Notes under the pieces: model-generated | The model's input: the letters and a program-made list of their open reading frames with translations, nothing else | Told to the model about the DNA's origin: nothing | Databases searched by the model: none | In this document: piece after piece, positions 1 through 64,000 of the stretch | Layout: the number at the start of each line of letters is the position of its first letter | Position numbering within the stretch: the first letter of the stretch is position 1 | From: a virus | DNA: 64,000 nt | Strand: one strand, 5' to 3' | IMG/VR virus record: IMGVR_UViG_3300042945_001689 | Location: 44,125-108,124 of that record | Program-made: the position numbers and the translations under genes

Positions 1-40
1 CATGGTCTATTATTAGTAAAAATTATTTTTTTAATGTCCA

Positions 41-757
41 TTATTTTTTTCTTTTATCATTTGTTTTTAATCTAATTGTTTTTAATTCATGCTTTCCTAC
101 AGGAATATCTGATTCGTCTGTAGCATTTCTGTAAAAGTGTGTCCACTCACCAACTCTATTTTTTAATTGAGACACCTCTCCATATTTTTTATTTTTAATT
201 TCATCTTCTTTAGAAAAAACATAATCATTAATATCTAATTCATATTGGTTTATGTTTTGTAAAGATATTGGAACAATAGCAGCAATAGGAGTTTTTGCTG
301 GAATTGTTATAACAACATTTGGTTTTGTAACTTTGGCTGCTAGTGGCAATGGATATCTAAAAAAAGAAGTAGAAATAAGTGTTGTGTATAAATGAATTCC
401 ATCAATAAATAGATTTGGAACTGGCATTGTTAACAAAGTTGTATTTTCATCAGTAATAAATTTAGTAAATGTATCAAAACTTAGCGTTGCACTTCTTCTA
501 TTTTCATTGACATATTTGTTACCAGATAGGATAGTTATATGACCATCCTCTTTATCTGTATCAATTCCGTCCCAAATAAAACTAATATCTTCATCAAAAC
601 TAATTCCCCAACCTAATGTATTTGAAATTGATAACGGAAAACAATGATATGCGTGTGCATTTGACACATTGTCCATCCAATCTCTTTTAGCAGAAATTTG
701 AGAGATGTTTACACCAGAATTTGGCATCATGTATGCATTAAAAACTTTATTAGTCAT
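41..757 (-). CDS. DUF6065-like protein, copy 1
   Basis: A 238-residue protein of unknown function. It aligns along its length with the protein at 11982-12701: both have an RDWMD block, then AY(H/R)CFPL, GWG-SF and a WDG, and both finish with an FYR-AT-D segment before a basic tail. I recognise this as the DUF6065 type; no reaction is known for it. The start at 757 is preferred over in-frame ATGs at 769 and 805 because it matches the start of the paralogue and leaves only a few bases of overlap with the oxygenase gene upstream (750-1430). The same order, oxygenase then DUF6065, recurs at 13364-11982, which argues for a joint role. Confidence 0.7.
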   Translation of the reverse strand: MTNKVFNAYMMPNSGVNISQISAKRDWMDNVSNAHAYHCFPLSISNTLGWGISFDEDISFIWDGIDTDKEDGHITILSGNKYVNENRRSATLSFDTFTKFITDENTTLLTMPVPNLFIDGIHLYTTLISTSFFRYPLPLAAKVTKPNVVITIPAKTPIAAIVPISLQNINQYELDINDYVFSKEDEIKNKKYGEVSQLKNRVGEWTHFYRNATDESDIPVGKHELKTIRLKTNDKRKK

Positions 758-1430
758 TTGTTTCTTCATGAAGGTCTGGCCTATGATATTTTGCGCTATA
801 ATCAAGCATTGTTACTAACGAATATTTTGTTCCAGATACCACTGGCATTGCTGTATGAGGATACATATAGTTTGATGGAAAAATATATAAATCACCTGCC
901 TGTGGTTTAACTTTTATTCCTTGTAGTCTAAAATCCAACTCTCCACCTTCGTAATCATCATTTAAATATCCTACTAAAGAAACTACACAGTTATATGTAG
1001 GACCTTGATCATGATGCTCTTGAAAATGTTGTCCTGGACCATATTTTATAAAATTAAATGATTCCCAGTATCTTAGTTCTCCAACACGAAAAAAATGAGA
1101 GTAGTCTTTAACTGCTGGAAGTTGTAAGTCATAACAGTCCTGCCAGACTTCTTGCAGCAAAACTGATTGAACGCTTTTATCATTCAGTAAATTTTCTTTT
1201 CTATATTTAAAATCAACACAGTCTCTATATTCTGGAATTTTTTGGGCATATCCAACTAAAGCCTCTCTCCAAAAATAATTTGGATTTTTGCCTGTTAGAC
1301 TATTTTCTAGTCTACTAATTATTTTCATGTCTTTTTTAAATACATTTCTATAAACTGCTATTCCATCTGCAAGTAATTCTTTACTATCCCAAGTTGGATT
1401 TTCAACAACATTTGGTTCAAAATTAATCAT
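750..1430 (-). CDS. Fe(II)/2-oxoglutarate-dependent oxygenase (prolyl-hydroxylase-like)
   Basis: A 226-residue double-stranded beta-helix oxygenase of the prolyl 4-hydroxylase type. The predicted reaction is hydroxylation of a side chain using Fe(II), O2 and 2-oxoglutarate, with succinate and CO2 as co-products. Visible iron ligands are H139-x-D141 and the distal H192, and K202 follows where the 2-oxoglutarate carboxylate is bound. The core strand YLNDDYEGGEL is nearly identical in all the window's oxygenases. The start overlaps the end of the upstream oxygenase gene by four bases (ATGA), so the two are translationally coupled. The substrate is unknown; the neighbouring proline-rich fibre at 2220-3524 is a candidate. 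Confidence 0.88.
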   Translation of the reverse strand: MINFEPNVVENPTWDSKELLADGIAVYRNVFKKDMKIISRLENSLTGKNPNYFWREALVGYAQKIPEYRDCVDFKYRKENLLNDKSVQSVLLQEVWQDCYDLQLPAVKDYSHFFRVGELRYWESFNFIKYGPGQHFQEHHDQGPTYNCVVSLVGYLNDDYEGGELDFRLQGIKVKPQAGDLYIFPSNYMYPHTAMPVVSGTKYSLVTMLDYSAKYHRPDLHEETND

Positions 1431-2161
1431 TGTTGCCTTTCTGTGTAAGTATACTTATGTCCCAATTCATTAATATCTGTCATAATAACAATACAATATT
1501 TTGTTCCATTAACCATGTCCATTGACGCATGCTCATAAATATAATTAGATGGAAAAATTGCTATATCACCAAACTTTGGTTTATAAACTAAGTTGTCTAG
1601 CCTTGGAAAAAATAATTCTCCGCCTTCATAATCATCATTTAAATAAATTACAACAGAAACTGTTGTATTATATGCTGGACCGTGATCTGCATGAATTCTA
1701 AATTGCTGTCCTACACCTTCATACTTTACAAAATTAAATGCTTCATAATAGACCACATTAATTCCCCAATAACGAGCATAGTCATCAACACATAATTTTA
1801 AAGTATTGTAAATTTCTTCATACATATCAATTAATTCAGCATTTTGCTCATCTCTTGCTCCCAGAGAATAAGGATTATACTTAAAATCAGAGCAGTTTCT
1901 AGCATACTTTATTGGTTGATCTGAGTTTGTAACTTTTGCTTCATTCCACTTATACCTTGTTTGTCCATTTAAATTATTTTCTAATATACTTAAATATTTT
2001 TCACAATTTTCTTTTGAAATTGCATTATTATAGATATTTAAACCTAATCCTGGATTGCTTACTTTAATATTATTAAAAGTTTTGTCTGGCATTCTAAAAG
2101 ATGCAGATTCTGACCTATCTTTTGTAAACCAAGGATTTTGTGATTCATTTACTTCAATCAT
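1427..2161 (-). CDS. Fe(II)/2-oxoglutarate-dependent oxygenase
   Basis: A 244-residue member of the same family as 750-1430, with iron ligands H157-x-D159 and H211 and a Lys at about 221. It has an N-terminal extension of about 30 residues compared with its neighbour. It begins the three-gene minus-strand group oxygenase-oxygenase-DUF6065 and is preceded by an AAGGAG ribosome site in the short gap after the fibre gene at 2220-3524. Both conserved catalytic elements are intact, so it is probably active. The low identity outside the core suggests a different substrate or a different site from its neighbour. Confidence 0.88.
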   Translation of the reverse strand: MIEVNESQNPWFTKDRSESASFRMPDKTFNNIKVSNPGLGLNIYNNAISKENCEKYLSILENNLNGQTRYKWNEAKVTNSDQPIKYARNCSDFKYNPYSLGARDEQNAELIDMYEEIYNTLKLCVDDYARYWGINVVYYEAFNFVKYEGVGQQFRIHADHGPAYNTTVSVVIYLNDDYEGGELFFPRLDNLVYKPKFGDIAIFPSNYIYEHASMDMVNGTKYCIVIMTDINELGHKYTYTERQQ

Positions 2162-2219
2162 TAGCGAGTCTCCTTTATTTAATTATAGCATAAGAATTAT
2201 TTAAAGGAGACTGCGCTTT

Positions 2220-3524
2220 TTATTCAATACTTTGATCTCTTGTGTCATATACTAACATATTTTCTGTAAAGAAGTTGTCGTATGGTTCACAGTTAATCGA
2301 ATATACTGTTTCTTCATAATTTAGAACGTCTAATGAATCAATATTGACAAACCCTAACTCTTCATATGAATATACCATATATGTGTCATCAATTGAATCA
2401 ATTCTTAAGAATTTTGAAACATTATCTTTTTTAGTTAAAATATAATGCGTTTCAGAATATGCATCGCCGTTAAGAAGATATACTTTATCTACTTGCTTTG
2501 ATGATACTGCATAAACTGTAGTTTCTCTTAAATTGGTTTCATTTAGGATTAAGTCTTCTGCTGTCCAATTTAACCAATCAGCGTTATGTGCTGAGGCTTG
2601 TTCTGGAAGTTCCATAGCAATTAAAACATCTCCTACAACTATGTCTTTGGCTTCTTTTCTGCCATTGGTAGTCATGATGCCTGTATTGCTGGCAATGGAA
2701 TACTCTGAGAATCCAAACCCTGGGAAAAATGGTCCGAATGGTGGTGGGAATGGTGGTGGGAATGGTGGTGGGAATGGTGGTGGGAATGGTGGTGGGAATG
2801 GTGGTGGTGCGAAACTTGGGAAGAACGGAAAGAACGGGAAGAATGGGAAAAATGGGAAGAATGGGAAGAATGGTGAAAGTGTAGTAACGCTAGAAGTTGT
2901 TGCTCCTAATGATGCTCCATTAGCATTTGTTGCAGTAACAGTGTAAGTCTGTGAAGTTCCTGCTGTATCAGCAATAGTTGATGATGTTGCTGATGATGCT
3001 AAATCTCCAGAAGAAGTTCCGTCAGAACCAGTAACGTTATGCTTAGATAAAGCCTTTCCACCAGTGGCACCAATTGTCCAACTGATTGTGTTTTGGTTAA
3101 CACCAGCACTGGCGACCGCACCTTGAGGCGCTTGTGGAACTGTTGTTGCAGTTACTGAAGAAGAAGTTGTTCCGCTTGCAGTTCCTGCAGCGTTTGTTCC
3201 TTTTACTGTAAATGTGTATGAAGTATTTGATGCTAATCCCTGAAAAGTATAAGAAGGAGTGGAAGAGCCAGTATTTACTTCGTAAGTTGAGGGGGTTGTT
3301 GTAATGATATAAGCAGTTGCTGCTGGAGATCCCGCTGGCAATGTCCAAGTAAGGCTTACTGCTCCACCTGTGCCTGCTGCAGATGCTGCTGAAGTAGTAT
3401 TAGCAGTAGCAAGATAAGGACGAGATGTTCCTACATCTGTACCACTTAAGGAAGTAACATTATCTGGTTGCAAAAAGTTGTCTTGTGCTGAAGACTTGAT
3501 ACCTCTTTTTTTACTAACTGCCAT
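2220..3524 (-). CDS. Fibre protein: two FN3 domains, Phe/Pro repeats, Hint-like C-terminus
   Basis: A 434-residue structural-type protein. Two fibronectin type III domains occupy about residues 38-128 and 130-215. They are followed by a run of FFP repeats (217-235) and a run of PPF/FPPP repeats (239-262), then GPFFPGFGFS. The last 160 residues resemble a Hint (hedgehog/intein) fold: an N-terminal TNG-x9-DIVVGDVL block, a central THYIL block and a C-terminal NFFTENMLVYD block. The usual Cys1 is replaced (Ser by my alignment, about residue 276) and the usual terminal His-Asn is Tyr-Asp, so normal splicing is unlikely. The protein at 13985-14890 has the same plan. It follows the fibre gene at 3556-5499. 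An AGGAG precedes the ATG. Confidence 0.75.
   Translation of the reverse strand: MAVSKKRGIKSSAQDNFLQPDNVTSLSGTDVGTSRPYLATANTTSAASAAGTGGAVSLTWTLPAGSPAATAYIITTTPSTYEVNTGSSTPSYTFQGLASNTSYTFTVKGTNAAGTASGTTSSSVTATTVPQAPQGAVASAGVNQNTISWTIGATGGKALSKHNVTGSDGTSSGDLASSATSSTIADTAGTSQTYTVTATNANGASLGATTSSVTTLSPFFPFFPFFPFFPFFPFFPSFAPPPFPPPFPPPFPPPFPPPFPPPFGPFFPGFGFSEYSIASNTGIMTTNGRKEAKDIVVGDVLIAMELPEQASAHNADWLNWTAEDLILNETNLRETTVYAVSSKQVDKVYLLNGDAYSETHYILTKKDNVSKFLRIDSIDDTYMVYSYEELGFVNIDSLDVLNYEETVYSINCEPYDNFFTENMLVYDTRDQSIE
2739..2876 (-). repeat. In-gene tandem repeat coding for FFP and PPF units
   Basis: On the plus strand this reads as repeated GGTGGGAAT and GGGAAGAAT units. On the minus strand these encode about six FFP units and then six FPPP units. 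The purity of the DNA repeat suggests recent slippage and variable length between relatives. Confidence 0.85.
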
Positions 3525-3555
3525 TTTTACTCCTCTTTTCTATTATATCAAACTA

Positions 3556-5499
3556 TTATGCTTTTAAATCTCCCATTACAACCCAAAGATTTGCTGCTCT
3601 CTTAAATAATGTTGCTGATGACCATTGTGCACGAAGTTTTAATCCAGGAGTTGCATTTACTGTTGTTGTTCCTGGTGTTACTGCTTCAATTGTCACTTCG
3701 CCAGTATTTGTTCGAAGAATATCAATTGATGTTCCGACTGGATAATTAAGTGTAGCATCTGTTGGGATTAAAACCTTAACTGCAGTTCCACCTGTATGTG
3801 AAACTTCAATTAATGAGTCTCTTTCATTTGCTGCTGAAAGGGTGTATTCTGCTGTCTTCTGAATAATTGATGTCCGTGATGGAACACCTTCTTTTGTTTG
3901 TGTACCGTCGGTAAAAATAAATCCACCAGCAGTTGTACTAATAACTGAAGTTCCGTTTACTTTAAGATCTTTTCCTGAAGCAAGGTTGATATGCTCGGAA
4001 GATGTCCAAGAATCTGTAGAATCTACCCAGTTAAAGGTTTTGTCTGTTGCGCCTTTAAGTGTAATACCTCCGCCATCTGCAGTTGTATCAGTAGGAGTTC
4101 CTGTATCTCCAAGAACAATGTTTTTGTCTTCAATAACAAGGTTAGTTGAGTTAAGGTTTGTTGTAGTTCCATTAATCGTTAAGTTTCCAGAAAGAGTTAA
4201 GTCTGTTCCAGAAACGGCTCCTGTAAATGTTGCTCCAGTAAGAGAAGCCTTAGCGTCTAACTGTGTTTGAATGGCTGAAGTTACCCCATCAACGTAGTTA
4301 AGTTCTGTAGTTGATGTGGTTACACCATCAAGAATGTTAAGTTCTGCTGCTGTAGAAGTAATAGAACTTCCAGCAATCTGTAAAGTTGTGGCGTTTACTT
4401 CGCCTGCAGAGCCATAAATAACTGCTTTGCTATTTGCAATAGTTCCTGCTGATGATCCATCTACTAAGTTAAGTTCTGCTGCTGTAGAAGTAATAGAAGT
4501 GCCAGCAATTTGTAAAGTTGTAGCATTTACTTGGCCTGCTGGACCATAAATTACTGCCTTGCTATCTACAATTGTTCCAGCAATAGATCCATCTATTAAA
4601 TTAACTTCTGATGCTGTTGCAGTGACATCTGTTGCACCTGCTGAAAGAACATGTGTATGACCTGTTCCTGCTTTTCCATCAATCTGTCCTTGAATTCCAG
4701 CAGAAACTCCTTCTAGGTACCCTATTTCTGTTGAAGATAGATCTCCAATTGATGTGGTACTTGGAAGAGTTACTGTTCCAGTAAATGTAGGACCTGCTAG
4801 TGCTGCTTTAGCATCTAACTGAGTTTGAATTGCTGAGGTTACACCATTAAGATAACTAATTTCAGTATTTGATACATCTGCAACAACTGCTTGCTTATTG
4901 TCTAATTGTGTTTGAATTGCTGAAGTAACACCAGCAAGATATCCTAATTCTGTTGATGTTGCACCAGTTGCACTAAGGTTTCCTGTTGTAACAACAGTTC
5001 CGCTTACGTTTGGAAATGTAATAGTTCTATCGGCTGTAGGATCTGTTACTGTTAAAGTGGTTTCATAATCGTTTGCTGTAGTACCTTCAAAAACAATTCC
5101 TGTTGTAGCATTAATTGTTGTGCTGTTAATAGTAGTGGTTGTACCACTTACTGTTAAATCTCCTGAAACGGTAACGTTTCCACTACCATCGGACAAAACA
5201 ACTGTGCCTGTTGCATCTGGAAATGTAATTGTACGGTCTGCTGTAGGATCTGTTACGGCAAGAGTTGTTTCAAATGCGTTGTCTGTAGCACCTTCAAATG
5301 TAATGCTTGAACCAAATGATGGGTTTACTGTAGAGGATTGGTCAATAAAGTAGTCAATATTTGCCCAGTGGTTAGTGCCATCACCGATCTTAAACTTATT
5401 AGTGTCTGATTCCCATCCGATTTCACCAGCATTTAGTATTGGGTTTGCTGATGTCCATTGTGCTGCAGTACCTCTGCGTTGCTGCATTCTTGTTGCCAT
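3556..5499 (-). CDS. Tail fibre with Mtd-like N-terminal domain and internal repeats
   Basis: A 647-residue fibre. Its first 50 residues match the N-terminal domain seen in major tropism determinant and related receptor-binding proteins (QRRGTAAQW, LNAGEIGWESD, KIGDG). The shaft is built of repeats: SSTEIGYL/TSTAAELN-LVDG units, IQTQLDAK heptad-like linkers, and paired blocks around FPDATGTVV. A C-terminal beta domain (about 550-647) is shared with the fibre at 14890-15690, including RAQWSSATL/RTQYSSCTL and the ending GDL-A. It probably binds to the baseplate or another fibre through its N-terminus and displays the distal domain to the host. The next gene downstream is the Hint fibre. Confidence 0.8.
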   Translation of the reverse strand: MATRMQQRRGTAAQWTSANPILNAGEIGWESDTNKFKIGDGTNHWANIDYFIDQSSTVNPSFGSSITFEGATDNAFETTLAVTDPTADRTITFPDATGTVVLSDGSGNVTVSGDLTVSGTTTTINSTTINATTGIVFEGTTANDYETTLTVTDPTADRTITFPNVSGTVVTTGNLSATGATSTELGYLAGVTSAIQTQLDNKQAVVADVSNTEISYLNGVTSAIQTQLDAKAALAGPTFTGTVTLPSTTSIGDLSSTEIGYLEGVSAGIQGQIDGKAGTGHTHVLSAGATDVTATASEVNLIDGSIAGTIVDSKAVIYGPAGQVNATTLQIAGTSITSTAAELNLVDGSSAGTIANSKAVIYGSAGEVNATTLQIAGSSITSTAAELNILDGVTTSTTELNYVDGVTSAIQTQLDAKASLTGATFTGAVSGTDLTLSGNLTINGTTTNLNSTNLVIEDKNIVLGDTGTPTDTTADGGGITLKGATDKTFNWVDSTDSWTSSEHINLASGKDLKVNGTSVISTTAGGFIFTDGTQTKEGVPSRTSIIQKTAEYTLSAANERDSLIEVSHTGGTAVKVLIPTDATLNYPVGTSIDILRTNTGEVTIEAVTPGTTTVNATPGLKLRAQWSSATLFKRAANLWVVMGDLKA

Positions 5500-5547
5500 A
5501 TTATTTTCCTCCTACAGAAAATTTCTTATTTTTATTATAACAGATAA

Positions 5548-6006
5548 TTAATTAAAGTTATCTGTTGCAACTCCTCCATCATAGGTATTTTCCCATGATG
5601 AAGTGCTATAGTCTCCTGCGCTTACTAGAACACCTGGTTCATTATAAGCACCTCCAGAAACAAATGTACTTACAATAAGACCAGATCCATCAATTGCGGT
5701 ATTGTGAATGTGGTCTTGTAATACTTCTGCATCTTCAAGAGTTGCAATTGCTACCCATTGAGATCCATAATAAACATGAACTCTTTCTGTTAATGTGTCA
5801 AACCAAAGATTTCCATTTGATGGAGAATTTGGTGCTGTTCCGCTAACAGTTACTCCTGCACTACCCGCAACACTATCAACATATGCTTTTGTTGCTGCAT
5901 GTGTATTTTGAGTTGGAGTGGCAACTGTAACCGTTGATCCGAAAGTACCGCCATCGGCTACGACTAAGCCATGTTTTACCTTAAAATCTCTGTTTACAGT
6001 TGCCAT
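5548..6006 (-). CDS. Small tail-fibre-associated protein
   Basis: A 152-residue protein starting MATVNRDFKVKHGLVV, nearly the same start as the 608-residue fibre upstream (MATVNKDFRVKSGLVV). That points to a common attachment module. The middle has ATKAYVDS and a NGNLWFDT-x-T segment, both common in phage fibres. No enzymatic motif is seen. It lies in a minus-strand fibre operon with gaps of only 10-50 bases. Confidence 0.6.
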   Translation of the reverse strand: MATVNRDFKVKHGLVVADGGTFGSTVTVATPTQNTHAATKAYVDSVAGSAGVTVSGTAPNSPSNGNLWFDTLTERVHVYYGSQWVAIATLEDAEVLQDHIHNTAIDGSGLIVSTFVSGGAYNEPGVLVSAGDYSTSSWENTYDGGVATDNFN

Positions 6007-6018
6007 TTAATCTCCTTT

Positions 6019-7845
6019 TTATGCCTCTATGTATGTCTTTGAAACCTTAACAGAAGTATCTGCTGCTGCTGCAGTAACTTGAAGAAGAACATTTCCACCG
6101 CTATAAACAGCATTTGTTGTTCCAAGTTCTGTATTGCTTATAACATTAGCATACTCTGTTACATAAACATTATTGTCACCATCTATAGCAACAAGCATTT
6201 CAATTACTTCAATGTTGCCAGACTTTTTCATCTGAATAACATACTTAGCAGCAGAATATGTTGTTGCTGAGAATGTATCAATTGTTGTTGCTGAAGTGCC
6301 AGCAGTTGCTGTTGCAGATCCAACAAGAGCATCTGGTAGAGCAAGGCTAGTACCTGTTGCTGCTCCAAGTTCTGGAGTTACAAGAGTTGGTGTATTAGCA
6401 AATACCAGTGCACCAGTTCCTGTTTCATCAGTTACTGCTGAAGCAAGGTTTGCTGAAGAAGGGGTTCCCAAAAATGTTGCAACACCTGCTGCCAAACCAG
6501 AAACATCATTTGCAATTCTTACTGTAAGTGTATTGTTTGCACCGCTGATTGTCTTGTTTGTAAGAGTTTCGGCTGCATCTTTAAGTGATGTTCCATTAAC
6601 CTTAAATTCTTTTCCTGAAGCAAGGTTTAAGTGTTCAGATGAGGTCCATGCATCAGTTGCATCTACCCATGAGAAAGTCTTGTCTGTAGCACCCTTAAGA
6701 GTAATACCACCACCATCAGCACCTGCATCTGTTGGAGATGTTACTGCACCAAGTGTAAGGTTCTTGTCATCAACTGTGATTTCTGTTGAGTTAATTGTAG
6801 TTGTTGTACCGTTAACTGTTAGGTCCCCTGAAAGAACCAAAGATGTACCAGTTGCTGCACCAATGTTTGGTGTTACGAGTGTTGGTGTATTAGCAAAAAC
6901 AAGTGCTCCAGTACCAGTCTCGTCTGAAATAATTCCAGCGAGTTCTGATGAAGATGTTGCTGCAAGTACGTTTAACTTATCTGTTGTTACAACAAGAGTC
7001 TTTGTGTTTGGAATAGTTGTACCATTGATAGAATCAGCAGTAGCAACACCAAGTGCTGGAGTTGTAAGTGTTGGGCTTGTAAGTGTCTTATTTGTAAGTG
7101 TCTGTGTGTTAGTTGTTCCAACTACCGCACCAGTTGCACCATGTGCTTCTGTAAGGTTGCCATGAGTTGTAAGATCTGAAGAAGTAGCCTTAGCATCCAA
7201 CTGAGTCTGGATTGCTGAAGTTACGCCATCTACGTAGTTAAGTTCTGTAGCGGTTGCAGTAAGTGATGTACCAGCAATTTGTAGAGTTGTAGCATTTACT
7301 TCTCCTGCTGCTCCATAAATAACTGCCTTACCATTTGCAATAGTCCCTGCAGATGATCCATCTACTAAGTTGAGTTCAGAAGCACTTGCAGTCAAATCCG
7401 AAACATTTGCTACTTGAACTGTAACTGTGTTGTTTGTATAAGAAATTGTTTTGTTGCTTAATGTTTGTGTTGCATCATTAAGTGTTACAGTGCCTGTAGC
7501 GTTTGGAAGTGTGATAGTACGATCTGCTGTTGGATCTGCTACTTCAAGAATTGTCTCATAGTCATCTGCTGTTGCACCTTCAAATGAAATTGAAGAACCA
7601 AATACACCAACGGCTGCTGGGGCTGACCACTCAACTCCGTATGTTGCACTTGAATTTGCTGTGAGGACCTGTCCGTTTGTACCAATGGCTAAACGTGCTA
7701 CTGCATCATCTGCACTACCAACAATTAAGTCACCCTTAGCATCTACGGTTCCTGCGGTAAGAACATTCTTACCATTAACGGTTGCTGTTGATCCTTCAAC
7801 AACTAATCCCGATTTTACTCTAAAATCTTTATTTACTGTTGCCAT
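6019..7845 (-). CDS. Tail fibre, repeat-rich
   Basis: A 608-residue fibre. It has the short attachment module MATVNKDFRVKSGLVV, then a DAKGDLIVG-x-LTANSS segment typical of phage fibres, then many repeats of the same families as the fibre at 3556-5499 (LVDGSSAGTIANGKAVIYG, TQTLTNKT, ETGTGALVFANTPTLV). The last 90 residues (IDTF-AKYVIQMKKSG-IEVIEM) are related to the C-terminus of the 148-residue protein next upstream (VDNF-VKYLISIKHTSG). The shared end domain suggests exchange of tips between fibre genes. Confidence 0.75.
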   Translation of the reverse strand: MATVNKDFRVKSGLVVEGSTATVNGKNVLTAGTVDAKGDLIVGSADDAVARLAIGTNGQVLTANSSATYGVEWSAPAAVGVFGSSISFEGATADDYETILEVADPTADRTITLPNATGTVTLNDATQTLSNKTISYTNNTVTVQVANVSDLTASASELNLVDGSSAGTIANGKAVIYGAAGEVNATTLQIAGTSLTATATELNYVDGVTSAIQTQLDAKATSSDLTTHGNLTEAHGATGAVVGTTNTQTLTNKTLTSPTLTTPALGVATADSINGTTIPNTKTLVVTTDKLNVLAATSSSELAGIISDETGTGALVFANTPTLVTPNIGAATGTSLVLSGDLTVNGTTTTINSTEITVDDKNLTLGAVTSPTDAGADGGGITLKGATDKTFSWVDATDAWTSSEHLNLASGKEFKVNGTSLKDAAETLTNKTISGANNTLTVRIANDVSGLAAGVATFLGTPSSANLASAVTDETGTGALVFANTPTLVTPELGAATGTSLALPDALVGSATATAGTSATTIDTFSATTYSAAKYVIQMKKSGNIEVIEMLVAIDGDNNVYVTEYANVISNTELGTTNAVYSGGNVLLQVTAAAADTSVKVSKTYIEA

Positions 7846-7858
7846 TTTTTATCTCCTT

Positions 7859-8305
7859 TTATGCCTTTAATCCTATACGTGCATAACGTACGGTTATAGG
7901 TGTTGTACCGACTACTGGAGTAACCGTTAAGGATACTGTATTTCCAGCGCGGGAGACGCTTATGGTGCCAATATTCCCATCGTTGTCTATAGTTCCATAT
8001 TCACTAACGCTAACATCTGTACCGTCAATTAATATGTTAATCTCTGTGGCGTAATATTTATTAGCGCCTCCAGAAGTATGTTTGATTGAGATTAGGTATT
8101 TAACCATTCTCCATTCTGTTGCGTTAAAATTATCAACTACCGTAGAACTTTCAATTCCGTTAATTGTTGATTCATTATTACCAGTAGTTCCTAAGTCTGT
8201 GGCTTGGGCTGATGTTGAGTCAATTAAATCTTCATAATCTTGCTGAGTAGGACGATCTCCTGTTTGAAACAAGGCCTTGACTGATGCTAATGATATTTTT
8301 GCCAT
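7859..8305 (-). CDS. Fibre/baseplate accessory protein
   Basis: A 148-residue structural protein. The N-terminal 45 residues contain a VKALFQTGDRPTQQDYEDLIDS segment, a common start in phage fibre-associated proteins. The C-terminal 95 residues are homologous to the end of the fibre at 6019-7845. A perfect TATAAT lies exactly six bases before the ATG on the minus strand (8312-8317), so the message is probably leaderless. Confidence 0.6.
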   Translation of the reverse strand: MAKISLASVKALFQTGDRPTQQDYEDLIDSTSAQATDLGTTGNNESTINGIESSTVVDNFNATEWRMVKYLISIKHTSGGANKYYATEINILIDGTDVSVSEYGTIDNDGNIGTISVSRAGNTVSLTVTPVVGTTPITVRYARIGLKA

Positions 8306-8345
8306 ACCTAGATTATAACATAATTATTTTAATAGTTTTATAATT

Positions 8346-8573
8346 TTATAAAATATAGTTGCTTACACCAATCATTTGTAAGGGAATTGGTGGCGCATTA
8401 TTAGCGTTAAAGGCTATAATATCTATATCAGTTATTCTTACTCTAAATGGTAAAAATTCATTTATTGTTATCCCTCTGTCAATCTTTTCTTCAATAGAAA
8501 CTTTAGGAAATGTGTGTTGATCAATTGATTTTAATATTGTTGTTTGTTTATCAAATATTGCAACAGAAGCCAT
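8346..8573 (-). CDS. Small conserved structural-type protein
   Basis: 75 residues, no recognised domain. The start ATG overlaps the stop of the upstream Ig-like gene by one base (TAATG), which implies translational coupling. The central FRVRITDIDIIAFNANN looks beta-rich. It is likely part of the fibre/baseplate set by position only. Confidence 0.5.
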   Translation of the reverse strand: MASVAIFDKQTTILKSIDQHTFPKVSIEEKIDRGITINEFLPFRVRITDIDIIAFNANNAPPIPLQMIGVSNYIL

Positions 8574-8974
8574 TAACTTGTTACGTCTTCTAAAACAACC
8601 ATTTGACCTCTAGCAACTGTCCAAACTCGTGTTGCATCAGATAGTTGAACATCAAAAACATCTCCAGTTTTTAATTGTGCTGACTGTACAGATGTTAATT
8701 TAACTGTAAATTCTCCAGTTTCATCTCCCGCGTCTGGGGCAGGCGTTATTGTAAATACTGTACCAGCAGAATCTTGATCAAAATTATTTTCTATATCTGG
8801 TCTTCTAAATCTTGCAGCAATTGTCCAGTTGGCTATTACAAGTGGATTTTTAGCATCATCTGTAACATATATCCTAAATGCAACGGTATCTCCCTTTACA
8901 ATTGTCCATTTTACTAATGGCGGGGCATCACCAATATCATAAACAGATTGTCCAGCACCTCTATAATTAGCCAT
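8573..8974 (-). CDS. Ig-like phage structural protein (BppU-N-like family, copy 1)
   Basis: 133 residues. It shares with the proteins at 16265-16654 and 17499-17885 an early KGDT-x-FR motif, a DW/NWT strand and a closing V-x-V-x-(D/E)D(V/I)T. This is the pattern of small beta-sandwich proteins at the base of phage fibres or the upper baseplate. No enzymatic residues are seen. It has a TATAAT (8981-8986, minus) six bases from ATG, with a TTTACA at good spacing. Confidence 0.6.
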   Translation of the reverse strand: MANYRGAGQSVYDIGDAPPLVKWTIVKGDTVAFRIYVTDDAKNPLVIANWTIAARFRRPDIENNFDQDSAGTVFTITPAPDAGDETGEFTVKLTSVQSAQLKTGDVFDVQLSDATRVWTVARGQMVVLEDVTS

Positions 8975-8980
8975 ATAAGA

Positions 8981-9009
8981 ATTATAACATAATTACAAGA
9001 ATATGTAAA
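8981..9009 (-). promoter_or_regulatory. Promoter of a leaderless structural operon
   Basis: On the minus strand TTTACA (9004-9009), 17 bases, TATAAT (8981-8986), then six bases and the ATG of the gene at 8573-8974. Confidence 0.65.
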
Positions 9010-9012
9010 AAG

Positions 9013-9042
9013 TTGACAAAAAACAAAACTTCATGTTATACT
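9013..9042 (+). promoter_or_regulatory. Sigma70-type promoter of the lysin gene
   Basis: TTGACA (9013-9018), an 18-base spacer, TATACT (9037-9042). The predicted start of transcription is about 9049, directly before a perfect 8-bp hairpin. Confidence 0.8.
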
Positions 9043-9049
9043 GGTAGGT

Positions 9050-9070
9050 AACACCATAAAAAATGGTGTT
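9050..9070 (+). promoter_or_regulatory. 5'-end stem-loop of the lysin message
   Basis: AACACCAT-AAAAA-ATGGTGTT forms a perfect stem that would sit at the very 5' end of the lysin mRNA, followed by a T-rich stretch. It could stabilise the message or attenuate it. Confidence 0.5.
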
Positions 9071-9091
9071 TTGTTTTCTAAGGAGGAAACT

Positions 9092-9658
9092 ATGATTAAA
9101 TTTATCGAAAGAAACAAAGAGGTCATTAGTATACTCGGCATACTGACTTTAGTAACGACATTGTCAAACGTTGCTAATGCTGAAACACGAATAAGTGACA
9201 AAAATAATTTGAGTATAGAACAGGCTCAGGAGCAGGAAAACGCCTCGAAAGAGGTTTTTTTGGTTTCTAAAGAAGAAAATAATAAAATTAACAAAAAATA
9301 CAAATATGGAACCCCCCTTGAAAAAGACGAACTAATTAAAATATTAAAGCAAGTAGGCTTTAAAGGATATTCACTAAAGGTTGCTTGGGCAACGGTAATG
9401 AAAGAATCTATGGGCACTCCTAACTCTTGGAATCCTAATAGACAGACTGGAGATAATTCTTATGGCCTATTTCAAATCAATATGCTTGGAGGACTGGGCG
9501 AAGAAAGAAGAAGCAAGTTTAATCTAAAGTCTAACGAAGATCTGTTTGATCCAGTTAGAAATGCAGAAATCGCTTATCATATGAGTAATGGTGGTGAAGA
9601 TTGGTCTGCCTGGAAAGGCATTACCTGGAAAACTAAAGAGTGGATGGAAAGATATTAA
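9092..9658 (+). CDS. Secreted lytic transglycosylase/lysozyme-like protein
   Basis: 188 residues from the ATG that follows a perfect AGGAGG; an upstream in-frame ATG at 9071 lacks this. The N-terminus is a signal peptide or membrane anchor (IGILTLVTTL, ending ANA). The C-terminal 100 residues have the SLT/lysozyme-like pattern: a helix with WATVMKES (likely catalytic Glu), then YGLFQIN, and a closing GGEDWSAW. Such proteins cleave the glycan strand of peptidoglycan, either at entry or at lysis. It is the only plus-strand gene in a minus-strand structural region and has its own strong promoter, so its timing is probably set independently. A CHAP lysin is at 53858-54454. Confidence 0.75.
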   Translation: MIKFIERNKEVISILGILTLVTTLSNVANAETRISDKNNLSIEQAQEQENASKEVFLVSKEENNKINKKYKYGTPLEKDELIKILKQVGFKGYSLKVAWATVMKESMGTPNSWNPNRQTGDNSYGLFQINMLGGLGEERRSKFNLKSNEDLFDPVRNAEIAYHMSNGGEDWSAWKGITWKTKEWMERY

Positions 9659-10659
9659 TTTTTAATATCTTGTATTATCTCTAAAAATCCTTCTGCCCAA
9701 TGCATATGTTTATGAACTCCACTATGCCTTGCCTTTTTTGAATAATACTTTTCATCTTCTATGTCTGTTGATGTATCAAAATTTTTTGGATACAAATGTC
9801 TTAAATGTTCGTGTTTATTACATTCGTCTAAATATACATCAAGTCCATCATCACTTTTGTACCATCTATTAGACTTTAAATAAACAAAATTATTTGATAC
9901 ATTTTCTTGTTGTGTTATTAAGTCATACAAAAAACCACTCCACGTTGACCATAAAAATAAAATTTTTGCTTCTTTACAATACTGCTCTAACATTTTAATA
10001 TATTGATATGAGTAAAAAAATGGTAAATCTGGAGAAAAAACATCTTCAGAATAATGTGGTTTTTTAGAATATTTTTCTGATTCTTGATAAATTACGTGAG
10101 TTGAAGACAACATACTCTCTGGATGTACTGGAAAATAAGTATTTTTTGTTATTAATGTTTCAGTATTTACTGGAACCATAAATCTATAAAAATCTGGAAA
10201 CAAACATAAAAGAGTTTTTGGATGACCATATTCTTCAAAATATTTATATATATTATTTATAATTGCAACAACAGAGTCTCCTGGTTGACTTATATTTGAA
10301 TACTTTACATTTAAAGCCTTTGCTACTTGACTGCCCCATATTTCTTTTTCTGGCAATCCCAACCCAAATGTAAAAGAACAGCCACCAAAAACAAGTTCAT
10401 TGTTTTCATTAAAATCTTTTCCTCTAAAACCTAAATTATTTATAATATATGAATTAGACTGGTCCAATAAAAATTCTGTTTCTGTATAATGTCCCGTCCA
10501 TAGCAAACCATTTGGATACAAACCTGGTTTTCTTTTATTTGTAATAATCCAATCATTTAAAAATAAATGTTTAACATTTTCATGATCAACTACATCATTT
10601 CCAATTAAACCTAAGTCACTTATAGTTTCTTTTATAGTTTTAGTATATGTATTTTTCAT
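9655..10659 (-). CDS. SGNH/GDSL-type hydrolase or acyltransferase
   Basis: 334 residues. The nucleophile block is FGGCSFTFGLGL (a GxSFTxG variant of GDSL), and the C-terminal block SGVHKHMHWAEGF fits the catalytic Asp/His region. The protein at 49728-50606 shares both blocks (AGCSNTFGVGM and HFGYAFHYAWSEF) and the lead-in NNYGFR-D-F. SGNH enzymes remove or transfer acyl groups on sugars. This one closes an operon of oxygenases and a DUF6065 protein beside fibres, so fibre or glycan decoration is a reasonable guess. Its 3' end overlaps the convergent lysin gene by four bases. Confidence 0.65.
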   Translation of the reverse strand: MKNTYTKTIKETISDLGLIGNDVVDHENVKHLFLNDWIITNKRKPGLYPNGLLWTGHYTETEFLLDQSNSYIINNLGFRGKDFNENNELVFGGCSFTFGLGLPEKEIWGSQVAKALNVKYSNISQPGDSVVAIINNIYKYFEEYGHPKTLLCLFPDFYRFMVPVNTETLITKNTYFPVHPESMLSSTHVIYQESEKYSKKPHYSEDVFSPDLPFFYSYQYIKMLEQYCKEAKILFLWSTWSGFLYDLITQQENVSNNFVYLKSNRWYKSDDGLDVYLDECNKHEHLRHLYPKNFDTSTDIEDEKYYSKKARHSGVHKHMHWAEGFLEIIQDIKN

Positions 10660-10709
10660 ATTTTTTATCCTTTTTTTTAAATATTTTTTTAAATTTATAC
10701 AAATAATAT

Positions 10710-11300
10710 TTAATTTTTATTAACATATTTATTTCTAATTTCATTTTCAAATATTCTGTATTTAGTTGGAATCCAAAAAGATGGTGTGGTATATCTTGTG
10801 CCTTTTGTTATCTCCCGCACACCGTGTATATACATTGTGTTTGATGGGAAAAATACCAATGTACCAGCACTAGGTTTAAAGTCTAAGTTATGATCTGGGA
10901 AGTATATCTCTCCGCCTTCGTAGTCATCGTTCAAATATATAACAGCCCCATAGTCAACTATAAATGCTTCATTTGGATGTCCTTCTGGATCTTCTCCATC
11001 TGCATGTAGTGGTTGAAACTCTCCTGCGTCCCATCTTCTTATTCCAGCAGAATTTGTTTCAAGAGGTCTTCCAAAATAAAGTTCTATCTCTTGCTGTACT
11101 CTATCAATTGCTTTTTTTAGTATGGCATGGGCCTCTGGCTTTTCAGAAGCAAGATTTCTTGTTACTTTGTCTGGTATTCCAGCCATTGAATTAGAACCCC
11201 AAGAAATTGTATCGTCTATTGATGATAATACAATGTCTAAATCTTTCTTTGAAACAAAATTTTCTTTTATAACAATATTTTTTGTAGATCCTATTTTCAT
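10710..11300 (-). CDS. Fe(II)/2-oxoglutarate-dependent oxygenase
   Basis: 196 residues, complete catalytic set: H99-x-D101, distal H159, R169 for 2-oxoglutarate. Between the HxD and the YLNDDYEGGEI strand it carries an insertion (EDPEGHPNEAFIVDYG) that is also present in the oxygenase at 13404-13988, so these two form a subgroup. AAGGAG precedes the ATG directly after the stop of the 52-residue gene upstream. Confidence 0.88.
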   Translation of the reverse strand: MKIGSTKNIVIKENFVSKKDLDIVLSSIDDTISWGSNSMAGIPDKVTRNLASEKPEAHAILKKAIDRVQQEIELYFGRPLETNSAGIRRWDAGEFQPLHADGEDPEGHPNEAFIVDYGAVIYLNDDYEGGEIYFPDHNLDFKPSAGTLVFFPSNTMYIHGVREITKGTRYTTPSFWIPTKYRIFENEIRNKYVNKN

Positions 11301-11309
11301 TTTTTCTCC

Positions 11310-11468
11310 TTAATTAGGTAACTCTGATTGCTCTGCTATTTCTTTTACTTTGTCAAAGTTTGATGCATCAACCATTGAAGATAAAACATAACATATCCAT
11401 TGATAAGATGACTTTTCGCAATACCCCTTTGACTGCATAATTTTAGCAATATCTTCTATAATTTCCAT
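11310..11468 (-). CDS. 52-residue protein between oxygenase genes
   Basis: Translates to 52 residues beginning MEIIEDIAKIMQSKGY and ending SELPN. The ATG overlaps the stop of the upstream oxygenase (TAATG), and the next oxygenase follows after ten bases with a good ribosome site, so it is very likely translated. It looks helical, with SYQWICYVLSSM in the middle. Function unknown; it could be a small partner of the oxygenases. Confidence 0.6.
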   Translation of the reverse strand: MEIIEDIAKIMQSKGYCEKSSYQWICYVLSSMVDASNFDKVKEIAEQSELPN

Positions 11469-11989
11469 TACTTATACTCCAAAAATATGTTAATTGCATA
11501 TCTTGTTCCAGAATGAACCTGATGCGCTATGTGCATATATGGGTAGTTTGATGGAAATAATACCATAGAATTTTTTACTGGCTTAACTTTAATGTCAAAG
11601 TTGCAAAATTCTATCTCTCCGCCTTCGTAGTCATCGTTTAAATATATAACGCAACTAGTAACTCTGTTAGAAACATGCTTTGAGCCATCATCATAGTGCA
11701 TTACATACTTTTCTCCAGGCTCGTATTTTAATGCCTCTATTGTAAGATATGTTAGTTCTGGAAGAAAATATAAATCACGATATGCACTTAAAGAACTATG
11801 CAGCGCCTCATCTATAATTTTAAAAATTTCTTTTTGCAACTCTTTGTCTTGAAAGTATATGACTGAATTAGATCTATCTTCTGTTTTTACATTTAGTGGT
11901 TTTGTCCACTCATACTTATTAATTTCTTTAATTAATAAATCTGAATTATTCAAAACATTATAATAAAACTCTATTCCGTTTTTATTCAT
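11468..11989 (-). CDS. Fe(II)/2-oxoglutarate-dependent oxygenase, short form
   Basis: 173 residues, the shortest of the set. Iron ligands are H98-x-D100 and H153, with R163 as the 2-oxoglutarate anchor. The core strand is YLNDDYEGGEI. The gene overlaps the end of the DUF6065 gene upstream by eight bases. Confidence 0.87.
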   Translation of the reverse strand: MNKNGIEFYYNVLNNSDLLIKEINKYEWTKPLNVKTEDRSNSVIYFQDKELQKEIFKIIDEALHSSLSAYRDLYFLPELTYLTIEALKYEPGEKYVMHYDDGSKHVSNRVTSCVIYLNDDYEGGEIEFCNFDIKVKPVKNSMVLFPSNYPYMHIAHQVHSGTRYAINIFLEYK

Positions 11990-12701
11990 TTTTTTTCCTT
12001 ATGTCTTTGGTATGCAACTTTATTTTTTTTACTTCGTGTGATCCAACAGAATTGCCAAATTGATCAGTAGCGCTTCGATAAAAATCAGAAAACTTTGGAA
12101 TTTTATTATTTTCTAATATTACATTTCCATAGTCTGTTACTTTTTTATGGTATTCATTAATATTATGTGGATTATTATTTAAAGTAATTGTAGAATTTTG
12201 TAAATTTGTTAAAGATATTGGCAAAACAGAAATAATTGGAGAGTTTGCTTTAAACGTAATAACAGTGTTTGGCCTTGTAATTTTCCAAGATACTGGTATA
12301 GGTTTTTGCCAAAAACTAGAACTAATTAAGTTTGTTAACGGAACTGCGCCATCAATGTCTAAATTTGGTGGACCAAAAAACAATAAACTAGTTTCTGGAT
12401 TTGTTTCAAAAAACCAACCTATATTAAAAATTAGTGTTGCAGTTCCTCTGTTAGTGTCAACAAATTCTTTACCTTTTAAAACCGTTATGTGATTTCCTTC
12501 AGAAGAGTCGTTTCCATCCCAAACAACAGAAATATCTTTGGGGAATGAAAATCCCCATCCCATTTGATTTGTTAACGATAAAGGAAAACACCTGTATGCA
12601 TGTTGATCAAATGTTTTATCCATCCAGTCTCTTTTTAAAGAAAGTTGTTCTATTCTTGCACCTAAACCTGGATTTACTTCATATGCATTGATTTCATACA
12701 T
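11982..12701 (-). CDS. DUF6065-like protein, copy 2
   Basis: 239 residues, paralogue of 41-757 (shared RDWMD, FPLS-TN-GWGFSF, WDG, and the FYR-AT-D-x-VG-HE-K end block). It starts one base after the stop of the oxygenase at 12702-13364 and overlaps the next oxygenase. Unknown function. The constant pairing with oxygenases suggests that it binds the same substrate or delivers it. Confidence 0.7.
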   Translation of the reverse strand: MYEINAYEVNPGLGARIEQLSLKRDWMDKTFDQHAYRCFPLSLTNQMGWGFSFPKDISVVWDGNDSSEGNHITVLKGKEFVDTNRGTATLIFNIGWFFETNPETSLLFFGPPNLDIDGAVPLTNLISSSFWQKPIPVSWKITRPNTVITFKANSPIISVLPISLTNLQNSTITLNNNPHNINEYHKKVTDYGNVILENNKIPKFSDFYRSATDQFGNSVGSHEVKKIKLHTKDIRKKNE

Positions 12702-13364
12702 TTATTGTTTTTGCCTTAGTGGAGAGTTTGCTCCGTGTACCCTATCATTATAGTCAAACATTGTTACTGCAGAATATTTTATTCCTTCTTTTACAGGCAA
12801 AGCAGCATGAGAATATAAAAAGTTTGATGGGAACAAAACAATATCTCCCTCTTCTGGAGTATAAGTATAGTTTATGTATGGGAAAAACAATTCTCCTCCA
12901 GTATAGTTGTCATTTAAATACATAACTGTAGAAACAGTACATACATAACTAAAACCATGATCTGAATGAACCTGAAAGTGTTGATCTTTTCCATATCTAA
13001 CAAAATTAACTGCTTCTTGATACTCTAAGTTTAAATTAAAAAGTGAAGAATAATGTTTTACACATTCCTGTAGTCGTTCATCTATGTCAAAGTATATTTT
13101 TCTTAAATCTGACATAGTTGCTCTTGGGTTATTTACAAAATCATTTTTTCTTACTTTAAAGTCTACGCAATCTCTATAATCTTTTCTTGTTTCATAATCA
13201 CCAACTTGTGCTTCGCTCCATTTGAAAAAATTATCGCCATGTTTTTCAATAACATCTTCAAGTCGCTGAACAAGATTTAAGTCTTTATTAAGCGCATTTT
13301 TATAAACGAATACAGCAGGCGCAGGATTTTCTATAGTGGTTGTTTCTATAAAGTTAGATAACAT
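12702..13364 (-). CDS. Fe(II)/2-oxoglutarate-dependent oxygenase
   Basis: 220 residues. H133-x-D135, H186 and K196 are in place. It is closest to the oxygenase at 750-1430 (both have CVDFK-RK, EA-NF-(R/K)YG--QHFQ and a Lys rather than Arg as the 2-oxoglutarate anchor), and both are followed at once by a DUF6065 gene. The pair is therefore a duplicated two-gene cassette. AAGGAG precedes the ATG. Confidence 0.88.
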   Translation of the reverse strand: MLSNFIETTTIENPAPAVFVYKNALNKDLNLVQRLEDVIEKHGDNFFKWSEAQVGDYETRKDYRDCVDFKVRKNDFVNNPRATMSDLRKIYFDIDERLQECVKHYSSLFNLNLEYQEAVNFVRYGKDQHFQVHSDHGFSYVCTVSTVMYLNDNYTGGELFFPYINYTYTPEEGDIVLFPSNFLYSHAALPVKEGIKYSAVTMFDYNDRVHGANSPLRQKQ

Positions 13365-13403
13365 TTAATCTCCTTTTTGGTCAATATATAGTATACTACA
13401 TAT

Positions 13404-13988
13404 ATGGACAATATGTATAAGGTACAACCTGGCTATTTTGGGGACTCTGTTGATAATATCATTGTTTTAGAAAATTTTATAAGTCCAGATGACTTAGATA
13501 AATTTTACTTTTACTCTAAATCAATAGAAAATTTTTTATCCATACCTGATGACAACTGGGACAACAGGGTTCATAGTTCAGAGTTATTTAAAAATAGTAA
13601 TAAGGCATTATTTCTTAAACTTTTAGAATATCAAAAAAAATTAAAAATAGAAATAGAAAAAAGATTTAACTTTGTTTTACAAGAAAATTCACCATCAATA
13701 GTTCTTTGGAGACCTGGAGACGATCAGCCTCCTCATGCAGACAAACAGGAGCAAGATGGTAATCCAAATTCTTATCCTGAAAATGATGTGGCATCCCTAA
13801 TGTATATAAACGACAATTATGATGGTGGAGAAATATACTTTACTAACCAGGATATAACCATAAAGCCCAAGGCTGGTTCTGCAATATTTTTTCCTGGAGA
13901 TATACATTATACTCATGGGGTAACAAAAGTATTAAATAACAACAGATATACATCGCCAGCATTTTGGCGTGTAAAAAACTTTAATTAA
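13404..13988 (+). CDS. Fe(II)/2-oxoglutarate-dependent oxygenase (plus strand)
   Basis: 194 residues: H111-x-D113, H171, R181. It shares the insertion after HxD with the oxygenase at 10710-11300. It is transcribed against its neighbours from a TATACT (13392-13397) placed six bases before the ATG, so the message is probably leaderless and lacks a ribosome site. Its last bases overlap the end of the convergent Hint/proline-rich fibre gene by four. Confidence 0.87.
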   Translation: MDNMYKVQPGYFGDSVDNIIVLENFISPDDLDKFYFYSKSIENFLSIPDDNWDNRVHSSELFKNSNKALFLKLLEYQKKLKIEIEKRFNFVLQENSPSIVLWRPGDDQPPHADKQEQDGNPNSYPENDVASLMYINDNYDGGEIYFTNQDITIKPKAGSAIFFPGDIHYTHGVTKVLNNNRYTSPAFWRVKNFN

Positions 13989-14890
13989 ATATTATCCCTA
14001 ACATCAAAAACCAACATATTTTCTGTAAAGAAATTATCATATGGTTCGCAATTGATTGAATAAACCGTATCTTCATATTCTATAATATCGAACACTTCTA
14101 TTGGAACAAACTGTAGATCAGCAAAAGAGTATACAAAATATGAACTATCAATTTCTGATGTTTGTATAAATTTAACAACATTATCTTTTTTAGTTAAAAT
14201 ATAATGCGTTCCCGAATATGCATCTCCGTTAATTATATAAAGTGTACCGATAGGTCTTGAGGTAATAGAAACAACCTCTGTTTCTCTTAAATTGGTTTCA
14301 TCTAATAATAAATCTTCTTTACTCCAAGTTGTCCAATCAGAAACATTGTTGGTATCTAAATCCATAGCAACCAAAACGTCTCCTACTACAATATCTTTAG
14401 CGTCTTTTCTTCCATTAATAGTTATAATTCCAGTATTGCTTGCAATGGAATATTCTGAATAGACTCCAAACCCTGGGAAAAATGGTGGTATTGGGAACGG
14501 TGGTGGGAACGGTGGTGGGGCAACGGCGAACGGTGGTGGGAACGGTGGTGGGAACGGTGGTGGGAACGGTGGTGGTGCTGGGGCTACTGGAGTAACAGAA
14601 TTACTTGCTGCAGATTCTAACGATGTAGCAACACCATTTCCTAGTTTTACTTTAAATGTATAGGCTGTTCCATTTGACAAACCACTAACAGTTATTGGAG
14701 AAGTTGAAGATGTTCCTGTTATATCTGATGGAGTTGAAGTTGCAGTGTAAGTTGTTCCAATTGGTTTGCCTAAATAGGCTGGTGCTGTAAATGAAACTGT
14801 TGCTGTTTCATTACCTTCTGTTGCAGTTCCAATTGTTGGAGTTCCTGGTTGTATTCCTCCACTACCTGAAGATATTGGTGGTAATGGCAT
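13985..14890 (-). CDS. Fibre protein: FN3 domain, FPPP repeats, Hint-like C-terminus
   Basis: 301 residues from the ATG that overlaps the upstream stop (TAATG); an ATG ten codons earlier would run into the fibre gene. One FN3 domain spans about 17-102, then APPPFPPPF-type repeats (106-140), then PFFPGFG and a Hint-like domain (147-298) highly similar to the end of the 2220-3524 protein (EYSIASNTGI, AKDIVVGDVL, GTHYILTKKDNV, YSINCEPYDNFFTENMLV). Again Cys1 is replaced (Ser by my alignment) and the C-terminal His-Asn is replaced (Phe-Asp). It likely works at the tail tip as a spike or fibre end. Confidence 0.75.
   Translation of the reverse strand: MPLPPISSGSGGIQPGTPTIGTATEGNETATVSFTAPAYLGKPIGTTYTATSTPSDITGTSSTSPITVSGLSNGTAYTFKVKLGNGVATSLESAASNSVTPVAPAPPPFPPPFPPPFPPPFAVAPPPFPPPFPIPPFFPGFGVYSEYSIASNTGIITINGRKDAKDIVVGDVLVAMDLDTNNVSDWTTWSKEDLLLDETNLRETEVVSITSRPIGTLYIINGDAYSGTHYILTKKDNVVKFIQTSEIDSSYFVYSFADLQFVPIEVFDIIEYEDTVYSINCEPYDNFFTENMLVFDVRDNI
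14462..14575 (-). repeat. In-gene tandem repeat coding for FPPP units
   Basis: GGTGGGAAC-GGT units on the plus strand encode FPPP on the minus strand, in two blocks interrupted by an AVA segment. It matches the repeat in the gene at 2220-3524. Confidence 0.85.
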
Positions 14891-15690
14891 TATGCACTCA
14901 GATCGCCAATTGCAATCCAAGTATTGGTTGCTCGTTTAATTAATGTACAAGATGAATACTGTGTTCTTAATTTTGCTGCATTTGAAGAAACTTGAGGTGT
15001 GCAATTTAGTGTAACTCCTGCAGTGACTACTACTGTTGTTGCTCCAGTTCCAGTTTGAATAATTGTAATTTGTGAACCAATTGCAAATGCTTGAGTTGCA
15101 TTAAGTGGAATAGTAACTGTATTTGCAGTTGATGTTAAATTCATTTCAATAATTTTATATGCATCTGACAAAACCAATGCGTGATTTGCTGTTTTTTCTA
15201 AAATAGTAAAATCTAATGCAGATTTAGTATCTTGAACTGCTTTGACTGCAGTTGGTGTTGCTGCTTTAACTGATGAAGTCTCTGATGTTGAATCTGACAA
15301 TTGAACAACTCCAGGTGTTGAAACTGATGCTGCTGTAGGTGCAGCCCATTTAAGACCAAATGTGCCCTGTGTTGAGTCTGCAGTTAAAATATGTCCATCG
15401 CTACCAACTGTTAAATTATCTAAATTATTATTTGATGTCCCTACTAAAAGATCGCCTTTAGCGTCAATGACAGTTTCTTCTACAGCATTTGTTAAAGTTG
15501 CATCAATTGCATCAATTCTTGTATCTATATCATCTAGATACTTTGAAATACCTGCGGTTGCTGTGCCTTCTGGCTCTGCTTCTTGTCCCCAATGATAATA
15601 TTTAAGTGCAACCTGTATGTCGGCTGGATCAGCCATTGCTGGAATTTTTGCTAGGGGATACTTAGAACTTCCTATATTTGTGGCTGCCAT
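14890..15690 (-). CDS. Tail fibre with Phage_fiber_2-type repeat
   Basis: 266 residues. It has VVQLSDSTSET and AATPTAVKAV, the classic tail-fibre repeat signature, preceded by DAKGDLLVGTS-x-LTADS as in the fibre at 6019-7845. The C-terminal 95 residues are homologous to the end of the fibre at 3556-5499. A TATAAT lies nine bases before the ATG and no ribosome site is seen. Confidence 0.75.
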   Translation of the reverse strand: MAATNIGSSKYPLAKIPAMADPADIQVALKYYHWGQEAEPEGTATAGISKYLDDIDTRIDAIDATLTNAVEETVIDAKGDLLVGTSNNNLDNLTVGSDGHILTADSTQGTFGLKWAAPTAASVSTPGVVQLSDSTSETSSVKAATPTAVKAVQDTKSALDFTILEKTANHALVLSDAYKIIEMNLTSTANTVTIPLNATQAFAIGSQITIIQTGTGATTVVVTAGVTLNCTPQVSSNAAKLRTQYSSCTLIKRATNTWIAIGDLSA

Positions 15691-15716
15691 AGTCTAAATA
15701 TTATAGCATAGTTATT

Positions 15717-16265
15717 CTAAGAAGCAGAAGATGTGTTGTCTTCCCCTATGCTAATTGAAATCATTACATCATAATCCCCTGATAAATTTGACCAGGTTGA
15801 TCCGCTCAAAGACTTAGCCTTAATTGTAAAGTCTAGATCAGTAGCGGTTAATGTTGGCTGAGTTATCACAGAGGCTATAACATTTGTTGTTCCAATGATG
15901 TTGTGATGTACAACAAAACTTCCAGTTGTTTCTGTTATTCCAAACATATCATTAATGTCATATGTAAAATCTGCGCTTCCAGAAATAAAAGTGACAGTTT
16001 CATTAACGTTATATGTTAGTGGAGCAAACTTACCAACAATAGTCCAGACGTTATCAATATACTGATAAAGTTCTGAAGTAGAAACATCTAAATACATATC
16101 GTTTGCTAGTGGAGTTTCTGCAATTGTTAAACCACTTGGCAACCCAGTTCCAACAAATTGTTTGCTTCCTCTTGTGCCAGTTTGTCCAATGTCAACTGAT
16201 ACAGTAATTTCTTCTACTGGGCCATAAACAGAAAGTTCGGGATCAAGGACAACTACCTCTGGCAT
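15717..16265 (-). CDS. Minor structural protein, beta-rich
   Basis: 182 residues; no named domain recognised. It begins MPEVVVLDPEL and contains PLANDMYLDVSTSELYQYIDNVWTIVG-like elements seen in phage fibre-base proteins. The start overlaps the upstream stop by one base (TAATG). Confidence 0.55.
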   Translation of the reverse strand: MPEVVVLDPELSVYGPVEEITVSVDIGQTGTRGSKQFVGTGLPSGLTIAETPLANDMYLDVSTSELYQYIDNVWTIVGKFAPLTYNVNETVTFISGSADFTYDINDMFGITETTGSFVVHHNIIGTTNVIASVITQPTLTATDLDFTIKAKSLSGSTWSNLSGDYDVMISISIGEDNTSSAS

Positions 16266-16654
16266 TAAACTGCCCCAGTAACATCATCTTGAACTGTAAT
16301 TGTGCCAGTTAATAAAGTATATCTAAGTGCTGCGCCATTATAAATTTCAAGATCATAATAATAAGTTGAGCCACCCTCTAGATCTCTTCCTCCATCAGGA
16401 GTAATCGTACATGTTATTGTATTGTCTGAAGTGTTGATAGATGCACCTAAATCTGAAGATCCGTTAGATGTTAGGACTAATTCTCTGGTACTGCCTCTAG
16501 CGTCTGCTATTGTAAAAATTGCATCTCTTGCTGGACTTGCTGATTTATAAGCAGAAAGAGCAAATGCTGCTCCTGTAGAATCTTTTGGGGATACAACAAA
16601 CCTAAATGTATCGCCACGATAATAGTCAAAATTATAAGTGCCTGGAAATGCCAT
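16265..16654 (-). CDS. Ig-like phage structural protein (BppU-N-like family, copy 2)
   Basis: 129 residues with YRGDTFRFVVSP near the start and GTITVQDDVT at the end, as in its paralogues at 8573-8974 and 17499-17885. TATAAT (16661-16666, minus) lies exactly six bases before the ATG: leaderless message likely. Confidence 0.6.
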   Translation of the reverse strand: MAFPGTYNFDYYRGDTFRFVVSPKDSTGAAFALSAYKSASPARDAIFTIADARGSTRELVLTSNGSSDLGASINTSDNTITCTITPDGGRDLEGGSTYYYDLEIYNGAALRYTLLTGTITVQDDVTGAV

Positions 16655-16669
16655 GTATTTATTATACCA

Positions 16670-17416
16670 CTAAGAAATATGGACTGTAAAGGATTTGACC
16701 TTTACGGCAGAATCTAGATCAGTTCTTATCTGTGGAACAACATTTGCTCGTTTCATTTTTTCATTTAAAATATACAGTGTTTGAGAAATTGAAAAGTCAT
16801 AAGTATACTTATATTTTAGATTAGCAACAAATTGTGAAACATTTACAGCGGGAATAGAATAGGTCCTTAGCCAAACCTCAACATTATTATCAAATGTTTC
16901 TATTTCAAAATTATAAACTATCTCTACCCTTGTGCCAATCTCTAATTGTTTAAAATTTAACTTCTGTGTTTCTGTATTCCACAAACTTACTTTTCCTATT
17001 GGCAAATGTTTTTCTATTGTTTGTCCTTTAGAATCATTTAATAGGTCTACCCAGCCCTCGTCACCTTTATCTAATCCTAAAAATATTTGCTCTTGGTTTA
17101 AATTTTCGTAATATGCCCAACCAGATTTTGTTGGTTGTATTTCAGCACCTTCTTTATTTATATATAAAGTTTCTCCAGCAGGTCCTCTTTCACCCTTTGG
17201 TCCCCTTTCTCCCTTTTCTCCAGGATCCCCTTTATCGCCTTTTGGACCAGCCTCTCCAGCCCTTCCAGTTAGTCCTTGAGGTCCTTGTGGCCCTACAAGT
17301 ATTCTATAGTCTATATCGGGCTCTGGAGCCGTTTTTTCTTCTTCAACAACTTTGCCATAAGAAGGTTTATTTTTTTGATTACCTGGAATTTCTGCTTTAC
17401 GACTAATACTCATCAT
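16670..17416 (-). CDS. Collagen-like fibre protein
   Basis: 248 residues. After a 36-residue basic head comes a run of 14 Gly-x-y triplets (about 38-79, e.g. GPQGPQGLTG, GDPGEKGERG), which would form a trimeric collagen-like shaft. The remaining 165 residues are a mixed alpha/beta tip with no recognised family. One triplet is GDP, with Pro in the y position that prolyl 4-hydroxylases modify in animal collagen; most others have Pro in x. The start overlaps the 29-codon gene upstream (ATGA). Confidence 0.75.
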   Translation of the reverse strand: MMSISRKAEIPGNQKNKPSYGKVVEEEKTAPEPDIDYRILVGPQGPQGLTGRAGEAGPKGDKGDPGEKGERGPKGERGPAGETLYINKEGAEIQPTKSGWAYYENLNQEQIFLGLDKGDEGWVDLLNDSKGQTIEKHLPIGKVSLWNTETQKLNFKQLEIGTRVEIVYNFEIETFDNNVEVWLRTYSIPAVNVSQFVANLKYKYTYDFSISQTLYILNEKMKRANVVPQIRTDLDSAVKVKSFTVHIS

Positions 17417-17502
17417 TCACCAGTTTTAATTATAAATGTTTTGTCATCGACTTTTATAACTTTTGCTGGCGTTACTGCAGGGGAAGTAATTTTAATTATC
17501 AT
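17413..17502 (-). CDS. 29-residue micro-protein in the fibre operon
   Basis: Encodes MIIKITSPAVTPAKV followed by a short K/T-rich strand. It is tied by ATGA overlaps at both its start (17499-17502) and its end (17413-17416) to the genes on either side, which is strong evidence that it is translated. No function can be assigned. Confidence 0.5.
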   Translation of the reverse strand: MIIKITSPAVTPAKVIKVDDKTFIIKTGE

Positions 17503-17885
17503 AGTCCACCTGGAGTTATATCACTGTATACACTAATTGTTCCAATAATTGGAGTCCAAACAATATCATCATCTGTAATGATCTGAACGTCAAAAGGTAG
17601 GTTTGCTACAACATTTTTATAACCATTTCCCCAGAACGTTGTTAAGTCTGAAGGGGCTGTAACAATAATATATCCATCATATTTAGTAACAGTGAGTTCG
17701 TCTAACAAGTCCCCAGAAGAATCGTATGACGTTGCTGAAACTGTCCAATCATCAATATCTATTTCTGTTGTTTCATCATCTTCTAAAAAATCTACCCTTA
17801 GAGTTGCGGTATCACCACGAACTACTTTCCATTTAATATTGATTGGCTCTGCGCCTACCTGTTCAATAGAAGATATTGTACTCAT
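17499..17885 (-). CDS. Ig-like phage structural protein (BppU-N-like family, copy 3)
   Basis: 128 residues: KWKVVRGDTATLRVDF at the start, DDWTVSA strand, and GTISVYSDIT at the end. It is a paralogue of 8573-8974 and 16265-16654. A TATAAT lies seven bases before the ATG on the minus strand (17893-17898). Confidence 0.6.
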   Translation of the reverse strand: MSTISSIEQVGAEPINIKWKVVRGDTATLRVDFLEDDETTEIDIDDWTVSATSYDSSGDLLDELTVTKYDGYIIVTAPSDLTTFWGNGYKNVVANLPFDVQIITDDDIVWTPIIGTISVYSDITPGGL

Positions 17886-17936
17886 ACGTAAAATTATAAC
17901 ACAATAATCAATTTTTTCTAGCCAGGAGAAGGAAAC

Positions 17937-17965
17937 TTGACAAACTTAGAAAGTTGGTGTATACT
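17937..17965 (+). promoter_or_regulatory. Plus-strand promoter antisense to the 71-residue gene
   Basis: TTGACA (17937-17942), 17 bases, TATACT (17960-17965). The next plus-strand gene is at 18295; the transcript would first cross an AT-rich palindromic stretch (AAGATATCTT) and then the minus-strand membrane gene at 18044-18259. Confidence 0.7.
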
Positions 17966-18043
17966 TTAAATATATAAGAAAAAAGAACTATCTTTAAGTT
18001 AAATATATAGAAGATATCTTATATATAGTATATAGAGTATATC

Positions 18044-18259
18044 TTATTTATTAGAATCTGAAACTCGATTTTCAATTAAAATGTCATACAGTTTGTCAAC
18101 CTTAATTTCTAACCTGTTGACCTGGTCTTTTACACTAGATCCACCATTTGGGCGGAGTTCAGAAAGATAATGTTTTACAAGCCACTTGATTCCAAAGGCG
18201 ATTGATGATACAATTGTTAAGATGGCTACTAAAAGGGAAGCCCAATCTTGCACTGTCAT
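18044..18259 (-). CDS. Small membrane protein, holin-like
   Basis: 71 residues: one hydrophobic segment (about 6-28, SLLVAILTIVSSIAFGIKWLV), then a charged coiled-coil-like helix (VNRLEIKVDKLYDIL). This single-pass plus amphipathic tail plan is common for accessory holins or lysis-region proteins of actinophages. It could equally be an unrelated membrane peptide. Confidence 0.5.
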   Translation of the reverse strand: MTVQDWASLLVAILTIVSSIAFGIKWLVKHYLSELRPNGGSSVKDQVNRLEIKVDKLYDILIENRVSDSNK

Positions 18260-18294
18260 AATAAAATTAATTCTATCACATTTTTAGGAGTGTT

Positions 18295-19071
18295 TTGAAA
18301 AAACAAATTCTGGATACCATTGCGTACTCCAAAAAGTTGATAGTCTCGCCAGATATCGATGGACTCATGTCGGCAATGTTGTTATCAAAATATAATGGTT
18401 CGTCAGTGGTAGGTACATACGATAAAAATCTTTTAGTTCTCGCGGATGGCATTGATCCAAAAGACTGTCTATTCGTTGACTGCGATATGAACTCTCCAGA
18501 CTATGTATCAATTGGAAACCATATGCGACTTATGGAAGACAATATTTCAGTCGAATCGTTTAATCCAAATACGCATTACGAAGTCAAGCAATACAATCAA
18601 AAGTTTCCATTTGCAACGTGTTTCCTTCTCGCGTTTGGAATAGAGACTCAAACATCCCTATCTGACAACCTATGCATGGCATATGCAGATTCGACTTACA
18701 AGAATAAAGTCAACTATGCACCTAACATGCAGCATTGGTCAATGTTGATGGATTGTCCAGAAGTTCAATTTGTTATGAACAATGATGTCCACACATCTGT
18801 GGAAAACCATATGGGTTATATGGAAGGTAAGCAAGGTTTTGTTTCAAGACGATTAGGCAAGGAAAAGTATATTGATCAAATGAACCAGGCATTAGATAAT
18901 CAAGGCGCATGGTCATTTGCATTTCCTAATAAATTAACCAGGGGATACAAATACCAAACAGGCCTAATAGACAAAACAACCTGTATACGATATAATAAAG
19001 ATATAATCTCATACGCAGAAGTATATGGAGGAGAATATAGCGTGACTTATAAGGATGAAGTAGAATGGTAG
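18295..19071 (+). CDS. DHH-like phosphoesterase
   Basis: 258 residues from a TTG start with AGGAG four bases upstream. The N-terminus has SPDIDGLMSAMLL, the DxDG motif of DHH-family phosphoesterases (RecJ, NrnA and relatives). A second acidic motif, LFVDCDMNSPD, follows at about residue 59. The usual DHH triplet is not obvious (IGNHM stands near its place). Candidate roles are nucleotide or oligonucleotide hydrolysis. The end overlaps the next gene. Confidence 0.55.
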   Translation: MKKQILDTIAYSKKLIVSPDIDGLMSAMLLSKYNGSSVVGTYDKNLLVLADGIDPKDCLFVDCDMNSPDYVSIGNHMRLMEDNISVESFNPNTHYEVKQYNQKFPFATCFLLAFGIETQTSLSDNLCMAYADSTYKNKVNYAPNMQHWSMLMDCPEVQFVMNNDVHTSVENHMGYMEGKQGFVSRRLGKEKYIDQMNQALDNQGAWSFAFPNKLTRGYKYQTGLIDKTTCIRYNKDIISYAEVYGGEYSVTYKDEVEW

Positions 19072-19256
19072 GGCCTTGGGATTTATTAAATCCAAATGCG
19101 CCAAGAACACCAGAAGGTCTTGCTGCTGCCCGCCTAGAAATCTGTCAATCGTGTGATTGGTTTAGACCAAAAACTCAAACATGTAAAAAGTGTGGATGTT
19201 TTATGAAACTTAAGACTACCCTTGAACAGGCTAAGTGTCCATTGGGTAAGTGGTAG
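19065..19256 (+). CDS. Small four-cysteine zinc-binding protein
   Basis: 63 residues with C-x2-C at CQSC, a CKKCGC knuckle and a late Cys in CPLGKW, the arrangement of a small phage zinc-ribbon family. It overlaps the gene upstream by seven bases. Its 3' end overlaps the convergent luciferase-like gene by 26 bases. Confidence 0.65.
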   Translation: MVGPWDLLNPNAPRTPEGLAAARLEICQSCDWFRPKTQTCKKCGCFMKLKTTLEQAKCPLGKW

Positions 19257-19980
19257 ACTCATTACGATATATCCTAACTAGGTTAGATATTGTTGGATAT
19301 TGAGAGTTATACTTGTTTTCCATAAGAAGTAAGCCATGAACGTTGTTTGCTTCGCATTCCCTCAAAAATTCAATAAACTCATTTTCTGAAAAATTTTCTA
19401 GATCTACATTGTCTGGTCTATCATCTCCTATTACAGGACAAATTGAGATAACATACTTTTTGTCAGTTAGATCAAACTTATTTATTTTATACCAAGAATA
19501 TGGAACAATCATTGGAAAGTCATTATCTGCACAAACATTAAAAACCTCTTTGTTTGTTGTTGAAATGTAAAAGTCATTATCGCTTATTCTTTTAAATTCT
19601 TTTGCATATTCAAGCATATAGTTAGATCTTTCAATATTTGATGAATTGTCGTTTAGATCAGACAATATACCGCCAAAAATTTTTTCTTTCTCGTAGATAA
19701 ATCCACTTATAAAATTAATTGATACTGCCTTGTCATTAATTTCATTTATAGAAGAACATATCATAGATAGATACTGTGGCGAGATTGAGTGAGGCCTAAT
19801 TGCAACTATAAATTTAAAGTTATCTTTTTCCATTATTCTAGATATTTTTGTAAAGTAGTCATTGCTATAGATTGTGTATGGATACATTACACCATCAAAT
19901 TTTTTATACTGCAGGTTTTTCTTTTTTTTTATAAGTCCAGTAATATTTGTAGAATATCTGTCAAACCAGATTATATCCAC
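19231..19980 (-). CDS. Luciferase-like flavin monooxygenase, copy 1
   Basis: 249 residues. The block FIVAIRPHSISPQYLSMICSSINEI-x-INFISG corresponds to the AvRPg-SPtlaA--aatLd-isgGR--lNvVtG region of bacterial luciferase-like monooxygenases such as SsuD (alkanesulfonate monooxygenase). A later STTN block matches the FMN/phosphate-binding stretch. It is shorter than free-living relatives (about 330-380 residues), so peripheral loops are missing. The paralogue at 35140-35874 shares these blocks. The substrate cannot be named. The first ATG is 7 bases from a Zn-protein operon boundary. Confidence 0.65.
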   Translation of the reverse strand: MDIIWFDRYSTNITGLIKKKKNLQYKKFDGVMYPYTIYSNDYFTKISRIMEKDNFKFIVAIRPHSISPQYLSMICSSINEINDKAVSINFISGFIYEKEKIFGGILSDLNDNSSNIERSNYMLEYAKEFKRISDNDFYISTTNKEVFNVCADNDFPMIVPYSWYKINKFDLTDKKYVISICPVIGDDRPDNVDLENFSENEFIEFLRECEANNVHGLLLMENKYNSQYPTISNLVRIYRNESTTYPMDT

Positions 19981-20213
19981 TACTCTTCCTTACAACTACA
20001 ATGATTACAAACATCTTCTTTGAATAATTGAGTTGCCCATTTATCTTCTAGCCATAAAGGGTTTGGAGGAGTGTGTGTCTTGTTAATCTCTACCCATGTT
20101 TCTCTACCCATATTGTCTGTTCTAGGAATATGGCTTGATTCGAACTCAGGAGCCTTTGGTTCTTCCTGGAAATCTATGTCCCAGGCATTTTCGAAATTAT
20201 CTAATATACCCAT
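19980..20213 (-). CDS. Hypothetical acidic protein
   Basis: 77 residues, acidic N-terminal half and a C-terminal CNHCSC cluster that could bind metal. A TATAAT (20220-20225, minus) lies six bases before the ATG. The stop overlaps the start of the luciferase-like gene, so the two are one transcript. Confidence 0.55.
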   Translation of the reverse strand: MGILDNFENAWDIDFQEEPKAPEFESSHIPRTDNMGRETWVEINKTHTPPNPLWLEDKWATQLFKEDVCNHCSCKEE

Positions 20214-20344
20214 GTATTTATTATACCCGAAAATCTGAAAAATTTTGGTTTTGAGAAAATCTGAATATTTTGTAAAGATGTATGATACATGATTTTAAAA
20301 AAAACACACAAAAAAATTAGTGAGCACACCGCAGAGATATGCCC

Positions 20345-20400
20345 ACTATGCATGGCCTTTTATTTTAAACTATGCACCCACTTTTATTTTACACTATGCA
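20345..20400. repeat. 24-bp tandem repeat, about 2.5 copies
   Basis: ACTATGCA recurs at 20345, 20369 and 20393, each 24 bases apart, with CCC and a TATTTTA-AC spacer in the last two copies. It lies between the ends of two minus-strand transcription units. Confidence 0.75.
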
Positions 20401-20429
20401 CCCTTGTTTATTTCTTAGGGGTGCCACCT

Positions 20430-20606
20430 CTATAATGTATTCCCCTGCACGTAGCCGTCAATACATAATAGATCGCATGTAATTTTTACACGCTGGTTAG
20501 GTAGTAGTGTTGATTTAAATACCTCAATAAAATCGTAGACCTCTTGCTTAGTCATGAGGTTAATGTTGCGAGTGTTACCTGACATTGTTGTTAGTGTTAC
20601 TTTCAT
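20430..20606 (-). CDS. 58-residue conserved protein, paralogue of 21762-21938
   Basis: Starts MKVTLTTMSGNTRNINL and ends CIDGYVQGNTL. It aligns end to end with the plus-strand protein at 21762-21938 (LTTF-GTTKDI, VRTYIDALKNTL, QVSCD-LGISGHLKGN). Both are the same length and both lie in operons of small genes that diverge from one control region. Function unknown. Confidence 0.65.
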   Translation of the reverse strand: MKVTLTTMSGNTRNINLMTKQEVYDFIEVFKSTLLPNQRVKITCDLLCIDGYVQGNTL

Positions 20607-20735
20607 TTAGTTTCCTTTAGTAGTGCATAGACATTGGTTAATTGTAATTGTGTTACCCTTTTGGATAACGCTTGCGAGAGTGTCACACTCATCGCAGATG
20701 TAAAGATGATCGAACATATCCATAATGTTACCCAT
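20607..20735 (-). CDS. 42-residue zinc-ribbon micro-protein
   Basis: From the ATG after AGGAG: MGNIMDMFDHLYICDEC, then a CLC near the end. Two Cys pairs suggest one bound zinc. An earlier in-frame start would overlap the upstream gene by about 50 bases and is not needed. Confidence 0.55.
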   Translation of the reverse strand: MGNIMDMFDHLYICDECDTLASVIQKGNTITINQCLCTTKGN

Positions 20736-20740
20736 ATTGG

Positions 20741-20935
20741 TTACTCTCCTAAAAAATAATCTAATTTGTAGCGTGAGAGGTGAAACCACTCACCTGATTC
20801 TAGTAACACACTCTTAGCGTGTTGATTAGACTTTTTGATCTTAACGATCTTGCCTGATTTAACTAAGGCAAAAGATAGAGGCATTGTAATAATATCTCCA
20901 ATTTCGATATTGTCGTATAGTGATAATGTAGTCAT
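20741..20935 (-). CDS. Hypothetical 64-residue protein
   Basis: First gene of the small minus-strand operon. It has a GDIITMPLSFALVKSGKIVKI segment that looks like a small SH3-like or OB-type barrel (turnover of short strands), then KSVLLESGEWFHLSRYKL. It is driven by the promoter at 21092-21120. Confidence 0.55.
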   Translation of the reverse strand: MTTLSLYDNIEIGDIITMPLSFALVKSGKIVKIKKSNQHAKSVLLESGEWFHLSRYKLDYFLGE

Positions 20936-21091
20936 TTAGTAACTACCTTTCTTTTAATGTGATAAACCTTGTGTTTATCGCTTTCCTTGACCTAGGTTAT
21001 TTGCTCTTATTTGCTACGCTCACTCTATTTCTAGATTTATTTGGTAGGCTCAGAGGCTCACTAGGATTTCTTATTTAATTTTATAGTAGTA

Positions 21092-21120
21092 ATACTAGCA
21101 TAGAAATCTCAAAAAGTCAA
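21092..21120 (-). promoter_or_regulatory. Promoter of the minus operon 20935-20430
   Basis: On the minus strand TTGACT (21115-21120), 17 bases, TAGTAT (21092-21097). A CRP-like site is centred about 75 bases upstream of the expected transcription start. Confidence 0.7.
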
Positions 21121-21130
21121 GTTTAGACAC

Positions 21131-21145
21131 GGACAAATCGGACAT
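21131..21145 (-). repeat. ATGTCCGATTTGTCC motif (inverted copy)
   Basis: Exact 15-base match, on the opposite strand, to 24663-24677. Near-copies are at 22401 and 22441. All lie within about 60 bases of a CCCGCGGG. Confidence 0.7.
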
Positions 21146-21151
21146 TTTTTG

Positions 21152-21167
21152 TGTGATCTGTACCACA
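21152..21167. promoter_or_regulatory. CRP/GlxR-like operator
   Basis: TGTGA-TCTGTA-CCACA: nine of ten half-site positions match TGTGA-N6-TCACA. Confidence 0.5.
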
Positions 21168-21171
21168 TTTA

Positions 21172-21215
21172 CCCGCGGGCCCCGACACGCCCGACCTCGT
21201 TGTGGGTTATCCACA
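21172..21215 (+). repeat. 44-bp GC-rich element, copy 1 (CCCGCGGG to DnaA box)
   Basis: From CCCGCGGG through CCGACACGCC to TTATCCACA. It is identical to 23771-23814 except for one base. It is strikingly GC-rich against the AT-rich surroundings. Confidence 0.85.
21207..21215 (+). promoter_or_regulatory. DnaA box
   Basis: TTATCCACA, the consensus DnaA box. Confidence 0.65.
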
Positions 21216-21247
21216 TGATGTACATCACATCCAGAATTGAGCGTGAG

Positions 21248-21256
21248 TTATCCACA
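21248..21256 (+). promoter_or_regulatory. DnaA box
   Basis: TTATCCACA, 41 bases after the previous one and in the same orientation. Both are followed by an ACATCACAT stretch. Confidence 0.65.
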
Positions 21257-21310
21257 TGACCTACATCACATTTCAAAATGTCCGTTTTGGTATGATTACT
21301 GGTCAGTAGA

Positions 21311-21332
21311 TGTCAGACCCCCCTGCTATACT
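21311..21332 (+). promoter_or_regulatory. TGTCAG-type promoter of the operon 21388-22351
   Basis: TGTCAG, exactly ten bases, then TATACT (21327-21332). There is no good -35 box at 16-18 bases. The same arrangement precedes five further operons. Confidence 0.65.
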
Positions 21333-21387
21333 TCTAGGTATAGAAGGTTGAAAAAGAAGTAAACCCCTTAAAGAAAGGAAGTCCAGA

Positions 21388-21597
21388 ATGACTTCACTAA
21401 ATGTAAATGTAACTACTAAACAATATGAATTGCGTTGGTCTGGATTGCAGACTTCTAGCAATTACACTTCATCTAATTTAGGTGGATTGTTCAATGATGA
21501 AAAGTCTATGAACGACTACTTAGATCAAAAAGTATCTGAGGGTTGGATAATCCTTGAAACTTCCGTTAATGTTTTTGAGCCTTTGGAGGTAAAGTAA
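21388..21597 (+). CDS. Hypothetical 69-residue protein
   Basis: First gene of a six-gene operon of micro-genes. Contains ELRWSGLQTSSNYTSSNLGGLF and a KSMNDYLDQKVSEGW helix. No family recognised. An AGGAAG ribosome site precedes the ATG. Confidence 0.55.
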   Translation: MTSLNVNVTTKQYELRWSGLQTSSNYTSSNLGGLFNDEKSMNDYLDQKVSEGWIILETSVNVFEPLEVK

Positions 21598-21761
21598 TGA
21601 ACGCTATTTATTCACTAAAATCTATCTGCGGAAAGAATACTTTCTATGTAGATGCATATGATGTAAATTTTAATCCTAATGGTGCAACATGTTGCGATAA
21701 TTGCAAATCAATTTTAATCTGCCGTGAGGCTTGGGACTTTCTCTATAAGGGGGATAAATAA
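21597..21761 (+). CDS. 54-residue four-cysteine protein
   Basis: MNAIYSLKSICGKN at the start, then CCDNC and a late LICREAW. The Cys cluster suggests metal binding. The ATG overlaps the upstream stop (TAATG). Confidence 0.6.
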   Translation: MNAIYSLKSICGKNTFYVDAYDVNFNPNGATCCDNCKSILICREAWDFLYKGDK

Positions 21762-21938
21762 ATGATAAAACTTAAACTAACTACGTTTAATGGTACTACT
21801 AAGGATATTTCTTTCAGTACCTCGTCAGATGTGCGTACATATATTGACGCACTAAAAAATACACTACCTAAATCAGTAGTGTTGCAAGTATCTTGCGATA
21901 CTCTTGGAATATCGGGTCACTTGAAAGGAAACAAATAA
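21762..21938 (+). CDS. 58-residue conserved protein, paralogue of 20430-20606
   Basis: MIKLKLTTFNGTTKDI through ISGHLKGNK. The ATG is directly after the upstream TAA. It is an end-to-end homologue of the minus-strand protein at 20430-20606, probably from an old duplication across the divergent control region. Confidence 0.65.
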   Translation: MIKLKLTTFNGTTKDISFSTSSDVRTYIDALKNTLPKSVVLQVSCDTLGISGHLKGNK

Positions 21939-22072
21939 TGAACCTTGATGAATATAAACAATTCGTAAAAACAAAACGTCAGATGTCAAAAATTGACGCT
22001 ATGGCAATTCTTGAAAATGCTAAAAAGCAAAATGAACTTATCCACTCTCAAAAAGAAAATGGTGAAAACTAA
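21938..22072 (+). CDS. 44-residue helical micro-protein
   Basis: MNLDEYKQFVKTKRQMSK then a charged helix. It is joined at both ends by TAATG overlaps. Confidence 0.55.
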   Translation: MNLDEYKQFVKTKRQMSKIDAMAILENAKKQNELIHSQKENGEN

Positions 22073-22245
22073 TGAGCCTTGAACTACAAGACACACTGGC
22101 TATATGCCGTCAAATTCGTAACAATGATCGTGATAGTGGAACACACTACTTACTAGGTTATCTATGGGCTAACACTTCAGATAAAGAAAAGAAAAGAATC
22201 TATAAATTGTTCAAGGCAGACCTTGATGAGATTGGAGAAAAATAA
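22072..22245 (+). CDS. 57-residue helical protein
   Basis: MSLELQDTLAICRQIRNN, then THYLLGYLWANTSDKEK and a basic helix. It begins in a TAATG overlap with the gene before. Function unknown. Confidence 0.55.
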   Translation: MSLELQDTLAICRQIRNNDRDSGTHYLLGYLWANTSDKEKKRIYKLFKADLDEIGEK

Positions 22246-22246
22246 A

Positions 22247-22351
22247 ATGGAATTCGTAATTGTGTGCATGCATTGTTGGAAGAATACAAAATATGATGCG
22301 CTATCAGATGCAAGAGGGTTGCCGTGTAATCAATGCGGTAAAATCCTATAG
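22247..22351 (+). CDS. 34-residue zinc-ribbon micro-protein
   Basis: MEFVIVCMHCWKN, then PCNQCGKIL: two C-x2-C pairs 21 residues apart, a minimal zinc ribbon. It follows the upstream stop by one base. Confidence 0.6.
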   Translation: MEFVIVCMHCWKNTKYDALSDARGLPCNQCGKIL

Positions 22352-22558
22352 GATGTGTTTAGACAAATAGTCTAAAAAAGCCCGCGGGCCCCTGTCCAAA
22401 ATGTCCGATTTGTGATATGTGATGTAACACACATTGAGAGTTGTCCGATTTGTCTGATAATTACTTGACATAATGTGTGCAAATGTCAGACCCCCCTGCT
22501 ATAATATAAATATAAAGAAAACAAGCGGTAAAGAAATCCGCTAAGAAAGGTGGTCAAA
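22352..22558. other. Intergenic control region with promoter
   Basis: Holds CCCGCGGG (22381-22388), two ATGTCCGATTTGT-type motifs (22401-22414 and 22441-22455), an imperfect CRP-like site (22418-22433) and the promoter at 22484-22505. No ORF with a ribosome site. Confidence 0.65.
22484..22505 (+). promoter_or_regulatory. TGTCAG-type promoter
   Basis: TGTCAG, ten bases (ACCCCCCTGC), TATAAT. The stretch from TGTCAG to the -10 is almost identical to 21311-21332. A TTGACA at 22465-22470 is too far away to be its -35. Confidence 0.65.
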
Positions 22559-22756
22559 ATGACTACATTAAATAAAACTCAATGTGTGAATGGTAATTCT
22601 CACACCCCTAATCGTAAAGCAATTTCAATAATTGCTCACAATTTCGATTGTTCCGATTACTTTACATTTTGCGAAGTTTGCGAGCAAAACATTTCAGCAT
22701 TCTCATTCTATGATGAGGATCGTGGAGATGTTCTCAGCAAATGGTCAATAGACTAA
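22559..22756 (+). CDS. Hypothetical Cys/His-rich 65-residue protein
   Basis: MTTLNKTQCVNGNSHTPNR, then CSDYFTFCEVCEQ: a likely zinc site. The ATG eight bases after AAAGG is chosen over a GTG three codons earlier. Confidence 0.6.
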   Translation: MTTLNKTQCVNGNSHTPNRKAISIIAHNFDCSDYFTFCEVCEQNISAFSFYDEDRGDVLSKWSID

Positions 22757-22817
22757 AAGGTCGTGTGATTAACCTCACATTCCAAATGTCCTAAATGTCC
22801 GTTTTTGGATTTGATTA

Positions 22818-22839
22818 TGTCAGTCCAATCTGGTAAGAT
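22818..22839 (+). promoter_or_regulatory. TGTCAG-type promoter
   Basis: TGTCAG, ten bases, TAAGAT. Here a TTGATT also lies 17 bases from the -10, so it may be a normal sigma70 promoter. Confidence 0.55.
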
Positions 22840-22872
22840 AAATACATAACAAAAAAAGAAAGAGGTGGCACT

Positions 22873-23076
22873 ATGTCAGCCAATGTTTACTCAGTCCAAT
22901 CCCTACTAGTGGGAACCGAATATCAGTCTGCAACCTTAACGGGTAAGATCGTTAGAGCAGAAGCGCACCCTAAAGCCGTATGGTATGATGGTTGCGAAAG
23001 TTATCTCGTAGAAATCCGACCTGAAATCGGATTTAGAAATGCTTATCGCACCATAGCGGTAAAAACTTCTAATTAA
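22873..23076 (+). CDS. Hypothetical 67-residue protein
   Basis: MSANVYSVQSLLVG, then TGKIVRAEAHP and WYDGCESYLVEIRPE: a small beta-rich protein. GAGGTGG precedes the ATG. Monocistronic. Confidence 0.55.
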   Translation: MSANVYSVQSLLVGTEYQSATLTGKIVRAEAHPKAVWYDGCESYLVEIRPEIGFRNAYRTIAVKTSN

Positions 23077-23147
23077 ATAAAATCGAAACAAGGGCAGTTT
23101 AGAGAGTGTTCTCGCCCGATGTCGTAAGTAAGAACTCTCACCAATAT

Positions 23148-23169
23148 TGTCAGTGCCCACTGATATAAT
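23148..23169 (+). promoter_or_regulatory. TGTCAG-type promoter
   Basis: TGTCAG, ten bases, TATAAT; no -35 box at normal spacing. Confidence 0.6.
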
Positions 23170-23201
23170 TTAACTCAACTAAAGAATAGGAAATAAAAAC
23201 A

Positions 23202-23408
23202 ATGAAAAAAATAACCCACTCGCTACAATTCGTTACCGAGGTTGATGAAAATCACCCAATAGGAATGCAACTGCTTTCACTTTCACGAGAAATGCAAAAA
23301 GAAATGCTTGAAGGAATGTTAAAAGAACTGGTTGCACCAAAAATTCAACCAATCCTTGACTTTCTTAATGAAGGCAATTCATATGCAATTCTAAAGGTGG
23401 CAGACTAA
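23202..23408 (+). CDS. Hypothetical helical protein
   Basis: 68 residues: LSLSREMQKEMLEGMLKELVAPKIQPILDFL suggests amphipathic helices. The stop overlaps the next start (TAATG). Confidence 0.55.
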   Translation: MKKITHSLQFVTEVDENHPIGMQLLSLSREMQKEMLEGMLKELVAPKIQPILDFLNEGNSYAILKVAD

Positions 23409-23608
23409 TGATGACACGAAAAGACTATGTCGCAACTGCTGAAATTCTAAGCAATTATTTTGCTACATCTATTTTTGATGAGCAGGCAGAAATTTTATTT
23501 GCTGATTTGGTAGATGAATTTTCGCTAATGTTTGAAAGTGATAATCCAAGATTTGACGCAAATAAATTTGCTCTTGCTTGCTATAAAGAAATTGAGGTAA
23601 ATGCGTGA
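23408..23608 (+). CDS. Hypothetical acidic 66-residue protein
   Basis: Helical, acidic (ILFADLVDEFSLMFESDN). It is coupled on both sides by overlaps. Function unknown. Confidence 0.55.
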   Translation: MMTRKDYVATAEILSNYFATSIFDEQAEILFADLVDEFSLMFESDNPRFDANKFALACYKEIEVNA

Positions 23609-23730
23609 ATAGATTTTTAACAACAATCGTTCAACTATTTTTAGCGGGTAGCGTTTTCATTTTATTTAAAATGATGTTACCAATGCTAAAAGAAGATTTT
23701 CAACAAATAAAAAATGATTTAACAAAATAA
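23605..23730 (+). CDS. 41-residue single-pass membrane peptide
   Basis: Begins with GTG inside GTGA, overlapping the upstream stop. The product starts MNRFLTTIVQLFLAGSVFIL and continues with a short Lys/Gln helix. One membrane span, positive-inside head. Could be a small membrane-active regulator. Confidence 0.55.
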   Translation: MNRFLTTIVQLFLAGSVFILFKMMLPMLKEDFQQIKNDLTK

Positions 23731-23770
23731 AAAAAATTCCTAAGCAAGAATAAAAACTGCTTAAATTTTG

Positions 23771-23814
23771 CCCGCGGGCCCCGACACGCCCGACCTCGTT
23801 GTGAGTTATCCACA
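23771..23814 (+). repeat. 44-bp GC-rich element, copy 2
   Basis: Matches 21172-21215 at 43 of 44 bases; it ends in the DnaA box TTATCCACA (23806-23814). Confidence 0.85.
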
Positions 23815-23825
23815 ACTCCTTTACG

Positions 23826-23841
23826 TGTGGTTAAGATCACA
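23826..23841. promoter_or_regulatory. CRP/GlxR-like operator
   Basis: TGTGG-TTAAGA-TCACA, nine of ten half-site bases, centred about 75 bases before the expected start of transcription. Confidence 0.5.
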
Positions 23842-23879
23842 CCCCAAAACCTGCAAAACCCCCTTAATGAATTATGAGA

Positions 23880-23901
23880 TGTCAGTCAAATATGCTAGGA
23901 T
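23880..23901 (+). promoter_or_regulatory. TGTCAG-type promoter
   Basis: TGTCAG, ten bases, TAGGAT; no TTGACA-like box at 16-18 bases. Confidence 0.6.
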
Positions 23902-23928
23902 TGTATTATTCCAAAGAAAGGAAAACTA

Positions 23929-24123
23929 ATGGGAAACTTGTTTGATAAAATAGGAATTTGCTACACTTGCTATGATGAGGGCGTTATCTTTACTGATATG
24001 GATAGCGATGGATTTATAAATGATTTCTGCGCTGATTGTGAAAAAGGTCAGGTATTTGCTAATGACTATTCAATATGGTATGCTGAAAATGAAATGAACG
24101 AATACACTAAGGAGAACGCATAA
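23929..24123 (+). CDS. Acidic zinc-binding protein, 64 residues
   Basis: GICYTCYDEG and FCADCEKG form two C-x2-C pairs 22 residues apart, with an acidic segment between them (DMDSDG). GAAAGG ribosome site. Confidence 0.6.
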   Translation: MGNLFDKIGICYTCYDEGVIFTDMDSDGFINDFCADCEKGQVFANDYSIWYAENEMNEYTKENA

Positions 24124-24227
24124 TGACCTACTATGACGACTACTATGAAACTGATACGCCTACTGCCGTAGGTTGCTACTGCAAAATAAATTATCTATGC
24201 TCAGAATGTAAAGGAAGTTACAACTAA
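24123..24227 (+). CDS. 34-residue Tyr/Cys-rich micro-protein
   Basis: MTYYDDYYETD, then GCYCKI and LCSECKG. Both ends overlap neighbours by one base (TAATG). Probably one zinc. Confidence 0.55.
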   Translation: MTYYDDYYETDTPTAVGCYCKINYLCSECKGSYN

Positions 24228-24439
24228 TGGAATATGAATATCTAATTACCTGCGCCTATGACGGGAACGCTCCGCATTGGGAGCAACGCTATGAAAACGA
24301 ATATGGCGCATGGGAAAACTTTTTCCTATTTACTGATTGGGGAATGGCTGATGAATACTCAACAGTTAATCTTTACACGCCAACTGGCAAATGTTATACA
24401 AAAAACTTTTATCGTAGTGGAATGGTGAGTGTAAAATAA
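24227..24439 (+). CDS. Hypothetical aromatic-rich 70-residue protein
   Basis: MEYEYLITCAYDG then WENFFLFTDWGM; no family recognised. Overlaps both neighbours. Confidence 0.55.
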   Translation: MEYEYLITCAYDGNAPHWEQRYENEYGAWENFFLFTDWGMADEYSTVNLYTPTGKCYTKNFYRSGMVSVK

Positions 24440-24633
24440 TGACACAGGAAAATTTTAAATATAGTTGGGAACGCTATACTATTTGGGATACCCCCGAAGT
24501 TTGGGAAGAACCATGCGGTGATGAAAGGGCTGAATTGAATGGCGTTGTGTCTTGGGAGTTAGAAGATGAAGAGCCATTTATTTCTTTAGAAGAAGATCCA
24601 GAAATGGAAGATTGGTTAATGAGTAATGTTTAA
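24439..24633 (+). CDS. Hypothetical acidic, Trp-rich protein
   Basis: 64 residues with seven Trp and a strongly acidic C-terminal half (ELEDEEPFISLEEDPEMEDW). Acidic small proteins of this kind can mimic DNA, but nothing proves it here. Confidence 0.55.
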   Translation: MTQENFKYSWERYTIWDTPEVWEEPCGDERAELNGVVSWELEDEEPFISLEEDPEMEDWLMSNV

Positions 24634-24727
24634 GATGTAAAATATAAAAACCCCCGCGGGCGATGTCCGATTTGTCCAGAATCTCCCAGGATTTGATTTC
24701 TAAGATTATTTATGATATTATTTTTAT
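24634..24727. other. Intergenic control region with promoter TTGATT-TATTAT
   Basis: CCCGCGGG (24653-24660), an exact ATGTCCGATTTGTCC (24663-24677), then TTGATT (24693-24698), 17 bases and TATTAT (24716-24721), six bases before the ATG at 24728. Confidence 0.65.
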
Positions 24728-24868
24728 ATGTGGAAAAAAACAAGCGAAGAGTTACGTAGAATACAAGAGTTACGTAGATCTAATGCTGCTACCCCTTTAC
24801 GGGACAAGTCTAAATATTCCCGAAAAAACAAGCATAAGAAACTTGACATTTATCTCCCTGAAAGGTAG
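24728..24868 (+). CDS. 46-residue basic protein, leaderless
   Basis: Reads MWKKTSEELRRIQELRRSN and ends KKLDIYLPER. A repeated ELRRIQ/ELRRS helix is followed by a Lys/Arg-rich tail, as in small nucleic-acid-binding proteins. It has a good promoter whose -10 lies six bases before the ATG, like other leaderless genes here. It ends inside the promoter of the next gene. A longer frame through the same DNA begins within the ATGTCC motif and is rejected. Confidence 0.55.
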   Translation: MWKKTSEELRRIQELRRSNAATPLRDKSKYSRKNKHKKLDIYLPER

Positions 24869-24871
24869 AAT
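24843..24871 (+). promoter_or_regulatory. Promoter of the GP88-like gene
   Basis: TTGACA, 17 bases, TAGAAT (24866-24871), then six bases to ATG. Confidence 0.75.
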
Positions 24872-24877
24872 ATTAAT

Positions 24878-25606
24878 ATGAACCCAACTCACACCCTGAA
24901 ACGCTCTAATGATAGGAAAGTAACTAATGCTGTCAGTCCTAATGGTAAGACTCCAACAATTGCTAACACCTTCGGACTACCCGCAGGCAAAGAGTACTCC
25001 TGTCCTGGAGAAACCCCTACCTGCAAAAAAGTCTGCTACGCAGGAAAACTTGAAAAGATCTACAAAGGCGTAAAAGCCGTACTATTACATAATTGGGATT
25101 TGCTAAGCAATGCAGATTTTGATACCCAGGTACAATTGATAGATGAAATGATTATTGATTTCAAGTCTGATTGTGTAAAGAAAGACGCTCCTATGCTATT
25201 CCGTATCCACTGGGACGGAGATTTCTTCAATGATCAATACACTCTGGCCTGGAAGACAGTAATTGAAAGACACGAAGATGTTCAATTTTGGGTATACACG
25301 AGAGTAGCAAGCGCTGCTAGGATTCTTAAGGATGTTTCTAATTTAGGATTATATTATTCTACAGACGGCGATAACAAAAATATTGCACAAGGTCTCTCGG
25401 AAGAAGGAATAAAACTAGCATATCTTTCTACTACATTTGCGTTAGGTAAGGAAGATATGCTAAACTTGATAGGTAAGTCAGCCGTCAAGTGTCCTGAGAA
25501 TAATAAAAAGATTCCCCTCATTTCTAAACAGGGGTCAGCGTGTGTTACTTGCGGTCAATGTGTATTTGAGCGTAATAATATCCTATTTTCTAGTACTAAG
25601 AAATGA
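24878..25606 (+). CDS. GP88-family phage protein
   Basis: 242 residues. The N-terminus (NDRKVTNAVSPNGKTPTIANTFGLPAGKEYSCPGETPTCKKVCYAGK, abbreviated from residues 11-57) follows the pattern of the actinophage gene product 88 family: GxTP, LPAG, CPG, CxxxCYA. A second Cys cluster (ACVTCGQC) is near the end. The cysteines suggest a metal centre. The family is widespread in phages, and its function is not established. The message appears leaderless (TAGAAT six bases before ATG). Confidence 0.75.
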   Translation: MNPTHTLKRSNDRKVTNAVSPNGKTPTIANTFGLPAGKEYSCPGETPTCKKVCYAGKLEKIYKGVKAVLLHNWDLLSNADFDTQVQLIDEMIIDFKSDCVKKDAPMLFRIHWDGDFFNDQYTLAWKTVIERHEDVQFWVYTRVASAARILKDVSNLGLYYSTDGDNKNIAQGLSEEGIKLAYLSTTFALGKEDMLNLIGKSAVKCPENNKKIPLISKQGSACVTCGQCVFERNNILFSSTKK

Positions 25607-25612
25607 GGAACT

Positions 25613-25678
25613 ATGGAAGTCCTAATTGTCCTATTTATCGGTATTGTCGTATTGTTGGCTGGCTTGGGACATAAGTGA
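25613..25678 (+). CDS. 21-residue hydrophobic peptide
   Basis: MEVLIVLFIGIVVLLAGLGHK: a single membrane span and nothing else. TGAGG stands before the ATG and the gene lies six bases after the GP88 stop. Real peptide or chance is uncertain. Confidence 0.4.
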   Translation: MEVLIVLFIGIVVLLAGLGHK

Positions 25679-25708
25679 TTTATCTCACACCAAAACTAGG
25701 CTCTACGA

Positions 25709-25738
25709 TTTGATATTTTCTAGCAACCCTGCTAGAAT
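25709..25738 (+). promoter_or_regulatory. Promoter
   Basis: TTGATA, 18 bases, TAGAAT (25733-25738), upstream of the gene at 25768. Confidence 0.6.
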
Positions 25739-25767
25739 TGTAATAACAACAAAAGAAAGGAAGCAAA

Positions 25768-25926
25768 ATGGCAAAGTCAGCACTATACAAAGTAGGCGAC
25801 ACCTATACCTCTCAAAAGAGCAAGGTAACAGGAACCATCTTGGAGATTTCTCCAAACTCATCTGGCTCGGTGCGAGTTAAACTAGATGTAGAGGGAAATA
25901 CCCGTTGGACAACTTGGAAGGCATAA
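25768..25926 (+). CDS. 52-residue SH3/OB-like small protein
   Basis: MAKSALYKVGDTYTSQ, then KVTGTILEISPNSSGSVRVKLDVEG and a final WTTWKA: a compact beta-barrel-like pattern. GAAAGG ribosome site. Followed by the first TGAGCA-TGCTCA stem-loop. Confidence 0.6.
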   Translation: MAKSALYKVGDTYTSQKSKVTGTILEISPNSSGSVRVKLDVEGNTRWTTWKA

Positions 25927-25957
25927 GCCTTTAGGTTTAGCAAACGCTAACCAGACC

Positions 25958-25983
25958 TGAGCAAGTCTAGGATAAACTGCTCA
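25958..25983 (+). repeat. TGAGCA...TAAACTGCTCA stem-loop, copy 1
   Basis: TGAGCA, 14 bases ending TAAAC, TGCTCA, flanked by CC on the left and CC on the right. It lies between two genes on the same strand. Confidence 0.7.
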
Positions 25984-26013
25984 CCAAACCCCTTACCCGA
26001 AAGGAACCCAAAT

Positions 26014-26436
26014 ATGGCACGACAGAAAGCAATCTCAGTAAAAATTGCAACAAGCAAAGTAATCAAGGCACTAGAAACTCGTCTAGCAGAACTAGAAAAG
26101 AACTATGCCTCACAAGAAGCCAATGAAGCAAAGTATCAGAAGGCTTACAAGAATTGGCAGAAAGAACTACAAGAGTTCGCTATTGCTAATATCAAGAAGG
26201 CAGAAAACTTCCGCACATCATATCGTTCTTGGAATAAGACCTTGAACATTGACTACGACATCATCACAAACGAGGACTCTTTACCAAAAGAGCCTGAGCG
26301 TGATTTTGAGCAACTCCATCAACACAGTTATCGTGAGATGAAAGAGGAAATGGAAAATGCTATCCGTATTCTCAAAATGACAGATGAGGAAGTTGTAAGC
26401 ACATCAACTTACAATGCTATTTCTCGTTATCTTTAA
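26014..26436 (+). CDS. Coiled-coil protein
   Basis: 140 residues, nearly all charged helix: KVIKALETRLAELEKNY, then KAYKNWQKELQEF and REMKEEMENAIRIL. No enzymatic motif. It probably forms a dimer or binds a partner. GAAAGGA ribosome site. It lies between stem-loop copies 1 and 2. Confidence 0.6.
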   Translation: MARQKAISVKIATSKVIKALETRLAELEKNYASQEANEAKYQKAYKNWQKELQEFAIANIKKAENFRTSYRSWNKTLNIDYDIITNEDSLPKEPERDFEQLHQHSYREMKEEMENAIRILKMTDEEVVSTSTYNAISRYL

Positions 26437-26488
26437 CAAGATAGGCACACGGATAATTTAATTATCTATACGCCTTAGTTAAATCTCC

Positions 26489-26511
26489 TGAGTATGAGGC
26501 TAAACTGCTCA
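26489..26511 (+). repeat. TGAGCA-type stem-loop, copy 2
   Basis: TGAGTA, 11 bases ending TAAAC, TGCTCA; one G-T wobble in the stem. Confidence 0.7.
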
Positions 26512-26573
26512 CCAACTTTCATCTCTGCTAAGCCCCAGGCCATGATGCGTGGGTATGCCTGAGATGATCTTCC

Positions 26574-26596
26574 TGAGCATGAGGTTAAACTGCTCA
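26574..26596 (+). repeat. TGAGCA-type stem-loop, copy 3
   Basis: TGAGCA-TGAGGTTAAAC-TGCTCA followed by TTTTTG, so this copy could also end transcription. Confidence 0.7.
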
Positions 26597-26615
26597 TTTT
26601 TGCCCCGCGGGGGAT

Positions 26616-26631
26616 TGTGATAAACATCACA
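26616..26631. promoter_or_regulatory. CRP/GlxR-like operator, perfect
   Basis: TGTGA-TAAACA-TCACA, centred about 80 bases before the expected transcription start. Confidence 0.6.
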
Positions 26632-26674
26632 TTCTTAAAAAATGTCCAGAAACGCCCAATTTAAGATTAGACAA

Positions 26675-26696
26675 TGTCAGCCCTATCCGCTAGAAT
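26675..26696 (+). promoter_or_regulatory. TGTCAG-type promoter
   Basis: TGTCAG, ten bases, TAGAAT; a TAGACA also lies 17 bases from the -10. Confidence 0.6.
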
Positions 26697-26727
26697 TATA
26701 TTAACAACAACGAAAGGAACAACCCCT

Positions 26728-27021
26728 ATGGCAAATATGAAGAAAATTATGGATGCAACAAATGATGCTATCCATACTAATGAAATTTCAGATGAGGCTT
26801 CAGGTCTTGTAGCAACTATCGCAGAAGGTCTGCCACTTGATGTAATTATCAAAGAGTTATACCAATACTCGCAAGCCTTATCTGCTATGGTACTAACAAA
26901 AGTTTTGCACACCATGTATGATGCCGAAACTATTGAGAACATGATAGATGGCTACCAAGATGAACTTACCGCAGAAATGTTTGATGAGATTGAAAACTAT
27001 CTTCAGAAAGAAGGAAACTAA
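26728..27021 (+). CDS. Hypothetical helical acidic protein
   Basis: 97 residues from the ATG after GAAAGGA; a longer frame would begin inside the promoter. Helical and acidic throughout (EIENYLQKEGN end). No family recognised. Confidence 0.6.
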   Translation: MANMKKIMDATNDAIHTNEISDEASGLVATIAEGLPLDVIIKELYQYSQALSAMVLTKVLHTMYDAETIENMIDGYQDELTAEMFDEIENYLQKEGN

Positions 27022-27022
27022 T

Positions 27023-27424
27023 ATGCCTATTCCAGATAACTCGTGTCTAGTAACTATCAACTCACTAAATGAGGAGATTGCTTTACTAAAATCACAACTA
27101 GGAGATGCTCTTAGTAACTCACAAAGACACTATGAATACTATGAAAAACTGCAAAACTCTATTCGTTATTTCTTTGAGAGCAATCGTAGTGATGCTACTT
27201 GTGAGTTTGACATTGACAATGTAAATGCTTTCCTTGCTGAAAATAGCATTGAACCGCTAAAGCGTGAGTATCGTGTTGAGTTCCGAATTGAAGGAACAAT
27301 TCTTGTGGAAGCAGAAAACGAAGATGAAGCACAAGATATAGTAAATGAACTTGATGTAACGCATTGGACTGCTGAAGTTGAAAATTTTGAAGCAGAAGCA
27401 ACTAATGTAGAAGCAACCTACTAG
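27023..27424 (+). CDS. Hypothetical protein with coiled coil and beta domain
   Basis: 133 residues. The N-terminal half is coiled coil (LNEEIALLKSQLGDAL), and the C-terminal half has YRVEFRIEGTILVEAENEDEAQDIV, a ferredoxin-like pattern found in many small phage proteins, ending in an acidic tail. It starts two bases after the upstream stop with AAGGA before it. Confidence 0.6.
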   Translation: MPIPDNSCLVTINSLNEEIALLKSQLGDALSNSQRHYEYYEKLQNSIRYFFESNRSDATCEFDIDNVNAFLAENSIEPLKREYRVEFRIEGTILVEAENEDEAQDIVNELDVTHWTAEVENFEAEATNVEATY

Positions 27425-27447
27425 TTTTTCCGTAGGGGAAAAAGTCC

Positions 27448-27470
27448 TGAGCATGACTAAAAACTGCTCA
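27448..27470 (+). repeat. TGAGCA-type stem-loop, copy 4
   Basis: TGAGCA-TGACTAAAAAC-TGCTCA, directly before CCCGCGGG. Confidence 0.7.
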
Positions 27471-27483
27471 CCACCCGCGGGGG

Positions 27484-27499
27484 TGTGACATTGATCACA
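27484..27499. promoter_or_regulatory. CRP/GlxR-like operator, perfect
   Basis: TGTGA-CATTGA-TCACA, centred about 80 bases before the expected start of transcription of the DUF932 gene. Confidence 0.6.
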
Positions 27500-27536
27500 G
27501 TGTGTTCTTTATCACATAACGATATTTTAGGATGAT

Positions 27537-27565
27537 TTGACTTTGACTTTGATTTACGATAAAAT
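27537..27565 (+). promoter_or_regulatory. Promoter of the DUF932 gene
   Basis: TTGACT, 17 bases, TAAAAT (27560-27565). Confidence 0.7.
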
Positions 27566-27592
27566 TAGAATATCAACTGAAAGGATAAAAAT

Positions 27593-28573
27593 ATGGCTCA
27601 TGAAATCGAAATAATCAACGGTGAGGCTTCTTTTGCTTCATTGCGTGAACCTGCGTGGCATGGTTTAGGTACCGTGTTTACAGAAGAGAAAACAACTAGC
27701 GAAATGCTAGAGTTAGCAAATCTGCAAGACTGGAATGTAAGATTAGAAGAGGTCGAGGCTCCTGCTACTCTAACATCAGACAAAAATTATTTCTATGTAG
27801 TACGAAATAATCCCGTAATCGAAAATCAAAACGATATTTTAGGTATTGTTGGAGAACGTTACAATGTATTGCAAAATGAACAACTATTTGATTTTGCAGA
27901 TGCAATGCTAGATGGTGGACGATGGGAAACCGCTGGCTCACTACGAGGTGGACGTGTAGTATTTGGTAGCCTTGCACTAGATCGTGAAACCGTACTAGAC
28001 CCTAATGGCGTTGCAGATAAAATCAACACCTATCTGATAGTCAATACATCACACGATGGTTCTATCTCAATTCAAGCAAGCGTTACCCCCGTACGTGTAG
28101 TGTGCGCTAACACATTGAACTTTGCTTTGCGTAGTGTAAAGCAATCCTTCAAGATTCGCCACACACAAACTGCTAATGGTAAAGTACAATCCGCTAAGAC
28201 TGCTCTAGGTATTGCTAACGCATACATGGACGACTTTAGCGTTATGGCAAACAAGATGATTCAGACTGAATTATCCGCTAAGCAATTCAACGATATTCTT
28301 CTCACCGCTTACCCTAAGCCTGATAAGGATTCTAAGCAAGCCCTAACCAAGTGGACAAATAAAATTGACACTCTCAATGATATTTACACTGGCGAATTCA
28401 ATCACATGATTTCGGGTAATGCGTGGGGCGCTCTTAATGCAATGACTGAACGCATTGACTGGTTCAGAGGTCAAGGTGAAACTAAGTTAGCAGCAGCAAG
28501 TGGTTTTGATGTTGCGACTAATGCAGAAAAAAATCGTTTAATGAAAATCGTAAATGATTTTGTAGCAGCGTAA
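27593..28573 (+). CDS. DUF932 (phage/plasmid-like TIGR03299) protein
   Basis: 326 residues. Recognised by the opening (REPAWHGLGT), the YFYVVRNNPV and ERYNVLQNEQLFDF blocks, the VTPVRVVCANTLNFAL core and the WFRGQGE-x-LAAASGFDVA end. This family occurs in many phages and plasmids. It has been linked to replication or recombination loci, but no activity is established. It is expressed alone from its own promoter and is followed by stem-loop copy 5 and tRNA-Asp. Confidence 0.8.
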   Translation: MAHEIEIINGEASFASLREPAWHGLGTVFTEEKTTSEMLELANLQDWNVRLEEVEAPATLTSDKNYFYVVRNNPVIENQNDILGIVGERYNVLQNEQLFDFADAMLDGGRWETAGSLRGGRVVFGSLALDRETVLDPNGVADKINTYLIVNTSHDGSISIQASVTPVRVVCANTLNFALRSVKQSFKIRHTQTANGKVQSAKTALGIANAYMDDFSVMANKMIQTELSAKQFNDILLTAYPKPDKDSKQALTKWTNKIDTLNDIYTGEFNHMISGNAWGALNAMTERIDWFRGQGETKLAAASGFDVATNAEKNRLMKIVNDFVAA

Positions 28574-28583
28574 ATAAATATCC

Positions 28584-28606
28584 TGAGCATGATATAAAAC
28601 TGCTCA
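28584..28606 (+). repeat. TGAGCA-type stem-loop, copy 5
   Basis: TGAGCA-TGATATAAAAC-TGCTCA, four bases before the tRNA-Asp gene. Confidence 0.7.
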
Positions 28607-28609
28607 TCT

Positions 28610-28683
28610 GATTCCATAGATCAATTGGTTAGATCGCCACCCTGTCACGGTGGAGGTTGCGGGTTCAAGTCCCGTTGGAATCG
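28610..28683 (+). tRNA. tRNA-Asp (GTC)
   Basis: Acceptor GATTCCA/TGGAATC, anticodon loop CTGTCAC on a CCACC/GGTGG stem, T-arm GCGGGTTCAAGTCCCGT. CCA is encoded at 28684-28686. Confidence 0.93.
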
Positions 28684-28825
28684 CCAAAGGTTGGTGCAAC
28701 ACCCGCGGGGTTATCCACAGGTTATTCACATGATGAACGGTAAATCAAATTTTAAATCTAAAACATACTTTTTCCCTTTATTAAGAAGAGTTGACTTTTT
28801 CCTGGAATCAGGGTAAAATATTAAT
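28684..28825. other. Intergenic region with two DnaA boxes and promoter
   Basis: CCCGCGGG (28702-28709), DnaA boxes TTATCCACA (28711-28719) and TTATTCACA (28722-28730), promoter 28791-28819. Confidence 0.65.
28791..28819 (+). promoter_or_regulatory. Promoter of the operon 28826-29581
   Basis: TTGACT, 17 bases, TAAAAT, then six bases to ATG. Confidence 0.75.
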
Positions 28826-29044
28826 ATGACCCAAAAAGTTGCAATTTACGAAATGAATTACTCTTGCTCTCCTGGCGGTATTGACTGCTGGGAAGCAACC
28901 ATTCAAGGTTATGGTACTAGTACTACTGCCTCTGACTTTAAAAATGCTGGAGAGGCTCTTAATTGGGTACTTGACAGATACCCTGACGAAATGTTAGAAT
29001 TGGTAGTAACTTCAATTCCTGCCTACGAAAAGGAATATGTATGA
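28826..29044 (+). CDS. Hypothetical 72-residue protein
   Basis: MTQKVAIYEMNYSCSPGG then WEATIQGYGTST and GEALNWVLDRYPDEM: a small alpha/beta protein. Leaderless start. First gene of a four-gene operon. Confidence 0.6.
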   Translation: MTQKVAIYEMNYSCSPGGIDCWEATIQGYGTSTTASDFKNAGEALNWVLDRYPDEMLELVVTSIPAYEKEYV

Positions 29045-29205
29045 CCCAAACAACCTACAAACCTTATACTATAAATGAACTAGTCATGGCTATCTATGAA
29101 GATAACCTATCACATTTTGAATTTATGGAAAACATGAATGGGGGAGACTGTGATTGTTCTCTCCATAATACTATGAATACTATTGTTGAATACTGGGGAG
29201 AATAA
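29041..29205 (+). CDS. 54-residue hypothetical protein
   Basis: MTQTTYKPYTINELVMA; it starts in an ATGA overlap and ends in TAATG, so it is coupled on both sides. DCDCS could bind metal. Confidence 0.55.
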   Translation: MTQTTYKPYTINELVMAIYEDNLSHFEFMENMNGGDCDCSLHNTMNTIVEYWGE

Positions 29206-29480
29206 TGGGACGTAATCTAGCAGAAGAGTTAGCAAGCAATTCTTTATTGGATGAGATTAAATTAGATAATGCTATAGCGATACACTTACGGGGTAATCAC
29301 TATCCCCCGATTCCTTTGACTATGGTCCAGCCATGTATCGAAGCAATTGACGCATATTGGGATGAGGATTTAGACCATATGATTGATCTGCCAGAGGGCG
29401 TCTTCTATCGTGGTAGTGACAAGGCTCCTGCTTGGGCCATTATTGAATCACATCATCTTGGCGCTTGGTGTGCAGATTGA
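29205..29480 (+). CDS. Conserved actinophage-type protein, 91 residues
   Basis: LAEELASNSLLDEIKLDNAIAIHL then MVQPCIEAIDAYWDEDL and a C-terminal YRGSDKAPAWAIIESHHLGAW. No assigned function. Confidence 0.55.
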   Translation: MGRNLAEELASNSLLDEIKLDNAIAIHLRGNHYPPIPLTMVQPCIEAIDAYWDEDLDHMIDLPEGVFYRGSDKAPAWAIIESHHLGAWCAD

Positions 29481-29581
29481 GGTGTACCTCATGTGGAAGT
29501 AAGATAACCTTTGAAAGCCAGGATGAAAGAGGATTCTGGTCCTGCCAGGATTGTGGGCAACCTACAGAAGAAGAGGGTTGA
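29477..29581 (+). CDS. 34-residue zinc ribbon with TTG start
   Basis: Begins with TTG inside TTGA, overlapping the upstream stop. The product is MRCTSCGSKITFES then WSCQDCGQPTEEEG: two C-x2-C knuckles, a minimal zinc ribbon. The overlap and the intact Cys pairs support it despite its size. Confidence 0.5.
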   Translation: MRCTSCGSKITFESQDERGFWSCQDCGQPTEEEG

Positions 29582-29597
29582 CCTTATTAAGAAATGC

Positions 29598-29626
29598 TTG
29601 ACATTTTCCCCAAAACCTGCTAAAAT
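29598..29626 (+). promoter_or_regulatory. Promoter of the operon 29658-30887
   Basis: TTGACA, 17 bases, TAAAAT (29621-29626). Confidence 0.75.
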
Positions 29627-29657
29627 TTAATTACGAACCAAGTAGAAAGAACCCGAA

Positions 29658-29885
29658 ATGAAAACATCAAGACTAGACCCATACTTACAAAAACAAGTTG
29701 AACTAGGCTCATCTGGCATAGACATTATGCATGGAGCATTAAAGACTATTATGCATGAGTTTGAAAACAAAACCTTTGAGGACAAATCATATGAAGAAGG
29801 ATATATGGATTGTCTTGTTGACCTATACAGTTTGACCTACGATATCTCATTTGCTATCATGGATAATGAGAGAAAGGATACGTAA
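29658..29885 (+). CDS. Hypothetical 75-residue protein
   Basis: Helical: LGSSGIDIMHGALKTIMHEFENK and YEEGYMDCLVDLYSLTYDI. Start after AGAAAG. Ends in TAATG overlap. Confidence 0.55.
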   Translation: MKTSRLDPYLQKQVELGSSGIDIMHGALKTIMHEFENKTFEDKSYEEGYMDCLVDLYSLTYDISFAIMDNERKDT

Positions 29886-30058
29886 TGGCAACATATCGTT
29901 TTATGACTGGTACTTGGTATGAGATTACCCTGCCAGATAACAAGGTAGATTTAGAGGGTTATTTCCCTGAAGAGTTACATGATGCATACTTTGATAACTG
30001 TCTACCCGAAGATGTTCAAGTATACGAAGTTGAAGCGGACCATATATGGGACAATTGA
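29885..30058 (+). CDS. 57-residue hypothetical protein
   Basis: MATYRFMTGTWYEITLPDN, acidic middle, ending EVEADHIWDN. It is beta-rich at the start and coupled to both neighbours by overlaps. Confidence 0.55.
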   Translation: MATYRFMTGTWYEITLPDNKVDLEGYFPEELHDAYFDNCLPEDVQVYEVEADHIWDN

Positions 30059-30240
30059 TTGAGTATATTAAGATACATCTAATTAGTTTAAGACAAGATT
30101 GGGAAGATGCTATTAATAACATAGACCTAATTGATTCTGAGTACCATCCTTCTGATGATTATTTTGAAGGAGCAATTGAGGCAACAGAGCACCTGTTGTC
30201 AGTGGCAGAAGGTATACTTAATGGTGGAGAGGATAGATAA
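30046..30240 (+). CDS. Hypothetical helical protein
   Basis: 64 residues from ATG. An in-frame TTG at 30055 within TTGA would fit the overlap style of this operon and may be the true start. Acidic, with two helices. Confidence 0.5.
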   Translation: MGQLIEYIKIHLISLRQDWEDAINNIDLIDSEYHPSDDYFEGAIEATEHLLSVAEGILNGGEDR

Positions 30241-30887
30241 TGCCAAATTGGGTATACAATCAGGTATCTATCAAGGGACCTGAGAATCAGATAGCAGATA
30301 TCAAGGAACAACTTAATCAACCATATACTAGTATTCAAGATAACTACAATCATGAAACTAAAAAATGGGAGAAAAAAGAGTTTGCATATAGTAATCCTAT
30401 ATTTGCATTTTGGAATATCCATCGACCATTAGACATGAAAACATATAATTTGCAAGAAGACCCCAATGCAGATAAAACTAAACTATTTGATGGCAATAAC
30501 TGGTATAACTGGAATGTTCGTGAGTGGGGTACTAAATGGGATGTTGGACTTAGAGACGATGAAAGATTTACTGATACTGAGTTAATAGAAGAGACTAGTG
30601 GTTCATTAGTTTATTCTATACATACCGCTTGGGCTCCCCCTGTTCCTGCCATCCAAAAATTATCTAAGTTTGTGCCTGATTGTATTGTTACTCTTACCTA
30701 TCAAGAAGAGCAAGGCTGGGGTGGCGAGGTAATTTATCTTGATGGCTTGGCTGTTATTGAGAAAGAATACGACTCTCTATGCAATGAGTGCGATGCAGAA
30801 AACACTATGGAATACTGTGAGCATTGCGAAGTTGAGACATGCACTGCTTGCGCCTTTCCTTCCTGTACCCATTTAGTACAGGCATAG
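30240..30887 (+). CDS. Api92/DUF1281-like protein with Cys-rich tail
   Basis: 215 residues. The opening MPNWVYNQVSIKG and the later WNVREWGTKWD and YSIHTAWAPPVPAIQKLS blocks match the Api92-like/DUF1281 family with a ferredoxin-like fold. The last 35 residues are a separate zinc-type module (CNEC, CEHC, CTAC, PSCTH). Function unknown; the family is frequent in phages and plasmids. Confidence 0.7.
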   Translation: MPNWVYNQVSIKGPENQIADIKEQLNQPYTSIQDNYNHETKKWEKKEFAYSNPIFAFWNIHRPLDMKTYNLQEDPNADKTKLFDGNNWYNWNVREWGTKWDVGLRDDERFTDTELIEETSGSLVYSIHTAWAPPVPAIQKLSKFVPDCIVTLTYQEEQGWGGEVIYLDGLAVIEKEYDSLCNECDAENTMEYCEHCEVETCTACAFPSCTHLVQA

Positions 30888-30888
30888 G

Positions 30889-30917
30889 TTGACAAACTGC
30901 AGCGGTAACGGTAGAAT
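30889..30917 (+). promoter_or_regulatory. Promoter
   Basis: TTGACA, 17 bases, TAGAAT (30912-30917), upstream of 30950. Confidence 0.75.
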
Positions 30918-30949
30918 ATATATACAACTAAAACTATGAGAGGATAGCA

Positions 30950-31315
30950 ATGGGAGATAGAACTAATTTTCACTTTAAAGTAAATGAAGACACCTTGACT
31001 TTGTACAGTCACTGGGGTGGTACCTGGCGTAAACAAGATTTGGCTCGTGCACTGAGTGTAGCAATGCCACGAATCCAAATGGGAGATATCGACTATGCAT
31101 TGCGTGTTTGTATCTCACAATTGATTGGAGCAGATTGGAATCAGGAAACTGGTTTTGGTCTACGCATTAATAACCCGCAGGGTGCTGAAGAAGAATATGG
31201 ATTTTTAGAAATCAACTTTAACAATGGCACAGTCCAGGATGATGACATTGTCAAGCCAATCCAGGAATTCATTTCCTACCACTTGACACAAGCAGCAACA
31301 ACTGCTACAATTTAA
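30950..31315 (+). CDS. Hypothetical 121-residue protein
   Basis: MGDRTNFHFKVNEDTLTLYSHWGGTW then a helix and GFLEINFNNGTV: an alpha/beta fold. I have seen this opening in small actinophage proteins, without a known role. GAGGA ribosome site. Confidence 0.6.
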   Translation: MGDRTNFHFKVNEDTLTLYSHWGGTWRKQDLARALSVAMPRIQMGDIDYALRVCISQLIGADWNQETGFGLRINNPQGAEEEYGFLEINFNNGTVQDDDIVKPIQEFISYHLTQAATTATI

Positions 31316-31346
31316 TAACCACAACCCTAACCGAAAGGAGCCAGCA

Positions 31347-31511
31347 ATGGCAACTAAGAAAGCAGCAAAAGCAAAGACATACCCATATCTTGAAACTTGG
31401 GACACACGGTATGGCCTCTCCCAACGTGTGGTCCTACGTAAGAACGGCAAGTTTGTAGACAATGTCTCGCTTGACGCTCTTAAGCGAGGCCAACGGGTAG
31501 GCTCTCGCTAA
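31347..31511 (+). CDS. 54-residue basic protein
   Basis: MATKKAAKAKTYPYLETWDTRYG then VVLRKNGKFVDNVSLDALKRGQR: a basic tail and a compact beta/alpha core. Could bind nucleic acid. AAAGGAG ribosome site; a terminator follows. Confidence 0.6.
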   Translation: MATKKAAKAKTYPYLETWDTRYGLSQRVVLRKNGKFVDNVSLDALKRGQRVGSR

Positions 31512-31512
31512 A

Positions 31513-31590
31513 TCAGTGAGGAATGGGTTCCCTCACTAACTAGGGGGGCGTTGGGTCTGCGACTTGCGCCCCTCTTTACTTTTTGGTACA
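31513..31590 (+). terminator. Two-hairpin terminator region
   Basis: A first stem AGTGAGG/CCTCACT and then a GC-rich imperfect stem (GGGGGGCG against GCGCCCCTC) followed by T-rich sequence. Confidence 0.6.
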
Positions 31591-31608
31591 ATTCAATAAG
31601 GGAGAAAA

Positions 31609-31842
31609 ATGACTAGATTATTTAGACCAACAAGACAGACTAAGGAGGAAAAGGCTGCAGTAGAGATAGGTGACATCCTATCAGACTTTAGACTTGACTT
31701 AGATTCACTTGGTTACTATGTAGCAAGGTCTAACCCCTATGTTATTTATCGTAGGTTTGAGGCTGTTGCGGAATCAGCATTATTAGAACGTGAAGGTTTA
31801 GATGATACAAGAATGGAGAACTACAATGACAGACTTCTATAA
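31609..31842 (+). CDS. Hypothetical 77-residue protein
   Basis: Basic start (MTRLFRPTRQTKEEK) and helical remainder. AGGGAG precedes the ATG; a TACAAT lies upstream. Confidence 0.55.
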   Translation: MTRLFRPTRQTKEEKAAVEIGDILSDFRLDLDSLGYYVARSNPYVIYRRFEAVAESALLEREGLDDTRMENYNDRLL

Positions 31843-32104
31843 GGCATGTGCTATTCTATCTGAGTTATACATGGGGTATGGAGATGACCCAGAGTTTAGA
31901 GATTTTATAGAATACAATGATATTGGAATACCACTTGCTCACTTTGTAAATGACGGGCTGGTAAGAGAACTTGGCGACTCAGCAAATATCTATATAGAGG
32001 AAACATTCTCACTACTATGTAAGTCACTAGGATACAAGGGTGCTACATATGATTTTGATAATTTAGATGATTTATTAGAAATGGCTCCTAGTAAAGAAGA
32101 GTAA
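31826..32104 (+). CDS. Hypothetical acidic protein
   Basis: 92 residues from MTDFYKACAILSEL, the ATG that follows GGAG; an upstream ATG would extend the overlap to 41 bases. Helical, acidic, ending MAPSKEE. Confidence 0.55.
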   Translation: MTDFYKACAILSELYMGYGDDPEFRDFIEYNDIGIPLAHFVNDGLVRELGDSANIYIEETFSLLCKSLGYKGATYDFDNLDDLLEMAPSKEE

Positions 32105-32153
32105 GGTTTGGGCAGATCCTCTACTTCCCTGGAGGATCGGCCTGATCGCGGCA

Positions 32154-32161
32154 CCCGCGGG
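32154..32161. repeat. CCCGCGGG palindrome, last copy
   Basis: The eighth copy of this palindrome between genes (others at 21172, 22381, 23771, 24653, 26604, 27474 and 28702). Confidence 0.8.
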
Positions 32162-32220
32162 AAACTATATCAAGTGACCGTGGTCCCCATGGCAAATCAT
32201 ATCAAATTGGACATATTGGA

Positions 32221-33047
32221 CAAACCTTATTTTCCCAAACCTTATTACGAAGACAATTATATTTTCCCAAAACCATATTACGAACATGATTATATTTTCC
32301 CAAACCCTTATTACGAAACATTAAAAAAAATCCCAGAAACTTTAGTGTTATAATAGTTTTATGAGTCCAAGAGTCCATTTTGCTAAAGAAATGTATGGTC
32401 CTTATTTCCTAGAATCCAAACACTTTAGTTGTGATTGTGATAAAGATAAGAAGCCTATTCATCCTATACGTAAGTTTATAGATCGTCTCTTTCGTATCCC
32501 CGCCAAAGTAGAGGTCGAGCAGGTCCCTGAGCAGCCCAAGCCAAAGACGTCCAAGCCAGCCACCCAGGAAGAGATTGACGCCTACAATTTTCGGCGGGAA
32601 CAACGTAAACAATCTAATCAATAATACCCCTATATAAAACATTACGATACCAAACCTTTTTTCCTGGTTTTCTTTTATTTATCAAACCTTTATATAATTT
32701 TATTACGAAATATTTTAAAATATCCTAAAATTTGTTATCAAATTGTTATACATATTTGGCAACTTGACAAACCTTTATATCTATGATATGGGGGATATGG
32801 GGTTTGGGATATAAGGTTTGAAGGTTTGATGGTTTGAAGATATAAGGTTTGGAGATAAGAGGTTTGGCCCCTAGACATTACGACCCCATCTGTCTAAGCG
32901 CTCCATAACCCATTACTCTCCACTTTCCTCCACTATACACCAAACCATACTATCTCAGTAACATTTATTTCATCCAAACCTCCCTATTACAATAGCCTTT
33001 ATAGGTCATATAAGCCTATTTGCGAGGGGATATTAAACACCCAAACC
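32221..33047. repeat. Iteron-like CAAACC/GGTTTG repeat region (split by a small gene)
   Basis: CAAACC stands at 32221, 32236, 32301, 32651, 32683, 32768, 32941, 32975 and 33042. The inverse GGTTTG stands at 32801, 32815, 32823, 32831, 32846 and 32861. TTACGA recurs six times, often ten bases after CAAACC. The 32625-33084 part has no convincing gene. The dense block 32801-32866 has six direct copies 8-15 bases apart, in the style of replication iterons or a partition site. Confidence 0.7.
32361..32624 (+). CDS. Hypothetical basic protein, leaderless
   Basis: 87 residues: MSPRVHFAKEMYGPYF, a CDCDKDK segment, then a Pro/Lys/Gln-rich tail. TATAAT (32349-32354) six bases before ATG. It sits inside the repeat region. 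Confidence 0.55.
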   Translation: MSPRVHFAKEMYGPYFLESKHFSCDCDKDKKPIHPIRKFIDRLFRIPAKVEVEQVPEQPKPKTSKPATQEEIDAYNFRREQRKQSNQ

Positions 33048-33084
33048 ATACTTCTTGGCCATAAAAGGATATATACTTATATGT

Positions 33085-33201
33085 ATGTCCGACTTTCTAT
33101 GTGATATCTGTGATCGCTCTTTGGCCAAATATGTAACCATCAAAGCAGCATATTGTAGTACATGCTATAGAGATGAAGTCCTATTGGATCAAATAGACTA
33201 A
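33085..33201 (+). CDS. 38-residue zinc-ribbon micro-protein
   Basis: MSDFLCDICDRSLAKYV, then AYCSTCYRDEV. C-x2-C pairs 17 residues apart. TATACT lies seven bases before this ATG. Confidence 0.55.
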   Translation: MSDFLCDICDRSLAKYVTIKAAYCSTCYRDEVLLDQID

Positions 33202-33253
33202 TGCTTCATACTGGGGCTATGTTCTTATATAGGTATTAATGGTCTTTCTTGAT

Positions 33254-33502
33254 TTACCCCGCAGTGCAAGGTTCAAGCACTCTATGAGATACAAAATCAC
33301 CACAAGGACATAAACCTGCTCTACATTCACATTCATCTAGGTTTATCAAACTCTCATTAACAGGTAGAGGGGCACATGACTTATTACTTTCATGAGAAAC
33401 ATACTCTCCACATGGAGAAAAACCTATTTTTCCATAGTCATAAAAATGTGATCCAATTGGAGTATGAGCACAACTTTTAGGATTTATTTCTTTGTTTTCC
33501 AT
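33254..33502 (-). CDS. Cys-rich protein with internal repeat
   Basis: 82 residues. The unit SPCGEYVSHESNKSC recurs as CPCGDFVSHRVLEPC, so the protein is an internal duplication with Cys and His at fixed places, probably metal-binding. TAAGAT lies six bases before the ATG. Confidence 0.55.
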   Translation of the reverse strand: MENKEINPKSCAHTPIGSHFYDYGKIGFSPCGEYVSHESNKSCAPLPVNESLINLDECECRAGLCPCGDFVSHRVLEPCTAG

Positions 33503-33568
33503 ATATGTATCTTATCATACTGTTTTATTATAAGGGTGATGAGGGTCTTTATTGACTTCCCGCCGAAC

Positions 33569-33597
33569 TTGACAACCTATCCGCCGAACTGTATAAT
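33569..33597 (+). promoter_or_regulatory. Promoter of the leaderless operon 33604-33968
   Basis: TTGACA, 17 bases, TATAAT (33592-33597), six bases to ATG. CCGCCGAACT occurs on both sides of the -35. Confidence 0.8.
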
Positions 33598-33603
33598 GAA
33601 TAT

Positions 33604-33777
33604 ATGAGCATAGACGACATGACATTAAGAGAAGAAATAGCAAGGGCTATAGAGGCTATACCTATTGAGCCTGGAGTAACCAATGCTTTGGGTATGCGTA
33701 TTGCTGCTGCTGAAATTGCAAGAGGGTTAGACAATTACATGACTCAGTGGTTTGAAAGACAGGTTGATTTTGAATAA
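33604..33777 (+). CDS. 57-residue helical protein
   Basis: MSIDDMTLREEIARAIEAIP then MRIAAAEIARGLDNYMTQW. Leaderless. Function unknown. Confidence 0.6.
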   Translation: MSIDDMTLREEIARAIEAIPIEPGVTNALGMRIAAAEIARGLDNYMTQWFERQVDFE

Positions 33778-33880
33778 GAATGAATGTGTGAAATGTGAGA
33801 TGCATCACAAAGATCCTTTATTCTGGGAAAGTCATCAAACCATGACAGATAATAGAATTTGGTGTGTTTATGGAAGATAA
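33770..33880 (+). CDS. 36-residue Cys/His protein, TTG start
   Basis: Product MNKNECVKCEMHHKD through WCVYGR. TTG overlaps the end of the previous gene. The C-x2-C and HH could bind zinc; the start is uncertain. Confidence 0.4.
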   Translation: MNKNECVKCEMHHKDPLFWESHQTMTDNRIWCVYGR

Positions 33881-33968
33881 GTGTAGCCATACTTGGTATA
33901 TGCGAGAACCAGGTATCCAGTGTACAAAATGTGGAGATATTTGGCAATCCGAGAATACTAACACATAG
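33870..33968 (+). CDS. 32-residue zinc-finger micro-protein
   Basis: MEDKCSHTWYMREPGIQCTKCGDIW: Cys, His, C-x2-C, a pattern repeated in many actinophage micro-proteins. Overlaps the gene upstream. Confidence 0.55.
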   Translation: MEDKCSHTWYMREPGIQCTKCGDIWQSENTNT

Positions 33969-33987
33969 TGCTCGTGTAGAGCATAAG

Positions 33988-34021
33988 GGTGTTTACTGTT
34001 CTATTTACCGCCGAACTTTAA
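33988..34021. repeat. Direct repeat at the 3' end of pstS
   Basis: Matches 35127-35160 except for two bases (GGTGTTT, then TGTTCTATTTACCGCC). The pair brackets the pstS gene; a partial copy with CCGCCGAACTT is at 33560. Confidence 0.75.
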
Positions 34022-35061
34022 GACTTAGATCCAATTAGTGCAATTTGCGCTTTTGCTATAGTTAGCGCCGAGCCTGTAAGTGGAGAGTATTCCAATTTTT
34101 TGGCTGAAAGAGTAGCGCATGAAGTGGCAGTATACTTAAAGAATCCTTTGATTATATTTGCCTTATCGCTTGCTTGTGTTGGTGCTAGGCCATAAGAGAA
34201 CGAGGATATGTTGTAAGCCTTCTTATCCTTGTTGTTATAGTTTGGAACAATGATGCCATTTCCTTCAGGCTCAAAATCACTTAGGAATGCAGAGGCTGCT
34301 TCAGATGTAGGTTGCATAAACACACCAGCACCATTTTCAATAAATGCCTTAGCAAGATTTTGATTTGTAGCATAAGAAGATTCCATATATCCTATTGCGC
34401 CATTTGTACGTGCAACCTGAGATGCCATAAGATTAGTTCCAGCAACAGAACTAAAAGTTCCTAAAGGTAATTGAGTTTTTGGAAATGCTTGTGTAAAAGA
34501 CTTGTTTGGAGCCTTTGTCCAGATTGATGGAGCAATAGCACTAAGATATTCTGTTACTACTTGAGTTGTTCCAGAACTATCTGCACGATAGAAAACCATT
34601 ATTTGTAGGTTTGGTAGTTTTGGTTTTACTTTCTTTATAGTATTATCTTTAACTATTTGAGGATCATTCCACTTTGTTATATCCCCTGCAAAAATTTTAG
34701 CCAATGTTTTTTTCTTTAATTGAATCTTGCCTTTGTACCCATCAATTCTATATGCAATTGCAATAGGGCCTGCTACTAATGGAACATACACAAAATCTTT
34801 TTCTTTATTAATTTGTGAAGCAGCAACATCACTTGCTGCAAAATCAACAGTGCCTAGCATAAACATATTAATTCCAGCACCTGATCCTAGTGCTGTGTAT
34901 TCTATGCTATGTCCAGAGGCTTTTCCATATTGAACACGGCATTCATCAATAAAGTTAGCAATGAATGATGAACCAGAACCCGTAAGTTGATCTGCATGGG
35001 CTGGTTGGGCGATGAGTAAAGATGCAGCGATTGCTGCTACGATAAATCTAGAAGATTTCAT
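34018..35061 (-). CDS. pstS: Phosphate ABC transporter substrate-binding protein PstS
   Basis: 347 residues with a signal peptide ending AHA. Type II periplasmic binding fold; phosphate-contacting stretches are GSGSSF, the SDVAAS block and DSSGTTQVV. Host PstS binds phosphate outside the membrane for the PstABC pump. Phage copies occur in marine cyanophages and pelagiphages and are thought to sustain phosphate uptake during infection. No pstA, pstB or pstC is near, so it must use the host pump. The signal peptide of an actinobacterium would normally make it a lipoprotein, but no lipobox Cys is seen here. Confidence 0.9.
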   Translation of the reverse strand: MKSSRFIVAAIAASLLIAQPAHADQLTGSGSSFIANFIDECRVQYGKASGHSIEYTALGSGAGINMFMLGTVDFAASDVAASQINKEKDFVYVPLVAGPIAIAYRIDGYKGKIQLKKKTLAKIFAGDITKWNDPQIVKDNTIKKVKPKLPNLQIMVFYRADSSGTTQVVTEYLSAIAPSIWTKAPNKSFTQAFPKTQLPLGTFSSVAGTNLMASQVARTNGAIGYMESSYATNQNLAKAFIENGAGVFMQPTSEAASAFLSDFEPEGNGIIVPNYNNKDKKAYNISSFSYGLAPTQASDKANIIKGFFKYTATSCATLSAKKLEYSPLTGSALTIAKAQIALIGSKS

Positions 35062-35126
35062 AATTTAATGATACCAGGAGTATTTTAATTTAGGGTAAAT
35101 AGAAAAAGAACATCTAATTAACAGTA

Positions 35127-35160
35127 GGTGTTTGATGTTCTATTTACCGCCGAACTTTAA
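35127..35160. repeat. Direct repeat upstream of pstS
   Basis: Second copy of 33988-34021. Its last part encodes the C-terminal LKFGGK of the luciferase-like protein, so that sequence may be the source of the copy beyond pstS. Confidence 0.75.
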
Positions 35161-35874
35161 AGCCTTATATTCTTTTACAAAGTTCATAACTTTTTTTTCT
35201 GCGTTTGTCTCATACACTAATACACCATAAAACCCTTTACTATTTAAATCATCTAAAAAGTCAGCGAATTCTTTTTTAGTAAACGTTGTAGAGTCTGAGT
35301 GGTTAGCATGAATAGTGTTTTCATCATCGTCTTTAAATATAGGTCCAATGGAAACTATTGCTTTTGAATTATCTATATCATACTCACCGCTTATATACCT
35401 TGAATATGGCAAAATAACATTTTGATCATGCTTTTTTGCAGCGTCAAACGTAAACTTATTTGTTGTAGAAACAAATAATTTTGGTAACTTTAGTCCTTTC
35501 ATTGCACTAAATACATCTAAAAATTTAATAAGATAGTTAGATTTGTCTATGTTTGAAGAAAGATCATTGACATCTCCAATTACCCCTCCATACTCTCTTT
35601 CATGTTCTTTAGGCCACCCAGATATTAAATTAATTTCTATTGATCCTGGAGAAATTTCATCTAAAGAATTGCATAAAAAAGAAAGATACTGTGGAGATAT
35701 AAGATATGGCCTTATTGCTATCATGTATGTAAAGTTTTGATATTTATCTATACATCTTGCTACACGAACAAAATCTGCATTTTCAATACCAGTAGCAAAT
35801 AATATACCATCAAAACCACTGGCGTGGGCATTTTTAATTTCTTCAAACCAACCACTAAAATAATATATCTTCAT
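35140..35874 (-). CDS. Luciferase-like flavin monooxygenase, copy 2
   Basis: 244 residues from the ATG after AGGA; upstream in-frame codons overlap a plus-strand gene. The blocks YMIAIRPYLISPQYLSFLCNSLDEI, EINLISGWP and FVSTTN define it as a luciferase-like (SsuD-type) monooxygenase, and it is a paralogue of 19231-19980. Such enzymes use reduced flavin and O2, for example to release sulfite from alkanesulfonates. It carries a GFDGILFAT strand near the N-terminus like the classical family. The substrate is unknown. Confidence 0.68.
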   Translation of the reverse strand: MKIYYFSGWFEEIKNAHASGFDGILFATGIENADFVRVARCIDKYQNFTYMIAIRPYLISPQYLSFLCNSLDEISPGSIEINLISGWPKEHEREYGGVIGDVNDLSSNIDKSNYLIKFLDVFSAMKGLKLPKLFVSTTNKFTFDAAKKHDQNVILPYSRYISGEYDIDNSKAIVSIGPIFKDDDENTIHANHSDSTTFTKKEFADFLDDLNSKGFYGVLVYETNAEKKVMNFVKEYKALKFGGK

Positions 35875-35964
35875 TAATAATCCTGCAACCATGCTAAATA
35901 ATTTGCTATTGCAAAAATAAACAAATAGATAAAGAAAATATACTTCATAGTGTATAATTGTAGC

Positions 35965-36102
35965 ATGGACACTATAGAAAAAGAAAACACCTGTGCTTAT
36001 TGCAATCACCCTGCCGTCTATAATGATATAGGATTAAATGATAAAGGTATGTTTGCAGTATTGGATGTATGTAAGTGCCACCTTGAAAAGTATGCTCCAT
36101 AA
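35965..36102 (+). CDS. 45-residue zinc-binding protein, leaderless
   Basis: MDTIEKENTCAYCNHPAVYND then VCKCHLEKYAP: two Cys pairs plus His. TATAAT (35953-35958) six bases before ATG. Confidence 0.6.
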   Translation: MDTIEKENTCAYCNHPAVYNDIGLNDKGMFAVLDVCKCHLEKYAP

Positions 36103-36108
36103 TCGCTA

Positions 36109-36137
36109 TTGACAAACTGACTTCTGCAAGATATACT
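36109..36137 (+). promoter_or_regulatory. Promoter of a leaderless gene
   Basis: TTGACA, 17 bases, TATACT, six bases to ATG at 36144. Confidence 0.8.
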
Positions 36138-36143
36138 TAATAC

Positions 36144-36485
36144 ATGGAATCATTACTATTAGCAATTGCATTGTTTTTGTCATCCCCTGCTGGACAGGAT
36201 CCAAATAGGGAGCCAATGTGGTTTGATGGATGTCAAAACATCACAGAACAACAATTAGATAGTTCAACCTGGCAATATTCTTGCGGGGATAATGATATGA
36301 TAGAACCACAAACTATAGAAGAATGGGTGGAACCAAATGCGGCAATCGAACACTTTAGCCTCACAAAACAAACAAAAGCGTTACCTAAAAAACAAAAAGC
36401 GTCTACAATCAAAGCCAAGCCTGTCAAGGCAGCAAAGACGGGAACAGGCAATAAGAGAACTCATGCTTCTAAACTACTTAAGTAA
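36144..36485 (+). CDS. Secreted or membrane-anchored basic protein
   Basis: 113 residues. Hydrophobic signal (LLLAIALFLSSPAG), a two-Cys middle (GCQN, YSCGD) and a Lys/Ala/Thr-rich C-terminus that could bind cell wall or DNA. Leaderless. Function unknown. Confidence 0.6.
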   Translation: MESLLLAIALFLSSPAGQDPNREPMWFDGCQNITEQQLDSSTWQYSCGDNDMIEPQTIEEWVEPNAAIEHFSLTKQTKALPKKQKASTIKAKPVKAAKTGTGNKRTHASKLLK

Positions 36486-36520
36486 AACAGCAAAGCCAAG
36501 TCAAGAATCAGTTTCTAATA

Positions 36521-36685
36521 ATGATAAATAAAGTGAGTGGTCCTGATGATGATGGCTATATGCTTTATGCTAATTCAAACAGACTGCTAGGATTTTGGGG
36601 CAATTTGTGTGGACTAGTGGCTACATTTTTTATTAATCAATCAATAAAACATGGAGATTATTTTGAAATATTAGACCAAGACTAG
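36521..36685 (+). CDS. 54-residue membrane protein
   Basis: MINKVSGPDDDGYMLYANSN then GFWGNLCGLVATFFINQ, one hydrophobic span. No clear ribosome site. It overlaps the end of the convergent nuclease gene by 15 bases. Confidence 0.45.
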   Translation: MINKVSGPDDDGYMLYANSNRLLGFWGNLCGLVATFFINQSIKHGDYFEILDQD

Positions 36686-37057
36686 GTCTATTGTAGTTTT
36701 TTTAAGTTCTTCTTCTGTCCAAAGTCCAACTTTAGAATCTCCGCCATATGATTTTGCCAAACCAGAATTTATAAGTTGATCATTAACACTTACCTCTGAC
36801 TTTAAATATATTTTGCCAAGATATCTTCCATACTTATCAGGTTTAGATACTTCTAGTTTTACAAGTTTGCCTTCTAGGTTCTTAACTAAAAACTCTTTAA
36901 GGGCTTTTCCAAGTGGTGTATTTTTTTCTGCAGTATCAATACCAGATAATCTAATTCTTTCTTTGTGCCATACACTAAATCCAAGATCAATAAATACATC
37001 ACAGGTATCACCATCAACTACCTTGTCAATTTTTGTATAATATGTATACATAGCCAT
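36671..37057 (-). CDS. Thermonuclease (SNase)-like protein
   Basis: 128 residues. The order KVVDGDT, RIRLSGIDTAEKN and KYGRYLGKIYL is that of staphylococcal nuclease homologues, with the catalytic Arg, Glu and second Arg in place and the Ca-binding Asp in VDGD. It hydrolyses DNA or RNA. No signal peptide is seen, so it may act in the cytoplasm on host nucleic acid. TATAAT lies seven bases before the ATG. Confidence 0.8.
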   Translation of the reverse strand: MAMYTYYTKIDKVVDGDTCDVFIDLGFSVWHKERIRLSGIDTAEKNTPLGKALKEFLVKNLEGKLVKLEVSKPDKYGRYLGKIYLKSEVSVNDQLINSGLAKSYGGDSKVGLWTEEELKKTTIDLVLV

Positions 37058-37058
37058 G

Positions 37059-37087
37059 TTGACAATTATAACATCGTTTGGTACAAT
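37059..37087 (+). promoter_or_regulatory. Divergent overlapping promoters
   Basis: Plus strand: TTGACA (37059-37064), 17 bases, TACAAT (37082-37087) for the thioredoxin gene and perhaps the tRNAs. The minus-strand TATAAT of the nuclease gene (37065-37070) lies inside the spacer, so the two cannot fire together easily. Confidence 0.7.
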
Positions 37088-37133
37088 TGAACTATAGAAA
37101 CAGCCTATTTAACACTTTAGAAAGGTCTTGGTT

Positions 37134-37385
37134 ATGAAAGAACTTATTCACTTTACAGCAGATTGGTGTCAACCATGCAAGGCTATGGCGCCAATTGTTT
37201 ATGAATTTAAAGATAAACATCCAGAAATTATATACACAAAGATAGATGTAGATGAAAATCCAGATGCTGCTCAATTTTTTAATGTAAAAGGAGTTCCAAC
37301 TTTTATATCTCAAATAGAGGGACTTAATCATGATCGAAGAACTGGTAAGTCTACTTTGTTTCAATTAGAATCACTGTTCGGATAA
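37134..37385 (+). CDS. Thioredoxin-like protein
   Basis: 83 residues from the ATG eight bases after AAAGG. The active site WCQPCK and the cis-Pro loop KGVPTFIS are intact, with the usual KIDVDENPDAA between them. Shorter than bacterial thioredoxin (about 105) because the first helix and strand are missing. It probably reduces disulfides, or acts as a donor for a reductase outside this window. Confidence 0.88.
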   Translation: MKELIHFTADWCQPCKAMAPIVYEFKDKHPEIIYTKIDVDENPDAAQFFNVKGVPTFISQIEGLNHDRRTGKSTLFQLESLFG

Positions 37386-37391
37386 AACTTA

Positions 37392-37465
37392 GCACCAGTA
37401 GCCAAGTTGGTTAAGGCCCCGAACTCATAATTCGGTTATCGTAGGTTCAAGTCCTACCTGGTGTA
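37392..37465 (+). tRNA. tRNA with CAT anticodon (Met or lysidine-Ile)
   Basis: Acceptor GCACCAG/CTGGTGT, anticodon loop CTCATAA on CCGAA/TTCGG, T-arm with GTTCAAGTCC. CCA not encoded. Confidence 0.9.
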
Positions 37466-37469
37466 CTAA

Positions 37470-37543
37470 TGGTCTGTAGCACAATTGGCAGTTGCACTCG
37501 GCTGTTAACCGAGATGTTGTAGGTTCGAGTCCTACCAGACCAG
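37470..37543 (+). tRNA. tRNA-Asn (GTT)
   Basis: Acceptor TGGTCTG/CAGACCA, anticodon loop CTGTTAA on CTCGG/CCGAG, T-arm with GTTCGAGTCC. Confidence 0.93.
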
Positions 37544-37546
37544 CAA

Positions 37547-37618
37547 GGCACCATCGTCTATCGGTTAGGACATCGCCCTTTCACGGCGAAAAGACGGGTT
37601 CGACTCCCGTTGGCGCTA
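37547..37618 (+). tRNA. tRNA-Glu (TTC)
   Basis: Anticodon loop CTTTCAC on TCGCC/GGCGA, T-arm GACGGGTTCGACTCCCGT. The acceptor GGCACCA/TGGCGCT has one A-C mismatch at the fourth pair and a G-T at the first. Confidence 0.87.
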
Positions 37619-37619
37619 C

Positions 37620-37692
37620 GCCCTCATAACTCAGGGGATAGAGTCACGGACTTCTAATCCGTTGGTCGCAGGTTCGAATCCTGCTGAGGGCA
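37620..37692 (+). tRNA. tRNA-Arg (TCT)
   Basis: Acceptor GCCCTCA/TGAGGGC, anticodon loop CTTCTAA on ACGGA/TCCGT. It reads AGA, a codon frequent in this AT-rich phage. Confidence 0.93.
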
Positions 37693-37723
37693 CAAATATG
37701 ATAGAATTAGTAATGGAGATATT

Positions 37724-38386
37724 ATGTTAACTAAAAATAGTTTTATTGGATATGAAGTAGAAGAGCCTATTGCAAATGTTTTTATTATTAAAAATTTTTT
37801 ATCTGACACAGAACAAAAAATATTATTAGATTATGTTAAATCTTTGTCTCAAGAGGATTGGGAACATGAGTATCGTGAAAATTTAAAAAAGTTTTGTTTA
37901 GTAAAATTTGGCACAGATGATGTACAAAAATTAGTAAAAGAGGGAAAGTTTGAAGTTACAGAAAATTGGAGCGATAAAAATTTTCATCTTGTTAATAATG
38001 GAACTTCAGCAGTTAAAAAAATATGTTTATCTTTAACTGAAATTATTAATACTTTTTTACCAGAAGATATAGAAATGAGAGGCCCAGGAACAGCACAAAG
38101 GCAGTATGCTGGTGTTCCACTTACTGCACATTACGACCAATACACTGATCCATCAATAGAATATGCAGCAATTATTTATTTAAATGACGACTACATTGAT
38201 GGAGAATTATTTTTTCCAAACAAAACTTTTGAAATTAAGCCATTATCAAAATCGTTAGTTATTTTTCCTGGAACAGAAGAGTTTACTCATGGAGTAAAGG
38301 CTCCTGGAGAAGGACCAATAAGATATGTTTTGCCTTCTTTTATCTCTAAAAAAGAATTTTATAATGATGGAAAATATTATGTATGA
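37724..38386 (+). CDS. Fe(II)/2-oxoglutarate-dependent oxygenase
   Basis: 220 residues: H136-x-D138, distal H189, R200. The N-terminal half differs most from the other oxygenases and includes an extra segment around 55-95. It lies apart from the fibre region, right after the tRNA cluster and before a sulfotransferase-like gene, so a sugar or small-molecule substrate is also possible. GGAG precedes the ATG. Confidence 0.87.
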   Translation: MLTKNSFIGYEVEEPIANVFIIKNFLSDTEQKILLDYVKSLSQEDWEHEYRENLKKFCLVKFGTDDVQKLVKEGKFEVTENWSDKNFHLVNNGTSAVKKICLSLTEIINTFLPEDIEMRGPGTAQRQYAGVPLTAHYDQYTDPSIEYAAIIYLNDDYIDGELFFPNKTFEIKPLSKSLVIFPGTEEFTHGVKAPGEGPIRYVLPSFISKKEFYNDGKYYV

Positions 38387-38416
38387 AATTAATGAAAACA
38401 TTGATAAAACAATAAA

Positions 38417-38965
38417 ATGTTTTTAACGCTTACAACATATCCAAGATCTGGGCAACACTTTTTAAAAGAGCATCTAGAACAAAGATTTTTTTTAGAAAAC
38501 TTTAAATATACCCACGAAGAAGAAGAAAATAAAGAATGTACAACAATAACAATAATAAGAAATCCGTTAGAATCAATAGCATCTTGGGTGGCTATGCAAA
38601 ATTATTATGACAAAAAAACAAATCACTTTTTAATAATCAAAAATATTAAATTTTGTCAAGCAAAATATAACAAATTTTATAAATATATTTTATCAAATGT
38701 AGATATAATTATTGATTATAATTATTTAAATTCAAACACTGAAGACATAATACAATATATAGGACAAAAAATAAAAAATGTTCCAAACAACAATAACGTT
38801 GTGCTAAACATTAAAGATGAACCTGATAGAAAACACATAGTCTCTTCAAAAAAAAATCAAGAATATGATTTTATTTTAAATATAACAAAAAAAATTGATA
38901 TGAAAAATGAATTTGAACTATACAATTTAGCACTTAAAAAATCTTACCCTAATTTTATTTTATAA
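38417..38965 (+). CDS. Sulfotransferase-like protein
   Basis: 182 residues. TTYPRSGQHFLKEHL at residues 6-20 is the 5'-phosphosulfate loop of PAPS-dependent sulfotransferases (consensus YPKSGTTWL), and TIIRNPLESIASWV at about 44-57 is the 3'-phosphate loop (RdP---xxS). It is shorter than typical enzymes (about 250-300) and very Lys/Asn-rich. It would transfer sulfate from PAPS to a glycan or protein. A PAPS-forming APS kinase domain is encoded at 46720-47475. Confidence 0.65.
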   Translation: MFLTLTTYPRSGQHFLKEHLEQRFFLENFKYTHEEEENKECTTITIIRNPLESIASWVAMQNYYDKKTNHFLIIKNIKFCQAKYNKFYKYILSNVDIIIDYNYLNSNTEDIIQYIGQKIKNVPNNNNVVLNIKDEPDRKHIVSSKKNQEYDFILNITKKIDMKNEFELYNLALKKSYPNFIL

Positions 38966-39487
38966 CTATTTTTCTGGACAACAGTTGAATGAATCTAACT
39001 GTACTGCAGTAGAACGATCTGTTCCAAAAGACAACATTGCAGATTTAGTTGCTGGAACACAGTTAGGTACTGGTTTTCCATCTTTACCTGGCTTCATGCC
39101 ACGTTGCACATAACCCTCCCAACATGGGGCAGCCTTTTCAATTCCAAACACATCAGCAAACAAAGCCTTGTTTCTTTCACGTTCTGCAATTCTGCGAGAC
39201 CAAGAAAATCCTGCATCTCCGCCCCAAGCATCCCACATAATACGACCATTAGATGGATTTGACGTGTTATAAAAATCTTTACCTTTTTTATCTACTTCAT
39301 GACGAGAAAAAAAAGAATACATGCGCTTTACTGTATCTAAAGATAATGCTCTTCCAGCAACAATGTCAGTTGCTCTACCCCAGCCTACAGGTGTACCAGC
39401 ACCAGTTGCTTTTCCTTCTTCTTTCCATTTAAGCGCTCTACGAGCAGCAGCCTTCATGCCAGACGTTGGGCTATAGGTATCAGCCAT
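38966..39487 (-). CDS. Conserved phage protein of unknown function
   Basis: 173 residues. The stretch GWGRATDIVAGRALSLDTVKRM-FFSRHEVDK-NGRIMWDAWGGDAG-SW is one I recognise as recurrent in phage proteins near head and portal genes, without an assigned activity. The C-terminus has CCPEK. It follows a 45-codon gene in the same direction. Confidence 0.6.
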   Translation of the reverse strand: MADTYSPTSGMKAAARRALKWKEEGKATGAGTPVGWGRATDIVAGRALSLDTVKRMYSFFSRHEVDKKGKDFYNTSNPSNGRIMWDAWGGDAGFSWSRRIAERERNKALFADVFGIEKAAPCWEGYVQRGMKPGKDGKPVPNCVPATKSAMLSFGTDRSTAVQLDSFNCCPEK

Positions 39488-39617
39488 TTTTCTTCTCCTT
39501 TGGTTTACCAGGCGTATATGGCTCTACACGAGACTTTATACGACCATCCTTAGTCATACGAACAATCCATCCATCTTTTATCTGCATTGGATTAAATGCA
39601 TATTTTGATTTCTTCAT
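39480..39617 (-). CDS. 45-residue basic protein
   Basis: MKKSKYAFNPMQIKDGWIVRMTKDG, then a Lys/Pro-rich end. The ATG overlaps the upstream stop (TAATG) and the end overlaps nothing but abuts the next start. Confidence 0.55.
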   Translation of the reverse strand: MKKSKYAFNPMQIKDGWIVRMTKDGRIKSRVEPYTPGKPKEKKNG

Positions 39618-40177
39618 TATTTAGCAAAACCTCTAGGATCAAACATGCTATTATCCCAAATAGACTTTGTAACTTTTTCTGAACTATATGTTCCACCCCT
39701 ACGCTTATATTCTTGAACTACCCAAGAATTAGCAACAGCGCTTGGATACACATCAAATTTATCTTTTGCTGCTTGCACAACTCTAGCATAAAGTTGTGGA
39801 TTTGATGGTCTTGATCCACCACTTCTTGGTTTAATGAAATCACCATAATTTGGTTTTTCTGCTTTACCAATTGAATTGTCATATGCATCCATGCCTGATC
39901 CTTCTTTATCGTCTTCCATTGAATTATTCTCCATATCTATTACTTTTGCATCATTGTGCATCATTCCAATACTATAAGCGGTTGGTTCCCACTTACCATC
40001 TTCTTCTTTATAAATTCTGACTGACATTGCTGGGTTCTCTGGTGGCATTGACTCAAGAGCGTACTCAGATCCAGGAGTTCCTAGTGTTCCGCCTTCTATC
40101 ATTATATGTTCAACAACTCCATGAATAATACCTTCTGTAGTTTTACCCATAACGAAATTGCCTTCAGTAATATGCAT
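39617..40177 (-). CDS. Conserved phage protein, possibly portal- or head-associated
   Basis: 186 residues. The N-terminal half is beta-rich (GKTTEGIIHGVVEHIMIEGG, MSVRIY). The C-terminal half contains RPSNPQLYARVVQAAKDKFDVYPSAVANSWVVQEYKRRGG (abbreviated positions 122-165), a domain seen beside the one in 38966-39487 in other phages. TATAAT lies seven bases before the first ATG, so the message may be leaderless; a second ATG nine codons later is possible. Confidence 0.55.
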   Translation of the reverse strand: MHITEGNFVMGKTTEGIIHGVVEHIMIEGGTLGTPGSEYALESMPPENPAMSVRIYKEEDGKWEPTAYSIGMMHNDAKVIDMENNSMEDDKEGSGMDAYDNSIGKAEKPNYGDFIKPRSGGSRPSNPQLYARVVQAAKDKFDVYPSAVANSWVVQEYKRRGGTYSSEKVTKSIWDNSMFDPRGFAK

Positions 40178-40186
40178 AACTATAAT

Positions 40187-40207
40187 TATACCAGTTTTTC
40201 TGGTATA
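40187..40207. promoter_or_regulatory. Palindrome across two divergent -10 boxes
   Basis: TATACCAG-TTTTT-CTGGTATA, perfect 8-bp arms. The left arm overlaps the minus -10 (40185-40190) and the right arm overlaps the plus TATACT (40204-40209). Confidence 0.65.
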
Positions 40208-40229
40208 CTATTATAGTTGAAAGGTAATA

Positions 40230-41186
40230 ATGGCAAACATAGTCTTTTTAGGCAATTTTGAAGTACCATATAGTAGCGAAAATCATCACGCTAACTCTTT
40301 AGAATCTTTAGGTCATACTGTTTGTAGATTGCAAGAAAGAACAATTAAGGATAGTTTTGTTCTTGAACAAGCAATGAACAGTGATCTCTTTATATGGGTG
40401 CATACACATGGCTGGAACACTCCAGGAAGAATCGGTATGGGCTACGTGCTAGAAGAGTTAAAGAAGGCCAACATCCCCACAATGACATATCATTTAGACC
40501 TATGGCTTGGTTTAGAAAGACAGAAAGACTTAGAAGAGGATGACTTCTATAAAACAATTGGACACTTCTTTGCAACAGATAAATTAATGACTGATTGGTT
40601 TAATGAGAACACTAATGTAAAAGGACACTTCCTTCCTGCTGGAGTATATGATAAAGAGTGCTACATTCATCCAGACTATGATGTTCAAGACTTTGATTAC
40701 GATGTGATATTTGTTGGTAGTAAAAGATATCACCATGAATATCCATACAGACCGCAACTAATAGATCACTTAAGAAATGTTTATGGTAAAAGATTTTTAC
40801 ATGTAGGTGGAGATGGTGATACTGGAACTGTCCGTGGAGATAAGTTAAATAGAATTTATGCTAAAAGTAAGATAGCAATTGGAGATAGTTTAAATATAGG
40901 ATTTAACTATCCTTACTATACAAGCGATAGATTGTTTGAAAGTACTGGTCGTGGTGGATTTACTATCTACCCTCGTATTAAAGGTCTTGAAGAATATTTT
41001 GAAGATGAAAGTGAAATTGTTTTTTATGAACATGGAAACTTAAAAGATTTAACAGATAAGATAGATGAATATCTTGAAGACAACCTTAGCAGGGAAGATA
41101 TAAGATTAAATGGTCATGAAAGAACTAAGCAAGAGCATACATATATACATAGATGGGCAACTATACTAAAGGAGTTAAACATATGA
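40230..41186 (+). CDS. CgeB-like glycosyltransferase
   Basis: 318 residues of GT-B type. The N-terminal Rossmann half has IVFLGNFEVPYSSENHHANSLESLGH; the C-terminal half has VIFVGSKRYHHEYPYRP and the nucleotide-sugar block LNRIYAKSKIAIGDSLN-YTSDRLFESTGRGGF (abbreviated), as in CgeB/spore maturation type transferases. First gene of a five-gene glycan operon. GAAAGG ribosome site. Confidence 0.78.
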   Translation: MANIVFLGNFEVPYSSENHHANSLESLGHTVCRLQERTIKDSFVLEQAMNSDLFIWVHTHGWNTPGRIGMGYVLEELKKANIPTMTYHLDLWLGLERQKDLEEDDFYKTIGHFFATDKLMTDWFNENTNVKGHFLPAGVYDKECYIHPDYDVQDFDYDVIFVGSKRYHHEYPYRPQLIDHLRNVYGKRFLHVGGDGDTGTVRGDKLNRIYAKSKIAIGDSLNIGFNYPYYTSDRLFESTGRGGFTIYPRIKGLEEYFEDESEIVFYEHGNLKDLTDKIDEYLEDNLSREDIRLNGHERTKQEHTYIHRWATILKELNI

Positions 41187-41935
41187 ACTTTATAGAAAGA
41201 TCTGATATCGTATGGAAAACAGTTCCATATATTCGTCAAGGTGAAACCAGAAACTATGATTACAATCTTGAATTAAACGAGCCATTGGCAAGTTGGGATG
41301 TTTGGGATTATTGGGAAAAAGAAAGAATACATAGCATGAAGACTCACCTTAAGAAAGGTGATGTATTTTTTGATATTGGCACAGAATCTGGATGGTGTAA
41401 TTTAGTTTATGCTGATATAGTTGGACCAGAAAACATGGTGCTTATTGAACCAACACCAGAGTTTTGGCCAAACATTCATGCTCTTTGGTATAAAAATTAT
41501 TCAGTAGATCCGTTAGGAATGTATGCTGGATTAATTAGCGACAACACAACTGATACTCGCAAAGGTAGTGATCTTAATGCGTGGGGAGAAGATTATCTTG
41601 GTGCAATTATTGATCGCAATAAGTATGTCTATATTCATGACAATTCTGCAAACATACCTATGATTAAATTAGATGACTATGTTTCTGAAGTTGGCATTGT
41701 TCCAGATGTTTTAAATATTGATGTAGAAGGTGCAGAACTTCTTGTATTTAAAGGTGCAGAAAACACGTTAAGAAATAATAATTTAAAAATATTTGTATCA
41801 ATTCATGATGATTTAGGTCTGCGTGATTACAATACATCACCTGAAGATACTATATCTTATCTAGAATCTCTTGGATATGTTGGAGAATTTCTAGCAAAAA
41901 ATCATGAAGCACATTGGTATTTTGAAAAGAAATAA
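41183..41935 (+). CDS. FkbM-family methyltransferase
   Basis: 250 residues from the ATG that overlaps the upstream stop (ATGA). The SAM site is DIGTESGWCNLVYADIVG followed by an acidic loop ending LIEPTPEFW; later IPMIKLDDYV and LNIDVEGAELLVFKGAE are FkbM signatures. It likely O-methylates a sugar. Confidence 0.85.
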   Translation: MNFIERSDIVWKTVPYIRQGETRNYDYNLELNEPLASWDVWDYWEKERIHSMKTHLKKGDVFFDIGTESGWCNLVYADIVGPENMVLIEPTPEFWPNIHALWYKNYSVDPLGMYAGLISDNTTDTRKGSDLNAWGEDYLGAIIDRNKYVYIHDNSANIPMIKLDDYVSEVGIVPDVLNIDVEGAELLVFKGAENTLRNNNLKIFVSIHDDLGLRDYNTSPEDTISYLESLGYVGEFLAKNHEAHWYFEKK

Positions 41936-41937
41936 AA

Positions 41938-42786
41938 ATGTTAACTGCCTATATTTATTCTAAAGATCCACTTGATTCTGCTAATGATAAATGGGATTAC
42001 GGTCTATTAAAGCAAACATTTGAAAGAAATAAAATAAAAGAAGTTGTTGTTGATACATTGCCACAAGAAGAAAGAGCCTTTGTTGTTATTCCTGGACAAG
42101 GTAATGCTGGTAAAGAAGATAGTATAAATGATGAATTAAAAAATATAGGCAGAGTAGTTTTATTTATAACTGGAGATGAAGGAAATTTATTTGATATTGA
42201 TAAAATAACGCATGGAAATATATCTATTTGGGTTCAATGCCCGACAAGAAAACACCAAAAATATAATAAACTTCCTATAGGTGCACCACATCATATTAAA
42301 GACAACATCCCCGAATATACAGAAAAAACACATACTGCATGCTTTGCTGGGCAAATTACACATAAGAGAAGACAGCAATTAGCAGACATAATGCCAAGTA
42401 TTAAAGATTCTATTTATAAACCTACTGATGGCTTTGCCAAAGGCGATGAACCAAAAGAATATTATAAAAATTTGTTTAGTGCTAAAATTGCTCCCGCTCC
42501 TGCAGGCGCTGTAAGTATGGATTCATTTAGATTTTTTGAAGCAATTGAAATGCTTTGTCTGCCTATTGCAGACTTAAGAAACTCTAAAGGGCATAAAGAT
42601 AATTTTTATCATTATATTTTTGATGAAACATTGCCATTTCCATCAACTAGTAATTGGTCAGAATTGCCAGAGATTATTAAATCAATATTAAAGGATTATC
42701 CAAACAATATGCATCATGTAGTTTCTTGGTGGATTAAATATAAAAGAGATTTTGCAATTAAACTTATGAAGGAGATATATGCATAA
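41938..42786 (+). CDS. Exostosin-like glycosyltransferase
   Basis: 282 residues. The C-terminal half follows the exostosin (GT47-type) pattern: CFAGQITHKRRQQL, then EYYKNLFSAKIAPAPAGAVSMDSFRFFEAIEMLCLPI (abbreviated), where the Ser/Asp/Arg and the EA pair contact the nucleotide-sugar. Likely adds a sugar to the same glycan as its neighbours. Confidence 0.68.
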   Translation: MLTAYIYSKDPLDSANDKWDYGLLKQTFERNKIKEVVVDTLPQEERAFVVIPGQGNAGKEDSINDELKNIGRVVLFITGDEGNLFDIDKITHGNISIWVQCPTRKHQKYNKLPIGAPHHIKDNIPEYTEKTHTACFAGQITHKRRQQLADIMPSIKDSIYKPTDGFAKGDEPKEYYKNLFSAKIAPAPAGAVSMDSFRFFEAIEMLCLPIADLRNSKGHKDNFYHYIFDETLPFPSTSNWSELPEIIKSILKDYPNNMHHVVSWWIKYKRDFAIKLMKEIYA

Positions 42787-43540
42787 GAATGACGTAACAA
42801 TTATTGTTGTAACATCAGTTCTTCCAGATCACCCAGACACTTCTATCCTTGATGAAACAATTAACTCCGTAAGATATCATTTTCCTGATAACGAAATCAT
42901 ATTGCAGATAGATGGCTTGCGTGAAGAAAGACTAAATAGAAAAAATGATTATGATGAATTTAAGAACAGAGTGTTATGGAAATGTTTGCATGAATGGAAA
43001 AATGTTTTACCAATAATTTTTGACAAACATAGTCATCAGACAACAATGATGAAAGAAACAATTGGTTTAATAACTACATCAATATTATTGTATGTTGAGG
43101 GAGATGCTCCACTTGTTACTGAAGAGCCTATAGATTGGCAAAAATGTTTAGATATGTTTGAGTATAATGAAGCAAAAACAATTAGATTTCACTTTGAAGC
43201 ATCTATTCCAAGATCACATGAGCATTTAATGTTTGGTCTTAGTGATGATTTTATGAAAACAGCACAATGGAGCCAAAGACCACACCTATCTTTAGTGTCG
43301 TATTATAGAAATGAGATTATGCCAAGATTAAAGGATCATTCGTTTATAGAAGACATTATCCATGGCGCTATACAAGATGATATTTTGCCCTATGACGTAT
43401 TTGATAAAGAAGGATGGGACAAACATAAACTTTGGATCTACCATCCAAAAAATAATATTAAAAGATCTTACCATTTAGACGGACGCAGGGGTACAAGAAA
43501 ATTCACATCAGATGATGACGTATGGGGATATACTGAATGA
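42779..43540 (+). CDS. GT-A type glycosyltransferase-like protein
   Basis: 253 residues. Opening DVTIIVVTSVLPDHPDTSIL, then EIILQIDGL and a possible DxD-like site LYVEGDAPL. Overlaps its neighbours by eight and four bases. The exact family is not certain. Confidence 0.6.
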   Translation: MHKNDVTIIVVTSVLPDHPDTSILDETINSVRYHFPDNEIILQIDGLREERLNRKNDYDEFKNRVLWKCLHEWKNVLPIIFDKHSHQTTMMKETIGLITTSILLYVEGDAPLVTEEPIDWQKCLDMFEYNEAKTIRFHFEASIPRSHEHLMFGLSDDFMKTAQWSQRPHLSLVSYYRNEIMPRLKDHSFIEDIIHGAIQDDILPYDVFDKEGWDKHKLWIYHPKNNIKRSYHLDGRRGTRKFTSDDDVWGYTE

Positions 43541-44580
43541 GACTTGGAATTATTGCTAGATCAGACAATACTGGGCTGGGATACCAAACAAAACAGTTAA
43601 CAGATATGTTAAAACCTAGCAAAGTAATGTTAATTGATTTTTCTCAACATAACAATAATAAACAACATCCTGAATGGTATAACGGATATGAAGTAATAAA
43701 TGTTCTTGGTATACCAGATAGCAGGGATATCGATAGATTTTTAAAAGATATAGACGTTGTATTAAGTTGTGAAACATTCTACAACAATGACGAACTGATA
43801 TTAAAGGCTAGAGATAAAGGAATTAAAACAATTCTTCAGTATAATTACGAACTTTTTGGGAACCTATCAAAAAAGAATATGGAATTACCAAATGTTTTAG
43901 TATCTCCTAGTTCATGGAAAATAGATGATATTGAGTTTAAATTTGGCAGAAAAGCAAAAGTAGTTCACTTGCCACCGCCAACAAACACAAATCTATTTGA
44001 CGGTGCTAGTAAAATTAATAGATCAAAAACTCATAATCGCATACTGCACATTGGTGGAAAACGTGCTGCACAAGATAGAAATGGAACCAACACAATAGTT
44101 AATATGTTGAAATATTCTAAAGCAGATTATGAACTAGTAATAAGGACGCAAACCAAACTTGATCTAAACTTTAATGATGATCGTATTGTATTAGATTATA
44201 ATGATAGTGTAGATAGAGAGTCAATGTACGTTGGCTTTGATGCTATGGTCTTGCCTAGAAGATATGCTGGACTATGTTTACCTATGAATGAGTCTTTGCT
44301 TAGTGCCCTGCCAGTTTTTATGACAAATATCGCCCCCAACCATAAAGTGCTTCCAAAAAAATGGTTAGTAGAGTCACATCTAATTGAACAGTTTAAAGCA
44401 AAAACTATGATAAATGTTTATGAAGCAGATTTAAAAAAACTAGCAGGACTTATTGATAATTATGTTGCACTTAGTAATGAACAAAAAAATATTGAAAAAG
44501 AAGAAGCCTTGTCCATAGGATATGAAAACTTTGCTCCAGAGGCACTACTGCCACAATACATTAAATTAATTAATGAATAA
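43537..44580 (+). CDS. GT-B glycosyltransferase (GT4-like)
   Basis: 347 residues: LGIIARSDNTGLGYQTKQLTDML at the start (donor half loop), SPSSWKIDDI, and the C-terminal LPRRYAGLCLPMNESLLSALPVFMTN block in which an acidic residue holds the ribose. Starts in ATGA. Ends flush against the convergent gene. Confidence 0.78.
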   Translation: MRLGIIARSDNTGLGYQTKQLTDMLKPSKVMLIDFSQHNNNKQHPEWYNGYEVINVLGIPDSRDIDRFLKDIDVVLSCETFYNNDELILKARDKGIKTILQYNYELFGNLSKKNMELPNVLVSPSSWKIDDIEFKFGRKAKVVHLPPPTNTNLFDGASKINRSKTHNRILHIGGKRAAQDRNGTNTIVNMLKYSKADYELVIRTQTKLDLNFNDDRIVLDYNDSVDRESMYVGFDAMVLPRRYAGLCLPMNESLLSALPVFMTNIAPNHKVLPKKWLVESHLIEQFKAKTMINVYEADLKKLAGLIDNYVALSNEQKNIEKEEALSIGYENFAPEALLPQYIKLINE

Positions 44581-45273
44581 CTACTCTTCATAAATTGTTT
44601 TATTTTTAAACTCTTTAGATAAATATAAATCTTTTAATTCTAAAAATGATCCACTCTCCGTTGATAAAAATGGATATTTGTTTGCCTCGTAGTCATAAGA
44701 TAATGGTGCAAAATTTTCTGATTTATAAACTTTAACATCTGATATTTCTTTTGACTCATCATTAAATGTATTGCCATAAATAGATCGATACAACAAATTA
44801 TGATTTATTCTTAAAATATTATCAAATTTTTCTTTTGACATTTTCATCGGTACATGTATTTCATAGTTTAATGGATTATCAATACCCATCTGTAAAAGTT
44901 TATCTTGTGTTATTTTTAATCTATTTATATAAGAACTTCTTCCAAGTATAGTTTCATAAGCATCAATTTTATTTTCTAATGTGCCACTGTAATATGAAAC
45001 TATTGTATCAATTGGTTTAATAATAAAAAAATCATCATTCATTAAAACAAAATCATCTGGGATATCAGATGTGTTACATATTGTTTTAAAATTATTAAAA
45101 GCATTTTTATATTTAGAATATTTTTGATTTACTGGTATATATTGCCCAACATACCAATCTGGTTTACCACCAACTACCCATAGACTGTCTACATTGCAAT
45201 TTTTAACAACAGACCTTATAGAATAACGAAGTTCTTCGTTGTTTCCATCTTTGCATATATAAACAAAATTCAT
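44581..45273 (-). CDS. Stealth-like sugar-phosphate transferase
   Basis: 230 residues. ELRYSIRSVVKNCNVDSLWVVGGKPDW and DIPDDFVLMNDDFFIIKPI correspond to the CR2 region of Stealth proteins, which move hexose-1-phosphate into capsular polymers. The NDD motif is intact. It lacks the CR1/CR3/CR4 parts of full-length members, so it is a minimal form or a related GT-A enzyme. Confidence 0.65.
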   Translation of the reverse strand: MNFVYICKDGNNEELRYSIRSVVKNCNVDSLWVVGGKPDWYVGQYIPVNQKYSKYKNAFNNFKTICNTSDIPDDFVLMNDDFFIIKPIDTIVSYYSGTLENKIDAYETILGRSSYINRLKITQDKLLQMGIDNPLNYEIHVPMKMSKEKFDNILRINHNLLYRSIYGNTFNDESKEISDVKVYKSENFAPLSYDYEANKYPFLSTESGSFLELKDLYLSKEFKNKTIYEE

Positions 45274-45294
45274 AACATCTCCAAAATAATATGA

Positions 45295-45316
45295 GGCAGA
45301 CTAATTAAAGTCTGCC
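45295..45316 (-). terminator. Terminator-like hairpin
   Basis: GGCAGACT/AGTCTGCC, loop of six, then ATTATTTT on the minus strand. It lies between the holin-like gene and the Stealth-like gene. Confidence 0.55.
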
Positions 45317-45333
45317 CCACACTTATTAATATA

Positions 45334-45618
45334 TTACTTAACTACCTTTTTTGCTGTAGTAGCCTTTTTTGTAGCCTTCTTTTTCACTGGCTTAATAGTC
45401 TTCATTGCATCATCAACATCCTTTGCGATTGCATCGAACTTGCCAAATGCTGGATCTTTTGGATTTGCTGCACGAAGAACTACTGGGACTAGAGCAGCCA
45501 CCAGAGCAGCCCACATGTCCTTTGGATCGGTAACTCCCGCTGTGTATAGTGCAACTACACCAGCAAGTACAGAGCGTCCGTATGAGGCTCCCATAGCCTT
45601 TAGTTGTGCTTGATTCAT
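45334..45618 (-). CDS. Putative holin
   Basis: 94 residues. GRSVLAGVVALYTAGVTDPKDMWAALVAALVPVVLRAANPKDPAFG matches a common actinophage pattern with two membrane helices and an NP-DPAFG motif, generally annotated as holin; a Lys/Thr/Ala-rich tail follows (similar to that of the CHAP lysin). It would open the membrane at lysis. GAGGTGAG ribosome site. Confidence 0.6.
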   Translation of the reverse strand: MNQAQLKAMGASYGRSVLAGVVALYTAGVTDPKDMWAALVAALVPVVLRAANPKDPAFGKFDAIAKDVDDAMKTIKPVKKKATKKATTAKKVVK

Positions 45619-45724
45619 TTACTCACCTCTTTCTATTATTATTATACACTAAAACTAATAAGTAAAATTTTTTTTATTTCTAATTTGTTTTTTTAATTTA
45701 ATCTTATTTATTAGTTTTTTTATT

Positions 45725-46123
45725 TTATTTATCATCTGAACCTTTTCCATTGTCTTGAACAATAGGAAGAAGTTTTCCTATCACACTAGACAAAAATGTT
45801 GGGCTATTTAAATCATCAACCCTAGTATTATTCATTTCTTTGCGACAATCTTCAATAACATTATTTACAATATCAATTGTATCCTCAATATATTTGAATG
45901 CCCATTCCCTTGAGTCTGATAAAAATTTAACAAATCCTTCGTTAGTTTCATCTTTAAACATTGATGAATTTTCTATTTGATCTTTCATTGCTGACATCAT
46001 GGCAATAGCAATTTGATTATCTAATAAACTTTGATTGAGAGCACCTTGTATTTGATATGCTCTATAAATCATATAAATATTAAATGCTGATAGCCCAATA
46101 ATTACCCAGTTATACCACTGCAT
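45725..46123 (-). CDS. Membrane-anchored coiled-coil protein
   Basis: 132 residues from the ATG after GAGGAG; earlier ATGs overlap the glycosylase gene more. One membrane span (WVIIGLSAFNIYMIY), then long helices. Unknown function. Could be a lysis or membrane-scaffold protein. Confidence 0.55.
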   Translation of the reverse strand: MQWYNWVIIGLSAFNIYMIYRAYQIQGALNQSLLDNQIAIAMMSAMKDQIENSSMFKDETNEGFVKFLSDSREWAFKYIEDTIDIVNNVIEDCRKEMNNTRVDDLNSPTFLSSVIGKLLPIVQDNGKGSDDK

Positions 46124-46601
46124 TTCGCTCCTCATGTGTTGGCCAATAGTAATTGCATTTTTCACAACATGGTTCATTGTATGGACTAATTGTTGCATAC
46201 TGATACTTGTTATAAAAAATAGGATCCTTTTTAAATAGATTAGCCTTGTGAGTTGTTGTAATACGCATTACCTTATTATCATTAAGCCAGAATGATGGTG
46301 GAGTTTTTCCCCATCTATCCGAACATTTTTCTTTAAGATCATTAAGGTTGTTTTCATTGTTTATTGTCTTAATCCCACGAACCTTAGCCTCTTCTATCAT
46401 GTGCTGTATATAAGACCACAGACCAGCCTCATAGCCCTTCCACATAAGCACTGCAGGGTGATTACGCCATGCCCCAGACGGTGACTCTCCTGACAACACC
46501 TTGAGTATTTGATACCCCTCAAGGATTTGTTTATTAAGTCTTTTATTGTCTAAGGATTTTGCGGTATATGAAATATTACTAGATGGAAGAAATGTTTGCA
46601 T
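46110..46601 (-). CDS. Pyrimidine-dimer DNA glycosylase-like protein
   Basis: 163 residues. MQTFLPSSN, then SLDNKRLNKQILEGYQILKVL and AWRNHPAVLMWKGYEAGLWSYI are the hallmark of the MSMEG_6572-type family related to T4 endonuclease V, in which the N-terminal residue and a Glu do the chemistry. Likely repairs UV damage. A C-terminal C-x2-C (CCEKC) is an addition. TAATG overlap with the gene upstream. Confidence 0.7.
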   Translation of the reverse strand: MQTFLPSSNISYTAKSLDNKRLNKQILEGYQILKVLSGESPSGAWRNHPAVLMWKGYEAGLWSYIQHMIEEAKVRGIKTINNENNLNDLKEKCSDRWGKTPPSFWLNDNKVMRITTTHKANLFKKDPIFYNKYQYATISPYNEPCCEKCNYYWPTHEERNAVV

Positions 46602-46723
46602 TAAACAACCTTAAGGGTATTGCAACGAGTACAGCCAACATATGTATTACCAGTAAATGGACATGCTCCAGCATCTACAAGAGCATGACCTTTAAATTTA
46701 CATACAATTTTTTTGATAATCAT
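46601..46723 (-). CDS. 40-residue zinc-binding protein
   Basis: MIIKKIVCKFKGHALVDAG, then CPFTGNTYVGCTRC: Cys/His pattern of a frequent actinophage micro-protein. Overlaps both neighbours (ATGA and TAATG). Confidence 0.65.
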   Translation of the reverse strand: MIIKKIVCKFKGHALVDAGACPFTGNTYVGCTRCNTLKVV

Positions 46724-47475
46724 AATCCTAATTCTTTTCTTTTTTTTGTAGCAGAGATTGCTTCTATATCTTTATCTAAACCAACCTGCTCAATCTTATA
46801 TCCAACATCACGTCCATACACTATGTTTGTTATGTTAGGCATTTTGATTACAAATGGAAAGTTTAAACTGGCATCTTTCCTAATATATCCATTAACTTCT
46901 TCATAAGAGAGCGGATCTTTTTCGCTAGTCCCTTGAGTATCCCTAACACCAAGCACCACCTGTTCTGTTCTTTTCTTTGCTTCAAAGTATAATGCATTAT
47001 GACCCTCATGCCAAGGCTGGTAACGACCTAGCATTAGCGTTGTAGGGGCTTTCCAGTCTGGTAAATTATACTTATCTATAATATATTGTACCCTATCATC
47101 TGATTCTATTGTACTGTCAAAAGACTCATCATAAAGAATGGGATCTTCCCAAAGTTTATTTGTGTCTTCAAACCTTCCTTCTTTAATTCTATTCATCCAA
47201 ATTAAAATATCTGGTTTACCAAAAGCATCTCTTGTTTTTTCGGTAGGGCAAATAAAATCTACAACTACAACCTGACCTTGCTCTGATAACATTTTTGCAA
47301 TAGCACCAAGTCTACGAGCATTCTCTACTCTATCTTCTATAGAAAATCCTAAATCAGAGTTAATTGTTGACCTAACATAATCAGCATTAACATGAATAGC
47401 ATTAATTCTAGAAGATAGTTTTGTCGCCAAAGTGGTTTTACCAGATCCAGGAATACCAATTATTTGTATAATCAT
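46720..47475 (-). CDS. APS kinase-like domain fused to a nucleotidyltransferase
   Basis: 251 residues. The N-terminal half (1-120) has GIPGSGKTT, then NADYVRSTINSDLGFSIEDRVENARRLG and VVVVDFICPT, close to adenylylsulfate kinase (CysC), which makes PAPS from APS. The C-terminal half has GRYQPWHEGH (HxGH) and ends in ISATKKR, the two active-site motifs of NMN/cytidylyl-type transferases; ATP sulfurylase is a distant relation. The fusion order kinase-transferase is unusual. It may give PAPS or an activated nucleotide for the surface-glycan genes. APS kinase itself is not proved, since related P-loop kinases share the motifs. Confidence 0.7.
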   Translation of the reverse strand: MIIQIIGIPGSGKTTLATKLSSRINAIHVNADYVRSTINSDLGFSIEDRVENARRLGAIAKMLSEQGQVVVVDFICPTEKTRDAFGKPDILIWMNRIKEGRFEDTNKLWEDPILYDESFDSTIESDDRVQYIIDKYNLPDWKAPTTLMLGRYQPWHEGHNALYFEAKKRTEQVVLGVRDTQGTSEKDPLSYEEVNGYIRKDASLNFPFVIKMPNITNIVYGRDVGYKIEQVGLDKDIEAISATKKRKELGL

Positions 47476-47702
47476 TTTCCACCCGTCCTAACTAACATAA
47501 CTATAGCCCCATTTTCTTCTAAGGCTTTTTTAACCCTTACCATATATTCTACAGCAAGTCTCTTATCTCTGTCAAATAACTTCATAAAACTTGCTTCGTC
47601 TGCTCTTACTGTAATAAAATGCTCATTATCAATAATATCTACACCAAATCCATTTGGTGGGGCAATAGATCTAACGGCTCGCCTCATTGCGTCTGTATAC
47701 AT
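47472..47702 (-). CDS. Hypothetical 76-residue protein
   Basis: MYTDAMRRAVRSIAPPNGFGVDII, then FITVRADEASFMKLF and AIVMLVRTGGK: compact alpha/beta. TAATG overlap with the membrane gene upstream; ATGA-type contact with the kinase gene downstream. Confidence 0.6.
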   Translation of the reverse strand: MYTDAMRRAVRSIAPPNGFGVDIIDNEHFITVRADEASFMKLFDRDKRLAVEYMVRVKKALEENGAIVMLVRTGGK

Positions 47703-47914
47703 TATTCTTCTCTTTTCCAGTGAAAGAATGACTTTATATAAACTGCAGCATAAGCAACGGCGGAAAATATAAAACCATACTGTTTTGTTATCAGTGCATA
47801 TGTAATCCATAACACCTCATTGGCGCAAAGTATTAACCAACCCCAAATCGTTTTGCGACCTACAAAGTAGATGCCTGCTACTCCTATTACTGCTAATACC
47901 CACGACCACCACAT
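47702..47914 (-). CDS. Small two- or three-span membrane protein
   Basis: 70 residues, three hydrophobic stretches (WVLAVIGVAGIYFVG, WGWLILCANEVLWITYA, FIFSAVAYAAVYI), basic end. This type is common in actinophages. The arrangement faintly recalls PnuC-like transporters; no function assigned. Confidence 0.55.
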   Translation of the reverse strand: MWWSWVLAVIGVAGIYFVGRKTIWGWLILCANEVLWITYALITKQYGFIFSAVAYAAVYIKSFFHWKREE

Positions 47915-47937
47915 GATTAAACCTATCTCTTAGTATT

Positions 47938-48363
47938 CTATTCTACCAGACCTGGATAATCTGTGCAAATGCCATAAACATTATTATATTTATAATCTAA
48001 ATTTAAATCAACTATAATTGATTTTTCTGTAACATTTTTTCCTGGATATGTCCATATATACCCATTGCTTGTTAAAGTAAAATCATCTTCTTGATGCCAA
48101 AAAAACATATGTTTATTTCTATCTAATGCATTTAAAGCATTGATATTTTTACAATGAAACCAGGACACATCTTTAATATCATCTATAAATCTATCTCCTA
48201 CTGGATATTGTGAAAAATCATGACCTAAGTACCAAGTAGATTCTATCAGTCTAATATCAATCTCTACATTAAATCCCTTTTGTATTGCATGGTAAATAAG
48301 CCCAGGACTATTCTCTAGTGGACTTGGACCATCAACATTTCCTCTGTGTGCTATTTTAATCAT
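47938..48363 (-). CDS. Glycerophosphodiesterase-like protein, short
   Basis: 141 residues. IAHRGN, ENSPGLIYHAIQKGFNVEIDIRL and GHD follow the GDPD-family order (HR, EN, E-D, HD). It is about half the usual length, so the barrel is incomplete or minimal. It might act on teichoic-acid-like or lipid glycerophosphates. Overlaps the upstream fusion gene by eight bases. Confidence 0.65.
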   Translation of the reverse strand: MIKIAHRGNVDGPSPLENSPGLIYHAIQKGFNVEIDIRLIESTWYLGHDFSQYPVGDRFIDDIKDVSWFHCKNINALNALDRNKHMFFWHQEDDFTLTSNGYIWTYPGKNVTEKSIIVDLNLDYKYNNVYGICTDYPGLVE

Positions 48364-49723
48364 TCTTACTCCTATTATATAAATAATAGTTCAAATCTTC
48401 TGGAGTACCTATTCCCCACATTTTTTCAACTGGTAAAGCATAAATCTTTTTTTCATCTAAAATAGCCTCGTTAAATGCTGGGCATGTATAAAATTCATTA
48501 TTTACACGAATATCTTTATTAATCATTTGTTTTGCATATTTTATAAAATCTGACCCATGTTTCCAATAGTATATTCCTACCGTTGCATTATCACTAATAG
48601 GTTTTTTTTCAGCAACTTCTAAAACTAATCCATCTGAGTCTGTTTTTGCATAAGACCACTTTGGATGTGATGATTTAAATGTTGCTATTCCACCGTCTGC
48701 ATTCTTGCTATATAAATCATATAAAAACTTTTTACTGTCCCATTCAACAATTTGATCTGAGTTTGCTATAAAAAGTGGACTATTGTTGTTTATATACTCG
48801 GAGGCCATTAAGCAGGTTCTTGCAGCACCGTCTGTAATTCCATTTATTTTTATTATGTTGCAATTAGGTGTAATTCTATTAAGCAAGTATTCTAAACCAT
48901 ATTTATCATAATGTTCTTGTTGTACAACATAAGTATATTTTGCATTAATACCCAAACTATTTACTACAGCCTGTATCATTGGCATATTATCAACTTCTAT
49001 CAATGGCTTTGGAAATGAATATCCAGCATCAAAAAATCTACTACCCATTCCAGCCATTGGAATTAAAACGTTTAAACTATTATCATTCCACATACTTTTT
49101 GAATTTTTTAAATAATCAATTGCAATATTTATTTTTTCTAAACACAAGTCAGATCTATTTGTAATTTCAAAAAGTTTTGCTTTGCTATCTATTGCTGCAA
49201 GTTTTCCAACAATACTATCTTCAAATATTGCTGTATCTTCTGGCAAAAGACCAAAAAATGACATTGCCTTCCAATACATTTCTGGATGTGGTTTAGCAAA
49301 CTTAACGTCTTCGCTGCTTACTATATAATCTACAAAGTCAATAATTCCAAGAGATCTTAAACAACTTTCAACTGTTAATTTTATACTATTGCTTGCAACA
49401 GATATAAACATATTATTTTTTTTAATATGTTTAAACAAATCAATAAGTTCATAATCTATTGATAGACCATCTAATGCAATTTTAGTAGCATTCTGTTTTT
49501 CAGTATAAATTTGTTCATAGTATTTTTGTTCTAAACCTTTACTCTTTGTTAAAATTTTTAACTTATCTTTTGTTGGTAGGCCTTCATAAATTTTAGAATG
49601 TTCTTCTTTTGATATGATATATTTTTTATCAACATTTTTTAAGGCACAGTTTAATGCAACAAAATGTATTTCTTTGCTGTCAATTAACACTCCATCAAGA
49701 TCAAAAACAATTAATTTGTTCAT
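48356..49723 (-). CDS. HAD phosphatase fused to a sugar-phosphate nucleotidyltransferase
   Basis: 455 residues. Residues 1-210: HAD hydrolase with FDLDGVLIDS, a SVASNS second motif and ED-x-GK-AA at the end. Residues 220-450: nucleotidyltransferase with IPMAGMGSRF, FPKPLIEVDNMPMI and an NSDQIV metal site, as in sugar-1-phosphate activating enzymes. One chain could remove a phosphate and activate a sugar-1-phosphate for the neighbouring transferases. TAAAAT lies six bases before the ATG. Confidence 0.8.
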   Translation of the reverse strand: MNKLIVFDLDGVLIDSKEIHFVALNCALKNVDKKYIISKEEHSKIYEGLPTKDKLKILTKSKGLEQKYYEQIYTEKQNATKIALDGLSIDYELIDLFKHIKKNNMFISVASNSIKLTVESCLRSLGIIDFVDYIVSSEDVKFAKPHPEMYWKAMSFFGLLPEDTAIFEDSIVGKLAAIDSKAKLFEITNRSDLCLEKINIAIDYLKNSKSMWNDNSLNVLIPMAGMGSRFFDAGYSFPKPLIEVDNMPMIQAVVNSLGINAKYTYVVQQEHYDKYGLEYLLNRITPNCNIIKINGITDGAARTCLMASEYINNNSPLFIANSDQIVEWDSKKFLYDLYSKNADGGIATFKSSHPKWSYAKTDSDGLVLEVAEKKPISDNATVGIYYWKHGSDFIKYAKQMINKDIRVNNEFYTCPAFNEAILDEKKIYALPVEKMWGIGTPEDLNYYLYNRSKND

Positions 49724-49727
49724 AATA

Positions 49728-50606
49728 TTATTTTATCATATACAACGAATGTGCAAATTCAGACCAGGCATAATGAAACGCATATCCAAAATGTGGCTCT
49801 TGATCATCTCTTTTGTCATAAGCGTCTATCAAACAATCTAAATTTTTATTTTGATCAATACATGTAAATATATCATTAAAAAATTTTTTTTCATCTATTT
49901 GATAAAAAGTTTTAAAATAGTTATAAAGTTTTTCATCAGATTTATTTTTATATAAGTCAACTATATTTTTATTTTTTATTAAAGTATATCTGTTAAGTAA
50001 GAATTGTGTCCAAGTAAAAGAAATTAATTTTATGTTATTTGAATTACAATACTGTTCTAACATTAAATATACATTATGAGATAAAATAGTAGCAAGATAG
50101 TTTGTCTGATGATTCTGCTGTGCATCATCATGTAGATAAATAACGTCTCTTCCAATATTTGGAAAGTTAATAAAAATACAATCTGGATTGCCAAACATTT
50201 TACAGTATTTAAAAATGTTACTTATTATTTCAAAGTTTGATCCTGCTGGAATTCCAAGATTATAGAAACCACTTAATGACTCTTTTTCTTTTATTTTTTC
50301 ATAAACTAAAGTTGGCCATAAATAATCTTGTGGCATTCCAACTCCAAAGGTGTTTGAACATCCAGCAAATAAAATATGCTTGCCATTATGTTTATCAGTA
50401 AAATCATCTGATCTAAATCCATAATTGTTTAAATAGTATGTACTTGGATCATCTGATAAATAATTTATTTTTTGTTTTTTTTGAGAGTCGTATGTAGGTC
50501 TATCAACAAAACAATTTGTTTTTATTTTTTCATTATCAAATGCCCATAGTGGCACAATAAAATCATTTAAGTTTATATTTTTTTTATGAAATTTAAAAAG
50601 ATTCAT
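49728..50606 (-). CDS. SGNH-type hydrolase/acyltransferase, copy 2
   Basis: 292 residues with AGCSNTFGVGM (nucleophile region) and DDQEPHFGYAFHYAWSEF (catalytic Asp/His region). Paralogue of 9655-10659. Located between the GT61-like and the HAD fusion genes, so it probably acts on the glycan made here. Confidence 0.62.
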   Translation of the reverse strand: MNLFKFHKKNINLNDFIVPLWAFDNEKIKTNCFVDRPTYDSQKKQKINYLSDDPSTYYLNNYGFRSDDFTDKHNGKHILFAGCSNTFGVGMPQDYLWPTLVYEKIKEKESLSGFYNLGIPAGSNFEIISNIFKYCKMFGNPDCIFINFPNIGRDVIYLHDDAQQNHQTNYLATILSHNVYLMLEQYCNSNNIKLISFTWTQFLLNRYTLIKNKNIVDLYKNKSDEKLYNYFKTFYQIDEKKFFNDIFTCIDQNKNLDCLIDAYDKRDDQEPHFGYAFHYAWSEFAHSLYMIK

Positions 50607-51618
50607 TGTTTAATAACACCCCAACTATTTTATTTTTTTCTAGTTTATCTACTAAATCTTTTGAGTTAGAATTATACTCATTTTGTATTGATATATATGT
50701 GTGGTTTTTTGACCAGGCTATATCTCTATATTGTCCATGAGTTGATGTCCTTTTCATACGAGATTTTGTCTCAACATTATATGATGATGTCTCTAGTGGT
50801 GTGTATATTTCTACAATGTTAGATTTATTTGGCATCATTAACATATTTAACAAACCGCTTCCAGTCAAACCGATTAGTGTTTTAACAGAACTAAAATATT
50901 TTATTTGATCTTCAAATGTTTTAAATGTTTCTGGAATAACTATCTCGCAACCATTATTTTTAAAAAATTCTTCAATTAAATATTCGTTATTTTGTCTATC
51001 CATATTAATATATTTTTGTGATTTTACATTTCTTGACAAATATACAACTTTATTTGCAACTTCATCTTTTGAATATTCGCTAAACAAATTAGAAAGCAAG
51101 TCAAGGTTTTGCAACTTAAGTTCTGTGTCTTTGAAGATGGCACAGTTATCTGTTTTAATAATAACATTTTTATTTGGATGTGATGTATTATTAATTTTAT
51201 TAAGTTCTTGCATTCTTTTTGGAGAAGAGTTTATTATTGTAAAATTAATATGTTTTTTTTCTAATACTTCTAAAAAAAATTTAAAAAATGCTGGTCCATC
51301 TTTATCATAAAAATAACTAGGAATATCTGAAGAATCTAAAATGAATTCAAAATCACCCCACGAAGGACTAGACTTAAAATTTTTGTCTAAATATAAAATT
51401 TTTGCAAGATTGTCTATTAAATTATGATATATTCTTGGATGTAAACCTATAAGTATTTTATTGTTTGTTGAAGTTAGGTCTAATATACTATAATTGTTTT
51501 CTTTTATAAAATCATTATTCCTTGCTACATAAACATGGTTGTTAGACTGATACTCAAGGTATCTAATATTTTTATCATAATTGATATGCATATGTATTGG
51601 AATATTATTTATTAACAT
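50593..51618 (-). CDS. GT61-family glycosyltransferase
   Basis: 341 residues. VVYLSRNVKSQKYI, NNEYLIEEFFKNNGCEIVIPETFKTFEDQIKYFSSV and LIGLTGSGLLNMLMMP (partial quotes) match the GT61/DUF563 pattern (R-N-R, Ne, eQi-lFs, GxHGAGLtN). Likely adds xylose, GlcNAc or a similar sugar, but the donor cannot be read from the sequence. Confidence 0.75.
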   Translation of the reverse strand: MLINNIPIHMHINYDKNIRYLEYQSNNHVYVARNNDFIKENNYSILDLTSTNNKILIGLHPRIYHNLIDNLAKILYLDKNFKSSPSWGDFEFILDSSDIPSYFYDKDGPAFFKFFLEVLEKKHINFTIINSSPKRMQELNKINNTSHPNKNVIIKTDNCAIFKDTELKLQNLDLLSNLFSEYSKDEVANKVVYLSRNVKSQKYINMDRQNNEYLIEEFFKNNGCEIVIPETFKTFEDQIKYFSSVKTLIGLTGSGLLNMLMMPNKSNIVEIYTPLETSSYNVETKSRMKRTSTHGQYRDIAWSKNHTYISIQNEYNSNSKDLVDKLEKNKIVGVLLNNESF

Positions 51619-51903
51619 TTAACCCTCAATTGTTAAATTTTCCCAGATTTCAGCCCACCTAGGCTTGGTCTTATGATTGTTGAATTCTCTCGAAATGTTT
51701 CCCTTGTCTAAGTATACTCCGCCCCATACTCCATACTCTTTTTCAGATATACCGACAGCAAAGCAGGTTCTGGCAACTGGGCAAGCAATGCATACATTAT
51801 CTACTCCATGTCTAATGTTTGGATTATCTTCATATTTATCAAAGAATAAATTTGTATCATAATCAAGACAAGCAGCATCTTCTTTCCATAAATGTTTATT
51901 CAC
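51619..51903 (-). CDS. WhiB-family Fe-S transcription regulator
   Basis: 94 residues from the GTG that overlaps the upstream stop (TAGTG) and follows GGAG five bases away; an ATG 11 codons upstream lacks a ribosome site. Four Cys: C12, then C-x2-C-x5-C at C38, C41 and C47 (4Fe-4S ligands), followed by GVWGG, the WhiB turn. WhiB proteins bind the host sigma factor region 4 and are confined to Actinobacteria and their phages. In phages some block host WhiB2 or WhiB7 function. It has a C-terminal basic segment (HKTKPRW) for DNA contact. Confidence 0.9.
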   Translation of the reverse strand: MNKHLWKEDAACLDYDTNLFFDKYEDNPNIRHGVDNVCIACPVARTCFAVGISEKEYGVWGGVYLDKGNISREFNNHKTKPRWAEIWENLTIEG

Positions 51904-52115
51904 TATAACTCCAAATGTTTTTGGCTTATCTTCCATCCATTTTGATCTGGAGCATAGACTGTTTTAACATACCAATTGCCATCAACAAATGCACCATTTG
52001 TTTGGTATATTGCTGTTTTAGACTTTGATAGATGAATTACATTCCACCCATCCCATCTTAAACTTGAATTAGCAGAAACGATTTTTTCCATCTGATCTAA
52101 TGTTGTGATATTCAT
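51903..52115 (-). CDS. Hypothetical 70-residue protein
   Basis: SLRWDGWNVIHLSKSKTAIYQTNGAFVDGNWYV: beta-sheet protein of a type often found next to WhiB in actinophages. Coupled to the WhiB gene by TAGTG. Confidence 0.55.
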   Translation of the reverse strand: MNITTLDQMEKIVSANSSLRWDGWNVIHLSKSKTAIYQTNGAFVDGNWYVKTVYAPDQNGWKISQKHLEL

Positions 52116-52122
52116 AATTTCC

Positions 52123-52473
52123 TTAGTATGAGAATACGTTCAGTTCAACATTGTTAGATTGTGCAAGTGAAGCCAACTTTGATATATGCTGATTAGGCTT
52201 ACTAAAATACGCAAAATAATTAATGTCGTTCATATTTTCTTCAATCCATTGTGGATTTGTTTTGTAAAACTTTACCCTTATGCCTCTTGCCTTTAATCCT
52301 TTTTCAGATACATTACAAAACTCAGAAACAAAAGAGTGAACTTGCTGTGGACCAACTGAATAAACTATGTAATCTTCATTATCTTGTTTAATAGATGAAA
52401 GAGCAATCCCCATAGCACGAAGAAATATCTGGTAGTCATTGAACTCATTTGTCCCCTGCACCACGACCTTCAT
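52123..52473 (-). CDS. Rossmann-like (SLOG/YspA-type?) protein
   Basis: 116 residues: MKVVVQGTNEFNDYQIFLRAM, IVYSVGPQQVHSFVSEFC, GIRVKFYKTNPQW and a closing ELNVFSY. The strand-helix order recalls SLOG/DUF2493 nucleotide-sensing folds, but the phosphate-loop Gly motif is weak. AGGAG precedes the ATG. Confidence 0.5.
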   Translation of the reverse strand: MKVVVQGTNEFNDYQIFLRAMGIALSSIKQDNEDYIVYSVGPQQVHSFVSEFCNVSEKGLKARGIRVKFYKTNPQWIEENMNDINYFAYFSKPNQHISKLASLAQSNNVELNVFSY

Positions 52474-52855
52474 TTTTACTCCTGTCAGTTAGTTTATCTA
52501 GTATATTAAGCATTTTTTTTAATTCTTCTTCTGACATACCTTCTGTATTTACAGGAGATGTTGTTGATCGATCTACATGACCATCTTCAACATTGGCTTT
52601 ATAAAAAATATTTTTATGAACCCAGTATGCATAATCTTCAGTTATTAAAACATCTATAATACTTTCTCTATTACGTTTTGTTAACTGAGTATCTTTTACA
52701 TCAATTGGAACCAAGTCTGGCAAAAATGGGCCAATAATATGATGTATGCTGCTTTGTCGATATTTAATTTTAGACTTTTTTTCTTTAGGCTTTATTATAT
52801 AAAGTATAGCAAGAATAGCCATCGTTGTCAAGAACGATACAAGAAAATCATTCAT
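52445..52855 (-). CDS. Membrane-anchored hypothetical protein, leaderless
   Basis: 136 residues: N-terminal span (FLTTMAILAILYII), basic loop, charged C-terminus. TACAAT lies six bases before the ATG. First gene of the segment leading to WhiB. Confidence 0.55.
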   Translation of the reverse strand: MNDFLVSFLTTMAILAILYIIKPKEKKSKIKYRQSSIHHIIGPFLPDLVPIDVKDTQLTKRNRESIIDVLITEDYAYWVHKNIFYKANVEDGHVDRSTTSPVNTEGMSEEELKKMLNILDKLTDRSKNEGRGAGDK

Positions 52856-52874
52856 GTATCTATTGTAGCACTAC

Positions 52875-53213
52875 TTATCTTTTTTCATGGTAAACACGTT
52901 TAAGTTCTTTTAAAAAGTTTTGTAGTGTTTCATTTAAGTCATTAATTTCATTTTTATCAAATGCTTTTTTTGTTAACTTTACCGTTGGACTTTGTTCAAA
53001 TAAATCCATGTCAACAAAACCCTTTTCCCATAATGCCATAACCTCTGTATTCAACATTGACATGTGCATTTTATAAAGATCAGGGTCAACATCTTCTAGT
53101 TTTTCTGTAAAACGATAAAGTGGTTCGCCATCTTCGGCAAATCCTTCAAATGAAACAGCACCTTTATCAATTAAATTAATTAGTGCAAATTCTGCAGCCT
53201 CGTCTGGTGTCAT
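52875..53213 (-). CDS. Hypothetical acidic protein
   Basis: 112 residues, helical; MTPDEAAEFALINLIDKGAVSFEGFAEDGEPLYRFT looks like a small winged-helix-type start (helix plus beta wing), so a DNA- or protein-binding role is possible. One-base overlap with the gene upstream. Confidence 0.5.
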   Translation of the reverse strand: MTPDEAAEFALINLIDKGAVSFEGFAEDGEPLYRFTEKLEDVDPDLYKMHMSMLNTEVMALWEKGFVDMDLFEQSPTVKLTKKAFDKNEINDLNETLQNFLKELKRVYHEKR

Positions 53214-53461
53214 TAGTGTGACTCTCCCTTACTGCGATTTTCGATCAGTCTTTCTCTTTCATCAAGTACTGAATATGCATAAGCCATCATCTTTCTGGAT
53301 CCTTCAATGTCATTCATGATTTTTCCATAATGATGTCCACAAAACATTAACTCTCCATTAACACCAGTTACAGATACATAAGCCTGTGAAGAACAACCAT
53401 CGCATCTATCTTGTGCAGTCAACAGCCATTTACGCTCTTCTACTTTTTCTTCAGTGCCCAT
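53213..53461 (-). CDS. DUF7455-type zinc-binding protein
   Basis: 82 residues from MGTEEKVEERKW. RCDGCSSQAYVSVTG and ELMFCGHHYGK form the C-x2-C ... C-x-H-H site of this actinobacterial family. An ATG three codons earlier (53470) is also possible; TATAAT precedes at 53471-53476 and no ribosome site is seen. Confidence 0.7.
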   Translation of the reverse strand: MGTEEKVEERKWLLTAQDRCDGCSSQAYVSVTGVNGELMFCGHHYGKIMNDIEGSRKMMAYAYSVLDERERLIENRSKGESH

Positions 53462-53471
53462 CTTAAACATA

Positions 53472-53657
53472 TTATACCCTCTTATTGTCGGTGGAATAAA
53501 AACCCTTACCATTAAATTGTACACCAAAAGAAGTGTATTGTCTAGTCAGAACCACACCACATTTTTCACAGTTGTACTGTGGCTCTGACTCTACTATTGA
53601 TCTAGTTTTAATTATTTCTGTATTACATTCAATACATTTATAAACATAGTCTGGCAT
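53472..53657 (-). CDS. FmdB-type zinc-ribbon protein
   Basis: 61 residues: MPDYVYKCIECNTEI, then YNCEKCG and GKGFYSTD, the standard FmdB pattern. Probable regulator or metal-binding accessory protein. One-base overlap with the gene upstream. Confidence 0.8.
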   Translation of the reverse strand: MPDYVYKCIECNTEIIKTRSIVESEPQYNCEKCGVVLTRQYTSFGVQFNGKGFYSTDNKRV

Positions 53658-53857
53658 TATTTTATTTTCTTGTTAAACCTTGCCCACACACGTTCGTGAA
53701 TATAATATGCACAGGATTCCCAGGCAATATATGCAAGAGATCCTAAACTAGCATATTCCCATTCACGAGTAAATGCATAAATAACACCATATACAAAACC
53801 AATGTGGACAAACTGCCAACTAATTGTTTTTAATAAACTTCTTTTATTTGATTCCAC
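53657..53857 (-). CDS. DUF2061 membrane protein
   Basis: 66 residues: SLLKTISWQFVHIGFVYGVIYAFTREW-ASLGSLAYIAWESCAYYIHERVW, two spans with the H-ERVW end that marks DUF2061. Function unknown. Confidence 0.8.
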   Translation of the reverse strand: MESNKRSLLKTISWQFVHIGFVYGVIYAFTREWEYASLGSLAYIAWESCAYYIHERVWARFNKKIK

Positions 53858-54454
53858 TTATTTTGCTGCCTTTTTTGCTGCCTTTTTTACAGGCTTTGGT
53901 GCTGGCTTTGCAAGTTTAACTGCTAATGGCTGTCCCTCTTCACCTTTATAAACTGGACGACCCCAGGCAACGACTCCATTAATCAACTTTTTGCCATTGT
54001 TTTTAACATATGCACGAGTTTTTTCTACGCACATTCCGCCATTTCTTTGGTCTCCCTTTGCAGTTCCTGAAGTGTTTCCTTCAATAACTTGAATTGTTCC
54101 ATCGCCATTATTCTTAATACAAATACCGACATGTGAAATACGATTCACACCATCTTCTGGGAAATCAAAATAAATCCAGTCTCCTGGAGTTGGATCATCA
54201 TTACGAGCATCTGACCAACGATTATTTTTCTTAAACCAATCTGATGCTGCTACTGTTGATGCTGACTTTGGATACTTCTTTGGATCTAGCCCAGAAGTAA
54301 ATGCACACCAAGAAACGAATGATTGGCACCATGGCTGAAAATTCATGCCAGTCCATTTGCCGTACTTTGTTTCATTATCTTTTGGACCTTCAATAGTTCC
54401 AACTTCTTTCTTAGCGATTTCAATAATCGCTTCTACTGTACCTTTTTCTGCCAT
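53858..54454 (-). CDS. CHAP-domain endolysin
   Basis: 198 residues. The CHAP core has WCQSFVSWC (Cys nucleophile), GDWIYFDFPEDGVNRISHVGIC (catalytic His) and VIEGNTS (Asn/Glu). It cuts peptide bonds or amide links in peptidoglycan. The Lys/Ala/Pro-rich tail (KPAPKPVKKAAKKAAK) may bind the cell wall or help membrane passage. It has no signal peptide and so needs a holin. AAGGAG ribosome site. Confidence 0.85.
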   Translation of the reverse strand: MAEKGTVEAIIEIAKKEVGTIEGPKDNETKYGKWTGMNFQPWCQSFVSWCAFTSGLDPKKYPKSASTVAASDWFKKNNRWSDARNDDPTPGDWIYFDFPEDGVNRISHVGICIKNNGDGTIQVIEGNTSGTAKGDQRNGGMCVEKTRAYVKNNGKKLINGVVAWGRPVYKGEEGQPLAVKLAKPAPKPVKKAAKKAAK

Positions 54455-54466
54455 GTTATTCTCCTT

Positions 54467-55888
54467 TTATTTGTAAATAGGAAAGTTATATGTTTTTTCC
54501 CATTCAATTATATCATGCTCGTCATTAAGCAGGGGCTGGCCCTTAATATTTAAACTTGTATTTAATAATACTGGGACCCCTGTTTCTAAAAAAAACTTAT
54601 TCAATACTCGCCATAAACCAGAATGCTGTTCTCTATTTACTGTTTGAACTCTACTTGTTCCGTCAATATGAACAACAGATGGTATTTGACTAGGTCTTAA
54701 ACACTTTACGGCATACTGCATATAAGGACTAGTAAAAGACATGTCAAACCATTTTGATGCGTATTCTTCCATAACTACTGGGGCAAAAGGTCTAAATAGT
54801 TCTCTTTGTTTTATTTTGTTTACCTTATCTTTAATGCTAGGATCTCTAGGATCTGCCAAAATACTTCTATTCCCTAATGCTCTAGGCCCATATTCTGCTC
54901 TACCGTTTGCAACTGCAACTATTTTATTTTTCTTTATTGCCTCAAAAATTTCTACTGCTGGATACTTATCTCCAATTTTATGACCTAAATAAGGTCCTTG
55001 CCAATCAAGATGTTTGCCATATAATGCTGCTGCTGCCCCCAAAGACGAACCAGCATCTCCAGGATTAGGCATAATCCAAACATCTTCAAATATATCCCAT
55101 AGTTTTGTATTAGCAGAACAGTTTAATGCACAACCACCCATAAAAACTAACTTTGTTTTTTTTGTTTTTTGTTTTGCATATCTCATAAATTCTATAAGCC
55201 TGTCTTCATAAACTTTTTGAACCGCTGCTGCAATGTCAAATTTATCTTGTTCTAAAATTGTATGTGGCCAATCATGTATTCCTTTATGAAGATTATATTT
55301 TTGTCCATTAAAAACAGGAAAATATTCATCTACCTTTTTTAAATATTTTGATGGATCACCATAACCAGCCATGCCCATAAAAATATACTCTTCTTCATTT
55401 GGTTTTAATCCTACAAGTTTTGTAAATGCTGAATAAAATAATCCAAAACTTATTGGATAATTAATTGATTCAATATGATTTATTTTATTTCCTTCACCAG
55501 TCCAAATTGTAGACGTGTTCCACTCACCAATAGCATCAAGAACAACTATCAATGCATTATCAAACTTACTTGTATAGTATCCTGCTGCTGCATGTGAGTA
55601 ATGGTGTTTAAAGTTTACCCTTGGTATTCCTAAAAGATCAAATTTAGGTTTCCAATCTGATGACCCACCAAATAACAGCCTAGATTTTTTTAAATATGGT
55701 TTTTCATAATATGCAATCTTATCTGGTTTGCCATAGTTAAATGCATCATTAATCAACTGTTGATTGATATACCAGTCATTTTTTTGTTTGCTGTATCTTT
55801 CTGCATGCCCTGCAAAAAGTATTTCTCCATCTTTAATCAAAGATACAGATGCATCGTGAGACGTTTCGTTAATACCTAATATAATCAC
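54467..55888 (-). CDS. NodU/TobZ-type carbamoyltransferase
   Basis: 473 residues from a GTG two bases after the tRNA-Thr gene. A longer frame would run through the tRNA. Motifs: IILGINETSHDAS, the HHYSHA metal site, GGCALNC, GPYLG, EYGPRALGNRSILADPRDP, and the C-terminal NTSLNIKGQPLL. The enzyme moves a carbamoyl group from carbamoyl phosphate, via carbamoyl-AMP, to a hydroxyl on a sugar or small molecule. Shorter than bacterial NodU (about 570-600) mainly in the N-terminal part. It could decorate the glycan or hypermodify DNA bases. Confidence 0.88.
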   Translation of the reverse strand: MIILGINETSHDASVSLIKDGEILFAGHAERYSKQKNDWYINQQLINDAFNYGKPDKIAYYEKPYLKKSRLLFGGSSDWKPKFDLLGIPRVNFKHHYSHAAAGYYTSKFDNALIVVLDAIGEWNTSTIWTGEGNKINHIESINYPISFGLFYSAFTKLVGLKPNEEEYIFMGMAGYGDPSKYLKKVDEYFPVFNGQKYNLHKGIHDWPHTILEQDKFDIAAAVQKVYEDRLIEFMRYAKQKTKKTKLVFMGGCALNCSANTKLWDIFEDVWIMPNPGDAGSSLGAAAALYGKHLDWQGPYLGHKIGDKYPAVEIFEAIKKNKIVAVANGRAEYGPRALGNRSILADPRDPSIKDKVNKIKQRELFRPFAPVVMEEYASKWFDMSFTSPYMQYAVKCLRPSQIPSVVHIDGTSRVQTVNREQHSGLWRVLNKFFLETGVPVLLNTSLNIKGQPLLNDEHDIIEWEKTYNFPIYK

Positions 55889-55889
55889 G

Positions 55890-55960
55890 AGCCTCTTGTA
55901 AGAATCGAACTTACGCATCCCGCTTACAAGGCGGGGGCACTACCACTATGCTAAAGAGGC
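55890..55960 (-). tRNA. tRNA-Thr (TGT)
   Basis: Acceptor GCCTCTT/AAGAGGC, anticodon loop CTTGTAA on CCCGC/GCGGG, T-arm GTAAGTTCGATTCTTAC. CCA not encoded; discriminator appears to be T. It lies directly before the carbamoyltransferase start. Confidence 0.92.
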
Positions 55961-55967
55961 AACACTA

Positions 55968-57260
55968 CTAATTAATTTTAACATATACCTTGTTATTTGT
56001 AAAATCAGCAACTGAAATACTTAAACCATCAAGTGTTATTGATGTATTATTATCGTGTAACTCTTTAATAAGAACATATGGTGCATGTCCATGCCAAATT
56101 GAAGTGTCTACCAAATAAACAATAACAGTGTTTTTTCCAAAATAATATTCTGATTGTGTTCTATATTCAATAAATATTGATTTGCCATCTGATATTTTAA
56201 TTGAAATTAACCTGTTCTCATTTTTTAAATTTAACGAAAACAAATTTATAAAAGAATTTGAATTTTTTGTCAAACATAAAACATTTTTATCTTCTATCCA
56301 TCCAGCAGACCATCTATGCCATCCAAGAATGTCGGCGTTATATGCGTTAGCCATAAAATCCCAATTTTTCATTGGATTTGAGAAATCAAAATGGTTATAC
56401 AAATCTTCAAAACCTAGCCAACCATGACCCAACTCGTGAGCAATTATTTCCCAGGTTCCCGATGTTTGTCCGCCATCTAATACGACAGTATGTATTTTTT
56501 CTCCATGGAAATCAAAATAATTTCCTTTTGTTTTTAGCAATCCCCCTGCAAAATAGTATTTCGTTTTATTATTGGTCTGTATTGCAACTATGTCATATGA
56601 GGAAAGTTTTAATTCTTTACTTGAATTGTTAAATATTTCCTGGACCAATGAATCCTGACTAACCTTTTTGCCGTTGGGAGAAAGTCCATACTGATCCATG
56701 GTGTTTGGCAATCGGACCCAATAGTCTTTTTCCGCAATCTTGTAGGCTAAATTTGCTTTTCCATATGAATTAAATGAAAAATATTTTTTTACTTTCTTCA
56801 TTTGTTCTTCTAAGTTCTTGAAATCTGAATCATCAAAGATCAAATCTTTAAAGGAGACTGGCAAAACAATTAATGACAACTCTTGCGGATTTTTAAAATT
56901 ACTGTAGGTAAATCGTTCAAAGCCTGATGAAACGAGTTGCACATTTTTATTTACTGTAGCGTCTACTATTTTGCAGGCATCTATTTCTAGATAGGTTCCA
57001 AGTGAATCAGGTATGGGAGTGGGTGTTGGAGTTGGACTTGAGGTTGCACTTGGAGTAGGAGTTGGCTTAACAATTACTACGCCCTTGTTCCAAACCAACT
57101 TCTTTCCTGATTTAATGCATGTGTAAACCTTGTCTTGATTAGTAACTTTCTGCTTATAGATCTTGCATGTAGATCTAGGAGTTATATTTTCGGCGTTAGC
57201 GCTACCTATTGATGAAACAAAAAAAAATATAATTGTTATAAATGTTAAAAGTTTTTTCAT
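55968..57260 (-). CDS. Secreted M6-like metalloprotease
   Basis: 430 residues. Signal peptide (ending ANA), a small Cys domain (CKIYKQKVTNQDKVYTC-KSGKKLVWNKG) that I link with secreted proteins of acI Actinobacteria, a Thr/Pro/Ser linker, then a metallopeptidase domain with IIAHELGHGWLGFEDLY (HExxHxxGxxD), as in immune inhibitor A-like proteases. It may act outside the cell on host surface proteins during adsorption or release. The host-like wall domain suggests that the gene came from a host. AGGA ribosome site. Confidence 0.78.
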   Translation of the reverse strand: MKKLLTFITIIFFFVSSIGSANAENITPRSTCKIYKQKVTNQDKVYTCIKSGKKLVWNKGVVIVKPTPTPSATSSPTPTPTPIPDSLGTYLEIDACKIVDATVNKNVQLVSSGFERFTYSNFKNPQELSLIVLPVSFKDLIFDDSDFKNLEEQMKKVKKYFSFNSYGKANLAYKIAEKDYWVRLPNTMDQYGLSPNGKKVSQDSLVQEIFNNSSKELKLSSYDIVAIQTNNKTKYYFAGGLLKTKGNYFDFHGEKIHTVVLDGGQTSGTWEIIAHELGHGWLGFEDLYNHFDFSNPMKNWDFMANAYNADILGWHRWSAGWIEDKNVLCLTKNSNSFINLFSLNLKNENRLISIKISDGKSIFIEYRTQSEYYFGKNTVIVYLVDTSIWHGHAPYVLIKELHDNNTSITLDGLSISVADFTNNKVYVKIN

Positions 57261-57460
57261 ATAAAAATCCTAATGACGTGTTCGCATGGGTCGCCCCCTG
57301 CTTCCCACTCTTCTATTTCTTCTTGACTCATAAACTCGTATCCACCATCATGTGTGTGACAATATGGGTTACTTACCCAACCTCTTTCAATTCCATTTGT
57401 AAGCCAAATACCAAATTCTTTTTCTCCTGCTGATAAATCTTCTTCACCTAAATGATTCAT
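57257..57460 (-). CDS. Conserved actinophage-type protein
   Basis: 67 residues, WLTNGIERGWVSNPYCHTHDGG then EEIEEWEAGGDPCEHVIRI: Cys and His at fixed positions, likely metal-binding. Overlaps the start of the protease gene by four bases. Confidence 0.6.
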   Translation of the reverse strand: MNHLGEEDLSAGEKEFGIWLTNGIERGWVSNPYCHTHDGGYEFMSQEEIEEWEAGGDPCEHVIRIFI

Positions 57461-57475
57461 AACTATATTTTATCC

Positions 57476-58000
57476 TTAAATGCTAACTGTGTCAATAGGA
57501 CCCATACATGATGTTGAGAATTTAATTGCAGATGCAACTGCACCAATAGATCTTTTACGTGCATCCTTTTGATTTTCTGTAGCAAACAAATACCCCATTG
57601 CATATGACGAGCCAGAACCCATTGTAAGATATTCATTATTATATTGAGTTAATGACATGTCTGCTGCACTATGTTCAAAGATTTCACCTTTAACGCAAAT
57701 GATCATTCCAAAATCAGAATCTTTTGAAACGTCTACCCACCAATCATTATAAAAATCTCTAAGTTCTTTGATAAACTTTGTATACATAAATTTTTGTATA
57801 TTGTTTCCAGTTGGAATAGATGGTTTAAAATTATGTCGAATGCGTTCGCCATCCATACTGCCTGCATAACCGATAATATACGGACCTAATTGCCAAACTT
57901 TTGGCGTGGAAGATGCAAGCATCATATCATCATCAGATACACCACGTTCACCAGACATATAAATTTTATCTTCTTTACGAACAGCAACAATACAAGTCAC
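57476..58000 (-). CDS. HslV/proteasome beta-like Ntn hydrolase
   Basis: 174 residues. The start is GTG, six bases after AAAGGGG, so the product begins M-TCIVAVRKEDKIYMSGERGV; removal of Met exposes Thr1, the nucleophile of HslV and proteasome beta subunits. The next blocks fit too: K34-VWQLG in the place of the catalytic Lys region, IIGYAGSMDGER, FIKELRDFYNDW and the terminal YLTMGSGSSYAMGYLFA. Length matches HslV (about 175). HslU, the ATPase, is not in the window. Host proteasome, ClpX-like ATPases or none could serve; a head-maturation or defence-related role is possible. A promoter lies upstream (58029-58057). Confidence 0.78.
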   Translation of the reverse strand: MTCIVAVRKEDKIYMSGERGVSDDDMMLASSTPKVWQLGPYIIGYAGSMDGERIRHNFKPSIPTGNNIQKFMYTKFIKELRDFYNDWWVDVSKDSDFGMIICVKGEIFEHSAADMSLTQYNNEYLTMGSGSSYAMGYLFATENQKDARKRSIGAVASAIKFSTSCMGPIDTVSI

Positions 58001-58028
58001 AAATACCCCTTTAATAGCACCTAAATCA

Positions 58029-58057
58029 ATTGTACCATCAGAGGGGTATCGTGTCAA
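58029..58057 (-). promoter_or_regulatory. Promoter of the HslV-like gene
   Basis: Minus strand: TTGACA (58052-58057), 17 bases, TACAAT (58029-58034). The TTG of this box could be mistaken for a start codon. Confidence 0.75.
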
Positions 58058-58077
58058 ACAACCCAGACCAAAATGTC

Positions 58078-58368
58078 CTATTTGCCCTTTTTGTCCACCG
58101 CAGAAAACGCATTATTGATTTCTTGAATGGTCAGTTTTCCGTCATCCAGAAAGCCCCTAGCGAGTCTTTCAACTACTGTTGCAACTCCTAATGTGCCAGC
58201 CAAAATAACAGCCTTTGCTGTGCTAATTCCTACTACTGCTCCAGCACCTATTACGGATAGTCCTGATGCTGCAAATACTGCAATAATACGCATAATAATA
58301 TTATTAATGCTTGCGATAGCGCCAGATCCAACTTGGGTAGGCTCTTCAATTTGTTTTGCTCTTGCCAT
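58078..58368 (-). CDS. Holin-like membrane protein
   Basis: 96 residues with two spans (IIMRIIAVFAASGLSVIGAGAVV and AVILAGTLGVATVV), then a charged amphipathic tail. Frequent in actinophage lysis cassettes. It follows another small membrane gene by two bases. Confidence 0.6.
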   Translation of the reverse strand: MARAKQIEEPTQVGSGAIASINNIIMRIIAVFAASGLSVIGAGAVVGISTAKAVILAGTLGVATVVERLARGFLDDGKLTIQEINNAFSAVDKKGK

Positions 58369-58370
58369 AT

Positions 58371-58553
58371 TTAGTCCCCCTCCCTATTTCTTATTGGACT
58401 TGTGATTATCCAAAGAGTTGTAGTCGCCATGATTCCATAACCAACTATTGTTTTTGCACTACCATCTAATACTACCCAGGCAATAAACATTCCAAGAAGG
58501 GTCCATGCCTGATCTATTAGATCTTTTATTATATTTTTTATTATTCTTACCAT
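58371..58553 (-). CDS. Small membrane protein, holin-like
   Basis: 60 residues: AWTLLGMFIAWVVLDGSAKTIVGYGIMATTTLWIITS, two spans. Its start overlaps the end of the PA14 gene by seven bases. A holin/antiholin pair with 58078-58368 is possible. Confidence 0.58.
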   Translation of the reverse strand: MVRIIKNIIKDLIDQAWTLLGMFIAWVVLDGSAKTIVGYGIMATTTLWIITSPIRNREGD

Positions 58554-60706
58554 TTTCTTCCTCCTCTTGAACCTGGTGAGTTGGCTCCTGAGCCCCCACC
58601 AGAACTTCCTCCGCTACCTGAACCTCCTGTAGCGCCACCTGCTGCTACTGCTGCTGCGTTAATTGCTGCACCTGTTGCAACAACTGTTGCCACAACCATA
58701 TCTGTTGCTTCTTCTCGTTCTTCCTCAGTCATATCTGCACCAATACTTCCAAGGGCTGCTAATGCTGCTCCTGGGTCAGTAAATGCTGCTTCTAATAATG
58801 CTCCTGGGTCTTGAACTAATTCTATGTTTGCAGCAACTTCAGCAGTAATAATAAGTGCGTTTCCATTTTCGTCAGTGCGTAGTTCTACTGGTGTTTCTGG
58901 TGGAAGATCTGCGTATGAAACTCCAGATGCCTGTACTTCTGCTGCTGAAATTGATTCTCCTGGCTTAAGATCTTCTATTAATGCTGCTACTACAACATCT
59001 TTTTGTTCTTCAGTTAATTCTTTACCATCTTTTGCATCTTCAAGTATTTCGTTTAATTCTTCTTCTTCTGCTTTTGCTTCTTCTTCAGCAGCCTTTTCTT
59101 CTTCTAATTCTTTTGCTTCGACTTCTTCAGCAATTCTTTTTTCTTCTGCAAGTGCTTCAGCCTCTGCTTCTGCCTTTGCTTTTGCAATTGCTTCTTCTTC
59201 TGCTGCTATACGCTCAGCCTCTGCCTTTGCTTCTTCTGCAAGTCTTTCTTCTTCCGCTATGCGCTCTGCCTCTATGCGTTCAGCCTCTGCTTTTGCTTCT
59301 GCTTCTGCTTTTTCTTCTGCTTCTTTAAGTTCTGCTGCAATGCGATCTGCTTCTTCTTGGGCTTCTATCTCTGCTTGAATTCTTGCTGCTTCAATCTCTG
59401 CTGCTTCACGGTCAGCCTTTTCTTTTAGTTCCAATTCTGCTTTAATTCTTTCTGCTTCTTGTGCTGCTTGAAGTGCTGCAATTCTTTCAGCCTCTGCTTG
59501 AGCTGCTGCTGCCTGGGCTGCAATTAATGCTGCTGTTTCTGCCTGTATCCTTGCTGCTTCTGCTTGTTGTGCTGCTGCTAATGCTGCAGTTGTTGCAGCA
59601 ATTTCTGCTTCAGTTGGCCCAGTTGGTATTGTCACAGTTGTTGTTTCGCTAGGTGTAGGTGTAGTGACTGTTGATGTTTCACTAGGTGTTGTCACGGTTT
59701 CTGTTTCAGGTGTTGGCGTTGTGACTGTTATTGTTTCAGGTGTAGGTATTGTTACTGTTATTGTTTCAGGTGTAGGTATTGTTACTGTTGCTGTTTGAGA
59801 AGGGCTAGGGGTTGGAGTAGGGGTAGGCTCTGGAGCAGGGGCTACATATGTAGAACCAGTAACAACATTTGAATTTGCAGAGTAAAGGGAGAAGGTATCG
59901 TTATCTGATCTAATATGAAATGACCATATTGTTCCTGCTGGCATAAGACCATCTAGCAAGGAATGGTCAATTGTAATTGTTGTATTTAAAGAGTTTGGTC
60001 CGCCAACATTTCCAGTAGCAATTCCCCAACCATTACATCCAGTACAATTAAAACTAATTGCATATCTTTCTGGTTGAGTGTTTCCAGTGTCTGGTGCTTC
60101 CCAACTTAAAACTGTTGATGTTTCTCCACTACTTATTGTTAAATTTCTTGGAGGTCCTATTGTTTTTACTACTGGTGCTGATTGTGAAGTAAATGCTGAT
60201 GCTGGAATAATATCCATAGATCCAGACTGATCCCAATGAAGGAATACATTTGCTCCCCCGCCATTTTCATAATACATTAATTCTATTGTTTTTGGAATAC
60301 CTGCTGTAAATGATATTGGATCACTAATAGTACCTCCACCGCCTTTATCACGCCAGTCATCTGCTACTAAGACTCCATCAATGTAAAGCTTTGTACCATC
60401 ATCTGCTGTTGCTAAAAATGATATATTTTGAGTAGAATCGCTTCTAATTGACCCAGTAAATCGTACGATAACATCCTCTGAAGGGCCACCTAATACACTA
60501 CCAGAACCCCACTGGAAGTCAATGTTAGGTACATTAGTCGTGACGACTGGAGAGGCTCCCTGGGGTATGTAGGGAGAGCCATTTTGTCCTAGTACATTAT
60601 AGACTTGAGCAGTCAAACCTTCTGCTGCGTGGGCTTTATCAATTATTAAAAGCAGGGGAAATAGAGCAAGGGATAAAACCAATGCTACTCTCAATAACTT
60701 TTTAAT
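58547..60706 (-). CDS. Large secreted protein: PA14, FN3, Thr/Pro linker, coiled coil
   Basis: 719 residues if it begins at an ATT codon six bases after AAGGAG (product IKKLLRVALVLSLALFPLLL, a proper signal peptide); the first standard start is a TTG at 60694, 18 bases from the ribosome site. Then: PA14 domain (about 25-170, YIDG-x-LVADDW), FN3-like domain (175-290), Thr/Pro repeats ETITVTIPTP, a 210-residue Ala/Glu/Arg coiled coil, a small mixed domain, and a Gly/Ser tail. PA14 binds carbohydrates. It could be an appendage or a secreted adhesin. Confidence 0.65.
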   Translation of the reverse strand: MKKLLRVALVLSLALFPLLLIIDKAHAAEGLTAQVYNVLGQNGSPYIPQGASPVVTTNVPNIDFQWGSGSVLGGPSEDVIVRFTGSIRSDSTQNISFLATADDGTKLYIDGVLVADDWRDKGGGGTISDPISFTAGIPKTIELMYYENGGGANVFLHWDQSGSMDIIPASAFTSQSAPVVKTIGPPRNLTISSGETSTVLSWEAPDTGNTQPERYAISFNCTGCNGWGIATGNVGGPNSLNTTITIDHSLLDGLMPAGTIWSFHIRSDNDTFSLYSANSNVVTGSTYVAPAPEPTPTPTPSPSQTATVTIPTPETITVTIPTPETITVTTPTPETETVTTPSETSTVTTPTPSETTTVTIPTGPTEAEIAATTAALAAAQQAEAARIQAETAALIAAQAAAAQAEAERIAALQAAQEAERIKAELELKEKADREAAEIEAARIQAEIEAQEEADRIAAELKEAEEKAEAEAKAEAERIEAERIAEEERLAEEAKAEAERIAAEEEAIAKAKAEAEAEALAEEKRIAEEVEAKELEEEKAAEEEAKAEEEELNEILEDAKDGKELTEEQKDVVVAALIEDLKPGESISAAEVQASGVSYADLPPETPVELRTDENGNALIITAEVAANIELVQDPGALLEAAFTDPGAALAALGSIGADMTEEEREEATDMVVATVVATGAAINAAAVAAGGATGGSGSGGSSGGGSGANSPGSRGGRKW

Positions 60707-60772
60707 CTTTAACTCCTTATAGTCGTAGTGGTGATATGACTAATAAGGCTATTATATCATTTTATTGCAACA

Positions 60773-60806
60773 AAAAAGAGGGCCAGCACTAAAACTGACC
60801 CTCTTA
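60773..60806 (-). terminator. Rho-independent terminator
   Basis: Minus strand: AAGAGGGTCAG, eight-base loop, CTGGCCCTCTT, then TTTTTT. It lies 12 bases after the surface-protein stop. Confidence 0.85.
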
Positions 60807-60817
60807 TTGTTAAGGTA

Positions 60818-62524
60818 TTAAGCCTTTACCTTCTTAGCAATCTTTGCAACTACCGTTGCAAGTGACTTGATTTGTGCTTGAAGTCCAGCAATTAACTTAG
60901 CTACAGACTCTGAAAGAGCTGCAACTGCATCTGTTGCTGCTTGTGCTGCTGCAGTTGCAGCATCTGCTGCTTTAGCTGCATCAAGCGCTGCAGTTGTTGC
61001 TGCGTTAGAAGCCTCTAGAGCTTCTTTTGCTGCATCTGTTGCTGCCTTCTGTGCAGAATCTTCAACAAGTGCCTCTGCAGAAACTACAACCTGACCTGCT
61101 ACTGGAAGAGATGATCCACCAGTTGCTGTAATCTTAATTGTATTTTGTACAAGTGGCATAAAGACCTTGTATGTCTTAACTGTTGCTGTATCTGTTGTTA
61201 CAGAAGCAGATGTTAGTACATCAGATGCTGATCCAAATGCATAGTTAGAAACAATTCCACCTGTAGCAAATAGATTAGCGTGTGTCTTACCAGATACTGG
61301 AAGACCTGCTGCATCTAGAACCTGAACTGTAATAGTCGCTGCTTCTCCTGGAAGGTACTGAGCCTTATCAAAAGACAACTTGACAGTTGCTGCTGCACCC
61401 TCTACACGAGTTGCAACTGGTGCAGATGATACTGTTCCTGACTTAACAGTTACAGCAACTCCACCTGTCTTAACTCCTGTAAGAGTAAATAGTGCTTCAC
61501 CATTTACGATTGTTGCTGCAGTTCCTGAATCAGATACCACTGAAACATCGCTTGAGAAAGCATTAAGTGTTCCTGCTCCAACTGTTACTCCAGCAGCATC
61601 GTATGCTACTGCCTTAATTGTTGAAACATTTGATCCCACTGGGATAACAGACTTAACTGTTGTTGCTACGATAGATGCGATATCTCCATAGAATGTTACC
61701 TTCTCAGTTGCAAGAACTACACCTGCAAGTGTTGTAAGGGTAATTGTTGATACTCCTGCTGTACCGTCAGCAAATACACCAATATGGTTTCCTGAAGGAA
61801 TTACCAATGAGCGACCTTGTGCTGAAATTGATGTTGCATTTGATCCGCTACCAATCATTCCTGAACCTGAAACTGTTGCAAGAATTGACTCAGTTGCTGA
61901 TCCTCCTGCTGCATTCTTAGGTGTAACAACAATTACTGCTGCTGCATCTGTTGAAGTAGCCTTTGGAGCATAAACTGTAGCATCTGCTGTTGCAGTTGTT
62001 ACTTCGCCAGCATTAAGGATAGATGTAGTAGTTGAAGCAGATGGAGTTAGATCCGCTGCCTTAACTGTTACTGTCCATGAAACTGATGGTCCATTGATTG
62101 GGCTTGTTGTCAAAATTCTTGCATCATATGTACCTGCAACTGTTGGTGCATTCAAAGTTACCAAGAACTTTGCTGTTACATATGTTGGTGTGTTAACTGT
62201 TGAGTTAACGTTTGCTGAAACATTATTTCCTGCAATAACTACTGAGGATGTTGATGTTTCTAGAAGTGATAGGGTTGCAGACTTTGCTGCCCCTGTTGGC
62301 TGAGAGAACATAGCAGAGATAATTGTTGCTGTATCTGCTGATGTTTCTGAAATAAACGACAATGTTACTACTGCTGTAGCAGACTCACCAGATGTCACAG
62401 CGTCTGTTGCTGAGTCAATGGCTAGAGTTGGTGCGTTTACAGCAGCACTTGTCGGAAGTGCTGATAGTACGCCAAAAGACATTGCTGCAGCTAGTCCCAA
62501 AGCGATTTTCTTAAATGAATTCAC
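60818..62524 (-). CDS. Secreted host-like surface (S-layer type) protein
   Basis: 568 residues: signal peptide (ending SAA), then four to five Ig-like repeats rich in Ala/Thr/Val/Ser, and a C-terminal Ala-rich helical region (AAKEALEASNAATTAALDAAK) ending in a basic VVAKIAKKVKA. The composition and the end resemble surface proteins of acI-type Actinobacteria more than phage virion proteins. Possible roles: coat of the infected cell that prevents superinfection, or a virion decoration. It has a strong terminator and an AAGGAGA ribosome site, the style of a highly expressed gene. Confidence 0.55.
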   Translation of the reverse strand: MNSFKKIALGLAAAMSFGVLSALPTSAAVNAPTLAIDSATDAVTSGESATAVVTLSFISETSADTATIISAMFSQPTGAAKSATLSLLETSTSSVVIAGNNVSANVNSTVNTPTYVTAKFLVTLNAPTVAGTYDARILTTSPINGPSVSWTVTVKAADLTPSASTTTSILNAGEVTTATADATVYAPKATSTDAAAVIVVTPKNAAGGSATESILATVSGSGMIGSGSNATSISAQGRSLVIPSGNHIGVFADGTAGVSTITLTTLAGVVLATEKVTFYGDIASIVATTVKSVIPVGSNVSTIKAVAYDAAGVTVGAGTLNAFSSDVSVVSDSGTAATIVNGEALFTLTGVKTGGVAVTVKSGTVSSAPVATRVEGAAATVKLSFDKAQYLPGEAATITVQVLDAAGLPVSGKTHANLFATGGIVSNYAFGSASDVLTSASVTTDTATVKTYKVFMPLVQNTIKITATGGSSLPVAGQVVVSAEALVEDSAQKAATDAAKEALEASNAATTAALDAAKAADAATAAAQAATDAVAALSESVAKLIAGLQAQIKSLATVVAKIAKKVKA

Positions 62525-62537
62525 TTACTTCTCCTTA

Positions 62538-64000
62538 TTATATTAGTTTTAAATTGTCAAGAAAATCCCTGACATCTTCAGGCATTTGCCTGTCTTCCAA
62601 TTCTACCATAGCTCTTTGCTGTCTTGCAAGTTTATCACTTGTTCCCCAGGTATGGATCTCTATTTCAATATCTATATCCTTTGGGGTGTGAGAGATAGCA
62701 CCAAAAACAGCACCACAAACAGCATCTGCCAAGTCTTTAGATTTCTTTCTAGGGTGATCAACACGATTGCCCTTCATAATCTTCAACTCTGACATTTCTT
62801 CCAAGAGTAATGGAATCATTGGCATAGCAACTCGCTCTTCATAGATCATCATTGCTAAATCTTCGTAGTGTTTTTTTGCAACAGAAACAGTATCAGTTCT
62901 TATTCCTACTGCTTTAAGTTCTTGTTGAATATCAAATGATTGCCAACGGTCAAAAGAAACCATTCCTATATTAAAGCCTTGCCTTCTAAGGTTTTGAATC
63001 CACTGCTTAACCTGAGATAGATCAACTGGTCCTTCTGATCTTGGTTCCCACCATGCTACTGCATCTACTATTACGATAGGTGCTACTTGTTCATAATCTT
63101 TAATTACCTGGATATTTACCCACTTATCTACGTGAGCAATTGCTACCGCACACTTATCGTGCTTTTGTGCAAGGTCAGCGTGAACATAATAAATTTTATC
63201 TGGATCTGGTTTAAAGTTTTCTGCAAACCTTCTAAAACTATCAACAGGATTTGTTAATGTCATACAGCTAATTAGCTTGTCCTTTTGCTTAAAAAAAGCA
63301 TCAGATGAGTACGTTGGGGTACAAAGAAAACGCATCATTGCATCTCCTAAGTCTGTTAAGAATGCAATCTTAAAGTCATCAATCTTACGGGTAGGGTTTA
63401 CATCCCAAGTTGGACGCTTTAGTGCAAATATCTTAGGAATTTTATATGAAAGTATATTATCCTCATCCCATGATATTTCAAAATTGTTGTCTGGATTATC
63501 GTGTGGTAGATCTTCATTAATAATAAACTTATGTGTTTTTTCTATTACTTCTTTCTCAGCAATAACTGAATCATACCGTTGAGAAATAAAGTCACCTTGA
63601 TAGCGGGGAAATGAAAGAAGAACAACCTTACCAAGATCAGGAAAACGAGAATCTACAGTACCACGAAAAGCTTTGTATATGTTATCAGCAGTCTTTCCTT
63701 GTTCATTTCCTGTTGCTACCTCAGATGCAAAACCAGAAATTTCATCAAGGACTGCCATAAACAAGTTCAAACCTTCGTGTGACTCACGCTCAGAGTGTCC
63801 AGAATAAACTGTGATTGATTTGTCAAACTCAACTGAGTCTGCTTTTGGATTATACTTTCCTGCAAACCATGGTGATCTTTCAATCTTTGATTTAAAACCT
63901 TTAAAAAAAACGTTCTTTGCCTGCTGAGCATTAACTGCAACGTTGATAATGTCAATAGCATCTCCCGCAGGCTTTCCATAGTAAACTGCAGGGTCTTTAA
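62538..64000 (-). CDS. Terminase large subunit (5' end beyond the window)
   Basis: 487 codons are visible and the frame stays open to the right edge, so the N-terminus with Walker A is outside. Visible parts: ERSPWFAGKYNP and YSGHSERESHEG, Walker B LFMAVLDEIS, a coupling motif region VVLLSFPRYQGD, and the RNase-H-like nuclease with YYVHADLAQKHDKCAVAIAH (first Asp) and DAVCGAVFG (last Asp). It drives packaging with ATP and cuts the concatemer. A TTG near 63770 is not the start. Confidence 0.9.
   Translation of the reverse strand, partial: KDPAVYYGKPAGDAIDIINVAVNAQQAKNVFFKGFKSKIERSPWFAGKYNPKADSVEFDKSITVYSGHSERESHEGLNLFMAVLDEISGFASEVATGNEQGKTADNIYKAFRGTVDSRFPDLGKVVLLSFPRYQGDFISQRYDSVIAEKEVIEKTHKFIINEDLPHDNPDNNFEISWDEDNILSYKIPKIFALKRPTWDVNPTRKIDDFKIAFLTDLGDAMMRFLCTPTYSSDAFFKQKDKLISCMTLTNPVDSFRRFAENFKPDPDKIYYVHADLAQKHDKCAVAIAHVDKWVNIQVIKDYEQVAPIVIVDAVAWWEPRSEGPVDLSQVKQWIQNLRRQGFNIGMVSFDRWQSFDIQQELKAVGIRTDTVSVAKKHYEDLAMMIYEERVAMPMIPLLLEEMSELKIMKGNRVDHPRKKSKDLADAVCGAVFGAISHTPKDIDIEIEIHTWGTSDKLARQQRAMVELEDRQMPEDVRDFLDNLKLI

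Follow-up and report, generated by a model that had tools for sequence, protein, structure and literature searches.

A 64,000-nucleotide stretch of viral DNA (the window), part of a 108-kb contig, raises the question of why a phage would carry seven P4H-like 2-oxoglutarate (2OG)-Fe(II) oxygenases, and which substrate those lying beside phenylalanine- and proline-rich fibre genes might act upon. A preliminary description had proposed that the phage hydroxylates, and perhaps glycosylates, its own fibres. The features concerned are the following (strand in parentheses).

41..805 (-), DUF6065 protein, likely ATG start 769 (PF19541, E 1.1e-25)
750..1430 (-), P4H-like 2OG-Fe(II) oxygenase, 4-bp overlap with the next (PF13640, E 2.9e-15; motif scan)
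1427..2161 (-), P4H-like 2OG-Fe(II) oxygenase, first gene after fibre 1 (PF13640, E 3.4e-12; HAD...H...K motif)
2220..3524 (-), fibre 1: fn3 domain(s), (FFP)n then (PPPF)n, C-terminal Hint/intein-like domain
10710..11300 (-), 2OG-Fe(II) oxygenase (PF13640, E 1.6e-9)
11468..11989 (-), 2OG-Fe(II) oxygenase, 8-bp overlap with the next (PF13640, E 7.6e-17)
11982..12701 (-), DUF6065 protein, predicted dUTPase-like beta-clip fold (PF19541, E 4.9e-36)
12702..13364 (-), 2OG-Fe(II) oxygenase, immediately upstream of the preceding DUF6065 gene (PF13640, E 6.3e-13)
13404..13988 (+), 2OG-Fe(II) oxygenase, convergent with fibre 2, 4-bp overlap (PF13640, E 5.7e-10; motif scan)
13985..14890 (-), fibre 2: fn3, (PPPF)n repeat, Hint/intein-like domain
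16670..17416 (-), collagen-like tail fibre (PF01391, E 5.6e-9; PHROG tail fibre)
37724..38386 (+), seventh 2OG-Fe(II) oxygenase, in a separate island near tRNAs and glycan genes (PF13640, E 5.9e-7)

All seven oxygenases are intact and exceed the PF13640 cut-off (27 bits; E 7.6e-17 to 5.9e-7), and a motif scan (HxD...H...[RK]Y) recovered the iron triad HxD...H and the 2OG-binding Arg/Lys in 7/7, bearing out the original count; they are the only PF13640 matches in the parent contig. Checks of ORFs, Pfam matches and repeats likewise agreed with the reported placement of six oxygenases beside the two Phe/Pro-repeat fibre genes, as two clusters, each next to one fn3-[Phe/Pro repeat]-Hint fibre. The seventh enzyme, originally included in the fibre system, was rejected as a module member on account of its separate island. 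Oxygenases of the window are ~19–39% identical to each other, and same-position orthologues of the enzyme at 12702..13364 in relatives are 71–81% identical. A profile of the cluster oxygenases matched bacterial P4H (1.3e-15) and human P3H1 (8.5e-14), with a Tet-like enzyme at 0.009, and its best PDB matches were 3itq, 5hv0, 5iax and 8k0e; judged from these profile matches, the nearest solved relatives are prolyl hydroxylases (4- and 3-) rather than AlkB, TET or PHYH. A defence-library search matched the generic 2OG domain model only, and the PHROG labels “DNA endonuclease” and “ferrochelatase” on module proteins look like carried-over annotation. An Rfam scan of positions 1-20000 found no RNA.

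The FPPP/FFP repeats described previously were confirmed in both fibre genes. FPP units are constant in protein sequence and varied in codons (~4.9 codon versions per 10 units). The Hint fold of the fibre domain is indicated by a Foldseek match to 6y75 BIL2 (E 4.5e-8), with a PF14890 match under the Pfam cut-off. Hint domains of the window have Ser1 at the nucleophile position and Tyr/Phe-Asp in place of the C-terminal His-Asn; Cys...HN is present in those of two relatives (L055 and L064). The isolate phage collection yielded no match to fibre 1 and no near relatives of the virus.

Inside each oxygenase cluster lies a DUF6065 gene, overlooked in the preliminary description (PF19541, 90.9 and 124.8 bits against a cut-off of 26.6). 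An oxygenase was found within 1 kb of 78/78 distinct DUF6065 proteins and in 24/24 loci retrieved with DUF6065 as the only query, and in one case the two are fused into a single protein; DUF6065 is the most constant partner of the oxygenases. Its AF2 model (mean pLDDT 80.5) gave Foldseek matches of moderate similarity to dUTPases (E 1.8e-4), while solved dUTPases showed no sequence match, and a conserved S-T/S-S-F stretch, whose correspondence to motif III was judged by eye, contains no Asp. DUF6065 is thus predicted to share the fold of the dUTPase superfamily and to lack the catalytic Asp. Neither DUF6065 protein of the window had a match in the isolate phage collection, and a scan of bacterial genomes returned two loci only, L066, whose contig itself holds an FFPP repeat and oxygenases, and the weak L067. 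In Sinorhizobium, a DUF6065 gene lies downstream of a polyproline-linker autotransporter gene; with this locus in mind, polyproline handling may be a more general role of DUF6065.

Paralogue clustering alone could reflect tandem duplication, and the case for an oxygenase-fibre linkage beyond chance comes from a comparative survey of the kind originally proposed. Repeat ORFs were collected from IMG/VR by DNA-pattern scans blind to oxygenases; the counts cover ORFs followed by 4 kb of DNA or more, and an oxygenase was scored if located within 6 kb downstream. Of the Pro-Phe-repeat ORFs, 58 of 69 were followed by an oxygenase, against 0 of 32 (GAF)n-repeat ORFs, the latter mostly belonging to the same fn3-Hint type. 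Fibre and oxygenase lay a median of 146 bp apart. The premise that these oxygenases belong with Pro/Phe fibres withstood the refuting condition set in the preliminary description, since Pro repeats without a nearby oxygenase were a minority (11/69) and Pro-free homologous fibres lacked one throughout. Ten of the contigs in this minority were checked in full: an oxygenase matched at a more distant site in four, weakly so in one, and the remaining six, several of which are short, had none. Pro repeats near oxygenases occur on several unrelated protein scaffolds, and two loci within a Pro-repeat clade (L014 and L020) have neither a PP repeat nor a cluster. The raw association is inflated by relatedness; a phylogenetically controlled test on the Hint tree is concordant with it but too small, offering only four independent contrasts, three concordant and one tied (3:0, p=0.125). 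Fibres with more Pro were not accompanied by more oxygenases; the two counts correlated negatively (rho -0.36).

GAF loci follow a fibre-PEWY-RNR order in 32/38 cases, with the ribonucleotide reductase (RNR) gene 0.8–1.8 kb past the fibre, and Pro-repeat loci, usually the same locus, read fibre-[oxygenases-DUF6065]-PEWY...-RNR, with up to nine oxygenase paralogues in one cluster. In our contig, the first cluster is followed, just outside the window, by a PEWY gene and one for a class II RNR.

Gene content, active sites and the covariation of cluster with repeat type are established by these observations. The explanation that we favour, at a probability of roughly 0.64, is that DUF6065 and the P4H-like oxygenases of the two clusters, six in all, constitute a phage-encoded fibre-modification module that hydroxylates repeat prolines of the adjacent fn3 fibre. 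The cluster accompanies Pro repeats and is absent with glycine-alanine-phenylalanine repeats across hundreds of viral sequences, which makes it probable that the fibres of these viruses are hydroxylated by the viruses' own enzymes. Proline is the likely target residue, judging from sequence, because Phe is abundant in both classes of repeat and Pro in the oxygenase-linked class only. During infection, the oxygenases would convert Pro of the aromatic-Phe-Pro-Pro repeats into 4-hydroxyproline, 3-hydroxyproline or both, DUF6065 would serve as an obligatory non-catalytic partner that, for example, presents or clamps the polyproline repeat, and hydroxylation would render the polyproline stalk stiffer and more soluble, or provide attachment points. 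This scheme is what we infer as regards substrate and chemistry, the part played by DUF6065 and the advantage gained. A broader proposal, held tentatively and at somewhat less than even odds, is that of a widespread phage fibre class whose Pro-Phe stalk is matured by P4H paralogues and a dUTPase-fold, polyproline-handling DUF6065, possibly with Hint cleavage last.

Several other readings of the same loci deserve weighing. Tail-fibre loci are recombination hot spots, and the oxygenase-DUF6065 cluster could be cargo that travels in one recombination block with Pro-repeat fibres, its real target being, for instance, glycans or lipids of the host surface, or a different tail protein, the collagen-like fibre among them. 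In some relatives, genes for FkbM methyltransferases, sulfotransferases and glycosyltransferases lie close by, and in two loci (L058 and L059) a collagen-like gene directly precedes the cluster. We nevertheless consider cargo an unlikely account, given that all 32 GAF fibres with enough downstream DNA lack the cluster despite the same fibre type and usually the same syntenic slot, that the cluster also accompanies Pro repeats on unrelated scaffolds, and that L014 and L020 lack PP repeat and cluster alike. The collagen-like ORF itself was confirmed, whereas its proposed part in the system was not upheld: cluster adjacency is confined to L058 and L059, and its prolines, as read from the sequence, fall mostly at X of Gly-X-Y. 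It was rejected as the main substrate and is at most a weak candidate for a second one. Repeat glycosylation fared no better with regard to PF11397, a glycosyltransferase family tied to hydroxyproline on Skp1. Such transferases are present beside some Pro-repeat fibres, but matches above cut-off occurred in 8/50 Pro-repeat versus 11/43 GAF contigs and were absent from our own contig; being at least as frequent in GAF contigs, they were dropped as evidence for hydroxyproline glycosylation.

That the enzymes modify aromatic (Phe/Tyr) or other repeat residues instead of Pro is improbable; Phe does make up half of the repeat, with Tyr, His or Trp accepted at one Phe position, yet the likewise Phe-rich GAF repeats come without a cluster and the profile is closest to prolyl hydroxylases. 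A function on DNA or nucleotides (repair or base modification), in line with the DNA repair discussed for cyanophage oxygenases (PMC9146016), might draw on the dUTPase resemblance of DUF6065 and the RNR gene downstream of the cluster. RNR is equally present in GAF phages without the cluster, however, the DUF6065 stretch resembling motif III has no catalytic Asp, and Tet-like enzymes are marginal matches to a P4H-like profile, making this option very improbable. Although oxygenases within a cluster are indeed paralogues, mere tandem duplication with no function in common with the fibre is disfavoured by the GAF/Pro survey and the shared syntenic slot and seems scarcely credible, as it leaves the covariation with repeat type, the constant DUF6065 and the fusion unexplained.

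The proposed module offers a concrete gene-linked substrate prediction for phage 2OG oxygenases, with GAF fibres as a natural negative control. It would also place DUF6065 in a functional setting for the first time, and it provides an example, ready for testing, of a phage structural protein that may undergo prolyl hydroxylation. Should the proposal be correct, phages would join the users of hydroxyproline-rich fibres, as a counterpart of animals and plants, and would be a source of new enzymes with which polyproline materials made to design could be hydroxylated.

Phage 2OG oxygenases outside fibre clusters are common. In aquatic phages, where such enzymes abound, the substrates have been called cryptic, or DNA has been guessed as the target (PMC9301287, PMC9146016). 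Cyanophages and marine phages carry several per genome, nine in S-SZBM1 (PMC9146016); these enzymes (phrog_61) belong to the same broad sequence family as those of the window, but are scattered, and covariation with fibre repeats is not described for them. PBCV-1 encodes an active P4H-fold enzyme that is reported to hydroxylate Pro-containing peptides (Eriksson 1999, cited in PMC7019647), and a search of its virions for hydroxyproline found none (PMC7019647). This enzyme is likewise virus-encoded, but is a single gene of a eukaryotic virus, and the literature examined reports no neighbouring substrate gene or DUF6065. In the Skp1 pathway, the cytoplasmic P4H-type enzyme PhyA hydroxylates Pro for later glycosylation (PMC7864055), acting on a single site in a folded protein as opposed to fibre repeats; the Pro-repeat fibres show no corresponding enrichment of PF11397 transferases. 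The best profile matches are Bacillus P4H (3itq/5hv0) and collagen P4H/P3H1, which share HxD...H and the Lys/Arg for 2OG; the substrates of the collagen enzymes are fibrous repeats rich in Pro, and the phage clusters adjoin genes for Pro-rich repeats, albeit with up to nine paralogues per tail-locus cluster and FPP instead of Gly-X-Y.

The preliminary description had claimed seven P4H-like oxygenases in the window, six of them beside Pro/Phe-repeat fibres, and this observation is confirmed. All seven are intact ORFs above the Pfam PF13640 cut-off (7/7) that keep HxD...H and the 2OG-binding Lys or Arg (7/7), and together they account for every PF13640 match in the 108-kb contig. Six fall into two clusters, each adjoining one of the two fibres, and each cluster also holds a previously overlooked DUF6065 (PF19541) gene, tightly packed with its neighbouring oxygenases (12701/12702 abut; overlaps at 11982-11989 and at 750-769, the latter counted from the likely ATG). 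Within its IMG/VR viral contig the window spans bases 44125-108124. Megablast of window bases 1-16000 against a phage collection of 50,697 records gave no match. Features of the window are as follows.

41-805: DUF6065 gene, first cluster
2220-3524(-): fibre 1, FFP then PPPF repeat; Hint domain 2220-2711
2533-2946(+): NGGG-repeat ORF, rejected as a gene (antisense of the fibre 1 repeat)
9655-10659: 334-aa ORF adjoining the second cluster, with a GGCSFTFGLGL motif; SGNH-hydrolase-like by eye, without Pfam or PHROG match
11982-12701: DUF6065 gene, second cluster
13985-14890(-): fibre 2, PPPF repeat; Hint domain 13985-14450
34018-35061: phosphate-binding-like PBP protein
37392-37693: four tRNA genes (Met, Asn, Glu, Arg), immediately ahead of the seventh oxygenase
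37724: seventh oxygenase
40230-41935: glycosyltransferase and FkbM methyltransferase
54467-55918: Nol-like carbamoyltransferase

The co-occurrence survey called for in the preliminary description was run on 34 loci found via the Hint domain and 24 found via DUF6065, in which genes were identified by profiles built from the proteins of the window. Oxygenases were present in 24/24 DUF6065-found loci; among the 34 Hint loci, fibres with proline repeats (FFPP, PPPF, FFP) were accompanied by the cluster, which was mostly absent beside GAF, SPF/APF and HYAGF repeats. Because circularity was to be avoided, viral contigs were also scanned with repeat DNA alone, using (PPPF)3 and (FFPP)3, with the Phe-rich, Pro-free (GAF)4 as control. 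When distinct ORFs followed by no less than 4 kb of DNA were counted, an oxygenase lay within 6 kb downstream of 58/69 Pro-class ORFs among the matches listed, a set that takes in some unrelated short ORFs, versus 0/32 GAF ORFs (Fisher p=2.7e-17, ignoring kinship between ORFs). For Hint-bearing fibres only, the counts were 16/18 (among the matches listed) versus 0/27. The first oxygenase lay a median of 146 bp from the fibre stop, and 4/10 Pro-class contigs lacking a nearby oxygenase had at least a weak match elsewhere.

Locus layout follows the same division. In 32/38 GAF loci the genes run fibre-PEWY-RNR, and the ribonucleotide reductase (RNR) follows the fibre at 0.8-1.8 kb. Pro-repeat loci carry the oxygenases and DUF6065 in the interval from fibre to RNR, and RNR is then 3.0-9.7 kb away (8 loci with RNR in range). 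The window contig is in this Pro-repeat state: its first cluster is followed, beyond the edge of the window, by the conserved gene PEWY, a class II RNR and then a 1199-aa protein. PEWY occurs with both fibre types (L313:9435-10166, equal to C1:43434-44165 on the window's own contig; L012:4278-5012; many other loci), and oxygenases and DUF6065 accompany Pro repeats. Most PEWY members have no Pfam match, the family weakly resembles DUF6065, and its distant relatives occur in 49 virus records, mostly haloarchaeal. Shared descent was weighed on a Hint-domain tree, where repeat class switches about four times; of four independent contrasts, three agreed with the association, one was tied and none ran against it (p=0.125). 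Two fibres nested within the Pro-repeat group (L014, L020) have neither PP repeat nor cluster, and Pro-class ORFs grouped by non-repeat sequence fall into several unrelated scaffolds near oxygenases. These sequence comparisons support, short of proof, the view that the oxygenases are linked with the repeat and not with a single lineage. Co-occurrence and shared locus strengthen the core of the earlier proposal, that the oxygenases are tied to Pro-repeat fibres.

Most repeat units read [F/Y/P]-F-P-P, with Phe immediately before PP in 938/1096 cases; FFPP units use a mean of 4.9 codon versions per 10 units, and the protein sequence is therefore maintained. The Pro and GAF classes share Phe but not Pro. 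When a profile was built from 18 cluster oxygenases, its first matches were a Bacillus P4H (1.3e-15) and prolyl 3-hydroxylase 1 (8.5e-14); lysyl hydroxylases and PHD2 came later, and a Tet-like enzyme scored no better than 0.009. Since Pro separates the classes and the profile lies nearest to prolyl hydroxylases, the best inference is that the cluster oxygenases would hydroxylate proline.

DUF6065 extends this interpretation. All 78 distinct DUF6065 proteins (78/78), many from loci obtained via the repeat scan, have an oxygenase less than 1 kb away, and L206:4769-6016 encodes a natural DUF6065-2OG oxygenase fusion. A structural model (22 sequences, pLDDT 80.5) resembles dUTPases (E 1.8e-4, TM by target up to 0.76); the motif III-like stretch, when inspected, had no Asp. 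Many invariant residues (R24, W26, D28, H34, Y36, C38) lie within the low-confidence predicted segment 24-43, which would fit a segment becoming ordered on a partner. At Sinorhizobium DUF6065/autotransporter loci (L304:5448-8729, L305:7073-8732), the S. medicae DUF6065 gene starts 10 bp past the gene of an autotransporter that contains a long polyproline linker, and that of S. meliloti likewise comes after autotransporter reading frames that include a stretch coding for polyproline; a search of these loci found no oxygenase. This context is a lead towards polyproline handling by DUF6065, not a test of it.

Both window fibres comprise fn3, repeat and a C-terminal domain with a Hint/bacterial intein-like fold (AlphaFold2 mean pLDDT 80; Foldseek 6y75, E 4.5e-8). 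In the window Hint domains the nucleophile position is occupied by Ser and the last residue is Asp; those of relatives L055 (6658-8055) and L064 (6010-7398) have Cys and a His-Asn end. Autocleavage of phage fibres is possible. Sulfotransferase-like genes, only some reaching Pfam significance, directly follow several Pro-repeat fibres (L148, L152, L158, L196, L226, L064, others) and none of the GAF fibres; their products could sulfate a modified fibre. PF11397 glycosyltransferases, a family linked to hydroxyproline GlcNAc transfer on Skp1, occur near some Pro-repeat fibres (L105, L167, L178, L193, L198, L209) and are no rarer in GAF contigs, leaving no case for the suggested fibre glycosylation. 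Nor is there a case for a collagen-like fibre as main substrate, or for the seventh oxygenase, which sits apart, behind the tRNA array and near glycan genes, as part of the system. The interpretation is accordingly trimmed of these three elements, strengthened at its core and enlarged by DUF6065.

Among the open-access papers searched we found none on DUF6065 or on prolyl hydroxylation of phage fibres. Phage 2OG oxygenases have been described as DNA-repair candidates (PMC9146016), the use of viral P4H has been called cryptic (PMC9301287), and the chlorovirus P4H, from a system in which hydroxyproline was not detected in virions, is active on peptides (PMC7019647).

Follow-up and report, generated by a model that had tools for sequence, protein, structure and literature searches.

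A repeated intergenic palindrome in a putative phage early region and its lineage-specific counterparts in relatives

Eight copies of a palindrome in a block of small genes

The window, a 64,000-nucleotide stretch that forms the final 64 kb of a 108,124-bp virus record, contains a block of small plus-strand genes whose gaps carry a repeated eight-base word. Two genes of this region, a GP88 family gene (PF17338; positions 24878–25606, plus strand) and a DUF932 gene (PF06067; 27593–28573, plus strand), served as markers for relatives. Between them lies the gene for a 140-aa early protein (26014–26436, plus strand), which is universal in the freshwater relatives; its two ends are conserved, whereas its middle is mosaic and diverges fast. 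A WhiB-family domain is encoded at 51715–51888 (minus strand) and is present in all eight of the long freshwater relatives. An ORF adjoining the motif region (34018–35061, minus strand) resembles, by eye, a PstS-type phosphate-binding protein.

The window phage is related to Streptomyces phages in culture (Samistivirus and Karimacvirus): orthologs are found in Samisti12, a Streptomyces phage of the Stanwilliamsviridae, and comprise DNA polymerase III alpha, RecA, helicase, primase, SSB, portal, capsid and tail genes. In Samisti12 and its kin, GP88 and DUF932 lie in the left-end terminal-repeat region, and the motif region is therefore the counterpart of the terminal-repeat early region. We infer the label 'early' from this gene content.

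The word CCCGCGGG, a perfect 8-bp palindrome with no strand of its own, occurs eight times in the window. Copy 1 (21172–21179) lies in a divergent gap ahead of the gene at 21388. Copies 2 (22381–22388) and 3 (23771–23778) lie 28 and 40 bp past the upstream ORF, preceded by the hairpins TAGAC-AAATA-GTCTA and TAAGCA..TGCTTA, respectively. Copy 4 (24653–24660) is upstream of the GP88 gene, where many relatives have an aligned slot with another word. Copy 5 (26604–26611) immediately follows a TGAGCA..TGCTCA hairpin and a T run, and copy 6 (27474–27481) lies behind a TGAGCA..TGCTCA hairpin upstream of the DUF932 gene. Copy 7 (28702–28709) is located 15 bp past tRNA-Asp, in a slot that holds other words in relatives, and copy 8 (32154–32161) is located 49 bp past the upstream ORF.

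The count reproduces exactly the eight positions given in the first-pass annotation, which had placed them in gaps between transcription units and had regarded frequent copies inside genes as evidence against a control element; all eight are intergenic. The full virus record contains the same eight copies and no others, all inside 11 kb, and every CCGCGG in the window is part of one of them. The annotation had also expected the palindrome to be rare and had asked for a comparison with shuffled sequence. The expected number is 0.03, and a count of eight was reached by none of 100 shuffles. Chance or base composition, for which the observed score was likewise never reached in shuffles, is ruled out for practical purposes.

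Several further motifs accompany the palindrome. ATGTCCGATTTGTCC has two exact copies in the window and nine with at most three mismatches (1.3 expected); one box (24663–24677, plus strand) is common to relatives and is not lineage-specific, and further copies lie at 21131–21145 (minus strand), 22401–22415, 22441–22455, 22786–22800 and 32209–32223 (minus strand). CRP-like TGTGAN6TCACA sites, which have no assigned strand, are found at 27484–27499, 22764–22779 and 26616–26631, and DnaA-box-like TTATCCACA at 28711–28719 (plus strand), 21207, 21248 and 23806. These companions are present as first described, but they also occur in relatives that have other signature words and are therefore not tied to CCCGCGGG.

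Different words in the same slots of relatives

A scan of IMG/VR with DUF932 and GP88 yielded about 100 loci, and bacterial genomes scanned with DUF932 gave no match. CCCGCGGG is kept in two contigs whose proteins are 100% identical to those of the window phage and occurs once, unrepeated, in the contig L006. Where protein identity is 86%, it is absent and its place is taken by five copies of GCCCGGGG. Relatives carry short words of their own, usually dyads, in ~4–10 copies in the same gaps. These words include GCCCGGGG, CCCATGGG, CGACGTC, GGGGCGCCCC, CCGAACGTTC and CACATGTG, as well as CCCGGCCC, CCGGGGCC, CCCCGGAA, GGCCGCCC, GGGCCGAC, CGGTTCGA, GGCGGCAA, CGTACGGC, GGCCGGAC, GGCGGGCC and CCCGAGCC. 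Several of them are asymmetric (CCCCGGAA, GGCGGCAA), some asymmetric words occur in both orientations, and the word is missing from some early gaps.

Loss of the palindrome from close relatives with the same genes had been named at the outset as an argument against its significance. Such relatives indeed lack CCCGCGGG, which refutes simple conservation and rules out a conserved CCCGCGGG element, but a different repeated word stands in the same gaps. The description as a GC-rich palindrome holds for the window and fails for some relatives, such as G041 with its word CACATGTG.

The matrix of word counts by genome is near-diagonal. The signature words were picked post hoc, with concordance of the slots as the safeguard. 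In an unsupervised test of 18 regions, the best 8-mer of every region exceeded all 40 of the dinucleotide shuffles, and in most regions it was the signature word. In five regions it was a motif common to all these phages (GACACGCC or CGACACGC, or a ribosome-binding sequence), so that the signatures there rest on slot position. A second repeated motif, GACACGCC(CGA), is present in both orientations in the gaps of many relatives, for example in L019, L017 and L085.

The replacement is most directly seen in aligned slots. The slot behind tRNA-Asp holds CCCGCGGG in the window, GCCCGGGG in G003, GGGCCGGG in G015, GGCCCCGG in G018, GGGGCGCC in G031 and CGACGTCG in G038, and the gaps upstream of GP88 and DUF932 likewise hold different words. 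The polymerase of G038 is 96% identical to that of the window phage, yet its word is CGACGTC. G041 and G016 share about 90–93% identity over most of their alignment, and the flanks of their GP88 slot are 94% identical, whereas the word is CACATGT(G) in G041 and of the CCC-NN-GGG type in G016; it is replaced in each shared slot examined. At 17217–17750 of the reverse complement, G041 also has a 177-aa cysteine-rich ORF with no match in G016.

The word could instead be a cassette linker or mobile repeat, that is, a boundary spread with gene cassettes or by recombination, with each genome made uniform for a single version and no dedicated reader involved. The early genes are mosaic, and window slots 1 and 3 have ~40 bp in common around the word, as this explanation would have it. 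However, most copies have just 8–10 bp in common between slots, which is too short for ordinary gene conversion and makes copying by homologous recombination unlikely, and the flanks are old and slot-specific and stay put while the word changes. We consider a linker unlikely; selection for a common recogniser would be a simpler reading than copying by recombination.

Gap anatomy and cultured Streptomyces phages

The same anatomy is present in cultured Streptomyces phages, where the dyad words cluster in the early region of the terminal repeats. In Samistivirus and Karimacvirus, most early gaps run in the order hairpin, dyad, promoter-like region and gene. Dyads of the class TGTCSGG-N-CCSGACA or TGTCCG-NNN-CGGACA are found in Samisti12, Evy, Sushi23, Teutsch, MulchMansion, Angela, Mildred21, NootNoot and Daubenski, the class GGGCCG-CCC-CGGCCC in Bmoc and Riptide, and GCCGCCCCGG with other flanks in Elmer, MindFlayer and LukeCage. 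The Bmoc-type dyad is GGGCCGCCCCGGCCC and the MulchMansion-type dyad is TGTCCGNNNCGGACA. These words differ less than the freshwater words because they have the CCG..CGG core in common. In the first 123 kb of Bmoc, 16 of the 17 copies of CCGCCCCGG lie within the first 12 kb, and the remaining one is at the start of the right-end repeat.

The phages of a single host species bear on whether a host transcription factor or nucleoid protein reads the word, with differences between hosts giving differences between words. The CRP-like and DnaA-box motifs beside the word would suit a host factor. However, Riptide and MindFlayer share S. mirabilis, and LukeCage and Samisti12 share S. griseus, yet the word flanks differ within each pair, and a change of word leaves the host-like motifs unaltered. 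A host factor is thus quite improbable. The satellites MiniFlayer and MulchRoom were considered as carriers of the word and ruled out, since the helper's word is absent from both.

The first-pass annotation had also offered a recombination site or a restriction-methylation site. Both fit worse, as the flanks are mostly unshared between copies and none of the 40 copies of the signature word in the window, Bmoc and MindFlayer is genic. A modified or protected site would accord with the many palindromic words, with their six-base core of the restriction-enzyme kind and with the one methyltransferase gene annotated in Bmoc and MulchMansion. Such sites would be expected irrespective of gene boundaries, however, and a restriction enzyme or methylase could recognise its sites without their being confined to the intergenic slots of one region; several words are also non-palindromic. 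A restriction-modification mark is therefore very unlikely.

Within the gaps, the word lies near the upstream gene end, often with a hairpin immediately before it, and the next promoter-like region follows. A median of 34 bp in the window, 31 bp in Bmoc and 28 bp in MindFlayer separates the word from the end of the upstream gene, and a median of 160, 84 and 86 bp, respectively, separates it from the next start. In the window, the word stands ~110–220 bp ahead of the next start codon, with variable spacing. Strong hairpins end at most 10 nt before the dyad at 6 of 15 sites in Bmoc, 11 of 17 in MindFlayer and 10 of 18 in Elmer, compared with about 1.3 in shuffles, and are rare on the mirror side. 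Among the freshwater sites, 18 of 76 have a preceding hairpin (4.2 in shuffles, maximum 10; eight on the mirror side), which indicates a real but partial coupling; the loop limit of a stricter hairpin test misses the freshwater terminators.

The hairpins before the word, which exceed the shuffle level, would also fit a word that belongs to a terminator or to an RNA-processing signal and has been rebuilt independently in each lineage. In G021, G036 and L067 the word itself is hairpin-like, an inverted repeat with a loop, and could be an RNA element. In contrast, the window word cannot fold on itself because it is a perfect palindrome without a loop, independent rebuilding would not yield one word in all slots of a genome, and the only Rfam matches at gathering score are tRNAs. 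We assign an RNA-level element a low probability. The placement of hairpins before the word makes a role as roadblock or insulator slightly more likely than classical activation.

A putative operator and the search for its reader

Of the roles first suggested for the palindrome, a regulator site or insulator fits best, as the words are intergenic, dyad-shaped, located in homologous slots and replaced in concert; the regulator itself we infer. With modest confidence, we favour the reading that CCCGCGGG is the lineage-specific operator of a putative, fast-diverging dimeric phage DNA-binding protein that gates early transcription units. A phage-encoded, probably dimeric protein would recognise the short dyad, and many early transcription units have one such dyad at their entrance. 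The bound protein would most likely gate early transcription as a stoperator-like roadblock that stops read-through out of the upstream unit, by turning the next promoter off or on in the course of infection, or in both ways. Co-divergence of protein and site would leave each lineage with its own word in every slot.

Two known kinds of phage element may share parts of this anatomy. The T4-type PeSL cassette consists of an early promoter and a stem-loop in the intergenic gaps of the early region. Hairpins also lie in early-region gaps here, although they are enriched before the word rather than universal, and the regions ahead of the genes are promoter-like; we know of no PeSLs that contain a word peculiar to the lineage and swapped across every gap at once. 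The start-associated sequences of cluster K mycobacteriophages are short conserved intergenic repeats next to start codons. They resemble the present words as short intergenic repeats of an actinophage and differ from the window word in their proximity to the start.

The nearest known kind, by analogy, would be the stoperators, or immunity-repressor sites, of cluster A mycobacteriophages such as L5 and Bxb1 (PMC6550527, PMC9283540). These are many short sites per genome, with a consensus that varies by lineage, and the phage protein that recognises them halts transcription elongation; they are asymmetric, oriented with transcription and genome-wide, and the phages that carry them are temperate and have a known repressor (PMC6550527, PMC9283540). 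The window phage likewise has many short intergenic sites in one genome, and the consensus likewise differs between lineages. In contrast to stoperators, the window word is a perfect palindrome and the Streptomyces-phage words are dyads, so neither is asymmetric with respect to transcription; the sites are confined to 11 kb of the 108-kb record; and close relatives have entirely different words. Integrase (PF00589) and the HTH_3 repressor (PF01381) were found in none of the eight long records, which are possibly incomplete, unlike the temperate stoperator phages. The dyads are not mentioned in the Streptomyces phage genome paper (PMC5764925) or in the searched passages of the satellite-helper paper (PMC10690885), and no description of a swapped-word system was found in the open-access literature searched, which is weak evidence of novelty.

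More tentatively, the phage-encoded reader may provide an orthogonal address code in presumed virulent actinophages, in which one dyad tags many early units, each reader recognises its own word only, and selection (co-infection, satellites, competitors) drives wholesale replacement between close relatives. If so, these phages would show how a protein-operator regulon can change every one of its sites together, a question still unsettled in the study of regulatory evolution, with the ~90%-identical pair as a natural before-and-after comparison. The like architecture in culturable Streptomyces phages would allow the putative control protein to be hunted there. With the reader would come several orthogonal DNA-binding specificities, and in viromes the words could be used to tag lineages.

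Four proteins were examined as candidate readers: phrog_9440, the 140-aa early protein, WhiB and Samisti12 gp11. The MerR-like phrog_9440 protein (L028:12478–13023, minus strand, record G000) adjoins replication genes and is far more diverged than its neighbours. It was rejected, since Bmoc and MulchMansion have different words but almost the same helix-turn-helix region in this protein. Of the full-length genes that G041 and G016 share in its neighbourhood, the gene for the 140-aa protein has diverged most (57%, versus roughly 80–100% for most neighbours). The protein was rejected because L077 and L078 have one word in common but not the protein. The WhiB-family domain also occurs in Streptomyces phages and does not covary with the word among Bmoc, MulchMansion and Samisti12. 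A separate idea, that the words mark an Lsr2 boundary, was set aside by reasoning: it leaves identical words unexplained, and any GC-rich block would be enough.

Samisti12 gp11 is a candidate reader, as a lead only. A gp11 homolog was not found in the freshwater contigs. In the phages inspected, gp11 is an early gene whose own gap has no dyad and whose leader is nearly invariant. Across the nine Samistivirus phages that were compared, the protein and its orthologs track the word class; this is a single evolutionary contrast, and several of 154 genes have a similar pattern. The MulchMansion ortholog, gp12, is 88% identical to Samisti12 gp11 and 57% to Bmoc gp11, where the median gene identities are 82 and 86, respectively.

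A further feature of the satellites and of the gp11 leader was observed. MiniFlayer and MulchRoom have a conserved 17-nt loop, CCRCTCGTMCCTCGCAA, in hairpins with wholly different stems (L198:14300–14390 and L199:11215–11300). L192 gave no Rfam match at gathering score; its Samistivirus gp11 leader (minus strand, gap 6979–7108) contains CCTCGCAAC, which is similar to this satellite loop.
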